DNA of 64,000 bases from Cephalotus follicularis (taxonomy: Eukaryota > Streptophyta > Magnoliopsida > Oxalidales > Cephalotaceae). This document shows positions 1-64,000 of the stretch, piece by piece. Every line of letters starts with the position of its first letter. The stretch's first letter is position 1. Below the pieces are notes generated by a model. It was not told the DNA's origin. It made no database searches and worked only from the letters and a program-made list of their open reading frames with translations. The stretch lies in the NCBI GenBank assembly GCA_001972305.1, contig BDDD01000263.1, positions 706,987 to 770,986 of the forward strand. The letters run 5' to 3'. The position numbers and the translations under genes were made by a program.

Positions 1-513
1 GGAGGACAGAGCTATGTACATATATGCTCGGCTGCACTCAAACAGCTGTACACTGCCCTAGCCACAATGTAAGGAGATCCAGGTTTGGTACCCGAGGGCA
101 GACTGACTCAACAACCCATCTTTGAGAATGGGTATACCGAGGAGGGGGGTGAGCACGTGCTGTTACCACTCAAGAAAGTTACTAATCACTTGGAACAAAG
201 CTTGAGCTCTGGTGCTCAGAATTCACTCATCTCACAAGGGAGACTTACATGGGAAACAATTCTCATCAAAAACTCACTGACTCCTCTGAACTGAACTGAA
301 AGAGATTCATCAAGAGATATCACAAGGATTAAAACAACTTATAAGGAAAGGATGTCCCACTCGCAGTTCTTGCTACTTCCTTGGACACTAACTTCTCTTC
401 TTTTCTGCTACGCTCTTCCTCTGGCTTGACTGCTTCTTCCACTGCTACGCTCGGAAGGCTTCAACTGCTACTAGTCTAGGTGGAGGAACAAGGAAGAAGA
501 AGAATAAAACTAG

Positions 514-551
<38 letters not shown>

Positions 552-809
552 ACGGCTGGAGCTAAAAGAAAGGCCAACACCAAAATATCTCAACACTAAT
601 CCCAACTTAAACCATCATTTGCCTTGAAAATTGTAATCTTCCTCAATAAGCTTTGCTCTCTAGTCCTCAAACTTCCTAAAATCTCACTTAAGCCTTGGCT
701 CATATATCCTCATCTTTATCATAACTATACATAAGCCCCTAATCCAAAAGAAGGCATATTAAACATAAAAAAAATTTCTTATAGTCCAAAAAGGTTATGG
801 GGCGTTACA
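1..809 (-). repeat. G1 3' LTR (partial)
   Basis: The right end reads, on the minus strand, TGTAACGCCCCATAACC directly after a purine-rich tract, which is the usual start of a plant gypsy LTR. The left end is outside the window. It contains a (CT)n run at 516-549. No matching 5' LTR is in the window, so full LTR length is unknown. Confidence 0.75.
516..549. repeat. (CT)n microsatellite
   Basis: An uninterrupted CT dinucleotide run of about 34 bp inside the G1 LTR. Pyrimidine-rich runs recur in other LTRs of this window (10199-10260, 23690-23744, 30906-31010). Confidence 0.95.
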
Positions 810-810
810 T

Positions 811-820
811 TCTCCCCTCC
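811..820 (-). promoter_or_regulatory. G1 polypurine tract
   Basis: On the minus strand GGAGGGGAGA ends next to the LTR start, preceded by the AAATTTCTTAA context typical of gypsy elements. This is the plus-strand primer site of reverse transcription. Confidence 0.75.
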
Positions 821-929
821 TTAAGAAATTTTATCCTCAAAATTCCTCAAGCAAGATATAGGGAGAACTATTCTATCATCTCAGGCTTCTATACAACTCT
901 ACTTAAACTAAAACAGATACTACAACTTA

Positions 930-2318
930 ACTTATCCTACTGAAAAGGAAAACTCAGAACGCAAGGTCTCACCTGGTGTTATATCTGGAGCTGTCATGTC
1001 CTCTCCTCTGGCAAGAGAGAAAACTCTTGCTGTAGGTCCTGGTCTGCTTGGAGGTCTTCCACCACTAGCTCTAGCCGTACTGTTCTGAGGTGCTGAAAAG
1101 CTTGTTCTTGGTGCTACCGACAGCTGACATTGTCGGGTCACTCCACTGCTCGGGGCCTGCTTCTCTGCTGGTGCTACCTCTGGCGTCATAGCTTCACTGA
1201 CGGATTGCTGAGGACAATTTCTCTTTATATGTCCGACTTCGCCACACCTGTAACATCTAGAGCTTCCTTTCTTGCATTCTCCAGAATGTTGCTTACCACA
1301 AACCTTGCATTGGGCTGGTCTGCTGCTCTGATAGGAACTCTCTTGTACATTACTGGTAACCGGAGCAGTCTGGGTCTGCTGAGAAGCTCCACCTCTGACA
1401 TTGCTTGAGGACTAAGGTCCCCATTGCTTTTAAACTCTGGAGGGATTCTCTATTTGCTCGAATTGGTGCGCAACTCTCTTCTGGCCTTGCTCTTGTCTCA
1501 TCCTCTAGTCTGTTATACTCGACTCTATCCTCTTGGCAGATTCTACAAGATCGCCAAACACCGACCACGAGGTAACTGATACCATGTGTCTGATCTCAGG
1601 TCTAAGGCCCTCAAGGAACTTCTGACACCTCTCTTCTTGATCTGCTACAAGTGGTGGAGCGAAATGTGACAACTCCATGAACTGGTATTCATACTGAGAT
1701 ACGGATCCATTGCCTTGTCGTAGGTGGAGGAACTATCTTCTCTTCTTTTGAACGAACGTAGGTGGAAGGAAATCCTACCTAAACTCCTTAAACTTCTCCC
1801 ACGTGATCTCTGCGAAACTCTCATGTCGAGCTACAAGAGCTTCCCATCATCTTCGAGCACCTTTTGCAAGGAAGAAAGACGTGTTCCTTACCCTTGAATC
1901 CTCTGCTACCTCGAGCCATGTGAAAATCTCTTCAAGGTGGGTCAACCACACATCTGCATCTATGGGGTCTCCTGTTCCCTCAAAATGACTTTGCGCCTAA
2001 CCGTTGCACGCGTTCGATAGGAAGGGGTTGGGGTCTAACCAAACCCATTGTCTGAGCCCACATCGTTGCTACTTACATCATCTCCAAAGGTCCATTAGCG
2101 TGTACTGGGGGAGGCATAGGCGCGACGGAATGCACTGCTGGGATATGCTCCTCTGTTACCTGCTGAGCTCCCTGTCCTTCTACTCCCACATTCGCTTGCT
2201 CCACTGGCCCTTCCATAGGAACCTCTTGGTCCTTAGTCTGACAAGGAATCACTCTTCCTCTTCCTCTGCCTCTGCCGTGACCTCTACCATGAACCGAGCT
2301 ACGAGTCTGAGGTGGCAT
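930..2318 (-). pseudogene. gag: G1 gag (decayed)
   Basis: The structural capsid/nucleocapsid polyprotein of a gypsy element, in pieces. The start is a Met at 2318 followed by an Arg/Gly-rich head. The retrotransposon-gag core (GDPIDADVWL, then WEALVARH) is read at about 1985-1790 and interrupted by a stop in the R-stop-WEAL stretch. A CCHC zinc knuckle, CYRCGEVGHIKRNC, lies at 1214-1255, preceded by a second Cys-rich knuckle. Frame changes and stops separate these blocks, so no full protein can be made. It runs almost straight into the 3' LTR; nothing of pol remains. Confidence 0.8.
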
Positions 2319-2415
2319 CTTCTTCTACAACAACACATAGGGTCATTGCGCATTAGCCCAGGCCCACTCCCCGGTCTTTGTGTGAAGCGTCCCTGGAGTG
2401 ATCCCCTGCACTTTT

Positions 2416-3774
2416 TGATGGAATCGGACAAACCGAGTCCAATGTCATAAATGGACAAAAGGGATATAGGGTGTAGAATAAAACTTAAACATACAATCAT
2501 GGCAGTGGAATAACACCCTATATAACAAAAACAAGTCCATAATGACACGTCCACAGATCACATGGATCACCACAACATCTACTGAATTGAATTGGTGTCA
2601 CCATTGCAAACAATGGTGACACACAAGCATGGCATAAGGAAGAAGGACCAAGAATTATACCAGTGGGTGAAGGCTCCTTCTTTCTTTGACGCTACAAGCT
2701 TGAGTAGATTCCCTTTGATCTTCTCCAAGCCTCAGGAACAACAAACAATCCAACCAGCAAAGCTAAAGAGCATGAACTCTCTCTTTCTCACTTAGCTTAG
2801 AAAAGATAAATTGATATTGACCAATGAAGTCAATGATCAATCCACCCTATATAAGCCTTTGCTAGGTCTATATCAGATGAAGGATCACTCACAATCTGCA
2901 GAGAAATTCGAGCTCTCTATTGCCCAGCAAAAACTTAACCTTTTTTCCTCTCTTAACTTTCTGCAGAAAAATGCCTATTACTAGCCTCCATTTCTCTCTC
3001 CCAATCTCCCATTCACTTAGGATCATGGCCTTCACTCCCTGGGAGTCTGAAGCCATGATTCCCTCGTTTCCAAAACGTGCAAGAACAGGAGATGGTTGCT
3101 GGAGATAAGAGAGAAATCGTGCCCACGAAGTGAGCTCGTGCACAGGCTGCACATTCTGCTCAAAGACGTCGACGCCTTCCAAAGGAAGTCGACGCCTACG
3201 CAATGTGCCACTAAAGACATCGACGCTTTCTAAATGACATCGACGTATTTCCAAGAGTTAAGCATCGACGTCTTTCTAAAAGACATCGACGCCTTTGTCA
3301 GGCCAGTGAAGCATTAAGAGTCTAACTCTTATAGTGATCTCATGTACCCTTCGAATATTGGTTAAGTAAGATCAAGCATATGTGTTTCTACAAAATGCAA
3401 AATTCACATAACCGATATGTGACACCAAGACTCAATATGTCCAACATATTAAAGATCTAATCATTATAAGGCAGGGACCCTTTAAAATCTAGGTTAAAAT
3501 GAGAGGTATTCACAAATTACCAAAATACCCCTTGGGTCCGGTTTAGCCATTCTAAATGGTCCTCGACCAATTTAAATGCCCTCGGAATAATATCTAATAT
3601 TATCCAGATGGAAAATTAATCTAATTAATTTTTCCACACTTCATAAACCCAGATTTTCTAAGTCGTCGGTTCGCGTGCACTATAATCCCTTGTCATACTT
3701 GGCCCCGATTGAGGTCTAGGGTAAGGATATGTGTCAACCCTAGATAGTACCTCAATGGCTAAAATATCTGATCA
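2416..3774 (-). repeat. C1 3' LTR
   Basis: Left copy of the 1.36-kb repeat. It contains a TCGA-palindrome array (3162-3297) and, downstream of it in element orientation, a TATA-like CTTATATAGGG (about 2848-2858). Identity with the right copy continues 9 bp past the ATCA end (ttactagga), which a normal LTR would not do. Part of this LTR resembles the middle of the longer C2 and C3 LTRs, so C1 may use a shortened LTR of the same broad family. Confidence 0.85.
3162..3297. repeat. TCGA-palindrome array in C1 3' LTR
   Basis: Six palindromic units related to AAAGACGTCGACGTCTTT. TCGA centres at 3169/3189, 3220/3240 and 3265/3286 form three pairs spaced 20, 20 and 21 bp. The same array occurs in the other LTR at 8804-8939. 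Confidence 0.9.
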
Positions 3775-3799
3775 TTACTAGGAAAATACATAACCATTA

Positions 3800-4787
3800 C
3801 ATAAAGTAATATCATAAATCCCTACAGCTTCAGCGATGATCCTAGATCCATCCCCAAGCCGTAAGTCCAAGTCTCCAGCTCTAAGCTTTCGAACTTTTCT
3901 TAGTCCCTGCAACGAATTGCAAAGCTTAGTTCCACATCCAGTATCCAATACCTATGAAGAACTACTATTCAAAGCAAGATTTAGTTCAATCATGAACATA
4001 CCTGACGTACTCGCACCATGCGGGTTATCAGCAGAGACAGTAGCAAAAGCAACACGACAATCCTTTTTCCAGTGTCCGGTCTGACCGCACTGGAAACAAG
4101 CACCCTCAGCCACCAGCTGCTTAATTCGATTCTTGACATCGCTTCCACTAACTCCAAGCTTGCCCTCCTGGGCTGGAATCTCTGACTTTGTAGAGTCAAG
4201 ATTGGCCTCTGTTGTTCTCAACATAGAAACTAACTCAGTAAGAGTTACTTCTATTTCGATCAAGTGAAAATACTCCACAAACTGTGAGAACGTTCCAGGG
4301 AGGGATGTAAGAATAAGATCTATCTGCAGATCGTGATCCATGATAAACCCTAATTGAGTAAGCTGCTCAATCATGTTTATCATCTCCAGTCCATGATCAT
4401 GGACCGAAGCTCCCTCTGGCATCTGCGCCTTAAAGAGTTTGCGTGAGAGATTAAGCCTCCGAGTCCTAGTCCCAGCCCCATACATCTCCTCGAGATAAAG
4501 AAGTATGGCGGATAAGGTCTCAATCTTCTCATACTTGCGTTGCAGCTCCGGTGTCATCCCAAAAGGGTGATACACCGAGCATGCTCATCGTACTCCAGCC
4601 ACATGGCCAGACGATCGCACTCATCAGATGTAGGATCATCACCTAGTGATGGAGGCCCCCATTTCATCACATACGCCAATTTATTGGCCGTTAGGATGAA
4701 TTTGAGGTTACGTTGCCAATCGATGAAGTTGGGCCCCTCAAGTTTGTTTGTCGCTTGAATGCAGGACATAGCAGATTGTAAAGCCAT
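3800..4787 (-). pseudogene. gag: C1 gag and protease start
   Basis: Copia-type gag beginning MALQSAMSCIQATNKLEGPNF at 4787, with the TNKL..PNF.DW motif of the N-terminal gag domain. A frameshift near 4560-4575 moves the reading into a 207-aa frame that ends with a CCHC knuckle, CFQCGQTGHWKKDC (around 4050-4092), the nucleic-acid binding part. The aspartic-protease start (DTGCGTKLCNSL, about 3880-3935) follows. The protease is cut off just before the LTR at about 3775, and all later pol domains are missing. The gag resembles C2 gag, so the two are relatives. Confidence 0.85.
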
Positions 4788-4799
4788 ACTAGCAACCTA

Positions 4800-5265
4800 G
4801 ATAAGGAAATATAAGTTGAGTCAGCATCTATTCCATTTTAATATATGACAACCATAACACTTGGTCTTTAGTGCTTATGGTCCCTCCCACTATTCTAATC
4901 GTATCAAATACCCCCATATGGAATTCGAGAAGTCTAACTTCCTAGTGGGGATTGGAATCCATCGCAATCATATTATAGCCTTAGTTAGGGCATGACAAAC
5001 TATAATATATCCAATGGGTAGGCTTTCTTGCCAATTTGTATCCAATACAAGATCCAATCATAGTATTCGTCCTTAGATTCAATATGGCCTCAGCTAGGGC
5101 ATGACAAACCATCAGAATCTTAATAAGTCAAGTACCCACAATTTTCATTGGAATGCACTAGTTTTAACTCCCACACGTAGGCGTGTCCAAGTGCTAAAAC
5201 ATAGCCACCCTTTGCGGTGCCCAACACCGACGTTGACATAACATCCCCAAGTCATCAGCCTCATC
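4800..5265 (-). other. C1 leader with repeated TAGGGCATGACAAAC motif
   Basis: Non-coding leader between gag and the primer site. The 15-bp motif tagggcatgacaaac occurs at 4986-5000, 5095-5109, 5266-5280 and again at 6707-6721. Degenerate versions lie in the matching leader of C3 (about 53895) and C2 (about 21285), so it is a family trait. No ORF of note. Confidence 0.7.
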
Positions 5266-5753
5266 TAGGGCATGACAAACCAACAACCCAGGAACACTAC
5301 TCAACGAAAATTGTGGAAGGCCACGGGGAACCACTCCATGGGTTCCTACGTTAAGACTTATTATTGCAGTGAGGGAATTTGCGGTCTCATGTTTTAATTA
5401 CCAAGCCATTAATTAATTCATTGGTTATATTAGCCAATTCCAATTAATTACGGCTTATCATGCAAGACGTGTATCTTATGCACCTTGGACATATTTCTAA
5501 AATATGTCAATGGATCTTGGCAAGGACAATAGTAGTAATGACTTGAGCCCAAAGTCACTACTAGGTCTTCCTAGGTGTAACAATTTAAATCTATTTATTA
5601 CAACATATACCATGCATACATGGCCTTCAAGAGTCTTGTACTTTATTTCTCCTTTCTTCCATCTCTCCTTGCATAGTCTTCTTTTACAAAAAGAACAATA
5701 CATTTTCGAAAAGAAATTTACATTTAAAATTACAAGGAGAAATTACAAAGGTA
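5266..5753. repeat. 488-bp direct duplication, copy 1
   Basis: Nearly identical to 6707-7194 in the same orientation. It starts at tagggcatgac and ends at acaaaggta. The two copies flank a 953-bp insert inside the C1 leader. Confidence 0.9.
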
Positions 5754-6706
5754 CTCAAGATTACAACAATTGGTAGAGAATTGAATCCTCTACGAATTTT
5801 TGAAAGTGGCTGATTTCTTAAGGAAACAGGGCATGAGCAGTAAAATTAATCCTTGATTATCATCAAGAATTCGACATAATTTCGAAATTCATAAAACATA
5901 GCAGTTAAAGAAGACATCTTATGGTTTTCAAAACATCCAGCCATTTAAATTTTCATCAAGAAATGAGTGAGATACGATTTAAATAAGCTACTGCATAATC
6001 CAGAAAGAAAACAGTGCCTGAACAGTAATTTAAAACTTGGAATTCCATCAAGAAAACGATAGAATCTTGAAACATGCAAAGCACAACATTTATAGAAGAC
6101 ATTTCAAAGTTTCCAGAACATCCAACCATTTGAAAATCCATTGAGAATTGAACAAGTTATCAATAAAAGAATCTGCTGCAAAATTAAGAACAAAACAGGG
6201 GAAGCTTTGGCATTAGTGGGTGTAAGATTTCCTTACCTTAGCTTTAGAATTCCTTTCTCTATTGCTTTCCACAAATTCACCACTTCACTCATAGCAGAAT
6301 TACTCTCTTTCTCAGCTCAAATTGATTGAGTTCAAGGTTCTTTGCCATTAAATAGAAGGTTGGCTTCTTGGGTAAGTTTCTCCCCCCCTCTCACACACTC
6401 AATTCTCTCCCCATGTGACAAGAATTTAACCAATCAAAGTGTTTACACTTGTTGGATCCCCAGATAATACCTTTTAGCATCCTTCCCTAGCCTGCCACGT
6501 GTCCCCAATTAAAGAATTTTACTTACAAAATGCCAAAAAGTCAGATTTTACCTTTGTCTGCAGCTTAAAGCGTCGACCGTTTCCTTGTAAGCGGAACCCC
6601 CGTACTCCCCGAGCGTAGGGTCATACTACGGGTCCCTTAAACTATCTGCCAATATACACAATAGAAATCATATTTAATATCTTACATGGAAATTTGGGTC
6701 ATTACA
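5754..6706 (-). mobile_element. LTR-like insert between the 488-bp duplicates
   Basis: On the minus strand the insert begins TGTAATGACCCAAATTT, the usual start of a plant gypsy LTR, but its other end (near 5754-5772) lacks a clear CA terminus. It may be a solo LTR with a ragged end or part of a larger element left by recombination. It has no coding capacity. One isolated GGTCGACGC occurs near 6570. Confidence 0.5.
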
Positions 6707-7194
6707 TAGGGCATGACAAACTAACAACCCAGGAACACTACTCAACAAAAATTGTGGAAGGCCACGAGGAACCACTCCATGGGTTCCTATGTTAAGACTT
6801 ATTATTGCAGTGAGGGAATTTGCGGTCTCATGTTTTAATTACCAAGCCATTAATTAATTCATTGGTTATATTAGCCAATTTCAATTAATTACGGCTTATC
6901 ATGCAAGACGTGTATCTTATGCACCTTGGGCATATTTCTAAAATATATCAATGGATCTTGGCAAGGACAATAGTAGTAATGACTTGAGCCCAAAGTCACT
7001 ACTAGGTCTTCCTAGGTGTAACGATTTAAATATATTTATTACAACATATACCATGCATACATGGCCTTCAAAAGTCTTGTACTTCATTTCTCCTTTCCTC
7101 CATCTCTCCTTGCATAGTCTTCTTTTACAAAAAGAACAATACATTTTCGAAAAGAAATTTACATTTAAAATTACAAGGAGAAATTACAAAGGTA
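6707..7194. repeat. 488-bp direct duplication, copy 2
   Basis: Second copy of 5266-5753. This copy continues smoothly into the C1 leader (ggtaaggaaaag), so it probably represents the original context. Confidence 0.9.
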
Positions 7195-8047
7195 AGGAAA
7201 AGTAAATGGTGCACGCAGACACCTAATTACAGACCTTTAAAGATAATAAATAAATAAAATCCATCCACACATAGAAAACAATAATCTAGGTCAAAGTCCT
7301 TTTCGGGCCATACATTGTGCATAAGATCTATATTATATCCAATATAATAAAACCACAAATAAAACAAATGCCATAAATGATAACCAATTACACAATTTAA
7401 TTCAATGACTGTTAATTGATCAAACTCCCACTAAATCAAGCAATGATTTTAATTTTCCAATGTGCCAAAATGTATAAAATCCAATTTTATCAAAACCAGT
7501 TTTTTTTTTTTTTTTATAAAAGACGTCGACGCCTTTTCAAAGGGCATCGACGTGTTTTCTGGAAAAAATGAACAAAGCGTCGATGCAAAAACAGAGCATC
7601 AATGCGTTTCTCTAGAACAATTGAAAAGGCGTCGACCTTTAACAAGAACATCAACGCATTTCACAAAAATATGAACAAGACATCGACGTCTATCAAGAAC
7701 GTCGACGTCTTTCCTGGGGATTTGAACATGACATCGACGTCTACCAAGGAGGTCGACGTCTATAGCCCTATGGGCAGTTTCTGCACTTAAAAAAATGCAG
7801 AATTTAATGGTTTAGAGTATGGAATACCATTCTAGCATTCCAAAATGCACTATGCATGTTCCAAACATAATTCTAAACACACTAAAACAACATTCCCAGC
7901 ATAAAAACTTAATGAAATCCAATTTCATGCAATTTTCATTAAGGCACTTAGAAAATTTAGTTTGATCACAAAACACATCCATTGATTAAACTATTAATCA
8001 GTACATCATCTAAGGCATACATATTCAATTAAGGATGATGCGGACCG
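7195..8047 (-). other. C1 leader next to the primer site
   Basis: AT-rich non-coding leader with a poly-T run (about 7500-7515) and a TCGA-palindrome array at 7520-7765. Apart from these I see nothing gene-like. Confidence 0.6.
7520..7765. repeat. TCGA-palindrome array in C1 leader
   Basis: Ten centres in five pairs: 7526/7547, 7580/7599, 7632/7651, 7683/7702 and 7734/7753. Within-pair spacings are 21, 19, 19, 19 and 19 bp; two members are TCAA variants. Unlike the LTR arrays this one lies in the transcribed leader. Confidence 0.85.
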
Positions 8048-8058
8048 CTCTGATACCA
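8048..8058 (-). promoter_or_regulatory. C1 primer binding site
   Basis: Reads TGGTATCAGAG on the minus strand, complementary to the 3' end of plant initiator tRNA-Met, one base from the 5' LTR end. This fixes the element orientation. Confidence 0.9.
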
Positions 8059-8059
8059 C

Positions 8060-9418
8060 TGATGGAAACGGATGAACCGAATCCGGTGCCAAAAATGGAC
8101 TTTGATGTGTAGGGTGTAGAATAAAACTTAAACATACAATCATGGCAGTGGAATAACACCCTATATAACAAAAACAAGTCCATAATGTCACGTCCACAGA
8201 TCACATGGATCACCACAGCATCTACTGAATTGAATTGGTGTCACCATTGCAAACAATGGTGACACACAAGCATGGCATAAGGAAGAAGGACCAAGAATTA
8301 TACCAGTGGGTGAAGGCTCCTTCTTTCTTTGCCGTTACAAGCTTGAGTAGATTCCCCTTGATCTTCTCCAAGCCTCAGGAACAACAAACAATCCAACCAG
8401 CAAAGCTAAAGAGCATGAACTCTCTCTCTTTCTCACTTAGCTTAGAAAAGATAAATTGATATTGACCAATGAAGTCAATGATCAATCCACCCTAGATAAG
8501 CCTTTGCTTGGTGTATATCAAATGAAGGATCACTCACAATCTGCAGAGAAATTCGAGCTCTCTATTGCCCAGCAAAAACTCAACTTTTTTTTCTCTTAAC
8601 TTTCTGCAGAAAAATGCCTATTACTAGCCTCCATTTCTCTCTCCCAATCTCCCATTCACTTAGGATCATGACCTTCACTCCCTGCGAGTCTGAAGCCATG
8701 ATTCCCACGTTTCTAAAACGTGCAAGAACAGGAGATGGTTGCTGGAGATGAGAGAGAAATTGTGCCCATGAAGTCAGCTCGTGCATAGGCTTCACGTTCT
8801 GCTCAAAGACGTCGACGCCTTCCAAAGGACGTCGACGCCTATGGAATGTGGCACTAAAGACATCGACGCTTTCTAAAAGACATCGACGTCTTTCCAAGAG
8901 TTAAGCATCGACGTCTTTCTAAAAGACATCGACGCCTTTGTCAGGCCAGTGAAGCATTAAGAGTCTAACTCTTTTAGTGATCTCATGTACCCTTCGAATA
9001 TTGGTTAAGTAAGATCAAGCATATGTGTTTCCACAAAATGCAAAATCCACATAACCGATATTTGACACCAAGACTTAATATGTCCAACATATTAAAGATC
9101 TAATTATTATAAGGCAGGGACCCTTTAAAATCTTGGTTAAAATGAGAGGTATTCACAAATTACAAAAATACCCCTTTGGGTCCGGTTTAGCCATTCTAAA
9201 TGGTCCTCGACCAATTTAAATGCCCTCAGAATAATATCTAATATTATCCAGATGGAATATTAATCTAATTAATTTTCCCACACCTCACAAACCCAGATTT
9301 TCTAAGTCGTTGGTTCACGTGCACTATAATCCCTTGTCATACTTGGCCCCGATTGAGGTCTAGGGTAAGGATATGTGTCAACCCTAGATAGTACCTCAAT
9401 GGCTAAAATATCTAATCA
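8060..9418 (-). repeat. C1 5' LTR
   Basis: Right copy of the C1 LTR. The TATA-like sequence of the left copy is altered here (ccctagataagcc versus ccctatataagcc, around 8491-8503). The array at 8804-8939 is conserved. The outer flank ttactaggacc passes straight into a G4 remnant. Confidence 0.85.
8804..8939. repeat. TCGA-palindrome array in C1 5' LTR
   Basis: Same six-unit array as 3162-3297 with point differences that mostly exchange CG and CA/TG. Confidence 0.9.
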
Positions 9419-9949
9419 TTACTAGGACCTTTGGTAAACTTGATATAGCCATAACAAATGTAGCACGCATCATATATAAGTAAGAATAAGATTGTTCCAT
9501 ACATGGTAAGATATAATATGACAACCCATCTAATGACTTGTCGGGTCACTATATCTAACATGTATTAGTATTGGATATGATCAAGCCCATCTTTTAGAGT
9601 ATTGAAAGGATTGTCGTTCGCGTGCAAATGGTATATTTGATTTAGTTATGATGTAGTTTGGTGCGGGCTGAACCCGAGCATATAAATTGTGATGAGATAT
9701 GAGAGTTGATCTCCAAACATATAAACTGCGGTTTATTAGGTGGCATGGAGTACGATAAACGAATCCGTCATGCCCGATTTTCGGGAAATCCTAAGGGCAT
9801 GGTTTGTAATGGTTATCCATACTGTTTTTACATATGGTTTGAGGTTTCCGTTGATATGATATGGCGCGTTCTGTCTGGATAATCTGTTTGTTTCAGGTTA
9901 GTAGGGGTTATAGATTTCGGGACGAAATCTTTTTTAAGGGGGGTGGATA
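9419..9949 (+). other. Tail of G4 internal region
   Basis: About 530 bp without ORFs between the C1 LTR and the G4 LTR. Its end reads GGGACGAAATC followed by the purine tract aaggggggtgga (9936-9947), the signature of the 3' end of a plus-strand gypsy element. The rest of the element lies elsewhere or is lost. Confidence 0.6.
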
Positions 9950-10199
9950 TGTAATATCCCGTTTTTTCGTATAGAATTTTTGGACCTTTTCGATCTGTTT
10001 CGTTTGGGCTGTCGATTTTTTTTCGGTTTGTGGACGACGTATTTTCGGTTTGTTTTGCTATTGGTTGGGCTAAGTGGGTTTTAACCTTAGCCTACTGGGT
10101 TTTTAATAGCAAGAGTATGCATATTTTGGCTTTTTTATTTAAGCGTTAAAATAACTTTCAGCATTTTTAAATAACAAAAACCCTATTTTACATTAAAAT

Positions 10200-10790
10200 T
10201 TCTCTTCTCTCTCACTCTCTCTATCCCCCGCCACCCTCTCTCCTGTTCTCTCTCTCCTTCAGCCGCTGTCACCAGCGTCGGTACCGATATGGCGCCGACG
10301 AAGGCACTGGTTGAACCCCCACGATCTCCTAAGTCCACCGGACCCAACCCCTCCACCGGCCAACGGCCCAATCGGCGTGCGCGACGTGTTCTCTCCCTGC
10401 CACTGCCGAACGCCATAGCTCCGTCTCCCGTGATCTTCACGACAAGACAATCACATATTCGGCATCCTGGCGTCGAGATGAAGTGAACCCGACCAGCCCC
10501 GACCCTTGGCGACGCCGAAAAAGCATATCGGCACAAAGTCAACCGCGGTCAAATGTCTTCGTGCCGGCGAAATACGGCGGCGTTGTGGCAAACGCGCCCT
10601 GGATATGTGATACCCGGCCTCAAACGCTCCAGATCGGCCCTTTTCAACGTCTGGCCGGTGACGCATGACATACACCCGCCGGCCAGCGGCGGCGCGTGAG
10701 CCCACCCGCGGCAGTCTCCGGCGACACATTTTTGGACAGTTTCCGACTCCGTTCTCCGCATAGGTGTGATCCGCTCCGATTCCGCGATGT
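10200..10790. other. GC/CpG-rich block in G4 LTR
   Basis: GC-rich sequence following a pyrimidine run, in otherwise AT-rich surroundings. The C3 LTR has a comparable block (44200-44960, 59390-60180). In LTRs this would suit the start of the transcript and its leader, but no promoter can be fixed from sequence alone. Confidence 0.5.
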
Positions 10791-11190
10791 GATTCTGGCT
10801 CTGTTATCTGTTCCTACTACTTTAGGTAAACTATGAACCCTACTCCGTTAAATTCTGTTTTCGGTTGAATTATGTATTTATGTAATTGTTTTACGATATT
10901 ATGAGCTGAACTAGTATTATGATTCGAAATTGGATGAATTGGACAAATTGGACTTACCTTAGCGAATTCAAAAATATGTTTAGATGAGACTTCTGCGAAT
11001 TGGACGTATTAAACCTATTATTATCTTATATGGTTATGATCAGTGTACAATGACCCATGAGTCGAGGTCTGATTTTATTTCAAGTCCTTATGAGAACGAT
11101 TTTATTTCTGTTAGATATTTGCAACAACCGATGAGCGGTCTAGAGAAGTCTCGATATATATTCTCGAGGTTGTTTTGGTGATCGCATGAG

Positions 11191-11820
11191 GTACGGATCT
11201 TCGTTTCTTGATACACTCTTACTGATTTTATTAGAGTACAAATTCAGTTCTGTTTTGCGAATAAAATATGGATTCTTCGTTTAGCTATCATTCGGTTTTA
11301 TCTGAGTTGAGTCTCTTTGTTGAAATGTACAGATTCTATCGTTCTTTGGCTATCTGATTTTATTAAAACAATCCTGTTTCACTTTTATGATTAATGTACG
11401 GATTATTCTTGGATACTCCCTTCGATTTTATTTGAATAAAGTCAATTTTACTGTTTAATGATTATGTACGGATAACTCTTTCCTTGATATCCTCCTACTG
11501 GTTTGTTAAAGAATAAATTTCAGCTTTATCTTTCGTTATTGTACGGATTATCTTTGCTTTGGATTTCTCTGTCGGTTTTATTGAAATAAAGTCGGTTATG
11601 TTTTCTTTTGTACGGATGTCCTTCTTCCTTGGCTATCCTTCTGATTTTATTTGAGATAATTTTAGATTCTGTATTTAGTATGTATTTCCTTTCCTTGGTT
11701 TCTCTATCAGTTTTATTAAAATGAATTCAGTTTTACTTTTGTGAATGGGGTACGAATATTCTGCTCTTTGCTACTCTCTTCGATTTTAGCGAAATAAAAT
11801 CAGTTTTGGACATCTGAATT
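11191..11820 (+). repeat. ~70-bp minisatellite in G4 LTR
   Basis: Units begin with a GTACGGATT-like motif at 11191, 11266, 11327, 11396, 11466, 11541, 11610, 11682 and 11750, with spacings of about 61-75 bp. Each carries a TTGGCTATCC-like block, GATTTTATT and a CAGTTTTA-like block in order. Decayed units continue to about 11960. Divergence among units points to an old array. Confidence 0.85.
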
Positions 11821-12584
11821 ATTTGAAATGAATTCAGTTTTATGATATGTTTTATTTGGCTTTATGAACTAAGTATATTTTGCATTCCTCAAAATGAAGT
11901 CAGTTTGATATTTTGCGAAAACGAATATTTCTGGCTTTATAAATTCAGCTGTGATATGTCTCTTTATTGTGAAAATAAAAGAGTTGCCTTTTGATTATGA
12001 AAGTATGCGTTATGTGAAACTATACCGTTGAGAACGATTTATGATTATCTTTTGGGAAACCTTCCTATGTGTTTTAATTGATTTGATGAAATCAAAGTTT
12101 TTGAAATGGTGAAATACTGAGCATTTGTAACCACCTATGGGGGTACCATAGGCATGCTGTGGGCCTGGCACGGGGGCATGACACCTTCCGTAACGGTGTG
12201 ATTAGTTTACGGCGTCTCTCTAGGATATCCTTGGATAGGATTTGTGATAGAGGCGTATGGATCGATCCTAGTTGTATGATTTGGGATATGTTATGATATG
12301 GGAATTATACGTGTAGTGCCGTACACTGCAATTCTATTTGGCAATGTGGAATTAGCTACTCCCTTGCTATATGTGTTTCGATATGTGATATGTTATGTGG
12401 ATCAATATGGAACTTATGTTTTGAAAGGTTTCGTGTATGTTTCGAAAGTTATGGATTTGGTTTTTATGAAAATTCATACGTGATTTCAAAGAATGTTTAA
12501 ACTGATATATTGCTTAAGATTTCTGTTTAACTTTAAAATCTTACTACTTTTAAATTATCGTTATCATTATCGTTTACTGTTTAT

Positions 12585-12960
12585 TTTGTTTTGTTCCGTA
12601 ATTTTTTTGTTTCGCACTGTTCAGAAACTATTTTCTTTTGTTCCGTAAACTGTTCTTTCCTGTTTCGTAAAGTGTTTCGTTTCGTAAAATGTTTTGTATC
12701 GTATCGTGTTTGTTTCAGATACTGTATTGAGCATGATATTGTTTTGTTTCGGATACTGTGTTGTTTTGGTAAACTGTTTTATTTCGGATACAGTTTTGTT
12801 TCGTTCTGTTATGATTCGTAACTGATCTGTTATGATTCGTAACTGTTCTGTTTTGTTTCGTAAACCGTTCTGTTTTGATTCGTATCAGTTTTGATTCGTA
12901 TTTATGTTGTTTCGTAATTGATTTGTTTCATAAACTGTTCGTAAACTGTTTTATGATTCT
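12585..12960 (+). repeat. GTTTCGTAAACTGTT-type degenerate array
   Basis: Many imperfect copies of a 15-25-bp phrase made of CTGTT, TTGTTTCG and GTAAACTG in varying order. Period is irregular and there is no coding sense. Confidence 0.75.
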
Positions 12961-13357
12961 ATATCTGTACTGAGGTTTGCTCAACCGCATTTTTGTTTCC
13001 ATGCGGCAGGTTTTTAGGGGCAGCATGGACAAGTGTGATGAGAGAGTTACCCTATGTCAGAGGATCATCTAGGAGTTTGATCCGGTTATGTTTTTAGTAG
13101 TGTTATGGTCGTGTATAGGCCAGTTATCTAAACAGTATTGTGATTTTTGGATTATGACATCTTGGGTTATGATAAAGTTTTCAGATTATGTTTCAGATTC
13201 AGTTTATGTTCCATGATTATACATGTTTTCAGATTTTTTTTAGAACCACCACGTATTGATGATGATTACAAGATCATTGATATGTTTTAGTTCAGTTTTG
13301 TGTGACACACCGATCCTGAATCGGGAGTGATCCTGGTTCCGAATCGGGGGTGTTACA

Positions 13358-14277
13358 CCTTGTGTGCCATGCTTGAACACCTCGAGGAGTTGTATGGCGC
13401 CTAGTCGTCGACTGGAAAGGTAGATTTTCATCAGTCGGTCTCAAGATCAAACGTGATGCTACATATTCCTACTGGAACAACCTGAGAGGGAGGTAGATCT
13501 ATTGGATCTAGTTCCAAGGGTGAAAATTGAAGGAACAGGCAGTTAGTGGCAAGGGATGCCATTCTAGAAAGGATGAAATTGCTTAAAAAGGAGAAAGCAT
13601 GCTTCTATTGTGGGAACCAAGGGCACTGGAATAGAAATTGCAGTATATTCCTAAAATCGAAAGCTGGAGGTGTCTCAGGGACATGTACTTCCATGTTTTA
13701 TCTAGCTTACAATATAAGTTCAACTTGGGTATATGACTCAGGTTGTGAGACTAACATTGGTAACTCTTTGTAGGAGCTTAGAGAAGCTAGACAGTTGATG
13801 AGCTGGTAATGCTTAGGACTGGCGCCATGGTGATGTATTGTGGATTCGCACCAGTGTGATTGATGTTTATGAGTTGTAAATTTTTGTAAATGGTTATGTA
13901 ATAAAGACTTGATCTCTGTATAGAAAGAACATTATAAGAAACTTTGTTTCTATGTGATACATGTATAAGACGAGTTGAGGGCTCAAATTTTTTGTAAAAA
14001 TTCCTAGTTTTATACATCTCAATGTTCTAGTTTGTGAAAAAAGGCACGTGAACTAAAGGGATCTACGTCTTATACAATTACCATAATATTACATGAACAA
14101 TTCAAGGAACTACTAAAACACTATAAGAGACAAAATGATATAATTCCTTCATACATTTTGCATTGTACATTAGGTAATCCTAGCAATGCTACATGAACAC
14201 AATGGTTAAGGATGAACATCCAGGACAGTGAGTCCTTTCCATCGTGTGCACCATGTTTGATTGGTGTGATGACCATG
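13358..14277 (+). pseudogene. gag: C4 copia gag to pre-integrase fragment
   Basis: Plus-strand copia remnant whose upstream part is cut by G4. A 75-aa open frame holds the knuckle CFYCGNQGHWNRNC (about 13600-13641) and then the protease start STWVYDSGCETNIGNSL (about 13720-13770), followed by a stop at the codon after SL. Weak similarity to the following pol segment continues to the pre-integrase region (CTAGCAATGCTACATG, about 14180) and to CAPCLIGVMT just before the LTR start at 14278. Most of pol has been deleted. The matching part of C3 (54400-55330) is closely related. Confidence 0.8.
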
Positions 14278-14719
14278 TTGGAGTTGGGTGTCCCTACAAG
14301 CCATGAAGGGGCTAAATGGGTGTACATATTTGATATATTCCTTAATCGGAATAATCCATGAAAGCCTATGGTTGGCTACATGTATGTACTTTACACTCTT
14401 ATCCTAAATTCTAACTTCCAGTTATGTTCAATTGTGCATATATATATTCACAATGGCAAACCGGCTATATGTTATATCCCAAACCGTGAAAAGTGGATCA
14501 GTTGATCACCATGTTAACTGAGTACACTTATAGCACCCTATCACCGAGGGTTTGGATCTCATTCCTAGAGAGGTAATGGGAATGAGATCCTTAGTCCCTT
14601 CAGACAGAAGTTCCAAGTCATAGGTTCAATTTTTTGATTAACCGTAAAGACTTTCCGTATTATGCTTAGGATGGCTTCTCTCATTGCCGTTTGGATGGAA
14701 ATAAAGCTGATGCGGGTTT
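14278..14719 (+). repeat. C4 LTR (left part)
   Basis: TGTTGGAGTTGGGTGTCCC begins an LTR clearly related to the C3 LTR (shared blocks such as GTTGATCACCATG, TTCCAAGTCATAGGTTCA and GCTGATGCGGG). It is interrupted at 14719 by C2. Confidence 0.75.
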
Positions 14720-17015
14720 TGAGAACCTATGGCTCATAGGGCAACGGAAGCACTCAATTTGAATTTTCGGTATTAGGGTGTTTGACTTTAATTCCAACTG
14801 AATAGTTAATTCCCAAGCAATGAGAAAACTCTAACACCTATTATCAAAGAGTCCCAAATAATGTCCAAGATCACTAATTAAGCAAACAATCAAATCCAAT
14901 GCCATCACCAATCATCATGTAATTCGAAATCTCAAAGACAAAAGAAGGAGAAGAAAATATTACCAAAGTGAAGAACTCCTTTCTTCAAGTCAAGCTCCCT
15001 CTACTCTTTAATCCAAAACCAAAAGCTCCAAGACCTTCCTTTTACCACGGCAAGGAGGAGAAGATGGAGAGGTTTTGTGTTTAACTTAGACTAAATCAAG
15101 CTAGGTAAAGATTTAATGTAATGCACAAAGAAATCTCCACCTAAAATGATTAAGGAAGTGTATAAGGTTTAGTTGATATGAAACTCTCTTTTCTTGGAGG
15201 CAAAATTGGCGCCTTCACTTCTTGAAAAAGAGATGCACAACCACACAAGAGAGAAACGGGAGAGAGAGCAATATGTGAGAGGGAGAGATTGCAAGAGAGA
15301 ATGCAAATTTTCGTGCATCTCATGCAAGACCAAAAGCAAAATGTGATTAAGTAAGTCTTCAAAACATCTCACTTAATGCATTTGTCTTTTATGCAATAAT
15401 TCCCTTTTGTCTTCTAGCATTTAATGCAAGAATGACTCGTCAATTTACAACCATGTAAATTCCTCACATGTTCCTTCATTTTCTCTGCACTTGGCCACCA
15501 CACATTCCTCTCAAATTTTTATGATTGTCGTGTGTTACAAGATGAAGAAATAGAGTTGACAAAGTCAACATGTGTGGGCAACTATTTGGGTATCATTTGG
15601 ACCTCCCAACATTTGATAATATTGAGCCCAAATAACAAGCCAATGTGGTCCACTCTTTGGCCCAAAAATTTGGTCAAGACAAGGTAATTAATCCCAAGAC
15701 CAAAGTTAGCCCAATGCTCTCTCATTACAATAAGTTCCCAAAGCACTTAATGTAAATTCATATCAACCCTTCGCTTGGAATATTTTATCGTGGTACTGCA
15801 TGGACCCGAATCTAGCAAAGTAACATCTCCTTGATGTCAACCTTGTACTAAATGACATGTTTCTCTACACGTCAACCAGTTCAAGATCAGGCAGGACCCA
15901 AAAGCCTGTCGATCTCCAATATGATGATAAATTCTCAAATCATCCCGTTTGTCTGGTACGACTATTCTAATAGTCACTGACTATTAAAATAGCCCCAGTG
16001 TGATCTCCAGTCATCCCCTGGATCCGTGTATTACCATGTCTATCAATCAGGGACCGAATAGCCAGTCGCTTTACCCAGTCATCGGCATATGTGTCATGTT
16101 TCCCTCGTCATACTTAGCTCCGATCAACGGTCTAGGGTTTGGATGAATGTCACCCCTAGATTTAGTCATGATACTAAATATCTATGATCGCACTGAGACT
16201 ATGACAGACCTCCCATGGAAACTACCCCATCTATGGTCTGTCTATAACCTTTACAGGATTTTAAGTCTGCAACGTACATAGATAAATAGAGCTGGTCACC
16301 CTCAGCCTGGGTGTGATGATCCCTTGTTGCGCACTCGCTCATACATCTCAATGCAGCTTCCACAAGACCCAAAGACAACCCTTTTGTCAGCATGTGGCTA
16401 GTGCTGGGGAAGGTGAAAATCAAAGTCAAGCAGTCACCACACAATGCATGCTAGTCGCTCAGGTCAAAGGAGACAACGCATGCGTAGACCTACTAGTCAC
16501 CATAGACTATACATTACCAAGACCGTAGGAATCCCTATTGACATGGGTATTGAATATCCAAATATGGATCCTATTGGTGGGTCAGTTTAGCATCATGCAT
16601 CCGCGCACGCACTCCACATTAGATTTAGGATAATACTGAATGGTCCATAAGAAGATCCATCCTCCCTCCCTGGGAGCAAGCATAATATGTCAAGTATTTA
16701 TCACGGTTCAACAATGGCCCAAAGAAAGTGAACCTATGACTTGGAACAGTTTAGTCACAGGGAAAAAGGATCTCATTCTCATGGCCTCCTTCGCCAGAGA
16801 TCCAACCCTTCGATGTGACAGGGCTATATATAGCATACAGTTAATTAAAATTAATTATTATGTTCGTTTTTGTAGGTTGGGATGAGCCATATAATCATGC
16901 CAATATAAATAAACGTGCACATAGAACATAAATGGAATACAGAACTGTATAAATCAAGAGTGTATAAATACAAACACCATACCACGTGACATGTAGGGAC
17001 ACCCCTAATCTAACA
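14720..17015 (-). repeat. C2 3' LTR
   Basis: On the minus strand it starts TGTTAGATTAGGGG after the purine tract. The proposed end is CATAGGTTCTCA at 14720, where C4 LTR similarity stops. About 2.3 kb. The first half is related to the C3 LTR; the terminal kilobase (14720-15790) is unrelated and non-coding. The 14720 boundary is inferred. Confidence 0.65.
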
Positions 17016-17022
17016 ATCTCTC
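17014..17022 (-). promoter_or_regulatory. C2 polypurine tract
   Basis: Minus strand GAGAGATTG directly before the LTR start TGTTAGATTAG. C3 has GGGAGATTG in the same place. Confidence 0.8.
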
Positions 17023-17580
17023 ACTTGGCCCTTCAAGCCACAATGACCTATAGCCCAAGCCCCTTGCATTTATGTGTCTCTCAAGTACAGTGCTGCTCAA
17101 AGCCTTGGTTAGTGGGTCTGCTAAGTTTGCCTCCGTGGTAACTCTCTCAAAGGTGATGCCACCTCTGTCAATGATCTCTTTGATCAGATGATCCCGTCGC
17201 AATATGTGTTTGGAGCGATGATGAGAAAGTGGCTCTTTGGCTTGTGCAACAGCCCCATCGTTGTCACAGTATACCAGCAATGGTAGGAACCACATCACGT
17301 TCAGTATTGAAATTTCGTATACAAACAACTTCCTTAGCAGCATCGGAGGTTGCAACATACTCTTCTTCTGTTGTGGAGTCCGCATTAGTTTCTTGCTTCG
17401 AACTCCTCCAGCTCACAGCACCGTCGTTCAGGATGAAAATGAATCCTGAAATGGACTTGTGATCATCCGGATCACTATTGAAACTAGAGTCGGTATAACC
17501 CTCTAATTTCAATTCACTATCTCCTCCATAAGTCAAAAATGTATCCTGAGTCCTTCTCAGTTGTTTGAGAATACCTTTAA
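17023..17580 (-). pseudogene. pol: C2 RNase H
   Basis: Copia RNase H in two frames. The first part (17264-17536) reads EGYTDSSFNSDPDDHKSISG, then AVSWRSSKQETNADSTTEEEYVA. A frameshift near 17300 leads into YCDNDGAVAQAKEPLSHHRS and the end domain EANLADPLTKAL (17023-17290). Key Asp and Glu residues (YTDSS, TTEEEY, CDN) are present. The break makes it inactive as it stands. Confidence 0.85.
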
Positions 17581-17587
17581 CTATTTC

Positions 17588-18500
17588 CTAGTGTTTCTCA
17601 TCGGGGTCAGAATGAAATCGACTAGACATACCTAAGGCATAAGCGACATCAGGCGTAGTACACGACATGGGGTACAGGATGGAACAAACAGCCAAAGCAT
17701 ATGGCTGCCTACTCATACGTGTCCTCTCCTCATTTGTCTGTGGAGACATTCTCTTGGAGAGGTGAATTCCCTGACCAATTGGTAGTAGGCCACGCTTGGA
17801 ATTCTCAAAGACATACCGTTTCAGCACTTTGCTGATGTAGTGGTTTTGGGAGAGCCCTAGGAACCTATTAGATCTATCTCTACAGATCTTTATACCCAAT
17901 ATATAGAAAGCATCTCCCAAATCCTTCAGGGAGAAGTTCTTGGATAACTATACTTTAACGGACTGTAACATACCCACATCATTCCCTATGATTAGTATGT
18001 CGTCCACGTATAGTACCAAGAAAGTGATGTTTGCGCGATCCTGTTTTCGGTAGACACAAGGCTCATCTACGTTTTTGATGAAACCTAAAGTCTTAACGGT
18101 CTCATCAAAACGGATATTCCAGCTACGGGATGCTTGCTTAAGGCCATAAGTAGACCTTTGGAGCTTGCACACTCTTTGTGGATGCTCCCTGGATGTAAAC
18201 CCCTCAGATTGGGACGTATTAATGTCCTCTTCAAGATAGCCATTCAAGAAGGCTGTCTTGACATCCATCTGCCATATCTCATTTTCATAATGAGCGGCAA
18301 TAGCAAGAAATATCCGGATGGACTTAAGCATAGCAACTGGTGAGAAAGTTTCGATATAATCGACTCCTGTCTTTGCCTATACCCTTTCCCGACCAATCGC
18401 GCTTTATAAGTCTCTATATTACCATCAACGCCAATCTTCCTCTTGAAGATCCATTTGCAGCAAATAGGGTTAACACTACCAAGTTCCATACTTGGTTGGC
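17588..18500 (-). pseudogene. pol: C2 reverse transcriptase
   Basis: Copia reverse transcriptase in frame-shifted blocks: CKWIFKRKIGVDGNIETYKA at about 18400-18460, then IWQMDVKTAFLNGYLEEDI and CKLQRSTYGLKQASRSWNI, then the catalytic LYVDDILIIGND (about 17980-18020). After a stop near 17948 the thumb follows (GDAFYILGIKICRDRS). The active-site YVDD is intact. At least two frame changes and one stop were introduced. Confidence 0.9.
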
Positions 18501-18718
18501 GTACATGGAGTCCACCTCGGATTTCATGTCTTCAAGCCATGCCCCGGATTTAGTGCCCTTCACTGCTTCCTCATAGCTAACTGCTCGTCATCATCGATGT
18601 CATTGAGTTCATCAGTGCCCTCAATGAGAAAACAATATCTCTCAGGCGCTGTTGAAACTCGGCCTAATCTCCTCACCAGAGGAGTGCCTTCCTATGATCC
18701 TTTTTCAGGTTGGGGTCC

Positions 18719-19559
18719 TTACCCAATTATGTCTCTAGAGGGTTCAATCTCTAATTCCTCTTCATCCTGTGGGCTTTCACTAGGTGATAACTCTCTCAGT
18801 TCCACCTTGCTCCCACTGCTCCCTGTAAGCAGGTATTCCTTCTCTAGGAATTTAGCAGTTCGTGAAACAAAAAACCTTTTGTTCACTGGAATGGTAAAAG
18901 TAGTATCCCATGCTCTCCTTAGGATACCCCAGAAACCAACAACGATACGCTCGTGCCTCCAGCTTAGAAGCCTCTTGCCTCTTAACATAAGCTGGACAGC
19001 CCCAAACCCTTAGATGGTTTAGGCTAGGTTTCCTCCCTTTAAATATCTCGTAAGGAGTGGAGGGGACGGATTTAGAAGGAATCCAGTTTAGGATGTACGC
19101 TGCCGCTTGCAGCGCATAACCCCAGAATGATATAGGCAGATCTGTAAAAGACATCATGGACTAGACCATATTCATCAAGGTCATATTCCTCCGCTCGGAC
19201 ACACCATTGTGTTGTGGTGTTCCGGGAGGTGTCCATTGAGAACGAATTCCGTTATCCCTAAGATAGCCCAGGAATTCAGTAGACAGGTATTCACCACCTT
19301 GATCCGACCGGAGGATCTTAATGGGTTTACCCATTTGCTTTTCTACTTCTAGTCTGAATTCTTTGAATCTCTTAAAGGCCTCAGACTTGTGTTTCATCAG
19401 AAACACGTACCCAAACCGTGACAAGTCATCGGTGAAGGTAATGAAGTAGGGATAACGTCCATAAGCATTGACCGACATAGGTCCGCAGACGTTGGTGTGG
19501 ACAAGCTCCAATATGTCCACTGCCCTTTCTCCTACCCTGGAGAAGGGAGATTTGGTCAT
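18719..19559 (-). pseudogene. pol: C2 integrase
   Basis: Integrase core and C-terminal part. The first catalytic position reads VHTNVCGPM rather than the family-typical VHTDVCGPM, an Asp-to-Asn change from a G-to-A transition at a CpG (codon at 19491-19493). The second Asp (RSDQGGEY) and the Glu (NGVSERRN) are kept. A stop follows LMNMV near 19161, after which WGYALQAAAYILNWIPSKS and RVWGCPAYVKR (copia core end) continue in the same direction. The linker at 18500-18850 is weakly conserved. Confidence 0.85.
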
Positions 19560-19963
19560 CTCGCCAATAAGACATGGCTCACAGTAGGAAAGGAATCCAC
19601 GTCCTGGATGTCAAGAAGACCATCCTTAACCAAACGTGTTAATCTAGCATCGCTAGGATGACCTAATCTACAATGCCATATATATGAAGGATTTATATCG
19701 CTTATATCTCTTTGTCTTTTAGTGCTAGTTCCAGTTTGAATTGTTAAAGCCATTTGTTGATTTGTATTTAAAACATAAATCCCATTGTCTATGTGTCCCA
19801 CACATATAAGAACTTTATTATGCATAAGACTACAAGTAAATGCAGTAAAAGTGAGCTCCATGCCCATCTTATACAAATAGGAACTAGAAATAATGTTCCT
19901 TAGAAGGTTCCCAACATAATAACGAGGATCAAGTCTGAATACATTCCTATTCAACAAAAACAA
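19556..19963 (-). pseudogene. pol: C2 pre-integrase (zinc-binding) domain
   Basis: Segment ending with YIWHCRLGHPSDARLTRLVK, the pre-integrase HxxxH part. The following Cys pair expected in copia elements is altered (FPTVSHVLLAR), and the frame changes into the integrase core at about 19560. Confidence 0.8.
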
Positions 19964-20355
19964 CTAAAAAATGCCTACATAAGTGGTGTGAATCCTCGAC
20001 CCATCACCAAGGCCTAAGCCAAGTGCTTCCCTAGCATCAAGCTTTCTTGCTCCTCTTAGCCCATGCAAAGAGTTACAAATATTAGTTCCACAACCTGACT
20101 CCAAAACCCAAGTTGAACTAACATTTTCAGCTAGAAAAAGCTCAATCATAAAAGTACCTAACGCTGACGCACTTCCTGATTTGGACTGTTGGAACTCTCG
20201 ACACTGAGATCTCCAATGACCTTGATTCCACTATAGAAGCAACAACCTTCATCCTGAAGCTTTTGGATCGTGTCAAAGATGGCTCCCCCAACCACTGGCC
20301 CCACCGACCTAGTAGGTTGTCTTCCGTTCTTCTTCTTCTTCCCTTTAGAAATCAT
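19964..20355 (-). pseudogene. pol: C2 protease and nucleocapsid knuckle
   Basis: STWVLESGCGTNICNSLHGL shows the protease start; the catalytic Asp of D-S/T-G is replaced by Glu (LESG), as read here. Upstream the zinc knuckle has decayed (CCFYSGIK where CFYCG.. is expected) and is broken by a frameshift at about 20160-20230. Confidence 0.8.
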
Positions 20356-20385
20356 GGGTGCCTCGCCCTTCGACTTAGATCCTCT

Positions 20386-21054
20386 CTACCTGCTCTTATT
20401 AGGAGTTTTTCGGGAAGAAGAAGAAGGTAGAAGTATCACATTAGACTTGGATTTCCCATGTTCGATGTCTACTATGGCCGTACGAAGCATTTTCACAAGC
20501 CCAGGTAAATCCGTGTCCACCTTGTTCATGTGGAAATTTGTGATGAATTGGGAGTATGACCGTGGAAGAGAGCAAGGCACCAGGTCAATGTAAAAATCAG
20601 TGTCCATGGTGAGATCTAACTGATGCAGCTTCTCAATGAGATCTATCATCTTCAGTCCATGTGCGTGGACAGAAGCTCCCTTGGTCATCTTTGCAAAAAA
20701 GAGCTGACGTGACAAGTTAAACCTCTCGGTTCTAGACCAAGATCCATACAATTCCTGAAGACGGAGAAGTATGTCTCCAAGAGTTTCAAGTTTCTCGTGC
20801 TGTCTTTGTAATTTTGGGACCATACCCGAAATCGCTAGGTAACAAGCTTTCTCATCCTCATATATCCATTTGGCCCACTTGGCCTTTTGCTCTTCTGTCG
20901 AAGTAGCTCCCAATATAGGGGGGCTCTTAGTCATGACATAAGCAAGCTTCATACTCATGAGTGCTAAGAGCAGATTGTGCTGCCAATCCATAAAGTTTGG
21001 ACCCGTAAGCTTATTAGTTTCCAATATGCGTGAAAGTGCTGTGCCAACTGACAT
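20386..21054 (-). pseudogene. gag: C2 gag
   Basis: A 222-aa open frame from Met at 21054, with ILETNKLTGPNFMDWQHNLL and then the UBN2-like alpha-helical gag core (LQELYGSWSRTERFNLSRQL, ASVHAHGLKMIDLIEKL). It ends in a Ser-rich stretch and then a stop. The C-terminal part with the knuckle is in another frame. C1 gag is clearly related. Confidence 0.85.
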
Positions 21055-21380
21055 TTTAAGCAGAGTCTGTATATATCTAGCAACCTATAAAAGAGGAAAC
21101 ATAAAAAAGAGAAATTTTAGCAGAAAATTCCATTTAATGTTATTACCATAATCCTTGCTCTTTTGTAATTATGGCTCCTCCCACTATTCTAATCGTATCC
21201 ACACCCCCATGTGGAATTCGAGAAGCCTCTTGCTTCCTAGTGGGGATCGAAATCTATCCAAAATATCACAGTCCCAGCTGTAGCTGTGCAAACTATAATA
21301 TCTAAATACGTAGGTACGAGTACCAATTTACATTCTCGGGCTTTTCCCTCGAAATGTAAGATCCGATACAAAACATTCGG
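21055..21380 (-). other. C2 leader remnant
   Basis: Non-coding. It shares the block ccactattctaatcgtat and the gaattcgagaag context with the C1 leader (4890-4935) and, on the opposite strand, the C3 leader (53960-54030). It is cut by the G2 LTR at 21381. Confidence 0.65.
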
Positions 21381-21948
21381 TGTCACGCCCCGAACCACGA
21401 GAGCAAACCCCCAATTTTCGACGCGCGACGTGCATTTCCTTCAACCATTCATATCATATATAATCAACCTCCAGAAAGTGCTATAAATTTAAATTTTTAA
21501 ACAATCATTTATGTTAGCAGAATAATCAGATTAAATAAAATCTAACTCTTATAATCTCCCAAAATTTCGGCATGAAGTATTCATTTATCGCACTACATCC
21601 CCCTGTAAAGAAAACACATTTATATAATATGGGCTCAGCTCTTAACAACCACACTCTCGTACGAGGAAATCAGCTAAGTATCTCATTTTGAGGTCCCGTC
21701 CATATCTTGTACATCAACACAAATAAGGCATTGCCACAAGCCGGCAGGTCGATAGCTGGAAATAAACATATCTCTTATAATCATTGTCTAATAGGTTCGT
21801 CCAATACAAGCTTTATATAAGTAAAGACAAAAAGTAACCACACGCAGTCATATACGACAACAACATAATCCCACAGTACTACTATCAAGGTCCCTGTTAA
21901 GCATCCATTCGTTCCAGTCCGTATCACCGTGATCCATCACTTGGGCCT

Positions 21949-21986
21949 GACCCATTCCATTACAGTGAAGTGAAATGAAATGGGTC
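21949..21986. promoter_or_regulatory. LTR hairpin GACCCATT...AATGGGTC
   Basis: Arms GACCCATTcCATT and AATGaAATGGGTC form a 12-bp stem with one mismatch. The same hairpin is at about 40345-40385 in the other G2 LTR, and a tighter version is at 41160-41187 in the distinct G3 LTR, each followed by AGCGAC. Confidence 0.75.
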
Positions 21987-22394
21987 AGCGACATAACGCC
22001 AGTAGGTATACCACATGCCATGTATGCAACATTATAATGATATGCTATGCATGCCACAGGGTAGTAAGGTGCTATGCATGCATCCAGTGTAATCATAAAT
22101 CATGTGTGAACAATATATATATATATATATATGTCAATATGCCATGTGATGTCATGTGTATAAATGGAAATTGTGGACAGCTTCAATATACCAGCCGTCC
22201 CTAAGCGGGGTATATCTAGCTAGTCCTAATCACTTCAAGGTGGTAGGCCTATAAACAATCCATGTATCAATCCGTTTCAATCATAGGGACAATCAGTCCA
22301 TAGGGTCCATCCCACCCTTGACGCACTTTTGGTGTCATGGAAGAGTGAGGAATGAGATAACACTGACCACGTCATTTATTCATAATTTATATGG

Positions 22395-22505
22395 GTCTTC
22401 CCAATGTGTGGGGTCCACTCCATGTATTTGGTTCCTCCCAACGTGTGGGGTCCGCCCATGTATTTGGGTCCTCCCAATGTGTGGGGTCCGCGCCATGTAT
22501 TTGCA
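22395..22505 (+). repeat. ~40-bp tandem repeat, 3 units
   Basis: Units of GTCCTCCCAATGTGTGGGG plus CCATGTATTTG repeated three times. In the 5' LTR of G2 (about 40795-40838) the G3 insertion falls in this repeat. Confidence 0.85.
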
Positions 22506-24247
22506 TCTATCATTCATGACATTCACGATGACAATGAAAGTCATGAATGGGTTATCTCTATAGTCTCATACAGTACAATCCATAATTCAACCCGTAGCTG
22601 TGACCCAATATCATGTATGCTTTTAACTAATAGGGACCATTGTGTAAAGGAGCTCATGGATTCACCTCCGTCAAATCAAGTAAGGATCATTTCGTAGTCA
22701 TAAATCATATTTCATATTCAATGGCCATTTTTGTTTCTATAATCCATTTTTGTGATCAATTTCCATAATCGTTTAGTTGGTCCCTATCGAGATTAGAATG
22801 AATGGAAGCGAAGTCAAATAAGGAATCTCCGCGTTCGGATATCCCGAAATGAGACCATCCTATCCACCCATTAAAAACAGTTTTGAAAACCATTTATGTA
22901 AGTTCTTTTTATTGCGGATTTTTTCAAATTTGCTGTTAAGACCTCATTTTTGAAATCCAAGGGTTAAAGATGAATTTCCATGGGTTACAAGGGCTTAGGG
23001 AGGCTTCCCATGAAATCCATTTAGGGCAAAAATCGCTTAAAATTGAAACTGGTATGAAAACAGCCATTTTTGGCGATACAGGGGCAGTAGCAGCAAAAAC
23101 AGTTTGCAATCACTTAAAACCAGATCCAAATCCATAAAAACCAGTTTCAATCATGGAAGAAAATGATTTATACTCATCATCAGTTTCCCAGTTCAACATT
23201 TATAGCATAAAAACACTCATTGATGATCAAAACAGCAATAATGCATACAAAATGGAATAATGTGGCAAATAGTATAACCTACATTTAAATAGCGATCTAG
23301 CTTGCAAAAATTGGCGGATTTGCTGCCAATGCCGAGCTGCCAGCGCTCCAAGTCGCACTGCCAAGCTCCAATGCCGAACTCTCTTCTTCTTCATCACTGC
23401 CAACCGAACTGTCAGCTCCTTGCGACAACTGATTCCATACACTGCCGCGCCAAGCCCACCGTTTTGGCCCAGTCTTCACCAGTGGCGATAACAGTGGAGG
23501 AAGGGCGGCGCTGAAAATGGAGCTCCATGCTTTGGCGTCAATGGTGAAGAGGAAATAGTGACAGTGAAGGAGAAGAAAAAAGTTTAAGGAACTTACCTCT
23601 TTCTTTGGCGCAAGAACGGCGTTAATGGCGGATTTGCCGTTAAAAATGGCGAGCTGTCAGTACTTCACGCCTCACCGCCCCTCTCTTTCTTCTTCCCCTG
23701 TCACTGCCTCTCTTTCTCCCTTTCTTCTTTTCTTCATTCTCTTCTGAAATAAACACTCTTGCAATATACAAGAGAGGGGGGGGGGGGGGGAAGTTCTTGG
23801 GGGGGTGAATTGAATATTGATGTAAATATCGGGAATTTAAAAACTTTAAAAGTAAAGAGTCAAAGGAAAGAAAAACTTCTCCGAATTTAGAGTGGTTCGG
23901 CTAACTCTTGCCTACGTCCACTTTTCCCAAGGGAGCTCCTTGAGTTTCCACTATCTCGAATTGATTAAGGCAGCAATTCGTTACATCTTACAGTTTCGTG
24001 ATTGACCTCAATCACAAGACCTTGACCTCAAGACCTTAGAGGATTCTCCTCTTTTACAAGTAATAGTGAAAGTATTTACAAGATAACCTCTCAAATAGGT
24101 TGATATGACTAATACAGCTCACAATATGAAACACTCAGATAATCTCAAAGGATAGAGCTTAGAAGCTTTTTAGAACACTATAGAGCACTTTGAGCTTTTA
24201 CACACTAGAATGTTGTTTTCTGTATGTTCTTCTGAGGTTTCAGTCTT

Positions 24248-24258
24248 CCTTATATAGG
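24248..24258 (-). promoter_or_regulatory. S1 LTR TATA box (candidate)
   Basis: CCTATATAAGG on the minus strand, downstream of the palindrome array in element orientation; the array ends about 100 bp upstream. The same sequence is in the 5' LTR at 30170-30180. Confidence 0.65.
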
Positions 24259-24347
24259 CATAAAAGATTTGTAGCCGTTGCATAAATCATGGAAGCTTTT
24301 GATTAATAAATGTGTTAGTGCAACTTTGAATTTTGTCTTCTGCTGAC

Positions 24348-24895
24348 ATAAAGACGTCGATGTCTTTTTAAAGGCGTCGATGTCTTTGATAGTTGATAGC
24401 CGTTGGAAGTGCGCATACTAGCTGTTCCATGTTTCCCGGGTCAAACCATTTAAAAAGACGTCGATGTCTTTTTAAAGGCGTCGATGTCATTTCTGCGAAA
24501 TCTCCAGCATTTGAATCTTTGAGCATCACATTGACTTCTTCTGTAGGGGTCGATGTCTTTTCTGGGAAATGCAGATAGGTCTAGAAAGACGTCGATGTCT
24601 ATGTAAAGGCATCGATGTCTTTTGTACAGATGTCGATGTCTTTGCATGTAGGGATCGATGTCTTCAATTAAAATTTGAACAGTAGCTTCTGTCACTAAAG
24701 ACGTCGATGTCTTCTTGAAAGGGATCGATGTCTTTCTATACGGACATCGATGTCATTTCTGGAAGGACAATGTCTTCATTATAATTTGATCTTGTAACTT
24801 CTGGCACAAAAGACGTCGATGTCTTTTGAAAGGGATCGATGTCTTTCTGTACGGACATCGATGTCATTTCTTGAAGGTCGATGTCTTCTCTGCAG
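24348..24895. repeat. TCGA-palindrome array in S1 3' LTR
   Basis: Seventeen centres in six clusters: 24357/24377; 24461/24481; 24531 (TTGA)/24550; 24592/24612/24633/24655; 24704/24725/24747; 24817/24836/24858/24878. Spacings within clusters are 19-22 bp. Consensus AAAGACGTCGATGTCTTT; most CG sites have TG or CA variants. Confidence 0.93.
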
Positions 24896-25003
24896 ATGAG
24901 TTTTGCTTTGGTATTGAACTTTGTAATATCTTGCACATCAAGTAAACTTGTTAAATGCAAATATGTTATCATCAAAACAAGGATTGGGACTGAATCGTCA
25001 ACA

Positions 25004-25018
25004 ATCTCCCCCTTTTTG
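25004..25018 (-). promoter_or_regulatory. S1 polypurine tract
   Basis: AAAAAGGGGGAGATT after GTCATCATC on the minus strand, adjoining the LTR start. This is the well-known Sirevirus tract. Confidence 0.9.
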
Positions 25019-25628
25019 ATGATGACAAAAATTTGCTCAAAAAGGCATAAACAACATAAGTAATACCAATTTAAAGCATAAGTGAATACCAATAGAGAGT
25101 TATCTTATTAAGTAAGAAATGTTTATATTGAGTGTGCAATATCAATAAGCTATGTGTTTTGCATTGAGAGTTCTTTCTCCCATATCAATCAAAAACTCTA
25201 GCATAGCAGCCTTTTCTCTTGAGCCATTTCTCCCAAAACCTAACATTTTTAGCTTATCATTTTGAGCCATTTCTCCCCCTTTTTTGTATAGCATGAAAAA
25301 GTTCAACAAAAGGCAGAAATCATTAGCTCCCCCTTAATAAAAGCATGGGTAAAAAATATGAATATAAGCATTAAAGCACAAAATATCAAAATATCAGTAA
25401 TGACCATAATTAACCAAAACCATATTATCATTAGCCAAAAACAGTCATAAAATCATATCAAAAACAGCATAAACACATCTCATAAACATATATCATAAAC
25501 ACAAAAATGTATAAACACCATTTCACATAATTTCATTAACAAACTTTGTTCTTACAAAAATATAAATAAACACTTAGTTTCAACACAACAAAAACAAACA
25601 ACAAAAACAAATCAAAAACAGAACAAAG
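25019..25628 (-). other. AT-rich spacer downstream of env-like ORF
   Basis: About 600 bp of A-rich sequence (minus strand T-rich) between the env-like stop and the polypurine tract. It repeats the phrase GGGAGAAATGGCTC twice on the minus strand (around 25225 and 25272). No ORF. Confidence 0.6.
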
Positions 25629-26945
25629 TCAAGCAGCAGCAGGAGGGGCATCGGAATCGGAGTCATTGCCCGAAGTCTCTTCGCAAGCATCAATGGTCTT
25701 GGAGGCCGCGAGTTTTCGTTCCATCCTTTTGAGATGCCTCCTTACGACTTTTAGGTCGTAGTAGATGGTGTCATCGATGTTATCGAAGTCGGACCGAATT
25801 GTCACATGATCTTTTTCCAAGCTAGTGAGCTGCGAGTTGACTTGCTCAAATTTCTCTTCAAGCGAAGCTTGCATAGAGTCAAAACTAGAGCGCATAAACT
25901 CCATGATCCTATCAACATCAGTGGTGGATGAGGATCCTTGAGCTTGAGCCGGAGCCGGTACAGCTTCTTTTTGAGCTTCCCATGGAGGGTTCTCTTCTTG
26001 CTCTTCTCTTGCAATCCTTTGCACTTGATCAACTTTGGGGCAATAAGTCCAAATGCCTTCTTGTTTCTTCCACCCCATTCTATTCATACTGCTCTTGTTG
26101 TAAGTGTCCTCTTTCTTCAATTTCGTTGCAATTTCTCCTTCAAGCCGAATTTGGTGATGATGGAAGACTTTGGTGAGGATTGATCCGAAGGGTAGAACGG
26201 ATTTCTTTTGAGAGAATGCTCTTACCATAGTCTTGAGCATGAGAAGGGGAAAACAGAATTCTATCTTAGAGAGGATGCACCACATGAGGAAAGCTTGCAT
26301 CCGAGATAGCTTGGCGTACCCTCCACCGGTGGGAAGAAATTGGTGTACAATGAGATGGTGGAGGAGCCTATGATCTACTGACAATCTGTTGGTAGTCAGT
26401 GCCATATTGGGATGAATATTTGGATCATTTGGGTAAAGAATTGACAAAATTTGATTAGGGTGAAAACCCTCAACCTCCGGCCATTTTTTATGTTCAAAAA
26501 TGTATAAGCCGGTATGTGGAATATGGGGTATAGAGGCTAGAATCCTAGCATCTAGATAGACACGCTGCCCTTTGACAGAAGAGGAGAGTGCAAATTCCTC
26601 ATTAGGGCTGGATACAATCCGAAGGTTCATGTAAAATTCCTTGACCAATTTTATGTAAAAAGGGTCCTGGATTTGTACAAGAGGAAGAAGATGGAGGTTA
26701 TCTAACCAAGAAACAAAAGAAAACTCAGAGGAACAGAAATCTAAATCTATGTTCCTGCCTCCCATAACCCTTTTATCAACAAAAACGACATTTCTCAAAG
26801 GGACTTGCTCTTCGGATTCGGAATCCGATTGGAGAGCAGGGTTAGGGGAAGGCTCTCTAATCTCAAGCCTCTGCCTTTTAGCAGATTTCTTAGGCTGAGA
26901 GGATGTTGCAGCCTTCTTGTTGGCAGTACGTTTTGTCCTCGGCAT
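25629..26945 (-). CDS. Env-like / 'putative plant transposon protein' ORF, 438 aa
   Basis: Longest intact frame in the window. I start at the ATG at 26945 (MPRTKRTANK). An in-frame GTG lies four codons upstream. Residues 1-45 are very basic with KKSAKRQR, a likely nuclear-localisation stretch. Residues about 55-310 show the conserved layout of the plant family annotated 'putative plant transposon protein' (Pfam PF20167 by memory): FVSWLDNL, LVKEFYMNL, VKGQRVYLDARIL, RLLHHLIVHQFLPTGGGYA, LPFGSILTKVF. After a Pro/Ala/Gln linker, residues about 350-415 are heptad-like and probably coiled-coil (SMQASLEEKFEQVNSQL), and the end is acidic. The position between RNase H and the 3' LTR is that of Sirevirus env-like genes. 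I see no signal peptide or clear membrane segment, so a true envelope role is doubtful. Function is unknown. Confidence 0.85.
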   Translation of the reverse strand: MPRTKRTANKKAATSSQPKKSAKRQRLEIREPSPNPALQSDSESEEQVPLRNVVFVDKRVMGGRNIDLDFCSSEFSFVSWLDNLHLLPLVQIQDPFYIKLVKEFYMNLRIVSSPNEEFALSSSVKGQRVYLDARILASIPHIPHTGLYIFEHKKWPEVEGFHPNQILSILYPNDPNIHPNMALTTNRLSVDHRLLHHLIVHQFLPTGGGYAKLSRMQAFLMWCILSKIEFCFPLLMLKTMVRAFSQKKSVLPFGSILTKVFHHHQIRLEGEIATKLKKEDTYNKSSMNRMGWKKQEGIWTYCPKVDQVQRIAREEQEENPPWEAQKEAVPAPAQAQGSSSTTDVDRIMEFMRSSFDSMQASLEEKFEQVNSQLTSLEKDHVTIRSDFDNIDDTIYYDLKVVRRHLKRMERKLAASKTIDACEETSGNDSDSDAPPAAA

Positions 26946-27534
26946 TCTATCAAACACTTAGTGAACACAACTGACAAACACAGAGAGTGATAAAAACAGA
27001 CGGATTGGAGGAGATGAAAACAGTTTTTGAAGTTGAGGAAGGATACAGAAGATGTTTTTCGAACAAATAGAATGATTTTTGAAGAAAAAATAAAGAGAGT
27101 AGAAATTTTTGAAAAACTCAGAATAGGGTTAAAGTGTATAATGGGCATGAGATCGACGTTTTTATGAAGAAGTCGATTTCTGAGTTAAAGACGTCGACGT
27201 GATTCTAAAGAAGTCGACGTGTTCTTTAAAAGAACGGAAGAACTCGATTCAGAAAATGCTGCGTTTTGAAAAGCATCGACGCGATTGAAAAGAAGTCGAC
27301 GTGTTTCAGGGAAACACAAGGAGATCGATGTTTTAAAAAGAGATCGACATGATTTTCATAAGGCATAAGATTTTGCAGAAAAGAAGTCGACGTGTTTTTG
27401 TAAAGCATAGAATTTCCAGAAAAGAAGTCGACGTTTTTGTAAAACAGAAAAGAAAATAAAAAAAAAGCAGAACAATAACAATTATCACATCAAATAAACA
27501 TTCAATTAAAACAATCATTCAAACAAAATAAACA
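26946..27534 (-). other. Spacer between RNase H and env-like ORF
   Basis: Leader of the env-like ORF, pyrimidine-rich on the minus strand, with a palindrome array at 27155-27440. No ORF of note. Confidence 0.6.
27155..27440. repeat. TCGA-palindrome array inside S1
   Basis: Centres at 27194/27214, 27276/27296 and 27325/27344 (spacings 20, 20, 19 bp), plus single ones near 27154, 27388 and 27429. The flanks differ from the LTR array (GAAGTCGACGTG type), so it is not a simple copy of it. Confidence 0.85.
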
Positions 27535-27785
27535 TCATTCAAGCTCACATAAACCTAATTCTATTCTAAACTTAGAAAAAGAATTTTCATCCAAGGGTTT
27601 TGTGAAAATATCCGCCACTTGTTTTTCGGTGGGAATATACTCTAAAACAATGTCTCCACTTTCTACATGTTCTCTTAAGAAGTGGTATCTAATGTCAATG
27701 TGTTTTGTCCTAGAATGATGAACTGGGTTCTTAGCAAGACAAATACTACTAGTATTATCACATTTAATAGATACATCCAATGTTG
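27535..27785 (-). pseudogene. pol: S1 RNase H C-terminal fragment
   Basis: Reads IKCDNTSSICLAKNPVHHSR and ends with EKQVADIFTKPLDENSF, the end of copia RNase H. It is joined at about 27785 to pre-integrase sequence, so roughly the whole integrase and reverse transcriptase are deleted. Confidence 0.9.
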
Positions 27786-28351
27786 ATAGATTTAAAACTT
27801 GCTTTTATTTGCTTTCCTTGTTGGCAAGCATCACACAATTTATCTTTTTGAAAACTTAATTTTGGAAGACCTTTAACTAGGTCATGTTTCAAAATTTTTG
27901 CAATGGTTCTCATACTCACATGTCCAAGCCTTCTATGCCACATCCAACTATCTTCATTTAAAGAGACAATGCATTTTACATTTTGATTTTGAAGATCATT
28001 TAAGTTTATAACATAAACATTGCCTTCTCTTTGTCCAATAAACTTAGTAGCATTATTGTTGTTGTCTACAACTCTACATGAAGTATTTTCGAAAATAACT
28101 CTACAATTCTAGTCACATAATTGACTTATGCTCAAGAGATTGTGTTTGAGTCCTTTTACATGCAATACATTAGAAATAGAAATATTTTTGTTACCTATAG
28201 AGCCGGTTCCAATGATTTGTCCTTTTGTATTGTCTCCAAAGGTTACGTTTCCTCCGTCTTTTGGTTTCCAAGTTATAAATTGGCGTTTGTTACCCGTCAT
28301 ACGCTTGGAACAACCACTATCGAGGCACCAACGATTTCTCTTCGGTGACAC
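27786..28351 (-). pseudogene. pol: S1 protease start and pre-integrase piece
   Basis: An 80-aa frame at 28109-28351 carries WCLDSGCSKRMTGNK, the copia protease active site (DSG), and ends LLSISQLCD at a stop. The continuing pre-integrase (WHRRLGHVSM-like with GCHQCQQGKQ) is decayed across 27800-28105 before the deletion junction. Confidence 0.8.
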
Positions 28352-28368
28352 CTACAAAACAAGAGAAT

Positions 28369-29565
28369 TTATGTTGAAAGCTTTGGTACCCAAGTTGCTT
28401 TGGGTCCGGGAGGGTTAGTAAAAAATTTTGCTTTAGGAACCCATATAGTTCTTAATTTCAACAATTTATTTTTCAATAACAAATTTCTCTTGTTCATGTC
28501 ATTTTTCTTGCGATAGCAAGTGTGTGTAGTGTGGCCATATCTATTACAATAATTACAAGTCATGCTAGATGAGATCTTTTGATTATCCTTCTTTTCAAGG
28601 TATTTTTGAAAATATTTAACATTATTCATCTCATAATAACCTAGGCCAGCCTTGTTAAAAACACATCTTTGAAGACCTAAAAGTTTATCAAGTTTTTCAC
28701 TACTATTTGAAAATTTTGAGAAAGTCTTCTTCAGAGCATCAATTTCAACTTTTAAAGTCTCATTTTCATTTTCTAAAGAAATAGTCTTATCATCTAGGGA
28801 CTTTTTAGATAAACATTCTAATTCATGTTTTAAGCTAACATTTTCTCTATTAAGAGCTTTAATGGTCTTTTTAAGAGAAATATTTTCAAAACTAAAATTA
28901 TCAAGTAGTTCAAGAAGTTCACTTACCTCATTCTCATCTTCATCTTCATCTTCATCTTTATCACTATCGTTGATTGCCATCAATGCTATTTGTGCTACCT
29001 CTTGGTCTTTTTCTTCTTCGGAGCTTGATTCATCACTATCCGACCATGTAGCAAGCATAGCTTTCTTCTTTTTGATAGTGTCTTTTGCTTTCTTCAATCT
29101 TGGGCATTCACTCTTGTAATGTCCGGGTTTATTGCATTCGAAACAAACTATTTCATCCTTCTTTGTTTCGGATTTTGATGGGAATGTCTTCTTGAAGTGT
29201 TTGTTCCCAAACTTTTTCTTTGCTAGATATTTTTTGAATCTTCTTGTGATCAAAGCCATTTCATCGTCACTATTTTCTTCACTTGAGTCCGTTGTAGAGG
29301 ACTTGAATGCAATGACTTTCTTCTTCTTTTTATCTTGTTCTTCATCATCCTCATGGTTTTTTATGGCCATTTCATGTGTCATGAGTGATCCAAGAAGTTC
29401 TTCAAGCGGCAAGGTGTCGAGGTCTTTTGCTTCCTCTATAGCCGTAACCTTAGGCATCCAACTTTTCGGTAGACACCTAAGTATCTTTCTTACCATCTCA
29501 CTATTAGTGTAGCATTTATTCAAAGATTGTAAAGAATTAATAATATTTGTAAATCTAACAAACAT
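28369..29565 (-). CDS. gag: S1 gag, 5'-truncated, 398-aa open frame
   Basis: Structural protein of a Sirevirus-like element. The open frame starts at ATG 29565, but gag similarity continues a few codons upstream (QSENISG) until a stop. The N-terminal half of gag is therefore deleted: the primer site is only about 55 bp away. Residues 1-75 are the end of the UBN2 gag domain (ILRCLPKSWMPKVTAIEEAK, LEELLGSLMTHEM). A zinc knuckle, CFECNKPGHYKSEC, follows at residues about 141-154. Next come an acidic stretch (DEDEDEDEN) and a long coiled-coil-like part (ENISLKKTIKALNRENVSLK), then a second knuckle (CNYCNRYGHTTHTC) near residue 340 and a WVPK-containing tail typical of these gags. It could be translated but probably cannot form a normal particle. 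Confidence 0.88.
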   Translation of the reverse strand: MFVRFTNIINSLQSLNKCYTNSEMVRKILRCLPKSWMPKVTAIEEAKDLDTLPLEELLGSLMTHEMAIKNHEDDEEQDKKKKKVIAFKSSTTDSSEENSDDEMALITRRFKKYLAKKKFGNKHFKKTFPSKSETKKDEIVCFECNKPGHYKSECPRLKKAKDTIKKKKAMLATWSDSDESSSEEEKDQEVAQIALMAINDSDKDEDEDEDENEVSELLELLDNFSFENISLKKTIKALNRENVSLKHELECLSKKSLDDKTISLENENETLKVEIDALKKTFSKFSNSSEKLDKLLGLQRCVFNKAGLGYYEMNNVKYFQKYLEKKDNQKISSSMTCNYCNRYGHTTHTCYRKKNDMNKRNLLLKNKLLKLRTIWVPKAKFFTNPPGPKATWVPKLST

Positions 29566-29619
29566 ACCGGAAATGTTTTCACTTTGTAATCTCTAACAAT
29601 TAAGAAATAAGATTAACCT

Positions 29620-29630
29620 CTCTGATACCA
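29620..29630 (-). promoter_or_regulatory. S1 primer binding site
   Basis: TGGTATCAGAG on the minus strand, two bases inside the 5' LTR end; perfect initiator tRNA-Met type. Confidence 0.93.
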
Positions 29631-29632
29631 AT

Positions 29633-30905
29633 TGAAATAAACACTCTTGCAATATACAAGAGGGGGGGTGAATTGAATATTGATGTAAATATCGGGAATT
29701 TAAAAACTTTAAAAGTAAAGAGTCAAAGGAAAGAAAAACTTCTCCGAATTTAGAGTGGTTCGGCTAACTCTTGCCTACGTCCACTTTTCCCAAGGGAGCT
29801 CCATGAGTTTCCACTATCTCAAATTGATTAAGCCAGCAATTCGTTACACCTTACAATTTCGTGATTGACCTCAATCACAAGACCTTGACCTCAAGACCTT
29901 AGAGGATTCTCCTCTTTTACAAGTAATAGTGAAAGTGTTTACAAGATAACCTCTCAAATAGGTTGATATGACTAATACAGCTCACAATATGAAACACTCA
30001 GATAATCTCAAAGGATAGAGCTTAGAAGCTTTTTAGAACACTATAGAGCACTTTGAGCTTTTACACACTAGAATGCTTGAATATGATATCTCACTTGATT
30101 TTTGTGTAATTCTTGATGAATTGATGTTGAATTCTTGTTTTCTGTATGTTCTTCTGAGGTTTCAGTCTTCCTTATATAGGCATAAAAGATTTGTAGCCGT
30201 TGCATAAATCATGGAAGCTTTTGATTAATAAATGTGTTAGTGCAACTTTGAATTTTGTCTTCTACTGACATAAAGACGTCGATGTCTTTGATAGTTGATA
30301 GCCGTTGGAAGTGCGCGTACTAGCCGTTCCATGTTTCCCGGGTCAAACCATTTAAAAAGTCGTAGATGTCTTTTTAAAGGCGTCAATGTCATTTCTGGGA
30401 AATCTCCAGCATTTGAATCTTTGAGCATCACATCGACTTCTTCTGTAGGGGTCGATGTCTTTTCTGGGAAATGCAGATAGGTCTAGAAAGGCGTCGATGT
30501 CTATGTAAAGGCGTCGATGTCTTTTGTACGGATGTCGATGTCTTTGCATGTCGGGATCGATGTCTTCAATTAAAATTTGAACAGTAGCTTCTGTCACTAA
30601 AGACGTCGATGTCTTCTTGAAAGGGATCGATGTCTTTCTGTACGGACGTCGATGTCATTTCTGGAAGGACGATGTCTTCATTATAATTTGATCTTGTAAC
30701 TTCTGGCACAAAAGACGTCGATGTCTTTTGAAAGGGATCGATGTCTTTCTGTACGGACATCGATGTCATTTCTTGAAGGTCGATGTCTTCTCTGCATATG
30801 AGTTTTGCTTTGGTATTGAACTTTGTAATATCTTGCACATCAAGTAAACTTGTTAAATGCAAATATGTTATCATCAAAACAAGGATTTGGACTGAATCGT
30901 CAACA
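29633..30905 (-). repeat. S1 5' LTR
   Basis: Starts at the plus-strand TGAAATAAACAC and ends at CAACA (30905), then TSD tcttc. It is the fuller version of the LTR: it has the 65-bp stretch missing in the other, but one palindrome unit fewer in the TATA-proximal pair. TATA-like site at 30170-30180. Confidence 0.93.
30270..30795. repeat. TCGA-palindrome array in S1 5' LTR
   Basis: Same array as 24348-24895. The first pair has lost one unit of exactly 20 bp, and several centres differ by CG to TG/CA or other point changes (for example gtcgtagatg at about 30359). Confidence 0.92.
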
Positions 30906-30910
30906 TCTTC

Positions 30911-31286
30911 CTATTCTTTTCTTCTTCTTTCCCGCTGGCCCTCTTTCTCCCTTTTCTTTCTTCTTCTCCCGCTGGCTCCCTTTTCTCTTTTCTTTTTCTT
31001 TGTCTTTTCTGGTGTGTTAGTGACGAGCTCAGCAGGTTGGGAAAATATAATAGGGAGAGTTAGTCGCCTCTCCCATGTCTTTTATTGATAATTATGGAGA
31101 TATGGGGTCCATCATACCACCATGTGTCTTAATCCTTTACCATAAAAATACCAATTGATCACCATAAATCATAAAACAATTATACTATGCATCACAACAT
31201 AGTCCGTAATTTAATAAAACCTCCAAGGTATTATTTCAAAAATTGTATTCATCATAAATAATTACAATAATTTTCGGGGGCTTACA
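30911..31286 (-). repeat. G2 3' LTR, part 2
   Basis: Continuation of the G2 LTR after S1, beginning in the same pyrimidine-rich tract and ending at CTTACA (31286), i.e. TGTAAGCCCCCG on the minus strand. A purine tract (GGATGGGAGGA) follows inside the element at 31287-31297. Confidence 0.85.
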
Positions 31287-31297
31287 TCCTCCCATCC

Positions 31298-32697
31298 TTA
31301 AAGAAATATCGTCTCGAGATTTTCTAAGGTCATAATAAATGAGGATACAATGCTCTCATCTCATCTTCACATTCCCAAGTCGCTTCTTCAACTCCGTGAT
31401 GTTGCCACAGTACTTTAACCAAAGCAATTTCCTTGTTTCTGAGTTGATTGATTCGGTGATCGAGGATCTACACATGCATCTCTTCAAAGCTCATGTCTGC
31501 CTTCAACTCCAGTGGCTCATATTGCAATACATGTGAGGGATCTGGGTGGTACTTCCTCAACATCGATACATGGAAAACATTATGTACCTCTGACAACTCT
31601 GGCGGGAAGGCAAGTCTGTAAGCAACAGCGCCTACCCTTTCGAGGATCTCAAAAGGTCCGATATACCGCGGAGCTAACTTTCCCCTTTTTCCAAACCTCA
31701 TGACCCCCTTGGTTGGTGAAACCTTGAGGAATACATGATCGCCCACTACGAACTCTAAATCCTTCCTTCGGCGATCTGCATAACTTTTCTGCCGACTTTG
31801 AGCCGTTAAGAGTCTTTCCTTGATCATTTTGGCCTTTTCTGTTTTTCTTGCACTATCTTCGGCCCTATGAGACTTGGTTCACCCACTTCAAACCAACAGA
31901 CTGGAGTTCTGCACTCCGTCCGTATAGAGCTTCAAACGGTGCCATGCCTATACTAGCATGGAAACTGTTGTTATAAGAGAACTCCACCAGGGGTAAATGT
32001 TCCTCCCAGCTACCGCCCCAATCCATAACACACGCTCGAAGCATCCGTTTAGGGATGAAAAGCCGTACTGAAACTCAGTTGGGTACCAAATGCTTCCTGC
32101 AGTCTCCTCCAAAATCGGGAAGTGAACCACGCGTCTCTGTCACAAACAATGCTAATCGGTACACCGTGGAGTCTCACAATCTCCCCAACATATAGAGTTG
32201 CTAACCGATCCAAGGAATAAATCGTTCGGATTGCTAGAAAATGGGCAGACTTTGTAAAGCGGTTGATGATCACCCATATAGCATCATGGTTAGTCCTCGT
32301 TCGGTGCAATCACGTCACAAAATCCTTTGTGATATGCTCCCATTTCCCTTGTGCTACAGGTAACGACTGTAATAATCCAGCTGGTCTCTGGTGTTCTGCC
32401 TTGATCTGTTGACAGGTCAGGCAGGAAGCAACATATTCAGCTATCTCTCACTTAATATTATTCCACCATTAACTAGGCTTCAGATCTCGGTACATCTTGG
32501 TACTCCCCGGAGGCACTGAGAAACTGGAGCGATGGGCTTGCAATAGCAACTCGTCCTTCAACCCCTTGTCATCAGGAACACATATTTTGCCTTGTTATCT
32601 TATCAATCCATCACTATGGACTGAGAATTCGGGCCATAATCCACCTCGTCCATCCAAGGCGACTCCAAGTAAATCTCCATCCTTCCCTTGAGCCTCT
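31298..32697 (-). pseudogene. pol: G2 integrase
   Basis: Gypsy integrase in pieces. The core reads WEHITKDFV (first Asp), then [12 protein letters not shown] and [14 protein letters not shown] (second Asp) at 32049-32370. A damaged region at 31940-32050 follows; the stretch around the catalytic Glu appears deleted. The C-terminal domain at 31468-31827 has VGDHVFLKVSPTKGV and RYIGPFEILERVGAVAYRL, ending with HNVFHVSMLRKYHPDPSHVL. There is no clear chromodomain. The upstream H2C2 finger (CLTCQ-like) is at about 32390-32460. The reading is interrupted at 32697 by the solo LTR. Confidence 0.85.
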
Positions 32698-33404
32698 GTA
32701 ATTGTCACACCCCGTTTTCCAAATAACATATAAGTGGTAGCAATTAACATAATAATCTGGCTTATCAATTTTATGATAAATTTAACCCTTTTTAAAACAG
32801 ATATATCAGTTGCGGAAGCCTTTAATGTAAGCCGAACTAACAACGTAACAAGCATCCCATACTACGTGTCACAACAAAACGACAACATTGTTAATTGCTC
32901 ACGAAACGATGCGTGAATTAACCTTCATTTTAACAATAAATATCTCCCATATAGAAGTTCACATATATAAATCAAATACCCAAATTGTTGATTCAAACCC
33001 ATAATACAAATTATCCAATTTGAACAAGTACAAATTATCATCCTCTCCAACATGAGTAGGATTATCATAATACAAATTTGCTTAAGCAACCTTCAATCGC
33101 AACTCCCAAAAATAGCCGTAACTGCACTTGTCCGATTGCTTCTGTCAATCTGAAATAGTAGGGGGTTAGCCTTTGTCCTCACTCGGCTGAGTATATATAC
33201 ATTTTGGGATCAAGTAACGAATGATATGAAATGAATGCATTCATGATGCAAAACATAAATAACACAGGATATGCATGAATAAATATCCACAAGCAGGTAT
33301 CACCCGAGGGTTACATTAATACAAGTACGAGCATATCCCCAAAGGGGCCAGATAAAACAATTAGGTCACTAAGGACCCATCAAGCCAGATCAAAGTTGCT
33401 GACA

Positions 33405-33745
33405 CCCAGGCTCAATAACCGGTTACTTACACAGCGGTGCTTAGTAACCAAAAGTGAGTCCCTAGCTACTTGCCCAATAGAGCTCAGTAACCATTTCATG
33501 GAAAACCCTAGCCACTTACTCAACAGAGTTTAGTGGCTACCGAATATGGAACTTCCATCTACTCTCCCAACAGAGCTCAGTAGTAGAATTCCTGGCTACT
33601 TACCCAACAGAGCTTAGTAACCCAAACAAGCCATCACAAGTAATTAACAAAAATGAATACTTGCAATCAAAACATCCCAAATGGGCACCAGTCCTTTTTA
33701 ACACAGTTTACCGTTTCAGCTACTCACCCAACAGAGTTTAGTAGT
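33405..33745 (-). repeat. TTACTAAGCTCTGTTGGGTAAG repeat, about 6 units
   Basis: On the minus strand, units of TTACTAAGCTCTGTTGGG followed by TAAGTAGCTAGG are spaced about 45-75 bp. Each unit can fold on itself (TTACTAA against TAAGTAG). The same series is in the other family-X solo LTR at 52640-52980. Confidence 0.85.
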
Positions 33746-34464
33746 TATCAAAATTTCATAGTCCTTTTCAAGTGATTTATAAGTATAAAATTCTTGAAAC
33801 ATATATATATATGCTCAAATATATAGGAGTCCCTTTTCAATCATTTTCAAGTAATTTTAGTGTGTCATAAAATACTTGAAAACAATACATTAACAATGTA
33901 CTCCGATCTTTCGAAAATACTCATATCCGTATAACATAATTTCGATTATGTGAAACCATTTCGCAATGCTTTTTGGGAAAATATACATTTCTGCACAACA
34001 TCATATACACATTTCTCAAATCAAAAACATTTAAGAAATCATGCGGTATCACAAATGTGAAACCCCCCCAGTTACCTTACATTGGTAACTTAAGGAATTT
34101 CCATCACAATTCACTTCCAAGTAAATTATTATGTATAAAGTACTTGACAATATTACATTGAATCAAAATGTATATCAGTCTTTTCGCACAGCATTTAATT
34201 CTTCGAAAATACTTATTTTCGTATACATAATCTCAATCAGTTGAAATCATTTATACAATCCTTTTTGGAAAATATATATTTTCACACAACATCATATACA
34301 CATTTCTTAAATCGAAATCATTTAAGAAATCATGTGGTATCACAACAATTCAATTCACAGTAGTATGCAATGCAACCATATGCTCAAACATGCCTAGAGT
34401 CATTTCTAGAATCGTTCTAGAGCCAACGGGTCCAAATTGGGTCAAACCATTCAAACCAGGAGGA

Positions 34465-34720
34465 AAGGCGTCGATGTCTTTCCTCAACGCGTCGATGCTT
34501 ATTGTCCAAAAGCGTCGAGGTTCATTTCAAATGTCAGTGCTTGTAACAGTACGAAACGCGTCGACGTTTTTCTGTAGGCGTCGATGCCTACAAGCCAAAA
34601 CCCTTGGACGTCGATGTTCATCACAACGCGTCGACGCTTAAGGTGGGAACCTTAACACGTCCTTGCGTTATGTGCAAGACCTAATGCACAGAAAACAAAG
34701 ACATCGATGCCTTCCATAGA
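34465..34720. repeat. TCGA-palindrome array 1 of solo LTR X
   Basis: Pairs around gcgtcgatgtctttcc/aacgcgtcgatgc, acgcgtcgacgtttttc/aggcgtcgatgcc and acatcgatgcc/agacgtcgatgttt, with within-pair spacing of about 20-22 bp. In LTR orientation it matches 51832-52105 of the other solo LTR. Confidence 0.85.
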
Positions 34721-34929
34721 CGTCGATGTTTAAGTGGTACCAGGAGGTATCACCTCGTCCAATCTCCATTCCAAGGAAGAATTCATCCTCCATCCACGCA
34801 TGCAATTCCAGATAAATTACTTACGTCGTAACACGCACAACAGGTTATTCATATGTATAACCAGATCATCAATCCATCAACAATCCATAAAGTCCAAAAG
34901 TAAACATTGCAGTCTGCAAGTGTTTGAAA

Positions 34930-35012
34930 TAGACATCGATGCATTAACTAAGACGTCGACGTCTATTGCCTCGTCGCATAAAGACATCGATGCTTACCAC
35001 AAGAGCATCGAC
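34930..35012. repeat. TCGA-palindrome array 2 of solo LTR X
   Basis: Four centres in two pairs (acatcgatgc/gacgtcgacg and acatcgatgc/gcatcgacg). Matches 51545-51640 in the other solo LTR. Confidence 0.85.
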
Positions 35013-35777
35013 GTTTAAGAGCCCAGAACACTGTCTCTTTCGTTCCACCCATAAAACAGGGGTACTCAACCCTTACATACATGCAATCAAGCATGGGATT
35101 CACCCAGAAATCAACATGCATACATATTCCACACCTTCAGGTGTTCATACCATCAACCAAACATCTAGTTTAATTCCAAACAGGCATGCAATTCATGCAT
35201 TTTATTCATGGAAAAACATTATCTTTGAACTCAAATGTGTACATATACTTCCCCTACCTCTGGTTTCAAGTTAGAAACCTTGTAAGTCCACCTCTTTGTG
35301 TTCCAAGAACTGGTCACAGTAGCTTCAAGGTTGTCCCGTTGCTGTAAGCTTCGAGCTCCAAGTTCCCCAAGCTCCACTGGTCCAGCAATGGTGGAACTCC
35401 CTTTTCACACTCACTGTTTCTTTCTTTCCTCTCCTTAGGTGTTTTAAACGAGAGAGAGGGGTGGGGATGGGGTTGTTCTTATGGAGATGGCTCCCTCTCC
35501 CTCCTTCTTTCTGCACTAAATGAACACTCCCGTGTTCTCTCCCTCTTCCCCATTCAATTCCTGCATTCTAACTTTGTTTCCTTCTCCTCTTCTTTTGCAG
35601 GTTGCATGCATGCTAACACTTGTTACATTCTCCATCCCTCTTCAGTCATGCAGGTCAGGGAGCTATTATGCATGCCCAACATGTCCCACTTCGCGTCCCA
35701 AGGTGCCTGTAACAAGTCCAGAATTGTCTCCCTTTGCACGTTATTCTGTCAATTCATAACATGACTGATATTCGTTT

Positions 35778-35915
35778 TAAAGACGTCGATGTCTTTTCCT
35801 CTTTCGTACAAGGGCATCGATGCCTTCGTCTGCATCGACGTGCATGTGCATGCATTTACGTGCGCCCCTTGTTCCCATAGGCGTCGATGTCTTTACAAAG
35901 ACATCGACGCGTTTA
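35778..35915. repeat. TCGA-palindrome array 3 of solo LTR X
   Basis: LTR-start-proximal array: gacgtcgatgtctt, gcatcgatgcc, catcgacgtgc, gcgtcgatgtctttac and acatcgacgcg. Last pair 20 bp apart. Matches 50635-50785 and 48088-48220. Confidence 0.85.
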
Positions 35916-36119
35916 TCCCAAAACTGCACCGTTTTGCCTCTAATTGCATCTCTTAGAATTTCTTTAATATCTCCATCATTCCTCCTTCCAAAATCTAACC
36001 TTTTAAATTTTGGAAAGCATCATTTAAGTCAAAATTTATGCCATTCTCATTAATTCAATAATAATATTTCAATAAAATTGAAATATTACATTGTGCAAAA
36101 TCTCGGGCGTTACAGTAAT

Positions 36120-36571
36120 CCTGCCTGAATCTGCAAAATCGTCAAGCAAGCTAATCGACGACTCAAAGCGTCTGCCACCACATTAGCTTTACCTAGATGG
36201 TACTGTATCTCGAAATTGTAATCGTTGTGAAACTCCATCCACCTTCGTTGCCTCATATTCAAGTCCTTCTGAGAAAACAAGTGCTTTAAGCTTTTGTGAT
36301 CACTATACACTTCAAACTTCGTGCCATAAAGATAATGCCTCCATTTGCGTAGTGCGTAGACTATCGCTACCAAATCAAGATCGTGAGTGGGGTAATTTTC
36401 TTCATGAGGTTTTAATTTCCTTGAGGCATAAGCGATCACATTTCCGTTCTGCATAAGTACACACCCTAAACCACTTCCGGATGCAACACTGTACACCACA
36501 AAACCTTTATCACCCTCTGTCAAGGCTAATATAGGTGCCGAAATCAGGCGATGCTTCAATTCTTTGAAGCT
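36120..36571 (-). pseudogene. pol: G2 RNase H
   Basis: A 149-aa frame with gypsy RNase H motifs: [50 protein letters not shown] and [10 protein letters not shown]. The usual first catalytic Asp (YSDAS) is Val here (YSVAS, codon 36485-36487), while the Asp of YSDHKSL is kept. A stop separates it from reverse transcriptase at about 36570. Confidence 0.88.
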
Positions 36572-37567
36572 CTACTCACAGTTGTTATCCCAAACAAAGG
36601 CTACCTTCTTCTGAGTCAATCGGGTTAATGGCGTAGCAATCCGAGAGAATCCTTCGACAAAGCGGCGATAATAGCCCGCTAAGCCTAAGAAACTACGGAC
36701 CTCAGTCATGTTCAATGGTCGTCTCCAATCCCTGACTGCTTCTATTTTTGTTGGATCCATAGACAGACCAGTACCAAAAATAAGATGACCCAGAAAGGCT
36801 ACCTCTGACAGCCAAAACCCACATTTATCAAACTTAGCATACAGCCGATGTTTCCTCAAGGTCTGTAACGTCAAGTGTAAATGTTCTCCATGGTCCTCCA
36901 TAGACTTAGAGTACACCAAGATATCATCAATAAAGACCACAATGAATTGATCAAGATATTGGCCAAACACCTGGTTCATTAGGCTCATGAATGCAGCAGG
37001 TGCATTGGTCACTCCAAAAGGCATCACCACAAATTTGTAATGTCCATAACGTGACCTAAAAGCCATCTTCGGAATGTCTTCTACTCTAACTCTGAACTGA
37101 TGATACCCTATCCTCAAATCTAACTTGGAGAACATAGCCGATCCTTTCAATTGCTTAAACAACTCATCAATATGCGAAAGCGGGTATCTATTCTTGATAG
37201 TCGCCTTATTAAGCTACTGATAATCTACACACATTCTCAGAGATCGATCTTTCTTCTTAACAAACAGGACGGGTGCTCCCCACGGGGAAACGCTCGGATT
37301 GATAAAACGCTTATCGAGAAACTCATGCAATTGTAATTTCAATTCCTTCAACTCAGGAGGGGCCATATGATACAGAGCTCTCGATATAGGTGTTGTTCCC
37401 TGTAGAAGATCTATAGCAAACTCCACACTCCTCTCAGGAGGCAGGGATGTCAACTCCTTTAGAAACACATCTGGGTACTCACAGACAATTGGAACGTCCT
37501 CCAGCTGCAGAACCCATTTCCTATCATCAGTCGCATACGCCAAGTATCCACTATAACCTTGTTTCAA
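36572..37567 (-). pseudogene. pol: G2 reverse transcriptase
   Basis: Gypsy reverse transcriptase in two frames. 37214-37567 has [20 protein letters not shown] and [20 protein letters not shown]. 36572-37162 has [34 protein letters not shown] and the catalytic [12 protein letters not shown], then [19 protein letters not shown]. The break near 37165-37213 includes a stop after VDYQ. The active site (FIDD) is intact. Confidence 0.92.
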
Positions 37568-37599
37568 AAGTATGTCAGCATGTATAGCAGAAATCGTCC

Positions 37600-37983
37600 G
37601 AACTGCCTATTGTTCTAAGGTCCCAATAAACTGGAACTGAGGTTGTCCCTGTATACTAAAGGTTACAATCTTTCCATTACAATCCACATGATAATAACGT
37701 GCCGATAACCAATCCATGCCAAGAATTACATCTAGTTCACCCATAGGCAGCACAATCAGATCGGCTAGCAAGCTCTAGCCAACAATCTCTATAACACAAT
37801 AGTTACATATCCATTTTGCAATCACAGATTCTCCCACAGGAGTACTAACCTCAATTGTAAGAGGTAAACACTCGGGGTCCACAGAAATATGGCATATAAA
37901 ATGTGATGCGATGTATGAATGAGATGAGCCCGAATCAATAAGAGACTGTGCCATAGATCAAGAAATATAAACCATACCTCTAA
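37600..37983 (-). pseudogene. pol: G2 protease
   Basis: Reads SLIDSGSSHSYIASHF (about 37910-37955), the retropepsin DSG, then LDVILGMDWLSARYYHVDCN (about 37690-37740), which fits the conserved end of the gypsy protease. Stops interrupt both sides. Confidence 0.8.
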
Positions 37984-38611
37984 TCACTGAGGTAGATCCT
38001 CTTGCTGCCCTCTGGTCCATCGCATATACTCTACCCTGTACGGTAGGTGTTGACCCCATCGGTTGTTTCCCTTGGTCTCTTCCGGTTGTTGAAGGTTTAT
38101 TGGTAACTTGACGGGCATATTGCTGACAGGAACCACTGCCTTATTGATACCCCGTATTCTGGTTCTACTGAGAACCTCCATATGCTCCACCTGAACTTAG
38201 CCCAGGCTGATCCCCGGAACCATATCTGCTATGAGGGCACTCCCTAGTGCTATAATCGGAAGCCCCACATACCATACATTTACCAGCTCTCCACCAGCAA
38301 TCATCAGATGTGTGGTTTGTGCGCCCACAGTGTACGCACGGCTCAATGGGAGCCTGGACGCTACCACTGGATAGTCTAGAACGACTTCCCTGGGAAGATT
38401 TCCTCCTTTGATCTCTCTGCTTATAACCATGACTCCTTTGGTGTGAACTTCTAGACTGTCCTATCTGACCAGAAAACCCAGGTGAATTGCCAGCACTCTG
38501 AGGTGAACTACTCTGTCCAGGACTGCTATTTCCTGACCTGGGAGACTTGTTGCTACTCCTCGAACTCCTTCCTGATCGTCCACCTGAGGAAAATGGTCTT
38601 TTGTTATCATT
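37984..38611 (-). pseudogene. gag: G2 gag zinc-knuckle region
   Basis: Two Cys-rich knuckles, CVHCGRTNHTSDDC (38297-38338) and CMVCGASDYSTREC (38237-38278; His replaced by Tyr-Ser), follow a Ser/Gly/Gln-rich linker. Frame changes are present, with no continuous ORF. Confidence 0.8.
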
Positions 38612-39488
38612 CTAAATTCTCAAGTTACGCATCTGAGCAATTACTAGCTCAATCTGTCTAGCTTTACTAGCTATCTCCGAAAAGGATCTCAGCCGTTGCG
38701 GTACCAATTTCAGTCGAATATCAGGCCTCGACCCATTCAGGAACTTCTTAGTTCTCCTAGCCTCTGAGCTAACCAGGTAAGGGGAAACTCTCGCTAGTTC
38801 GCTGAACTTGGCTTCATACTGGAGTATTGTCATATCACCTTGTGTCAGTCCAAGAAACTCAGTTTCCATTCTATCTGTCAATCTCAGGGAAATAATTTTC
38901 ATTAAATTCCTTCATAAATACGTACCAAGATCTCTGAACCCTTGATTCTTCCCATGTAGATTTGACCATTCTCCACCAGTGTTCTGCCTCACCTTGTAAC
39001 ATATAAGAGGCGAAGGTGGTTTTATCCACATCCGAACATCCCAACACATCAAAAATCTTTTCAATCTGCATTATCCACCGATCAGAAGACATAGCGTCTG
39101 GTTCTCCCATAAAGACTGGAGGCTTCGATTTCAAAAACCGGGTCAAGGAATCCTCCATCTCAGTAGGCATATCAACTGATCTCCTTGCCATATCTGCACG
39201 GCTGGCCGGTCTTACTACCGGAGTCTGTTCAGGTGCTTCTGCTGCACCCCTCGCTGGTATTTCAACAGGAGTTTCGTCTACTGTAGTCCCTTGTCGACGC
39301 ATAAATGTATTCATCCGAGCCATCATAGAACGCACTTCTCTCAGAAGGCCCCTAGATTCCTCTCGGACAAGAGCAACATCCTCTGCTTCTGGGGTTGCAC
39401 TTTCTTCTTCTGCAGCTCTAACTAGGGTCCATCTAGTTGTAGGCCCGGTTACTCCTCCTCTTGTGGCTCTACTGCGTTGACCTTCCAT
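38612..39488 (-). pseudogene. gag: G2 gag core
   Basis: Starts MEGQRSRATRGG at 39488 and runs 205 aa with the retrotransposon-gag core: FLKSKPPVFMGEPDAMSSD, WIMQIEKIFDVLGCSD, FASYMLQGEAEHWWRMV. It then shifts frame near 38880 to EFLGLTQGDMTILQYEAKFS and RTKKFLNGSRPDIRLKL (38612-38902). One frameshift splits an otherwise readable gag. Confidence 0.9.
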
Positions 39489-39756
39489 ACCTACCTTGTA
39501 TAAGAGACAAAAGTCAGCTATCGATTTCCATAATCATAATTCCACGACAATTACAAAATCACAATTCATCAATATCTCTTAACTCCATTAAGAGCAAACT
39601 TATACATAACACTTAACCTTACGAACTAAACATAACGTTTATCATCATTCCTCAACTCCAAGTAGCTCCAAATATAGCACTTTATCGACCAATTACCTCA
39701 ATCATTCTCAATTTCCATAGCCAAGGACCCTATCCCTGCGTATCCAGTATAGGACT
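39489..39756 (-). other. G2 leader
   Basis: About 270 bp between gag Met and primer site. No ORF or repeat seen. Confidence 0.6.
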
Positions 39757-39770
39757 GGCTCTGATACAAA
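39757..39770 (-). promoter_or_regulatory. G2 primer binding site
   Basis: TTTGTATCAGAGCC on the minus strand, close to the initiator tRNA-Met complement (TGGTATCAGAGC) with one change, three bases from the LTR. Confidence 0.8.
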
Positions 39771-39773
39771 GTC

Positions 39774-40838
39774 TGTCACGCCCCGAACCGCAAGAGCAAA
39801 CCTCCACGATCCGACGCGCGACGTGCATTTCCTTCAACCATTCATATCATATATAATCAACCTCCAAAAAGTGCTATAAATTTAAAATTTCAAACAATCA
39901 TTTATGTCGGCGGAATAATTAGATTAAATAAAGTCTAACTCTTATAATCTCCCGAAATTTTGGCATGAAGTATTCATTTATCAGACTATATCCCCTTGTA
40001 AAGAAAACACATTTATATAATATGGGCTCACCCCTCAACAACCACACTCCCGTAGGAGGAAATCAGCTAAGTATCACATTTTGAGGTTCCGTCCATATCT
40101 TGTACATCAGCACAAATATATATAAGTCACTGCCATAAGCCGACAGGTCGATAGCTGGAAATAAACATGTCTCTTATAATCATTGTCTAATAGGTTCGTC
40201 CAATACAAGCTTTATATAAGTAAAGACATAAAGTAACCACACATAGTCATATATGACAACAACATAATCCCACAGTACTACTATCAAGGTCCTTGTTAAG
40301 CATCCATTCGTTCCGGTCCGTATCACTGTGATCCATCACTTGGGCCTGACCCATTCCATTACAGTGAAGTGAAATGAAATGGGTCAGCGACATAAGGCCG
40401 GTAGGTATACCACATGCCATGTATGCAAAATTATAAGGATATGCTATGCTTGCCACAGGGTAGTAAGGTGCTATGCATGCATCCAGTGTAATCATAAATC
40501 ATGTGTGAACAATATATATATATATATATATGTCAATATGCCATGTGATGTCATGTGTATAAATGGAAATTGCGGACAGCTTCAATATACCAGCCATCCC
40601 TAAGTGGGGTATATCTAGCTACTCCTAATCATGTCAAGGCCATAGGCATGTAGATAATCCATGTATCAATCCATATCAATTATAGGGGTAATCAGTCCAT
40701 AGGGTCCATCCCACCCTTGACGCACTTTTGGTGTCATGGAGGAGTGAGGAATGAGATAATACTGACCATGTCATTTATTCATAATTTATATGGGTCCTCC
40801 CAATGTGTGGGGTCGACTCCATGTATTTGGGTCCTCCC
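39774..40838 (-). repeat. G2 5' LTR (interrupted)
   Basis: Starts TGTCACGCCCCGAACC and follows the 3' LTR closely up to GGGTCCTCCC, where G3 begins. It includes the GACCCATT hairpin (about 40345-40385) and an AT run. The rest of this LTR is beyond G3, outside the window. Confidence 0.9.
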
Positions 40839-41159
40839 TGTAATGCCCCAAACCCCAAGGGTCCACCCCCAAGATTTGACGCGCTACTAACAGTATCATT
40901 CATTTACTAATTTCAGTGGAAATTAAAAATATTTGAACAATATAATAATGCATGCGGAACGGTCCAATGAAACATCATTTATGTGGATAAAAACCAATGT
41001 TATATAATACAGTCCGACATATAGCTCTGCCACAAGCCGGCAGGTCATAGAACAAAAAATACAACATTCTTAGGCTTCTGGGTCGTCAAATTGCAATAAA
41101 TGGAGGAGAATCACCTAGGGCTTCAGTCCTTAGCTTGCCGCGAAGCTCCACCTGTGCCT

Positions 41160-41187
41160 GACCCATTACATTAAAATGCAATGGGTC
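41160..41187. promoter_or_regulatory. LTR hairpin GACCCATT...AATGGGTC (G3)
   Basis: GACCCATTaCATT and AATGcAATGGGTC with a very short loop, then CAGCGAC. Same stem as in the G2 LTR although the LTRs otherwise differ, which suggests a conserved structural element. Confidence 0.75.
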
Positions 41188-41570
41188 AGCGACCACTGGT
41201 CGTGTAGGAACTACCACAATGCATTTATGAAATACAGATGCAGCAAGCGTATCCTATGCAAATGAGAGATGCAATAACCATACAATCCATACAGTATACA
41301 GTACAGTATAACGCTCTATTTGGTATAACAGTCATTTGCAGTAAATCCTTCCTCGGCATCCCCTTCTAAAGGAGGAGTGATAACGTACTCAAGACGTTAA
41401 GGTAGAGGAGCCGGGATAGGAATAACATTAAAATTTAGGCAGACCGGTTCCTCAGATTCCTCGGCTTCAGGAAGAGAAATATACGCGCTCTAGGCGTAAC
41501 AGGTAGAGGAGAGGAGAACAACATTTGTTATACCGTAATAGTTATTCCGTAATAATAATAACCATAATTG

Positions 41571-41800
41571 TGGCTCATCTCGGTCGATGATCTGTTGGCT
41601 CATCTCGGTCGATGATCTGTTGGCTCATCTCAATTGGTGATCCGACGGCTCATCTCGGTCGGTGATCCATTGGGCTATCTCGGTGACCCTCCTGGTTCAG
41701 CTAAATTTGGTGACCCATTAGGTCATCTCAGAAATAGCCTTATTGGCTCATCTCTATGGTGATCCCCATAGGGCTCATCTTAGTGGTGATCTAGTACATT
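41571..41800 (+). repeat. 25-28-bp minisatellite, about 8 units
   Basis: Units like GGCTCATCTCGGTCGATGAT; the first copies are exactly 25 bp apart and later ones are diverged (GGCTCATCTCTATGGTGATCC). Confidence 0.88.
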
Positions 41801-42706
41801 ACATTTCACTACACTACATTAATATTACACTTTATTTGTATGTGGTCTGCCTTATTGCTCTACATTACTATCCACTCCACTGCATTTATCAGTTCACTAA
41901 ACTCATAGTTGTACTTGCCCTTCTTTCCATTAAATAATCCACTCTTTTACTGTAGCCAACATCAAGTCAATCACTCACATTTATATATATATATTAATTC
42001 CACTTTAGAGGATAGTTCTATCACACTAGGCATAAATGCATGTTTAGAACACATGCCATGCCATGCATAAGATATAATGTGTGCATGCTGTGACACCTAC
42101 CAGGACATACACATGCTCAAGAAATATGCATGTTGGGCACCATCTCAGAAGCAGCCCACGGTCTCCTTCCGCAGGAAAGAGCTCGGTACTTTATACTTGG
42201 TACTTGATGCTCGGCTCTTGGCCAGGTCTGTACACCCCAGTGGTGAGCTCGGTGCTTAGCTTGGGAGAGCTTGGGATGCATGTGATGCACTAGGCATCCT
42301 CGGACGCATGCTTGTGGAAGGTCACCATTGTAGAGGAGAGCTCCATACTGGCATCCTCAGCACCTTGGGGCATGCACAGGACGCATGCAGTGGACAAGGA
42401 ATCATTGACCTAAAGACACTGGCGTAACCTTAGCACATCATGGTAGCTCTGGCATGTGGCTACTCAGCACACCATGGCAGCTCAGCACACTTCCTCAGCA
42501 CACCATGGAAGCTCTGGCACGTCCACTGTGGGGAGCTAGGCAATGGTGCCATGGAACACATAGATCCTTAAAGCACGACACTTACAATGGAGCTCAGATA
42601 TGGAGTTGTATGCTCGGGTGTGTATGCATGGTGGAGCTCAAGTGTACTGTTCGAATGTTTGCACCTGGATGCCAGGCTCGGATGTATGGCATCTCAGGGC
42701 ATGGCC

Positions 42707-45235
42707 TGTTAGATTATGGTGTCCCTGCAAGCCACGAGAAGGCTGCAGACATATGTTGTTGACATATGACACACTTTTGAATCGTACATTCTTAGTTCCA
42801 TTCATGTTTTATTGTGAATTTTAAAAAAAATATTTGCATCTGGCTATATGTATTATCTCATACCGTCTCTACGGATCAGTTGATCACCATGTCAACAGAA
42901 TACACATATAGCGCCCTGTCTATAAAGGGTTGGATCTCGTGCCTGAGAGGTTATGAGAATGAGATCCTTACTCCATTGTGACAAAAGTTCCAAGTCATAG
43001 GTTCACTTTCTAAGGGCAATTGATGAACCGCAAAGACTTCCCGTGTTATGCTTGCTTCGAATGGTATAGGAGGATGGATCATGTCATTGCCATTTGGGTT
43101 TTACCCTAAAGCTGATACGGGTGCGTTCAGAGGCACAACACTGAACCAACCCACCATAGGTTAGCTATTTGGAAAGTCAACACCTTTGTCAATAGAGTTC
43201 CTATTGTCGCGGTAGTGCTTAGTCAAAGGTGACTAGTAGATCACATGTGATTTACGTTGTATCGTTAGACCTGAGCGGCTGACATGCATTGTGTTGTAAC
43301 TGCCTGGATTTGATATCTGCCTTCCCCAACACTACCCATATGCTGGCAAAAGGGTTGTCTTTGGGCCTTATGGGAGCTGCATTGAGATGTATGGGCGAGT
43401 TCGTAAGATGGGATCGTCACACCCGTGTTGAGGGTTATAGGCTCTATAACATCTATGACCGTTGAAGACGTAAAATCCTGGCCGGGTATTGGGAGGTTGG
43501 GAACAAGAGGTTTCCGAGGATATCTCCCATAGTCTCAGTGCGTTCATAGAATTATAGTTATCGCGGTTTTTCCTAGGGGTGACATTTAGCCAAACCCTAG
43601 TCCACGGTCGGAGCCGAGATGATGAAGGATACGTGGTTCTTGAACCGATGACAGTGATAAAGTATTGGGGAACCGGTTAACGAATGATAGAGTTTGTACT
43701 TTTTGGTCCGCGGATCCGGGGAGATTATATATCACATCGGGACTATTAGCTGGATAGTCGTACTAGAACTTCAGGATGTTCTGAGAAATTTATCATCGTA
43801 CCAGAAATCCACTGGGCTTTAGGGTCCTGCCTGATTATTAGAAAAGTGACACATGCTTCACACATGCTCTCTTGGTGGTAAATCTAGTTTTTAACTAGTA
43901 TATATATCGTTTTGACATTAGTGGTTTGTTTTTCGTTCCACTAATAGTCATCTTGTTATATAAGAGATTTAAAGTCAGAGCACGATTTAAATTTATTAAA
44001 TCAAAATTAAAGAGAGTCTTTAATTTACAAATGGGAGAAACATTTTAATTTTGAAAGAGACTTTAAAATTATAGAGAAGGAGAAAAGAAAAAGAGAGAGA
44101 GAGAGACTTAATTTTTATTAAGTCAAAAATGCATTTTAAAATCATTTTTTAAAAACTCTCTCTTAATCTCTCTCACACTTTCTCCCTCATATTCTCTCCC
44201 AGCGCCTGGATTGCGTTTTTGCCGAGAGAGAGACTGCGCTTTATGCGCATTGGCCGGAGATGGTGACGGCGCTTCGCGCCGGTGTCCGGGTGGAGTCAAG
44301 CGTCCTTCCCCGTAATGTCTCCTCCCTACTCTCTCTTGTTTTCTCCTCTCTTTTCTCCCTGGCGGCATATCGCATTTTCTGCCACCGCTTGCTCCCGGCG
44401 TCTCTTCCACCGCTGATGACCACAGTGGGTGGAGCCAATCAATGGATATATCCATTTTGATCTTTGTTTTGCGTTTCCCGGTCATTTTCTGGCCGTTTTA
44501 CGTTTGGTGTGTCAACTGGGCGAGTTGATGCGTTGGGCTACTATGACTTGGCGTTCTGTGCTGAGTCAAGGCGAGTCTTGGGTTGGGGTGTGTCGGGCTG
44601 GTATCTTTGAGCCGTTTGGTGGCTTGGCGGCCGTTGATGACGAACGGCGAGTCAACCCTGTGACTCGTCGCCGGTCGGTCTTTGCGTTCCAGGCCGAGCC
44701 TCGGCCACCAGTGTGTTCGTTGGGGTGTTGGAGTCAACATATGTCAAGGCTGGTCAATGGCGAGTTGACCAAGACTCACTGAGTCCAAACTCAGTGAGTC
44801 ACCGCCGCTGTTCGCTGTCTCCTGGGGCGCTTCCCGATGTGTCTCTGCCAGAAATGGATAGAGCAGTTTTTTTGGAGTCTGATGATGTCAAGATAGGACC
44901 TAACGTGGACTGTCCGAAATCCGGTGGTGTTACCGGTGACCGGCAGTTGCTACTGTAAGCGCGTAGCGGAAAAGTGGTGGTGCCTCCAACGTTGGTATGA
45001 TTGCTTCATTCTTACTTTTATTATTACCGACGTGTGTTCAGTTTATCTTTTTGTGCATGCTTGTTCTTGTTTTAGTTCGATTGTTCATTAAACGGAGATC
45101 CTAGGCTTTTCAATTTGGTACTAAGATGTAAGTGTGGATCATGACTTTCAGTCTTGGTGTTTTTAAAAAATTAGAATTATACACACTTGTGTCCTAGGAC
45201 AAAATCGATTGGGAACCCTTGCCAGGTTTCCAACA
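42707..45235 (+). repeat. C3 5' LTR
   Basis: TGTTAGATTATGGTGTCCC to CTTGCCAGGTTTCCAACA. It contains a GA-rich block (44040-44105) and a GC-rich block (44200-44960). Small ORFs in the GC-rich block (for example 44429-44782) show no known domain and are repeated in the 3' LTR. Confidence 0.93.
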
Positions 45236-45237
45236 AG

Positions 45238-45248
45238 TGGTAACAGAG
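45238..45248 (+). promoter_or_regulatory. C3 primer binding site
   Basis: TGGTAACAGAG, one mismatch from TGGTATCAGAG, two bases after the LTR. Confidence 0.85.
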
Positions 45249-46039
45249 AGATTCGTTTAATTTCAATTGGACTGTAATTTCGGTTTTGGTGGCTATTTTG
45301 AAATAATTAAAGTACTTGAAATTCTAGTTTAATTCCCTTCCCATGGTTGTTTTATAAAATAAATTTTTTTATTTTTTTTTCGGGAAACTAGGGTTTAAAT
45401 AATCTAGTTGGAGGTTTAGTGGAATGTCGGCGAACTTGTGGAATTATTTCGATTGGCCATCGGAAATTGAAATTCCTTCTGTTTATTTAAAGTCTACAGT
45501 GGATGTAGATTTTAAATGTATGATGTCTAGTTATGGGACTGGACCTAGCTTTTGATTTCTTTTGTGGATGGTTTAATTTGCTTTGTTAACTTGTGCTTTT
45601 ATTTGGTCTGTAATTTGGGTGCCTGCGAGCACCATTGATTCCTTATTTGTATTATTCTCTCTCCCTCCAATTTGTATTATGTTCTTTATTTTTAAATGTA
45701 TTTTGAGAAATTTCTTTTTGTAAACAAAGAAGAGAAGAATAACAAAAGAGCTTGTAGAAGAAGATAAAGGAAGTTGCAAGACCAAGTGAAGGCCATGTAT
45801 GCGTGGTGTATTTTGTAATAAAGTAGTTTTAAATAGTTCACTTAGGAGATCGAGTGGTCACATTGGCATGTGTGATCACTCATAGATTTAGTCCTTGGCC
45901 AGACCATATTTATTTCTAAGTGGGAAATAGGTTGCATGAGATGGATATTTTCTTTTTGCAAACAATCCAAACACGTCAAGCATGCTAAGCCGCTCAATTG
46001 GATTGGAAGTTAAAATCAATCTAATTAATGGCATGGTAA
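45249..46039 (+). other. C3 leader, part 1
   Basis: Non-coding leader. A 43-aa frame starting MSANLWNYFDWPSEIEI (45424-45555) is open but matches nothing I recognise. The remainder is T- and A-rich. It is cut by GX (TSD tatat at 46040-46044). Confidence 0.6.
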
Positions 46040-46044
46040 TATAT

Positions 46045-46156
46045 TGTAACGCCCGGGATTTTCGTTATTGTAATGTTTCGTTTGAGATGTAATCTTATGA
46101 TTGAATTGATGAAAATGTCGGAGATTTCGACTTCAATGATGTGTTTCAACTCTAAA
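46045..46156 (+). repeat. GX 5' LTR fragment
   Basis: Matches the start of the 3' LTR (47920 onward) to CAACTCTAAA and then stops abruptly at RNase H sequence. Confidence 0.9.
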
Positions 46157-47874
46157 ACTACCCGACTCATGACCTCAAACTTGCAGCTATTATCTTCGCC
46201 CTTCAGAAGTTGTGCCTGTTTTGTCAGGACACACTGAACATGAGGCAACACAGGTGGGTAGAATTCTTTAATGATTATGATTGTAGTGTTCAGTACCACC
46301 CAGGGAAAGTGAACGTGGTCGCTGATGCCTTGATCAGCAAGGCTATGGTTGCCAGCGCGATGGTGTCGCAATGGAAGATGTTAGAAGACTTCCAAGAGTG
46401 GTATCCGTTCAATCAGTCACCTGGAGTCTTTATGGCTAGCATGAGTGTACAGCCAGTTTTGCTTGACAAAATAAAGAACGCTAAAGCACATGATCCTGAA
46501 TTGCAAAAGATTCGACAGAATATGGACTCGGAGTCTCATTTTTGAATACATACCGATGGTGTCTTAAGATTTCGGGGATGTGTGTGTCTTCTGAATGAAC
46601 CAGGGTTGAAGAATGAGTTACTTCGCGGGGCTCATAGATCTCAGTACGGCATTCACCCTGGTAGCACAAAAATGTACCAAGACATGAAGAAGGATTACTA
46701 GTGGCCTGGCATGAAACGAGAGATCGCCGAGTATGTGGCAAGGTGTTTGACTTGCCAGACTGTTAAGGCCGAGCACCGGAGACCGGCAGGTTTGCTACAG
46801 CCTTTACCAATTCCAGAGTGGAAGTGGGAACATGTTACGATGGATTTTGTTTCGGGTTTTCCTCTGACTCGGAACCCTCACAACGCTGTGTGGGTTATCG
46901 TGGATAGACTCACCAAGTCAGCGCACTTTCTGCCTACACACGTTACGGATTCTGAGAGCAAGCTGGCTCGGTCGTATGTGAAGGAGATAGTGAGACTACA
47001 CGGTGTTCCAGTCAGCATCGTATGTGATAGAGATGCCATCTTCACTTACAACTTTTGGAAGAGATTTCAGACAGCTTTCGGGACGAAGCTACAACTAAGT
47101 ACTGCCTTCCACCCTCAGACCGATGGGCAGTCTTAGCGTACCATCCAGACCTTGGAGGATATGCTACGGGCCTGCATTATTGATTTTGCTGGTACATGGG
47201 AGGATCACATTCCTTTGATAGAGTTCTCTTATGATAACAGCTATCATTCCAGTATCGGCATGGCGCCGTTCGAAGCACTGTATGGGAGGAAGTGCAGATC
47301 TCCAGTATGTTGGGATGAGGTCGGGGATCGACCTTTACTCGGGACTGAGTTAGTGGAGGAAACTTTAGAAAAGATCAAGATGATCAAAAAGAAGCTGCTT
47401 ACTGCTCAGAGCCGGCAGAAGAGCTATGTGGACAGTGTCAAGATAAGGCCTTTGATCTTCGGTGTGGGCGATCATGTGTTCTTAAAGGTTTCACCATGGA
47501 AGGGCGTGCAAAGGTTTGGGAAAAGGGGCAAATTAGCTCCACGCTACATTGGTCCTTTTGAGGTTTTGGAGAGAGTTGGGGAGGTAGCCTACCAGATTGC
47601 CTTACCTCCTGCACTGTCAAACGTGCACGACGTCTTTCATGTATCTATGTTGAGGAGATATATTCCGAACCCGTCACATGTCCTAGATTATGATGCTGTT
47701 CCGGTACGTGATGACTTATCTTGTGAAGAATTGCCTGTACGGATTCTAGATATGCAAATTTTGAGGAATCGAACCATCCCCATTGTCAAGGTTCAATAGT
47801 AGTTCCATCGACCGGATGAAGCGACTTGGGAGCGTGAGGATGATATCCGAGAACGTTACCCGCATTTGTTTTAG
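46157..47874 (+). pseudogene. pol: GX pol: RNase H end and integrase
   Basis: One reading frame runs from the RNase H end ([23 protein letters not shown]; an internal deletion precedes it) through the linker to the H2C2 finger (CLTCQ at about 46750). The integrase core follows with VTMDFVSGFP (first Asp), IVCDRDAIFTYNFW (second Asp) and QTLEDMLRA (Glu). The C-terminal domain has VGDHVFLKVSPWKGV and YIGPFEVLERVGEVAYQI. It ends REDDIRERYPHLF with stop at 47872-47874. Four premature stops (about 46543, 46699, 47134 and 47797) break it but no frameshift does; at least two replace expected Trp and one Glu. All three catalytic residues remain. Confidence 0.92.
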
Positions 47875-47905
47875 TATTGTGCTAATTTCGAGGATGAAAT
47901 TTCTT

Positions 47906-47919
47906 GAAGGAGGGGTGGA
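47906..47919 (+). promoter_or_regulatory. GX polypurine tract
   Basis: GAAGGAGGGGTGGA follows GATGAAATTTCTT and precedes the LTR start TGTAACGCCCGGG. Confidence 0.88.
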
Positions 47920-48087
47920 TGTAACGCCCGGGATTTTCGTTATTGTAATGTTTCGTTTAAGATGTAATCTTATGATTAAATTAATGAAAATGTTGGAGAT
48001 TTCGACTTCAATGATGTTTTCCAACTCTAAATATTGTTTTTGGGAAGGAAGGTGTATGTTAAACTAAAACGGCGCAGTTTGGGGAAA

Positions 48088-48225
48088 ACGCGTCGACGCC
48101 TTTGTAAAGACGTCGACGCCTATGGGAATAAAGGGCGCACGTGAATGCATGTACATGCACGTCGATGTAGACGAAGACATCGACTCCCTTGTATGAAAGA
48201 GGAGAAGACATCGACGTCTTTGAAA
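48088..48225. repeat. TCGA-palindrome array 1 of GX LTR
   Basis: Centres 48093/48113 (20 bp), 48162/48180 (18 bp) and 48211. The first pair is gcgtcgacgcctttg/taaagacgtcgacgcc. Confidence 0.9.
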
Positions 48226-48969
48226 AGAATGACAGGCACATTCTCCATCTGACAGAGTAACGTGCAATAGGGAAGGATTTAGGATCTTTGCAGGCGCCTT
48301 GAGGCACGGGAAGGAGACGTGTTGGGCATGCATAATGGCCTCCTGACCTGCATAACTGGAGAAGGAGGAAGAATGTAACAAATGTTAGTATGCATGCAAC
48401 CTGCAGGAAGAAGAGAAAGGGGACAAAGATGTATGCAGGAAAGGGAATGGGGAAGAGGGAGAGGACACGGGAGTGCTCTTGATTTCAGAAAGAAAGAGAG
48501 TGTTGCATGGATTAAATGCTCCTCCCTTCCCCCACTGTTTCGGCTTAAAACGCCAAAGGAAAGGAAGAGGAAGAAACCAGGGAGTGTGAGAAGGAGAGAA
48601 CCACCGTTGTTGAGCATATTGAAGCTTGAATCTTGGAGCTCCTGGGATTACAACTGTGGAAGAATCTTGGAGCTACTGAGGCCGAAATCTTGGAACACAA
48701 AGAGGTGGACTTCCAAGGTTTCTAAGTTGAAACCAGAGGTAGGGGAAAGTGATGATCTTATACATGCATTTTGAGTTTTAAGATAATGAAATGCCATTGA
48801 TGAACTGCATGATTATGGATGAATTGAAATCTTTGGATTTGTTGTGATGACTACTGTGATGTACGGAGTAACCATGAATGTGTAATTTACATGAATATTC
48901 GAACTGGTTTATGTAAAGGATGGTTTGGTAATGGCCTGGTGTGTTAAACTATGGAGAAAATGTTCTGGG

Positions 48970-49145
48970 TTGGATAGACGTCGACGCCTACATAAAGACG
49001 TCGATGCCTTTGTGTGTGAATGCAACAGAAGTCGATGTTTGAGTAAAGACATCGATACCTTTTCTGGGTATTTGTAGAACAGTAGTGTGATGCCTTCGTG
49101 TGTGCATGCGAAAGACGTCGATGTTTTGTAAAGACATCGACGCCT
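48970..49145. repeat. TCGA-palindrome array 2 of GX LTR
   Basis: Pairs gacgtcgacgcc/gacgtcgatgcc, aagtcgatgttt/acatcgatacc and gacgtcgatgttt/acatcgacgcc, spaced about 19-21 bp. Confidence 0.88.
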
Positions 49146-49354
49146 ATTCTTGGTACTTGTGACAATAGTGCTGTGGGTGGTGAAGTGCCCATTGGTGGTT
49201 GCATGTTTTATTCGTGAATTGATGTTCTGGTTACATATTCTCTTAACCAGTAGCGTGACTTACACGGTGAGAGAATGAGATTTGTTTGTGTGAAGATTTA
49301 AGGGTCGGATTCTCCCCCTAGAATCGAGATTGCGAACTGATACCTCCTAGTATC

Positions 49355-49485
49355 ATAAAGACAACGATGTCTTTTGAAAATCATCGATGTCTTTCGTCCT
49401 GAAATGCTTGGGAATAACGTCATGAAATGTTGGTGCCTAGGGAAAATACGTCGACGCCCAGGGGATAAGCGTCGACACTTATTCC
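49355..49485. repeat. TCGA-palindrome array 3 of GX LTR
   Basis: acaacgatgtctttt/catcgatgtcttt and acgtcgacgccc/gcgtcgacac pairs, more decayed than arrays 1 and 2. Confidence 0.8.
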
Positions 49486-50634
49486 CCTGTTTGGAAGGGT
49501 TTTACTCGAATGGGACCCGTTGGACCCGAATGACTCTAGAAACAATCCTAGATGCATTCTGAGCATATGTTTGCATTGTTATTGAACCGTGAATTGATTT
49601 GTGGTTGATTGCTAAAAAGTGTTAACTATTTTAAAAGCTTGCATGATTATTAAAATCATTAATTGTACTAAAATGTATATTTGCCAAAAATATATATATT
49701 TTCAAATGACTGGGGAAAGTATTTTCCAAAGACAGTGAAATGTTTTAAGGATTGGCTATACAATCGAACTGTATTGTTTTAAGTTTTATAACTTATCACA
49801 ACCTGAGAACGGAGTAATATGTTTTAAACAAATATATTTGATCAAGTGATTATATTTTATTGCTTGACTTGTACTGTACGGTGTTTGTGCTTGTTGATTA
49901 TTAGCCGCTGGCTAGTAACCTATTGATTGTTTAGCCGTCGTGCTAAGCAACCTGTACGGAGGACTTGCCTCAAACCGTTCGCAAACGGGGATGGGGTAAG
50001 AGTGCATGACGTTGCGGCCAGGAGGTGGCGACGGTGATGACGTCTTGTTTGTCTGGTTCCTTTTGGGACATACTTACTGCTTGTGTTGATGTAGCCTTAT
50101 GAAGTTATACTTGTACTGTGAACATGCATATACTTTTACATATGTATATACTGAGATATATATACTGCGATATATATATATACTGTACTGCATCATGATG
50201 CATTCATTCATGATACTCATTGTCATATACCTCGAACTGCATTTATAAGTTTATTCACTTAGCCGAGTGAGGACAAAGGCTAATCCCCTACTGTAACAGA
50301 TTGATGGAGTGGGATTTGATACGGAGCACGCAAGGAGACTTAAGGAGAAGACTGAATTGATTCTCTTATTTTATGTTATCTGGATTAATGAACAATGATT
50401 TTGTTATTTGGGTTTTTGTAACATGGGACTTGTAACGCCCGAGATTTTTGCACGATGTGATATTTCAATTTTATTGAAATATTATTTTTGAGTTAATGGG
50501 AATGGCATAGACTTTGACTTAACTGATGCTTTCCAAAACTTAAAGGGGTAGATTTTGGAAGAGGGAATGATTGGGATAATAAAGAAATTCTAATTGATGC
50601 AATTTGAGACAAAATGGTGCAGTTTTGGACTAAA

Positions 50635-50785
50635 CGCATCGACGTCTTTGTAAAGACGTCGACGCCTATGAGAACAAGGGGCGCACGTAAATGCATGAAC
50701 ATGCACGTCGATGCAGACAAAGGCATCGACGCCCTTGTACACAGAGGAAAAGACATCGACGTCTAATAAAAGACGTCGACTCCTT
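50635..50785. repeat. TCGA-palindrome array 1 of second solo LTR
   Basis: Centres 50639/50659 (20), 50708/50726 (18) and 50756/50776 (20). The first pair is catcgacgtctttg/taaagacgtcgacg. Confidence 0.92.
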
Positions 50786-51544
50786 TAATTAGGATGTCAG
50801 TCACGTTATGAACTGAGAGAATAACGTGCGAGGGGGAGGGAATCCAAGGCGTTTGCAGGCACCAGATGCAACGTGTTGTGCATGCTGGGATGTTACCAGG
50901 CATGCCCCAGAATGTGTCCTCAACATTGTGCATGCAAAGGGCACACATCTTCATCTGCAAGGGCAGAAAACCAAGAGGAAAAGAACAAAAAGAAAGAAGA
51001 AAACGGGGAGAGAAGGGAATGGAGAAATGGAACCTGTAAATGCATGCAACGGGAACAGTGAAGAGGGGAGAGAGTTCCCTAGCATAAATGCTCTCTCTTC
51101 CCCCTCTAGTTTGGTTAAACACCCGAGTGTTAACAAGGAAAGAAGAAATAGTGAGTGAGGAGAGGGAGTCCTGCCATTGCTGGACCAGTGGAGCTTGGGA
51201 GCTTGGAGGTGAAAGCTTGCAGCAATGGGACAACCTTGAAGCTGCTGTGATCAACTACTGGAACACAAAGAGGTGGACTTACAAGGTTTCTAACTTGAAA
51301 CCAGAGGTAGGGGAAGTATATGTGCCTTTTGAGTTCAAACTAATGTCTTGCCATGAATAAAATGCATGAATGGCATGCCTGTTTTGGAGTTGGCTTGGAT
51401 GTTTTGTCTGATGATATGAACACCTGGTTAAGTGGATTATGCACGCATGTTGAATTCTGTGTGAACCCCATGATGGACTGCATGTATAACTAGATTTTGT
51501 GTTCATGTTTGGGTGTTGTATGGAAGAGACAGTGCTCTGGACTC

Positions 51545-51640
51545 TTAAAACGTCGATGCTTTTGTGATAAGTATCGATGTCTTTATACGATAAGGCAATA
51601 GACGTCGACGTCTTAGTTAAGCGTCGATGTCTATTTCAAA
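51545..51640. repeat. TCGA-palindrome array 2 of second solo LTR
   Basis: Two pairs: acgtcgatgctttt/gtatcgatgtcttt and gacgtcgacgtctt/gcgtcgatgtct, spacing about 18-21 bp. Confidence 0.88.
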
Positions 51641-51831
51641 CATTGCAGAACTGCAACGGTTGCTTCTGGACTTGTGGACTTTTGATGGGTTGATGATTTG
51701 GTTATACATATGGATAACTTGTGGTGCGTGTTACGCCGTAAGTGGTGTATCTGGGAAGTGTATGCACGAATGGAGGATGGATTCTTCTTTGAAATGGAGT
51801 TTGGTTGTGGTGACACCTTCTGGTACCATTT

Positions 51832-52105
51832 AAGCATCGACGTCTATGGAAGACATCGATGTCTTTGGTTGCCATGCATCAGGTCTTGTACGTAACGCGA
51901 GGACGTGTTAAGGTTCCTACCTTAAACGTCGATGCGTTGTGATGAACGTTGACGCCTAAGGGTTTTGGGTTCGTAGGCATCAACGCCTATACAAAAACAT
52001 CGACGCATTCGTACTGTTTCAAGCTGTGACTTTGGGAATGAACCTCGACGCTTTTGGGGCAATGGACATCGACGCATTTTGGAAAGACATCGACGTCTTT
52101 ACTCC
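51832..52105. repeat. TCGA-palindrome array 3 of second solo LTR
   Basis: Pairs including gcatcgacgtctat/acatcgatgtcttt and gacatcgacgcattt/agacatcgacgtcttt, with decayed members such as catcaacgcc and cgttgacgcc where CG has become CA or TG. Confidence 0.88.
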
Positions 52106-52639
52106 TGGGTTGTATGGTTTGACCCATTTTGGACCCGATAGCTCCGGAACGATTCTAGAAGCGACCCTAGGCATGTTTGAGCATATGGTTGCATTTAATA
52201 CTGCTGTGATTTGTTTTGTTGTGATACCGCATGATTTCTTAAATGATTTAGATTTAAGAAATATGTATATGATATTGTGTGGAAATATATATTTCCTAAA
52301 AAGGACTGTACAAATGATTTCAAATGCTTGAAATTATGTATACGGAAATAAGTAATTTCAAAGGATTAAATACCGTGCAAAGACTAGTTATATATTTGAA
52401 CAAATGTGATATTGACAAGTATTTTATACATAATAAATTACTTTGAAAATGGATTATGACGGAAATGAATATTTTCGAAAAAAAGGATTGCGAAACGGTT
52501 TCACATAATTAAAATTATGTTATACGGACATGAGTATTTTTGAAAAGGATTGAAAAGGATTCTTATATATTTGAACGAATATATATATATGTTTCGAGAT
52601 TTTATACTTATAAATTTCTTGAGAAAGACTGTGAAATTT

Positions 52640-52980
52640 TGATAACTACTAAACTCTGTTGGGTAAGTAGCTGAAACGGTAAACCATGTTTAAAAGGACT
52701 GATGCCAATTTGGGATGTTTTGATTTCAAGTATTTCTTATATGTTAATTACTTGTGATGGCTTGTTGGGTTACTAAACCCTGTTGGGTAAGTAGCCAGGA
52801 ATTCCACTACTGAGCTCTGTTGGGAAAGCAGTTGGAAGTTCCGTATACGGTAGCCACTAAGCTCTGCTGAGTAAGTAGCTAGGGTTTCCCACGAAATGGT
52901 TACTAAGCTCTATTGGGCAAGTAGCTAGGGACTCCCATTTGGTTGCTAAGCACTATTGTGTAAGTAACCGGTTGTTGAGC
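52640..52980 (+). repeat. TTACTAAGCTCTGTTGGGTAAG repeat, about 6 units
   Basis: Plus-strand equivalent of 33405-33745: units TACTAA.CTCTGTTGGGTAAG followed by TAGC at about 52648, 52773, 52815, 52855, 52907 and 52945. Confidence 0.85.
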
Positions 52981-53186
52981 CTGGGTGTCAGCAACCTTGA
53001 TCTGGCTTGATGTGACACGTAGTATGGGATGCGTGTTACGTTGTTAGTTCGGCTTATGTTAAAGGCTTCCGCAACTGATATATCTGTTTTAAAAGGTTTA
53101 AATTTATCGTAAATTGGATAAGCCGGGTTATTTATGTTAATTGCTACCACTTATATGTTGTTTGGAAAACGGGGTGTGACAGGACT

Positions 53187-53468
53187 TTATATCTGTCATG
53201 TGTTGATGGGTTCCGTGGTTTATTTCTTTTCGTACTGTATTATCACGCTCCGTTTATGGGCGATCGACAATGATGTTGGGTTTTGTATAAACGGTTTGGG
53301 TATCACGTAGTATGAGATGCGTGATATATATTTAAATTTAGCTTATTTCATGTTATTGCTTCCACTATCGAAAGTTTTTATTTATACGTAAAATCGTATA
53401 AGCTGAATTATGTTGCGTTGATTGCCTTTACCGCTTATATGTTGCCTTCTTGAAAACGGGGTGAGACA
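53187..53468 (+). repeat. GX 3' LTR, part 2
   Basis: Resumes after the ggact TSD and ends AACGGGGTGAGACA, then TSD tatat. It parallels the end of the solo LTR (GCTTCC, TATAAGC, CTTATATGTTG blocks). Confidence 0.9.
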
Positions 53469-53473
53469 TATAT

Positions 53474-54100
53474 AAAATTTGATGAGACCAAATTCCTCCA
53501 AACATGTGAAATAATAAGTCCATAAGTAGTGGGACATAAGGCTGTCCCGTCGTTGGCCTTCCATAATTTTCGTTGAATGCTGTGGACATATTGGGGATAG
53601 CACTGCCAAACCAGAGGTCCTCCGTATGACCATTTCTGTTCAATTTCAGTGTGAGGTGCACTGGAAGGAAATAATCATGTTTTGGGACTCTGACAGGCCA
53701 AAGCGTGTGGGTGTCAAAACGGGTTCATTTCTTTAAGGATTGTGGGTTCGAACTTATACCGGGGTCATACTATTGGCACACCAAAGTTGTGGATTGTATG
53801 GGTCGGGAGGTCGCAACTTGTATCGGATCTTACATTTTGGGTAAGAGGCCTTAATGTAAATATGGTGCTTTAAGCCTAACTATTCACTATTGTGGTTTGT
53901 CATGCCAAAGCTGAGATCATGATAGGGCGGGATAGATTCCGATCCCCACTAGGAGGCAAGAGGCTTCTCGAGTTCCACATTGGAGGTGTGGGATACGATT
54001 AGAATAGTGGGAGAAGCCATAATTACAAAAGACCAAGGATTATGGTAATAACATAAATAGAATGATCTGTTAATATTCTCTTTCTTTTTCCTTATATAGG
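53474..54100 (+). other. C3 leader, part 2
   Basis: Non-coding continuation of the C3 leader. ggtttgtcatgcc (about 53895) and ccccactaggaggcaagagg (about 53945) match the C1 and C2 leaders in element orientation. Confidence 0.65.
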
Positions 54101-54104
54101 TTGC

Positions 54105-54830
54105 TAGTTTTCACATACTTGATTATATACTCAAATTGGCAAACAGCACAAACCAACATCAAACACGTTTAACACTCCAAAACTTGAACATCCATATTTC
54201 ACTGAATAGAAACACGTTTAGCGTAACATTCTCACGAGCATGAGAGTCGCTCATGTCATAACTGAGATAACCCCGAGCTAGTGAACGATGTATCCGACCA
54301 TCACAAGGCCAATTGGGCTAAATGGTGGAATGAAGATTATCGAGCTCGTACCCTATCGATTGTTGGCATATTGCCACTTTTTCGCATGATCGGGTTATGC
54401 ACTCACAAACCTTGTGTGTCATGCTTACACAACTCAAGGAGTTGTATGGCACCCAGTCAAGGACTGTAAAGGTGGATTTTGACCAAGAGAGGTCATGATC
54501 GTCTGTGATGCCTCGATTTCCTACTTGAATAATCTCAAGGGGAGATAGATCAAGTGAATCTAAGTTCCAAGGATGAAAACCCAAGGAAGAGGTAGCTAGT
54601 GCAAAGGGAATTCCATTCTAGAAATATGATTTAAAGTTTTATATGGAGTTTGCCTACTTCCATTGTGGGAAGCTGAGGCAATTGGAAGAGATATAATATG
54701 TTCCTATAGTCCAAAGCAGGAAATACCTTATGGTTAGGCACTTTCATGTTTTATCTAGTTTACAATGTAAGTTCAATTTGAGTAGCTGGCTCAGATTGTG
54801 AGACTAACATTTGTAACTCTTTGCAGGTTG
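54105..54830 (+). pseudogene. gag: C3 gag and protease start
   Basis: Decayed copia gag. HKANWAKWWNEDYRARTLSI (54300-54360) aligns with the early gag of C2; the rest is frame-shifted. The knuckle is degraded (FHCGKLRQLEE near 54660) and the protease start reads AGSDCETNICNSLQ (about 54780-54825), lacking the catalytic DSG. C4 (13358-13780) is the less damaged relative. Confidence 0.75.
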
Positions 54831-56280
54831 CTGAGAGACGCTAGACAGCTAAGAGAGCTGACAAAGCTATGGACTGGCATCATGTTGATGCATCAAGGAT
54901 TCACACCTATGCAGTTGGCGTTTATGACTTGAATATTTTTGTAAATGGTTATCTAATAAAGATTTGATCTCTGTATATAAAAACATTGTATGGAATTTTG
55001 TTTCTATGTGATATATGTATAAGATGAGCGGGAAGCTCAAATTTTTGGTATAAATTATTAGTCTTATACATTTCAATATTCTAGTTAGTGAAAGAGGCAC
55101 GTGGACATAAGAGATCTATGTCTTATACAATTACCATAACATTATATTAACAATTCAAAGGAACAAATTAATAAAAAATATAAATCCTTCATTATTATTG
55201 CATTGTTGATTAGGTCATCTTAGAGATGCTAGGAAAACACAATGGTTAAGGATAGTCTATAGCACATCCAGGACGTGTGGTCCTCTCCAACGTGTGCACC
55301 ATGTGTGATTGGTGTGATGACCAAATCTTCCTTCTCCGTGCGAGGAGATAGGATGGTGGACATATTAGGTTAAGTCCACACCGACGGTAGTGAACCAATA
55401 TCGGTTAATGCAAATGGAGATTTTGACTACTTCAATACCATCATCGGTGTTTTATCACGATTTTGGGTAAGTGTTTCAAGAGGAAAGCAAGTCTAAAATC
55501 CTAAGAAAGAGTCATGGATTTATGACTAGAAGTAAACAAAGATAAGGTCTATTATGTCTTTTATACATCTTCCAGATCTTTTTCTGGGTAATGCACTGCA
55601 GTTGGCATAGCATATCCTAATCCGGATTCCTTTGAAATCTGTTCCCTCTAATATCGAGAGGATATCATATGATCATAGAGATCATAAATGGAGGAAACCC
55701 ATCCTAAACCGTTTGAGGGTTAAGGCTATCCAGTTTATATAAGAAGGAGAAAACCTTCTAAGCTAGAGGCACGATTGAGACGTTGCCGGTTTGTGGAATA
55801 TTCTACGACGTGCTTAGGATATTACTTCTACCATCCCTGCGAACAAATATGGTTTTATTTTGCGTACTGCAAAATTCCTAGAGAAGGATCACCTGATTGC
55901 AGGAAGTAGTGGGAGTTAGGTGAAACAAAGAGAGTTTCCACCAGGTAGAAACCCACAGGATGATAAGGAACTAGAAGTTTATTCTTCTAAAGACATAATT
56001 GGGAAATGATCCCAATCTGAGATAGAGTCTCGGTAAGGCACTCCTATGGCGAGGAGATCAGGCAAATGTTTTCGATAATGCCTGAGAAAAAAGGTTTTCT
56101 CATCAAGGCACTGACAAACCTAACGTCAGCGAGATGACGAGCCTGTCAGCTACAAGGAAGCAGTGAAGAGCACGGATTCCAGGACACGATAAGAGATCAT
56201 GAAATCCGAAAACGATTCCATATACGCTTACCAAGTGAGGGACTTCGTATACGCACCCGAAGGCTTAAAATCCTATCAAA
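54831..56280 (+). pseudogene. pol: C3 protease/pre-integrase/integrase, heavily decayed
   Basis: Only short blocks can be recognised: a pre-integrase LGHLRDA-like stretch at about 55195-55235, CAPCVIGVMTKSSFSVRG at 55294-55350, and VHTDGS (55375-55395). From 55400 to 56280 I can place only scattered integrase-tail and linker similarity (FCVLQNS-like, GELGE.KRE near 55915). Large parts are deleted relative to C2. Confidence 0.6.
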
Positions 56281-57160
56281 TGCAAGTAAATCTTCAAGAG
56301 GAAAATTGGCGTTAATGGTAAAGGTTGAAACCTTTTTAAAGCGCAATTGGTCGCGAAAGGATATACACTAAGACAAGAGGTCTGTATGCTGAGAACTTTC
56401 TGACCAGTTGCAATGCTTTAGTACATTTGGATTATGCTTGCATTTGCCGCTCATTGTGATAATGAGCTTTGACAGATGGATGTCAAGACAGTCTGTAAGA
56501 GTGACTATCTTGAAGAGGACATCTTTATGTCCCAAACCCGAGGGGTTTACAGCCGAGGAGCATTCGCACAAGAGGTGCAAGATCCAAAGGTCTATGACCT
56601 TAAGCAAGCATGCCGTAGCTGAAATATCCATTTTGATTTTATCAAAGATATGGATAAGCTTAATGTCTACCGGAAACAGGATAACCCAGAAATCACTTTC
56701 TTTACGCTGTATGTAGAAGACATACTACACATAGAGAATGATGTAGGTATGTTGAAGTACAGTTAAGCAAGAACTTCTCCACAAAGGATTTGGGAAAGGC
56801 TTTCTACGTCTTAGATAATGAAGATATAAAGAGTAGATCGAGTAGATTGCTTGGACTTTCCCAAAGCCAGTACATCAGCAGACTGCTGAAATGGTATGGA
56901 ACGAATTCCATATATGGCTTACTGCCAATTAGCCAAGGAATTCACCTTTCCAAGAGGATGTCTTCTAAGACTTATGAGGAGAGGACACACATGAATAGGC
57001 AACCTTATGCTTCAGCAATAGGCTCCATCATGTATGCCATACTTTGTATTGAGCCTGATGTCAATATGCCTAAGGGTCTGGCAAGTCGATTTCAGTCCAG
57101 CCCCTGTAAGAGAAATAGGGACATAGTCAACAGGATATAATGCCTGTGAAAGACTCAGGA
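56281..57160 (+). pseudogene. pol: C3 reverse transcriptase
   Basis: Several frames. Early fingers and palm (SFDRWMSRQSV in the wrong frame of the DVKTAF region) are followed by LYVEDILHIENDVGMLKYS at 56706-56765, where the catalytic YVDD has become YVED. A 116-aa frame (56790-57140) then covers the thumb: GKAFYVLDNEDIKSRSSRLL, YASAIGSIMYAILCIEPDV. Inactive. Confidence 0.8.
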
Positions 57161-57733
57161 TTATTTCTTGACACATGGAGAATATAGTAAATTGAGACGT
57201 AAGAGTTGGGTTAACTCTAGTTTCAATTGTGATCTGGATGATCACAAATTCATTTCAGGATATGTGTTGATCCTGAATGGAAGTGCTGTATGAGTGGGAG
57301 GAGTTTGTGGCAGTCGAGGACTGCAGACTTCACCAGAGAATAAAAGTATGTGCAACCTGTGATACTGGTTAGGGTAGCTGGTTTGGCTGCGGATGTTCAT
57401 TGTGGAACTTTATGAGGTTCTTCCATCGTTGTCCAGTTATGCAGCATAGGGACGACGATGGGGCTTTGCACAAACCTTGGAACCCGGGTCTCATTACCGC
57501 CCAAACATATACAGCAACGACATCATTTGATCGTGGAGATCATATATGAATATAACGTCTCAAGAAAGATGTTATTGAGGAAATATAGGAGACATCATGA
57601 GAGTAGATGTCACCATAAAGAGAGTCGCTCAAGAAGCGAACTTAACAGACCCACTGACCAAGGCCATGAGCTATGCTACAGTGCAATATGCTTAGGCTGG
57701 AGGTCTTCGTGGCTAGAGGGCCAAGTGGGAGAT
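57161..57733 (+). pseudogene. pol: C3 RNase H and purine tract
   Basis: Decayed RNase H: SSFNCDLDDHKFISGY at about 57218-57262, GTRVSLPPKHIQQRHHLIVE at about 57485-57540 in place of the catalytic-site region, and an end block ANLTDPLTKAMS at about 57635-57675 in another frame. It finishes with GPSGRLLD-like sequence and the purine tract GGGAGATTG. Confidence 0.75.
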
Positions 57734-58060
57734 TGTTAGATTAGGGTGTCCCTGCAAGCCACAAGAAGGCTGTAGATAGATGTTGTTGACATATGACACA
57801 CTATTGAATTGTACATTCTTAGTTCCATTCATGTTTTATTGTGCATTTTAATTAAAAGATTGGCATCTGGCTATATGTATTATCCCAAGAGGTCCAAGTG
57901 AGAGATTGTTAGATTAGGGTGTCCCTGCAAGCCACAAGAAGGCTGTAGACAGATGTTGTTGACATATGACACACTATTGAATTGTACATTCTTAGTTCCA
58001 TTCATGTTTTATTGTGCATTTTAAATAAAAGATTGGTATCTGGCTATATGTATTATCCCA
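57719..58060 (+). repeat. Tandem duplication of purine tract and LTR start
   Basis: The stretch CCAAGTG.GAGATTGTTAGAT plus about 150 bp of LTR occurs twice, about 173 bp apart (LTR starts at 57734 and 57907). Each copy has its own purine tract. The second continues into the full LTR. Confidence 0.92.
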
Positions 58061-60430
58061 TACCGTCTCTACGGATTAGTTGATCACCATGTCAATAGAA
58101 TACGCATATAGCGCCCTGTCCGTAAAGGGTTGGATCTCATGCCTGAGAGGTTATGAGAATGATATCCTTACTCCCTTGTGACAAAAGTTCCAAGTCATAG
58201 GTTCACTTTCTTAGGGAAATTGATGAACCGTAAAGACTTTCCGTGTTATGCTTGCTTCGAATGGTATAGGAGGATGGATCATCTCATTGCCATTTAGGTT
58301 TTACCCTAAAGCTGATGCGGGGTACGTGCAGAGGCACGACACTGAACCGACCCACCATAGGTTATCTATTTGGAGAGTCAACACCTCTGTCAATAGAGTT
58401 CCTATTGTCGCGTCAGTGCTTAGTCAAAGGTGACTAGTAGATCACATGTGATTTACGTTGTATCGTTAGAGCTGAGCGGCTGGCATGCATTGTGTAGCAA
58501 TTGACTGGCTTTGATTTCTGCCTTCCGCAGCACTAGCCACGTGCTGGCAAAAGGGTTGTGTTTGGGCCTTGTGGGAGCTGCATTGAGATGTATGGGCGAG
58601 TTCGCAAGATGGGATCGTCACACCCGCGTTGAGGGTTATAGGCTCTATAACATCTATGACTGTTGAAGACTTAAAATCCTGGCCGGGTATTGGGAGATTG
58701 GGAACAAGAGGTTTCCGAGGATATCTCCCATAGTCTCAGTGCGCCCATAGAATTATAGTTATCGTGGTTTTTCCTAGGGGTGACATTTATCCAAACCCTA
58801 GTCCGCGGTCGGAGCTGAGATGATGAAGGATACATGGCACGTGAACCGATGACAATGATAAAGTATTGGGGAACCAGTTAACGAATGATAGACTTTGTAC
58901 TTTTTGGTCTGCGGATCCAGGGGTGATTATAGATCACATCGGGACTATTAGCTGGATAGTCGTACTAGAACTTCGGGATGTTCTGAGAAATTTATTATCG
59001 TACCGGAAATCCACCGGGCTTTAGGGTCCCGCCCGATTATTGGAAAAGTGATGCATGCTGCACACATGCTCTGTTGGTGGTAAATCTAGTTTTTAACTAG
59101 TATATATTATTTTGACATTAGTGGTTTGTTTTTCGTTCCAGTAATAGTCATCTTGATATATAAGAGATTTAAAGTTGGAGCATGATTTAAATTTATCAAT
59201 CAAAATTAAGGAGAGTCTTTAATTTACAAATGGGAGAAACATTTTAATTTTAAAAGAGACTTTAAAATTATAGAGAAGGAGAAAAGAAAATTAGAGAGAG
59301 AGAGACTTAATTTTTATTAAGTAAAAAATGCATTTTAAAATCATTTTCTAAAAACTCTCTCTTAATCTCTCTCACACTCTCTCCCAGCGCCTGGCTTGCA
59401 TTTTTGCCGAGAGAGAGGTTGCTCTTTGTGCGCATTGGTCGGAGATGGTGACGGCTCTTCGCGTCGGTGTCCGGGTGGAGTCAAGCATCCTTCCCCGATA
59501 TGTCTCCTGCCCCCTCTCTCCCATTTTCTCCTCTATTTTCTCCCTGGCAGCAGATCGTGTTTTCTGCCACCGCTTGCTCCTGACGTCTCTTTCACCGCCG
59601 ATGATCACAGTGGGTGGAGCAAATCAATGGCTCTATCCATTTTGATCTTTGTTTTGCGTTTCCCGGTCGTTCTCTAGACGTTTTACGTTTGGTGTGTAAA
59701 CTGGGAAAGTTGACGCGTCGGGCTGCTGTGACTTGGCGTTCCGCACCGAGTCAGGGCAAGTCTTGGGTTGGGGTGTGTCGGGCTGGTGTCTTTGAGCCGT
59801 TTGGTGGCTTGGTTGCCACTGATGACGAACGGTGAGTCAACCCCGTGACTCGCCGCTGGCCGTTCTCTGCGTTCCAGGCCGAGTCTCGCTGAGTCTCGGC
59901 CACCAATGTGTTCGTCGGGGTGTTGGCGTCAACATATGTCAAGGCCAGTCAATGGCAAGTTGACTGAGACTCACTAAGTCCTAACTCAGTGAGTCGCTGC
60001 CACTGTTCGCCATCTTCTGGGGCGCTTCCTGACGTGTCTCCACCAGAAATGGAGAGAGCAGTTTTTTTGGAGTCCGGTGATGTCAAGATCGGACCTAACG
60101 TGGACTGTCCGAACTCCGGTGGTGTTGCCGGTGACCGGCAGTTGCTACTGCAAGTGCGTAGCGGCAAAGTGGTGGAGCCTCCAACATTGGTATGATTGCT
60201 TCGCTCTTACTTTTATTGTTACCGATGTGTGTTCGGTTTAACTTTTTGTGCATGCTTGTTCTTGTTTTAGTTCGATTGTTAATTAAACGGAGATCCTAGG
60301 CTTTTCAATTTGGTACTAATATGTAAGTGTGGGTCATGACTTTCAGTCTTGGTGTTTTTAAAAAATTAAAATTATACACACTTGTGTCCTAGTATCAAAT
60401 CGGCTGGGAACCCTTGCCAGGATTCCTACA
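57734..60430 (+). repeat. C3 3' LTR (with duplicated start)
   Basis: The second start, 57907-60430, is the 2524-bp partner of 42707-45235 and ends GCCAGGATTCCTACA, followed by TSD tggcc. Confidence 0.93.
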
Positions 60431-60435
60431 TGGCC

Positions 60436-61901
60436 ATCTCGGCACATGTATTGTTTCTCAGGAGCTCGGGCATTTAGCATTTTACGCTCGGGGTGCATCC
60501 ACGTTCACTGTGTGCCATCCCTGCCTGCTTGGACGTATGGCAAGGTGACCTCAGGCATGGAAGAGGAGGCCCGCCTTCTTTGCATACTTGGGCATCGCAT
60601 TGCATGCTCCTCGGATGCACACCAATGTAGGTCGGGTGCCATGGTCAGCACCTTGGTGTATGCTGTTGGCTCCTATGTCATTTATTGTTCGGCGCCATTG
60701 CCTCTCAGCACATGGCTCCTCGGCACCTTGCGTGTACGGTGATGGCTCCTCAGAGCGCATGCTTGTAATGGCACCTCGGACGTTTACTGCTTGGTGCCAC
60801 GGTCTGTTATTTTCACTTCACGCCCCTTTGCACCTCGACGTCATACCGTGTCATAAAGCTCGGATGCGTGGCATCTTAGACGCAAGGAGAGCTCGGCGCA
60901 TGGAGAGCTTGAGTGTATGGAGCCTTGGCACCTGGCCATCTCTGCACTTAACAGTGGCGCGTCGTGTCCTTAACAGCGGCCTGGATGGGTGAAAAGCTCA
61001 GCACTGGCCAATGAAGGGCTCAGCACCTCACCATGCTCGGACGCATGACGATGGGGAGCTCGACCATTTGATCGTGGCCCACAAATGGATGCATCACTCG
61101 GGTCACGCAGTTGCATGTTCGGGCGTAAAAGACACGCTTCGGACGTAACGCCATCCCAATATATATATCATGTATTTATGCAGATATATTCATATATATA
61201 TGTACATACGTAATTACAATGCTCCTTTCCAGGGAACTAACACCCATTTCATCATCATTCATCATTTCTATTCCTAGTCCAATTCCAATTCCAATCACAA
61301 CATTTTACATTCAAATGGAAGTACTGAGAAGGAGGTAGATCCTACCTGGAGATCCGAGAACTCCCGAGCACACTTTCCTTTGACCTGCTACTGCTACAAC
61401 TCTTTTTTCTTCCGAGAGCTCCCTTCTCCTTGTCTCTTTTTTTCTCTCCAAATTATCACCAGCCTCTCACTTACTCAGCACTTTCTCTTTTATAGCCAAC
61501 AAGGGAAAACTCTAGAATTCTCCTCACAATTCTAGCCATTTCCTCTCATATTGTGGGCTACCGACTCAGCCCACATTTCTTGCTTTATTTCCATTAGGGC
61601 CCAACAATTCTCCTTTTCTCTTTAATTCTATCTAGCCCAAAATGTATCTTCTTCTATTTATCTCATAACGGCCCGATAAACATTTTTTTCATCTATTCAG
61701 CTCTAGTCCAAGATTAATACTAATAAGCCCAATAACAATAAATATTTGAAGCCCAAATATTCCTTTTTCTCGTTTAGTCTATTTGGCCCGGAATAAAAGG
61801 CCATTCCTTCATTAATTTTGGTAATATTACATTTTTGGGCCCCAACATACTGTTCCTTAAAATATTGTCCATTTTTATTTACAAGAATTTTGGGTATTAC
61901 A
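60436..61901 (-). repeat. G3 3' LTR, part 2
   Basis: Continues the G3 LTR from 42706 in the same base style. The end part is pyrimidine-rich (61380-61450). It closes with GGTATTACA at 61901 (minus-strand TGTAATACCC). Small ORFs at 60446-60992 are without domains. Confidence 0.85.
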
Positions 61902-62299
61902 ATTCTCCCCAAAGGAATCTCGTCCCAAGATTCTAGGGTCAAAACAGGTGAGGATATGTCACTTCCGCATCATTTTCCCGTTCTCATGTAGCTTTTCTAA
62001 TTCCATGTCATTACCACAATACTTCCTCTACCGAAACATTTATTCCTCGACTGTTTCACCTTTCAATCAAGGATTCGGACAGGAGTCTCGAAATAGCTCA
62101 TGTTCGGTTCCAACTAAAAAAATTTCCAATGAAGTGCATGAGAGGGGTTGAGCTGGTTCTTTCTTAATAATAAACGTGGGAGACATTCTGTACATTCGAT
62201 AAGTTGGAAAGCAAGGCAAGTTGGTAGGCCGTCATACCTACTCTTCAAGCCTCCCAAAAGCTCCTACAAAGCGAGGAGGCAACTTTCCTTTATTGTTGA
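61902..62299 (-). pseudogene. pol: G3 integrase C-terminal remnant
   Basis: Minus-strand gypsy integrase end with stops: GKLPPRFVGAFGRLEE-like sequence near 62250-62290 corresponds to the KLAPRYIGPFEVLER motif, followed by a decayed tail to the purine tract. G5 inserts just upstream of it. Confidence 0.75.
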
Positions 62300-64000
62300 T
62301 GTCACACCCCGCCCTTCGATTCCGTTAGGCACAAGCATATATGGTGATATCAGAAATAAATATAATATTCCAGCATTCCATTCAACAATTCAAATAATAT
62401 AAGTTGAAGCATTCAATAAGCCGGAATATAAAATACAAGCCATCCGCACGCAGCCCATACTACGTGCAGACACAATCCAACAATATCCTTATACATAAGG
62501 AAGTACAACAACATCACGAGGTATGAACCGTTCATTACAATACAGTACATCATAATAAAATAACAACCTTAAGATAGAAAGAAGCTCTCCAAAAGCTTCA
62601 GCAGCACCCTCCAACGTCTTCACCTAATCTGAAATTGTAGGGGTTAGCCGTTGTCCTAACTTGGCTAAGTAGGAAGATAATGCATGCTAAGGAATATATA
62701 AATGCAACATGTATGACATTTTATATTGAAAAATATATTTAATAGTGTTCCAATATATAAGCAACCATGCCAAGTGGCCATAGACAATACAATGCAAGAA
62801 TACCGCACAAGGGTACAATGAATTCATACTGTGGTTTTGGTGTCACATGTCGCTAACTCCTAGCACCAACTGTGCACCACCTAACTATCACCCTACACTC
62901 CGAAGATGGTAGATAAGGTAACATTTACTACCGGCATTAGTGGGCAGTTTAACAATAAGATCTGCATTGCAGACAGTTTTGGTGTGTACTCTAGCCAACT
63001 CCTGGTACATAGGACCACCTCCGTTAGCCAGTGACATCTGCCATCACTCGACTAATCGGCAGTAATATAGACAATCAATTCAATCAATTCAGTATAAATA
63101 TTACATATATCAATAGTATTCAATATAAAAGTTGTTTTCTTTAGAAACATTTAACAATTCATTGATCGTACATCTCATAGGAGGAAAATGATATCAATAC
63201 AATAGTGGTTCCCAGTTAGAGAACAAATCAGTAGGTACCTCTCATAGGAGGAAAATCAGTAGTTCTTTTAACAATAAGCTTTCATTTGAAAATAATAGTT
63301 GATATCATAAATGGTGCATATAACACTTAGTTGGTTCGATCATTGAAATATAAATGGTAGTGGTGCTAAATAACACCAAAACAGTATATACTAATATAAC
63401 AGTAGCATATACAACAATAATAGTAAAAGGCAGTAGCAATTCAAGGGATTTAGTAAGGTAATTAGTATACCATAGTCATTCATGTGCAACTCTCACAAGG
63501 AGTGCATACGTGTTTAGTTTCTGTAATGTAGTTGTATATAAGTCCAGGATTGATTGTTCTAATCATCCGTATGGAGGCCAAGTTAATTACATTTAAATTG
63601 AGGCCCAACAGAACCTATATCAACATCTTTACCCAAGACAGTCTACTGCTCTCAAGAACAGTCGGCTGTTTCGATTGAGTAGTCGACTGTTTTCTCTTAA
63701 TAGTCGACTGGATAGGTTGAGTAGTCGACTGTCATGAAGAACAGTCGAGTGCTTTGCCCTGAAAATGCAGGCAGTAGCAGGTTATGTATTTCAATATTCA
63801 ATTTCTAACCTAAACAACACATGCAATCAAACAGAAAACAACCATACATGATATGCATAATATATCTTCCAAAAACATGTCACTACCCCTACCTCAATTG
63901 CTATCCCAAGATCAATTGGGTTTGGTCTCTCTCTTCGAGTTTCCAAGCCTTTTCACCAACCAATCTTCCAAAATCCAGCAGAATTTAATCTATAACATGC
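62300..64000. mobile_element. G5: LTR start, runs off the window
   Basis: TGTCACACCCCGCCCTTCG begins an LTR of gypsy type, inserted in the G3 integrase tail. It carries the block GGGGTTAGCCGTTGTCCTAA (62638-62659), like family X, and a TCGA array at 63636-63755. The other end is outside the window, so orientation (probably minus) and full type are unknown. Confidence 0.75.
63636..63755. repeat. ACAGTCGACTGT-type palindrome array in G5
   Basis: Six centres: 63642 (TCTA), 63662 (TCGG), 63683, 63704, 63725 and 63745. Spacings are 20, 21, 21, 21 and 20 bp. The flanks differ from the GACGTCGACGTC arrays, but centre and spacing are the same. Confidence 0.92.

Follow-up and report, generated by a model that had tools for sequence, protein, structure and literature searches.

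TCGA-Centred Palindrome Arrays Shared by Unrelated Copia and Gypsy Retrotransposons in a 64-kb Window of a Plant Genome

In Sireviruses, palindromic repeated motifs (RMs) occur in many copies per element; in the LTRs they precede the TATA box, and where an ENV gene is present they are also found, mainly 5' of that gene (Bousios et al. 2010, PMC2829016, in part). An RM is there defined by at least eight copies of the palindrome, most of them within the LTR's upper half and upstream of TATA, and RMs are called Sirevirus-specific and missing from classic retrotransposons (PMC2829016, in part). Unlike these, the word described here is carried by a Sirevirus-like copia element (S1) and also by a second copia element, C1, whose gag is unrelated, and by X, a Del/Tekay-like gypsy family represented here by three LTRs. 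Such sharing of one word across unrelated families is unusual; comparable arrays are already known from a single retrotransposon genus.

The window, which is the whole 64-kb stretch of DNA analysed, was scanned for the motif, and its sharing among families was counted within this window. Arrays of the TCGA palindrome are indeed common to S1, C1 and X. Scored as a degenerate 18-mer with up to three mismatches, AAAGRCRTCGAYGYCTTT has 84 matches, where 100 dinucleotide shuffles give a mean of 0.25 and a maximum of 2; only two matches (14055 and 29410) fall outside the arrays. The first-pass annotation had given the literal string AAAGACGTCGACGTCTTT as the array unit, but this is a consensus that none of the 84 matches equals. 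There are 55 TCGA pairs separated by 19–22 bp (mean 2.1 and maximum 8 in 200 Markov sequences), and 31 when duplicates are masked by removing one LTR of each pair together with X1 and X2 (1.5 expected, maximum 5). The nine array stretches listed in that annotation all exist at their coordinates (Table 1), but they are not independent and reduce to five arrays in three element families, because the two LTRs of C1, like those of S1, are copies of each other and the X stretches represent three homologous LTRs. A further array (63671-63745), which had been included near the end of the window, does have the TCGA core and the pitch of about 21 bp, but with other arms. Rfam, at gathering thresholds, gives no matches in the window. 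Elsewhere, the paired pattern has one matched place in each of four viral and six prokaryote contigs, and these are taken as chance.

Table 1. Coordinates of the array-bearing elements and their features in the 64-kb window.
Feature	Position	Strand	Evidence or remark
C1 3' LTR	2416..3783	-	95% to 8060-9427; self-blastn; orientation by primer binding site at 8048
C1 3' LTR array	3162..3297	-	Motif scan; 6 sites, gaps 20, 31, 20, 25, 21
C1 copia-type gag fragment	3952..4584	-	PF14223, zf-CCHC; Pfam
C1 internal (leader) array	7519..7765	-	8 TCGA sites, then TATAAAAAA at 7518
C1 primer binding site	8048..8058	-	Reverse complement TGGTATCAGAG; adjoins 5' LTR
C1 5' LTR	8060..9427	-	Self-blastn
C1 5' LTR array	8804..8939	-	6 sites, gaps identical to 3' LTR
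S1 3' LTR	23745..25003	-	Self-blastn; end +/- one base
S1 3' LTR TATA box	24249..24257	-	CTATATAAG; 103 bp downstream of last palindrome
S1 3' LTR array	24348..24895	-	16 TCGA sites, partly 111-bp higher-order repeat
S1 polypurine tract	25005..25017	-	Sense AAAAAGGGGGAGA
S1 extra ORF	25629..26957	-	442 aa stop to stop; PF20167 Transposase_32; envelope-like position
S1 internal array	27153..27431	-	11 TCGA sites, variant arms; directly 5' of extra ORF
S1 copia-type gag	28369..29592	-	PF14223, zf-CCHC; Pfam
S1 primer binding site	29620..29630	-	Reverse complement TGGTATCAGAG; Met-tRNA type
S1 5' LTR	29633..30905	-	Self-blastn; element TSD TCTTC
S1 5' LTR TATA box	30171..30179	-	CTATATAAG; 103 bp downstream of last palindrome
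S1 5' LTR array	30270..30795	-	14 TCGA sites
X1, solo LTR, Del/Tekay-like gypsy	32703..36114	-	Self-blastn; TSD GTAAT
X1 arrays	34464..35915	-	
X2, LTR of related gypsy element	47920..49605	+	Arrays 48086-49485; start clear; X1 similarity traced to 49605
X3, solo LTR	50431..53181	+	Self-blastn; TSD GGACT
X3 arrays	50632..52105	+	Blocks 50632-50786 and 51546-52105
Separate TCGA array	63660..63755	.	Arms CAGTCGACTG, ~21-bp pitch

S1 has a copia gag, a Met-tRNA-type primer binding site and the polypurine tract AAAAAGGGGGAGA, and lacks a pol by which to place it on a tree; the latter two features we take to be marks of the Sirevirus lineage. Its LTR sites occupy positions 123–644 of about 1270, with the TATA at 727/747, and CTATATAAG is the sole TATA-like cluster found downstream of the arrays in both LTRs. 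The S1 arrays had been presented as one word. Both are TCGA arrays, but the internal one is a variant (sense AAACACGTCGACTTCTTT) unlike the LTR word, and no TATA was found between it and its ORF. A protein search with the reading frame through the S1 array returned no matches at E<=10 among 77 candidates. The C1 gag aligns with that of S1 only over a 17-residue zinc knuckle; no pol ORF was seen in C1, and no canonical TATA follows its LTR array.

The X1 and X3 LTRs (3412 and 2751 bp) end in GGGGTGTGACA, with GGG at -8 to -10, as described for the type A U5 att of Del/Tekay elements at the LTR 3' end (PMC4029996, in part). With these Del-type ends and an SH3_Tf2-1 integrase ORF adjoining X2, family X has gypsy features and falls outside Sirevirus. 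X1 and X3, being solo LTRs, have no genes. As in S1, the X arrays are upstream of TATA-like boxes, the first of which lies 196 bp past the main array in X1 and X3 (TATATATTT at 52286 in X3), which is weak evidence because each X LTR has 7–10 TATA-like matches. The order of features suggests that X1 interrupts a different gypsy element, with RNase H on one side of it and integrase-like sequence on the other, and S1 and X1 are both inside this one element. Its own aligned LTR parts have no array (two TCGA per copy), so an array is not needed by every element.

The X LTRs show how the motif is constrained. Between X1 and X3, 30 of 304 motif bases mismatch compared with 505 of 2397 others (P=1e-6; motifs ascertained in X1), and TCGA is retained at 15 of 17 motif sites as against one of six outside motifs. 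The changes are also of a different kind, with transitions making up 28 of the 30 motif differences and 289 of the 505 elsewhere (P=3e-5). The more distant X2/X3 comparison gives weaker motif constraint (P=0.0003 and 0.0015) and a transition bias that is not significant (P=0.16 and 0.28). Across a non-redundant set of 58 sites, the four positions flanking the core have 96 transitions and 2 transversions (exchanges being almost all R/R or Y/Y), whereas the other arm positions have 48 and 92; these positions were chosen post hoc from the data, yet the contrast recurs in each array set taken separately. S1, C1 and X have a common grammar of fixed TCGA, R/Y-tolerant flanks, CTTT arms and a pitch of 20 and 31 bp, and the choices in the two arms of the palindrome are mutually independent.

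Comparison of LTRs from the same insertion gives a different picture. Mismatches are 9/270 in motifs and 14/944 elsewhere for the S1 pair (P=0.07), and 4/108 and 55/1257 for the C1 pair (P=1). Since these show no significant difference between motif and other bases, it is apparently the replicating lineage that is under constraint. Protection within hypomethylated islands was considered as a cause of the conservation and is not supported: motif CpGs are not significantly better kept between such LTRs (33/41 versus 27/41, P=0.21; small numbers).

Spacing was measured between adjacent TCGAs no more than 60 bp apart in the five arrays left when LTR copies are counted once. The spacing of 18–22 bp noted earlier holds, with 27 of 46 gaps at 19–22 bp; another eight are 29–33 bp, four are 41–45, four are 49–52, and three are 18, 24 and 25 bp. 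Not all S1 LTR gaps are independent, because a 111-bp tandem repeat (2.7 copies), accompanied by 20–22-bp tandem units, accounts for some of the spacing. Among gaps above 25 bp there is a 10.5-bp phase (P=0.005) in a small test of 16 gaps, which is modest evidence because a gap of 41–43 bp can also span two units in which the middle site has decayed. This is consistent with the proposal that successive sites lie on one DNA face. Abutting units of 20–21 bp are by themselves insufficient to explain the gaps above 25 bp.

We favour the reading that the arrays hold clustered binding sites for a single DNA-binding specificity and act as upstream promoter elements, which the sequence comparisons make probable. 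The palindrome would be bound by one sequence-specific protein acting as a dimer, in all likelihood a transcription factor of the host; we infer the binding, the host origin of the protein and activation alike. Within the U3 region of the LTRs, arrays would act as upstream promoter (enhancer) elements, and the variant internal array of S1 may serve as an internal promoter element ahead of the extra ORF. At a distance of two or three helical turns, proteins on successive sites would share a DNA face and could bind cooperatively. Three unrelated families in one plant would have converged on the site, or acquired it so early that only the selected letters persist. As to the protein, the first-pass annotation had pointed to the bZIP C-box (GACGTC), a candidate we reject: an ACGT core occurs in 42 of 86 sites, no more than the 43.2 expected from independent base frequencies. 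The palindrome half-site is not known to match any plant factor motif, whether auxin-response, NIN-like, IDD or another.

An unlikely explanation is common descent, in which gene conversion or template switching between nested elements copied one array from family to family, after which it spread. Transfer of an LTR segment across superfamilies has been proposed in einkorn wheat, between RLG_Quinta and the copia RLC_Gisela (PMC11302176, in part), and the nesting of S1 and X1 in the same gypsy element fits such a transfer, but that enclosing element is itself without an array in its aligned LTR parts. With 60 whole-spacer shuffles as the control, four of 32 between-family array comparisons reach a fraction of 0.02 or less (about one expected), and S1 internal against the X3 reverse strand stands out in the stricter control as well (0.003). 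That control, 300 local spacer shuffles for each comparison, is otherwise near chance, with one of 32 at or below 0.02, three at P<=0.05 and 16 above 0.5, and within one element the LTR array resembles the internal array no more closely than controls do. The elements therefore have little or no similarity beyond the motif, as first described, and the spacers lend little support to the other suggestion, that nested elements exchanged the array as a block; a very old exchange is still conceivable.

It is quite unlikely, on our analysis, that the palindromes act mainly as RNA hairpins or cruciforms that feed small RNAs and host silencing, a role put forward for maize Sireviruses. Palindrome motifs in maize Sirevirus LTRs are hotspots of small-RNA mapping (PMC5311732, in part), and RNA from three array stretches folds far better than shuffles (z of -8.2, -10.9 and -3.3), but any palindrome array would fold strongly. 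The paired arms do not covary (positions 4/13, odds 0.81, P=0.8; positions 6/11, odds 0.63, P=0.37), and A-C combinations, which break pairing, occur at the expected frequency. Selection for hairpins as the main cause is rejected, since the arms are independent even though folding is strong. Small RNAs could be a consequence of the arrays.

That a transposon-encoded protein such as the product of the S1 PF20167 ORF might bind the arrays and lift silencing, in the way of VANC on VANDAL DNA transposons, with C1 and X exploiting it, we regard as very doubtful. The S1 variant array is directly 5' of this ORF, and a nuclear signal is predicted in an Athila protein of sunflower that is partly similar to PF20167 (PMC11728184, in part). 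Against this, Pfam finds Transposase_32 and no DNA-binding domain in the S1 protein, and among PDB sequences the PF20167 alignment had only three weak matches, the best with an E of 0.08, in the C-terminal part. VANC21 motifs, moreover, have a single orientation, whereas the arrays here are palindromic. Neutral tandem duplication of a short functionless unit, to which the tandem repeats in the S1 LTR might point, is most improbable given the greater constraint on motifs than on spacers between X1 and X3, the one R/Y grammar in three unrelated families, the 30–31-bp gaps and the scarcely shared spacers.

A bolder form of the binding-site reading is a long shot: that one DNA-binding protein, possibly the PF20167 protein that S1-type elements would themselves have spread in hundreds of copies, controls convergent, unrelated copia and gypsy families and reads T and 5-methylcytosine alike. 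Such a protein would be compatible with the almost exclusive C/T (G/A) exchanges at the four flanking positions and could still bind LTRs that are methylated and silenced. If unrelated families of one plant do use one binding word, a factor common to the families, and not ancestry, would decide which elements wake up together, giving a handle on why several families overrun some hosts at once. The question posed in 2010 of what binds the Sirevirus palindromes would become testable, because the conserved grammar offers a precise probe for protein screens.

Among known systems, VANDAL elements resemble the arrays here in that the short VANC motif is tandemly amplified in non-coding transposon parts, and its presence in the unrelated element AT9TSD1 recalls the sharing across families (PMC5735166). 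VANC21 motifs are, however, non-palindromic and bound by the element's own protein, while the binder here is putative (PMC5735166). The QuinCent segment of RLG_Quinta and RLC_Gisela is likewise an LTR feature common to gypsy and copia, but it is a homologous block of 162 bp tied to nucleosome placement, and clear block homology is lacking here (PMC11302176, in part). CpG islands are a CpG-containing regulatory part of Del LTRs, a role that the X LTR arrays may share; the part of that paper drawn on here mentions no palindromes and describes eudicot Del LTRs as without a CpG island (PMC4029996, in part). Searches of the open-licence literature gave, among the matches listed, no plant-retrotransposon title for the literal motif forms and no title on motif sharing across unrelated LTR families.

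S1 is closest to the Sirevirus RM (PMC2829016, in part, throughout this paragraph). Its 14 and 16 LTR sites upstream of TATA agree with the RM definition in copy number and position, and the 11 extra sites (27153-27428) just 5' of the PF20167 ORF have an envelope-like position, with arms that differ from the LTR motif. Some RMs are also TCGA-centred, such as CGGTCGACCG of Vitis and ACAATCGATTGT of Tnd-1. On the other hand, AAAGRCRTCGAYGYCTTT is absent from the 13 Sirevirus RMs given there, 12 of which have a CGG-CCG core; the S1 sites begin about 120 bp into the LTR and RMs at 200–400; and the regular helical spacing seen here is not mentioned in the part of that paper drawn on. The Sirevirus palindromic RM thus appears to be the closest known system, and the sharing of one word across families would be the new aspect.

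The window contains 251 TCGA tetranucleotides, compared with about 180 in Markov sequences. Fifty-five pairs of these are 19–22 bp apart across the whole window (2.1 expected), and 31 pairs remain (1.5 expected) when masking leaves a single LTR per pair and a single X LTR. Allowing up to three mismatches, the degenerate 18-mer palindrome AAAGRCRTCGAYGYCTTT has 84 matches in the window where 0.25 are expected, and 82 of the 84 are inside arrays, the runs of TCGA-centred sites. The arms flanking the core match palindromically at a mean of 3.96 of seven positions in array TCGA sites (n = 114), as against 1.99 at TCGA elsewhere in the window (n = 137). On the motif and masked-pair counts, the regularly spaced clustering of TCGA palindromes reported in the first-pass annotation is real; the nine array places it listed do exist, but as independent cases they amount to only five arrays in three families.

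Three other repeats were seen: a fourth TCGA array near the window end, with a pitch of about 21 bp and other arms (CAGTCGACTG); tandem TTCGTAA-type near-palindromes (listed periods 11–22 bp), perhaps an analogous array built on another core; and a 25-bp unit repeated 4.6 times and containing CGGTCGATGATCCG, a partial palindrome with TCGA.

Positions of the elements and repeats discussed, in window coordinates
Feature	Position	Strand
S1 LTRs	23745-25003, 29633-30905	minus
S1 extra ORF (PF20167)	25629-26957	minus
C1 LTRs	2416-3783, 8060-9427	minus
Gag resembling the C1 gag fragment	20386-21084	
X1, X2 and X3 LTRs	32703-36114, 47920-49605 (end as traced by similarity to X1), 50431-53181	
Piece matching X2 LTR start	46045-46156	
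LTR parts of enclosing gypsy element	21381-22439, 39774-40838	
173-bp tandem duplication	57715-58060	
Copy related to the duplication	42707	
Fourth TCGA array	63660-63755	
TTCGTAA-type array	12633-12950	
25-bp repeat	41571-41684	

The DNA of the window is from a plant and consists of nested LTR retrotransposons. The Sirevirus-like copia element S1 has LTRs with ends common to both copies, TGGTATCAGAG directly after the 5′ LTR, AAAAAGGGGGAGA directly before the 3′ LTR, and a TCTTC target duplication. It encodes a copia gag and an ORF with PF20167; no reverse transcriptase ORF of at least 150 aa was found within its ~7.2 kb. The PF20167 ORF has 364 relatives at E ≤ 0.001, and the 120 listed are all from Cephalotus follicularis, 70–93% identical over the covered part. 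S1 is an amplified element with gag and this ORF and without a long pol ORF. The copia element C1 has LTRs that are 95% identical and the same primer site as S1; its gag fragment aligns with S1 gag in the zinc knuckle only and with another gag in the window at 53% over 127 residues, and 56 of the 59 matches of C1 gag name Cephalotus, the other three showing no organism. No target duplication was found around C1. The matches of the PF20167 ORF and of C1 gag indicate that the window comes from this Australian pitcher plant or a very close relative.

Family X comprises two solo LTRs, X1 and X3 (duplications GTAAT and GGACT, respectively), and a third, more diverged LTR, X2, adjoining an SH3_Tf2-1-containing integrase ORF. 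We take the family to be probably Del/Tekay-like, from its long LTRs and the GGG at −8 to −10 in the ends of X1 and X3. In Del elements, a GGG at that position is described as marking U5 att type A (PMC4029996). A 112-bp piece is 95% identical to the start of the X2 LTR, as if a deletion had removed the 5′ LTR together with much of the element. A further gypsy element, with LTR parts 93% identical, encloses S1 and X1; its aligned LTR part has no array and two TCGA per copy. A 173-bp tandem duplication (97% identical) has a related copy that matches both units.

X1 and X3 were compared in both directions, choosing motif sites in one copy only, which biases somewhat toward conservation: changes are present at 30 of 304 motif bases and 505 of 2,397 other bases and, in the opposite direction, at 24 of 269 and 511 of 2,432. 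TCGA is kept at 15/17 and 15/15 aligned motif sites, and at 1/6 and 1/3 outside. In the comparison of CpGs, with both classes picked by CG in the same copy, the difference still holds (P = 0.03 and 2e-5). Comparison with the more distant X2 shows less constraint (P = 0.0003 and 0.0015) and no significant excess of transitions (P = 0.16 and 0.28). At the four core-flanking positions, nearly all changes are transitions in each of C1, S1 LTR, S1 internal, X1, X2 and X3; counted over the 93 sites of all seven arrays, there are 161 transitions and 10 transversions, compared with 93 and 160 at the remaining arm positions. When the two LTRs of one insertion are compared, motif DNA and the rest do not differ significantly; the constraint thus seems to date from when the lineages were replicating.

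Spacing was examined in 46 adjacent gaps of ≤60 bp (C1 LTR, C1 internal, S1 LTR, S1 internal and X3 arrays), those of the S1 LTR not all being independent events because of 111-bp repeats there. Gaps of 19–22 bp make up 27 of the 46, eight are 29–33 bp, and none is 34–40 bp. The 16 gaps longer than 25 bp cluster around multiples of 10.5 bp (R = 0.59, matched by 0.5% of uniform draws), which supports, but does not prove, a phasing of the sites with the helix.

In both S1 LTRs the last palindrome is followed, 103 bp downstream, by a CTATATAAG box. After the main array of X1 and X3, the first TATA-like box (TATATATTT) comes 196 bp past the last site; for the first one in X2 the distance is 185 bp counted from the last TCGA and 219 bp from the last TCGA resembling the motif. 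This evidence is weaker than that for S1, since each X LTR holds 7 to 10 TATA-like matches. No canonical TATA was found downstream of the C1 LTR array, or between the S1 internal array and the PF20167 ORF, which starts ~200 bp beyond it; TATAAAAAA directly follows the C1 leader array. By position, we assign the S1 LTR arrays firmly to promoter-upstream elements, the X arrays less firmly, and the C1 and internal arrays weakly.

The first-pass annotation allowed both common descent and convergence, and neither is singled out by 32 between-family comparisons under each of two controls with motifs fixed and spacers shuffled. The first (60 shuffles) gave four comparisons at a fraction ≤0.02, with about one expected; the second (300 local shuffles, all TCGA sites held) gave one at ≤0.02, three at ≤0.05 and 16 above 0.5, close to chance. 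S1 internal against the X3 reverse strand stands out in both (score 47, control mean 37, fraction 0.003; 54 columns), too little, given 32 comparisons, as evidence of block transfer. In the 60-shuffle control, X copies compared with each other score far above controls, unlike the LTR and internal arrays of a single element. Two readings are left: separate origin of the sites under selection for one putative binding specificity, or exchange between families so old that the spacers have been replaced. A selected hairpin is rejected as the main cause, the two arms varying independently. The suggested bZIP box fails as well, ACGT occurring in 42 of the 86 sites (of 93) that passed the arm filter, with 43.2 expected.

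Small RNAs at palindromes are reported in maize Sireviruses (PMC5311732); array RNA here folds well in all three stretches tried, so such RNAs could arise from array transcripts. Palindromic repeated motifs, called Sirevirus-specific, are described in 13 Sireviruses upstream of the TATA box and of the ENV gene (PMC2829016). The S1 array layout fits these closely, but the word differs, and here it is also in gypsy family X and in the copia element C1, which may or may not be a Sirevirus. That one element can share the motif of another, unrelated one has a precedent in VANC targets (PMC5735166), and in einkorn an LTR piece is proposed to have been transferred from copia to gypsy (PMC11302176). 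As read from its sequence, this 64-kb window holds Sirevirus-like palindrome arrays whose word is common to elements of different superfamilies in one host.
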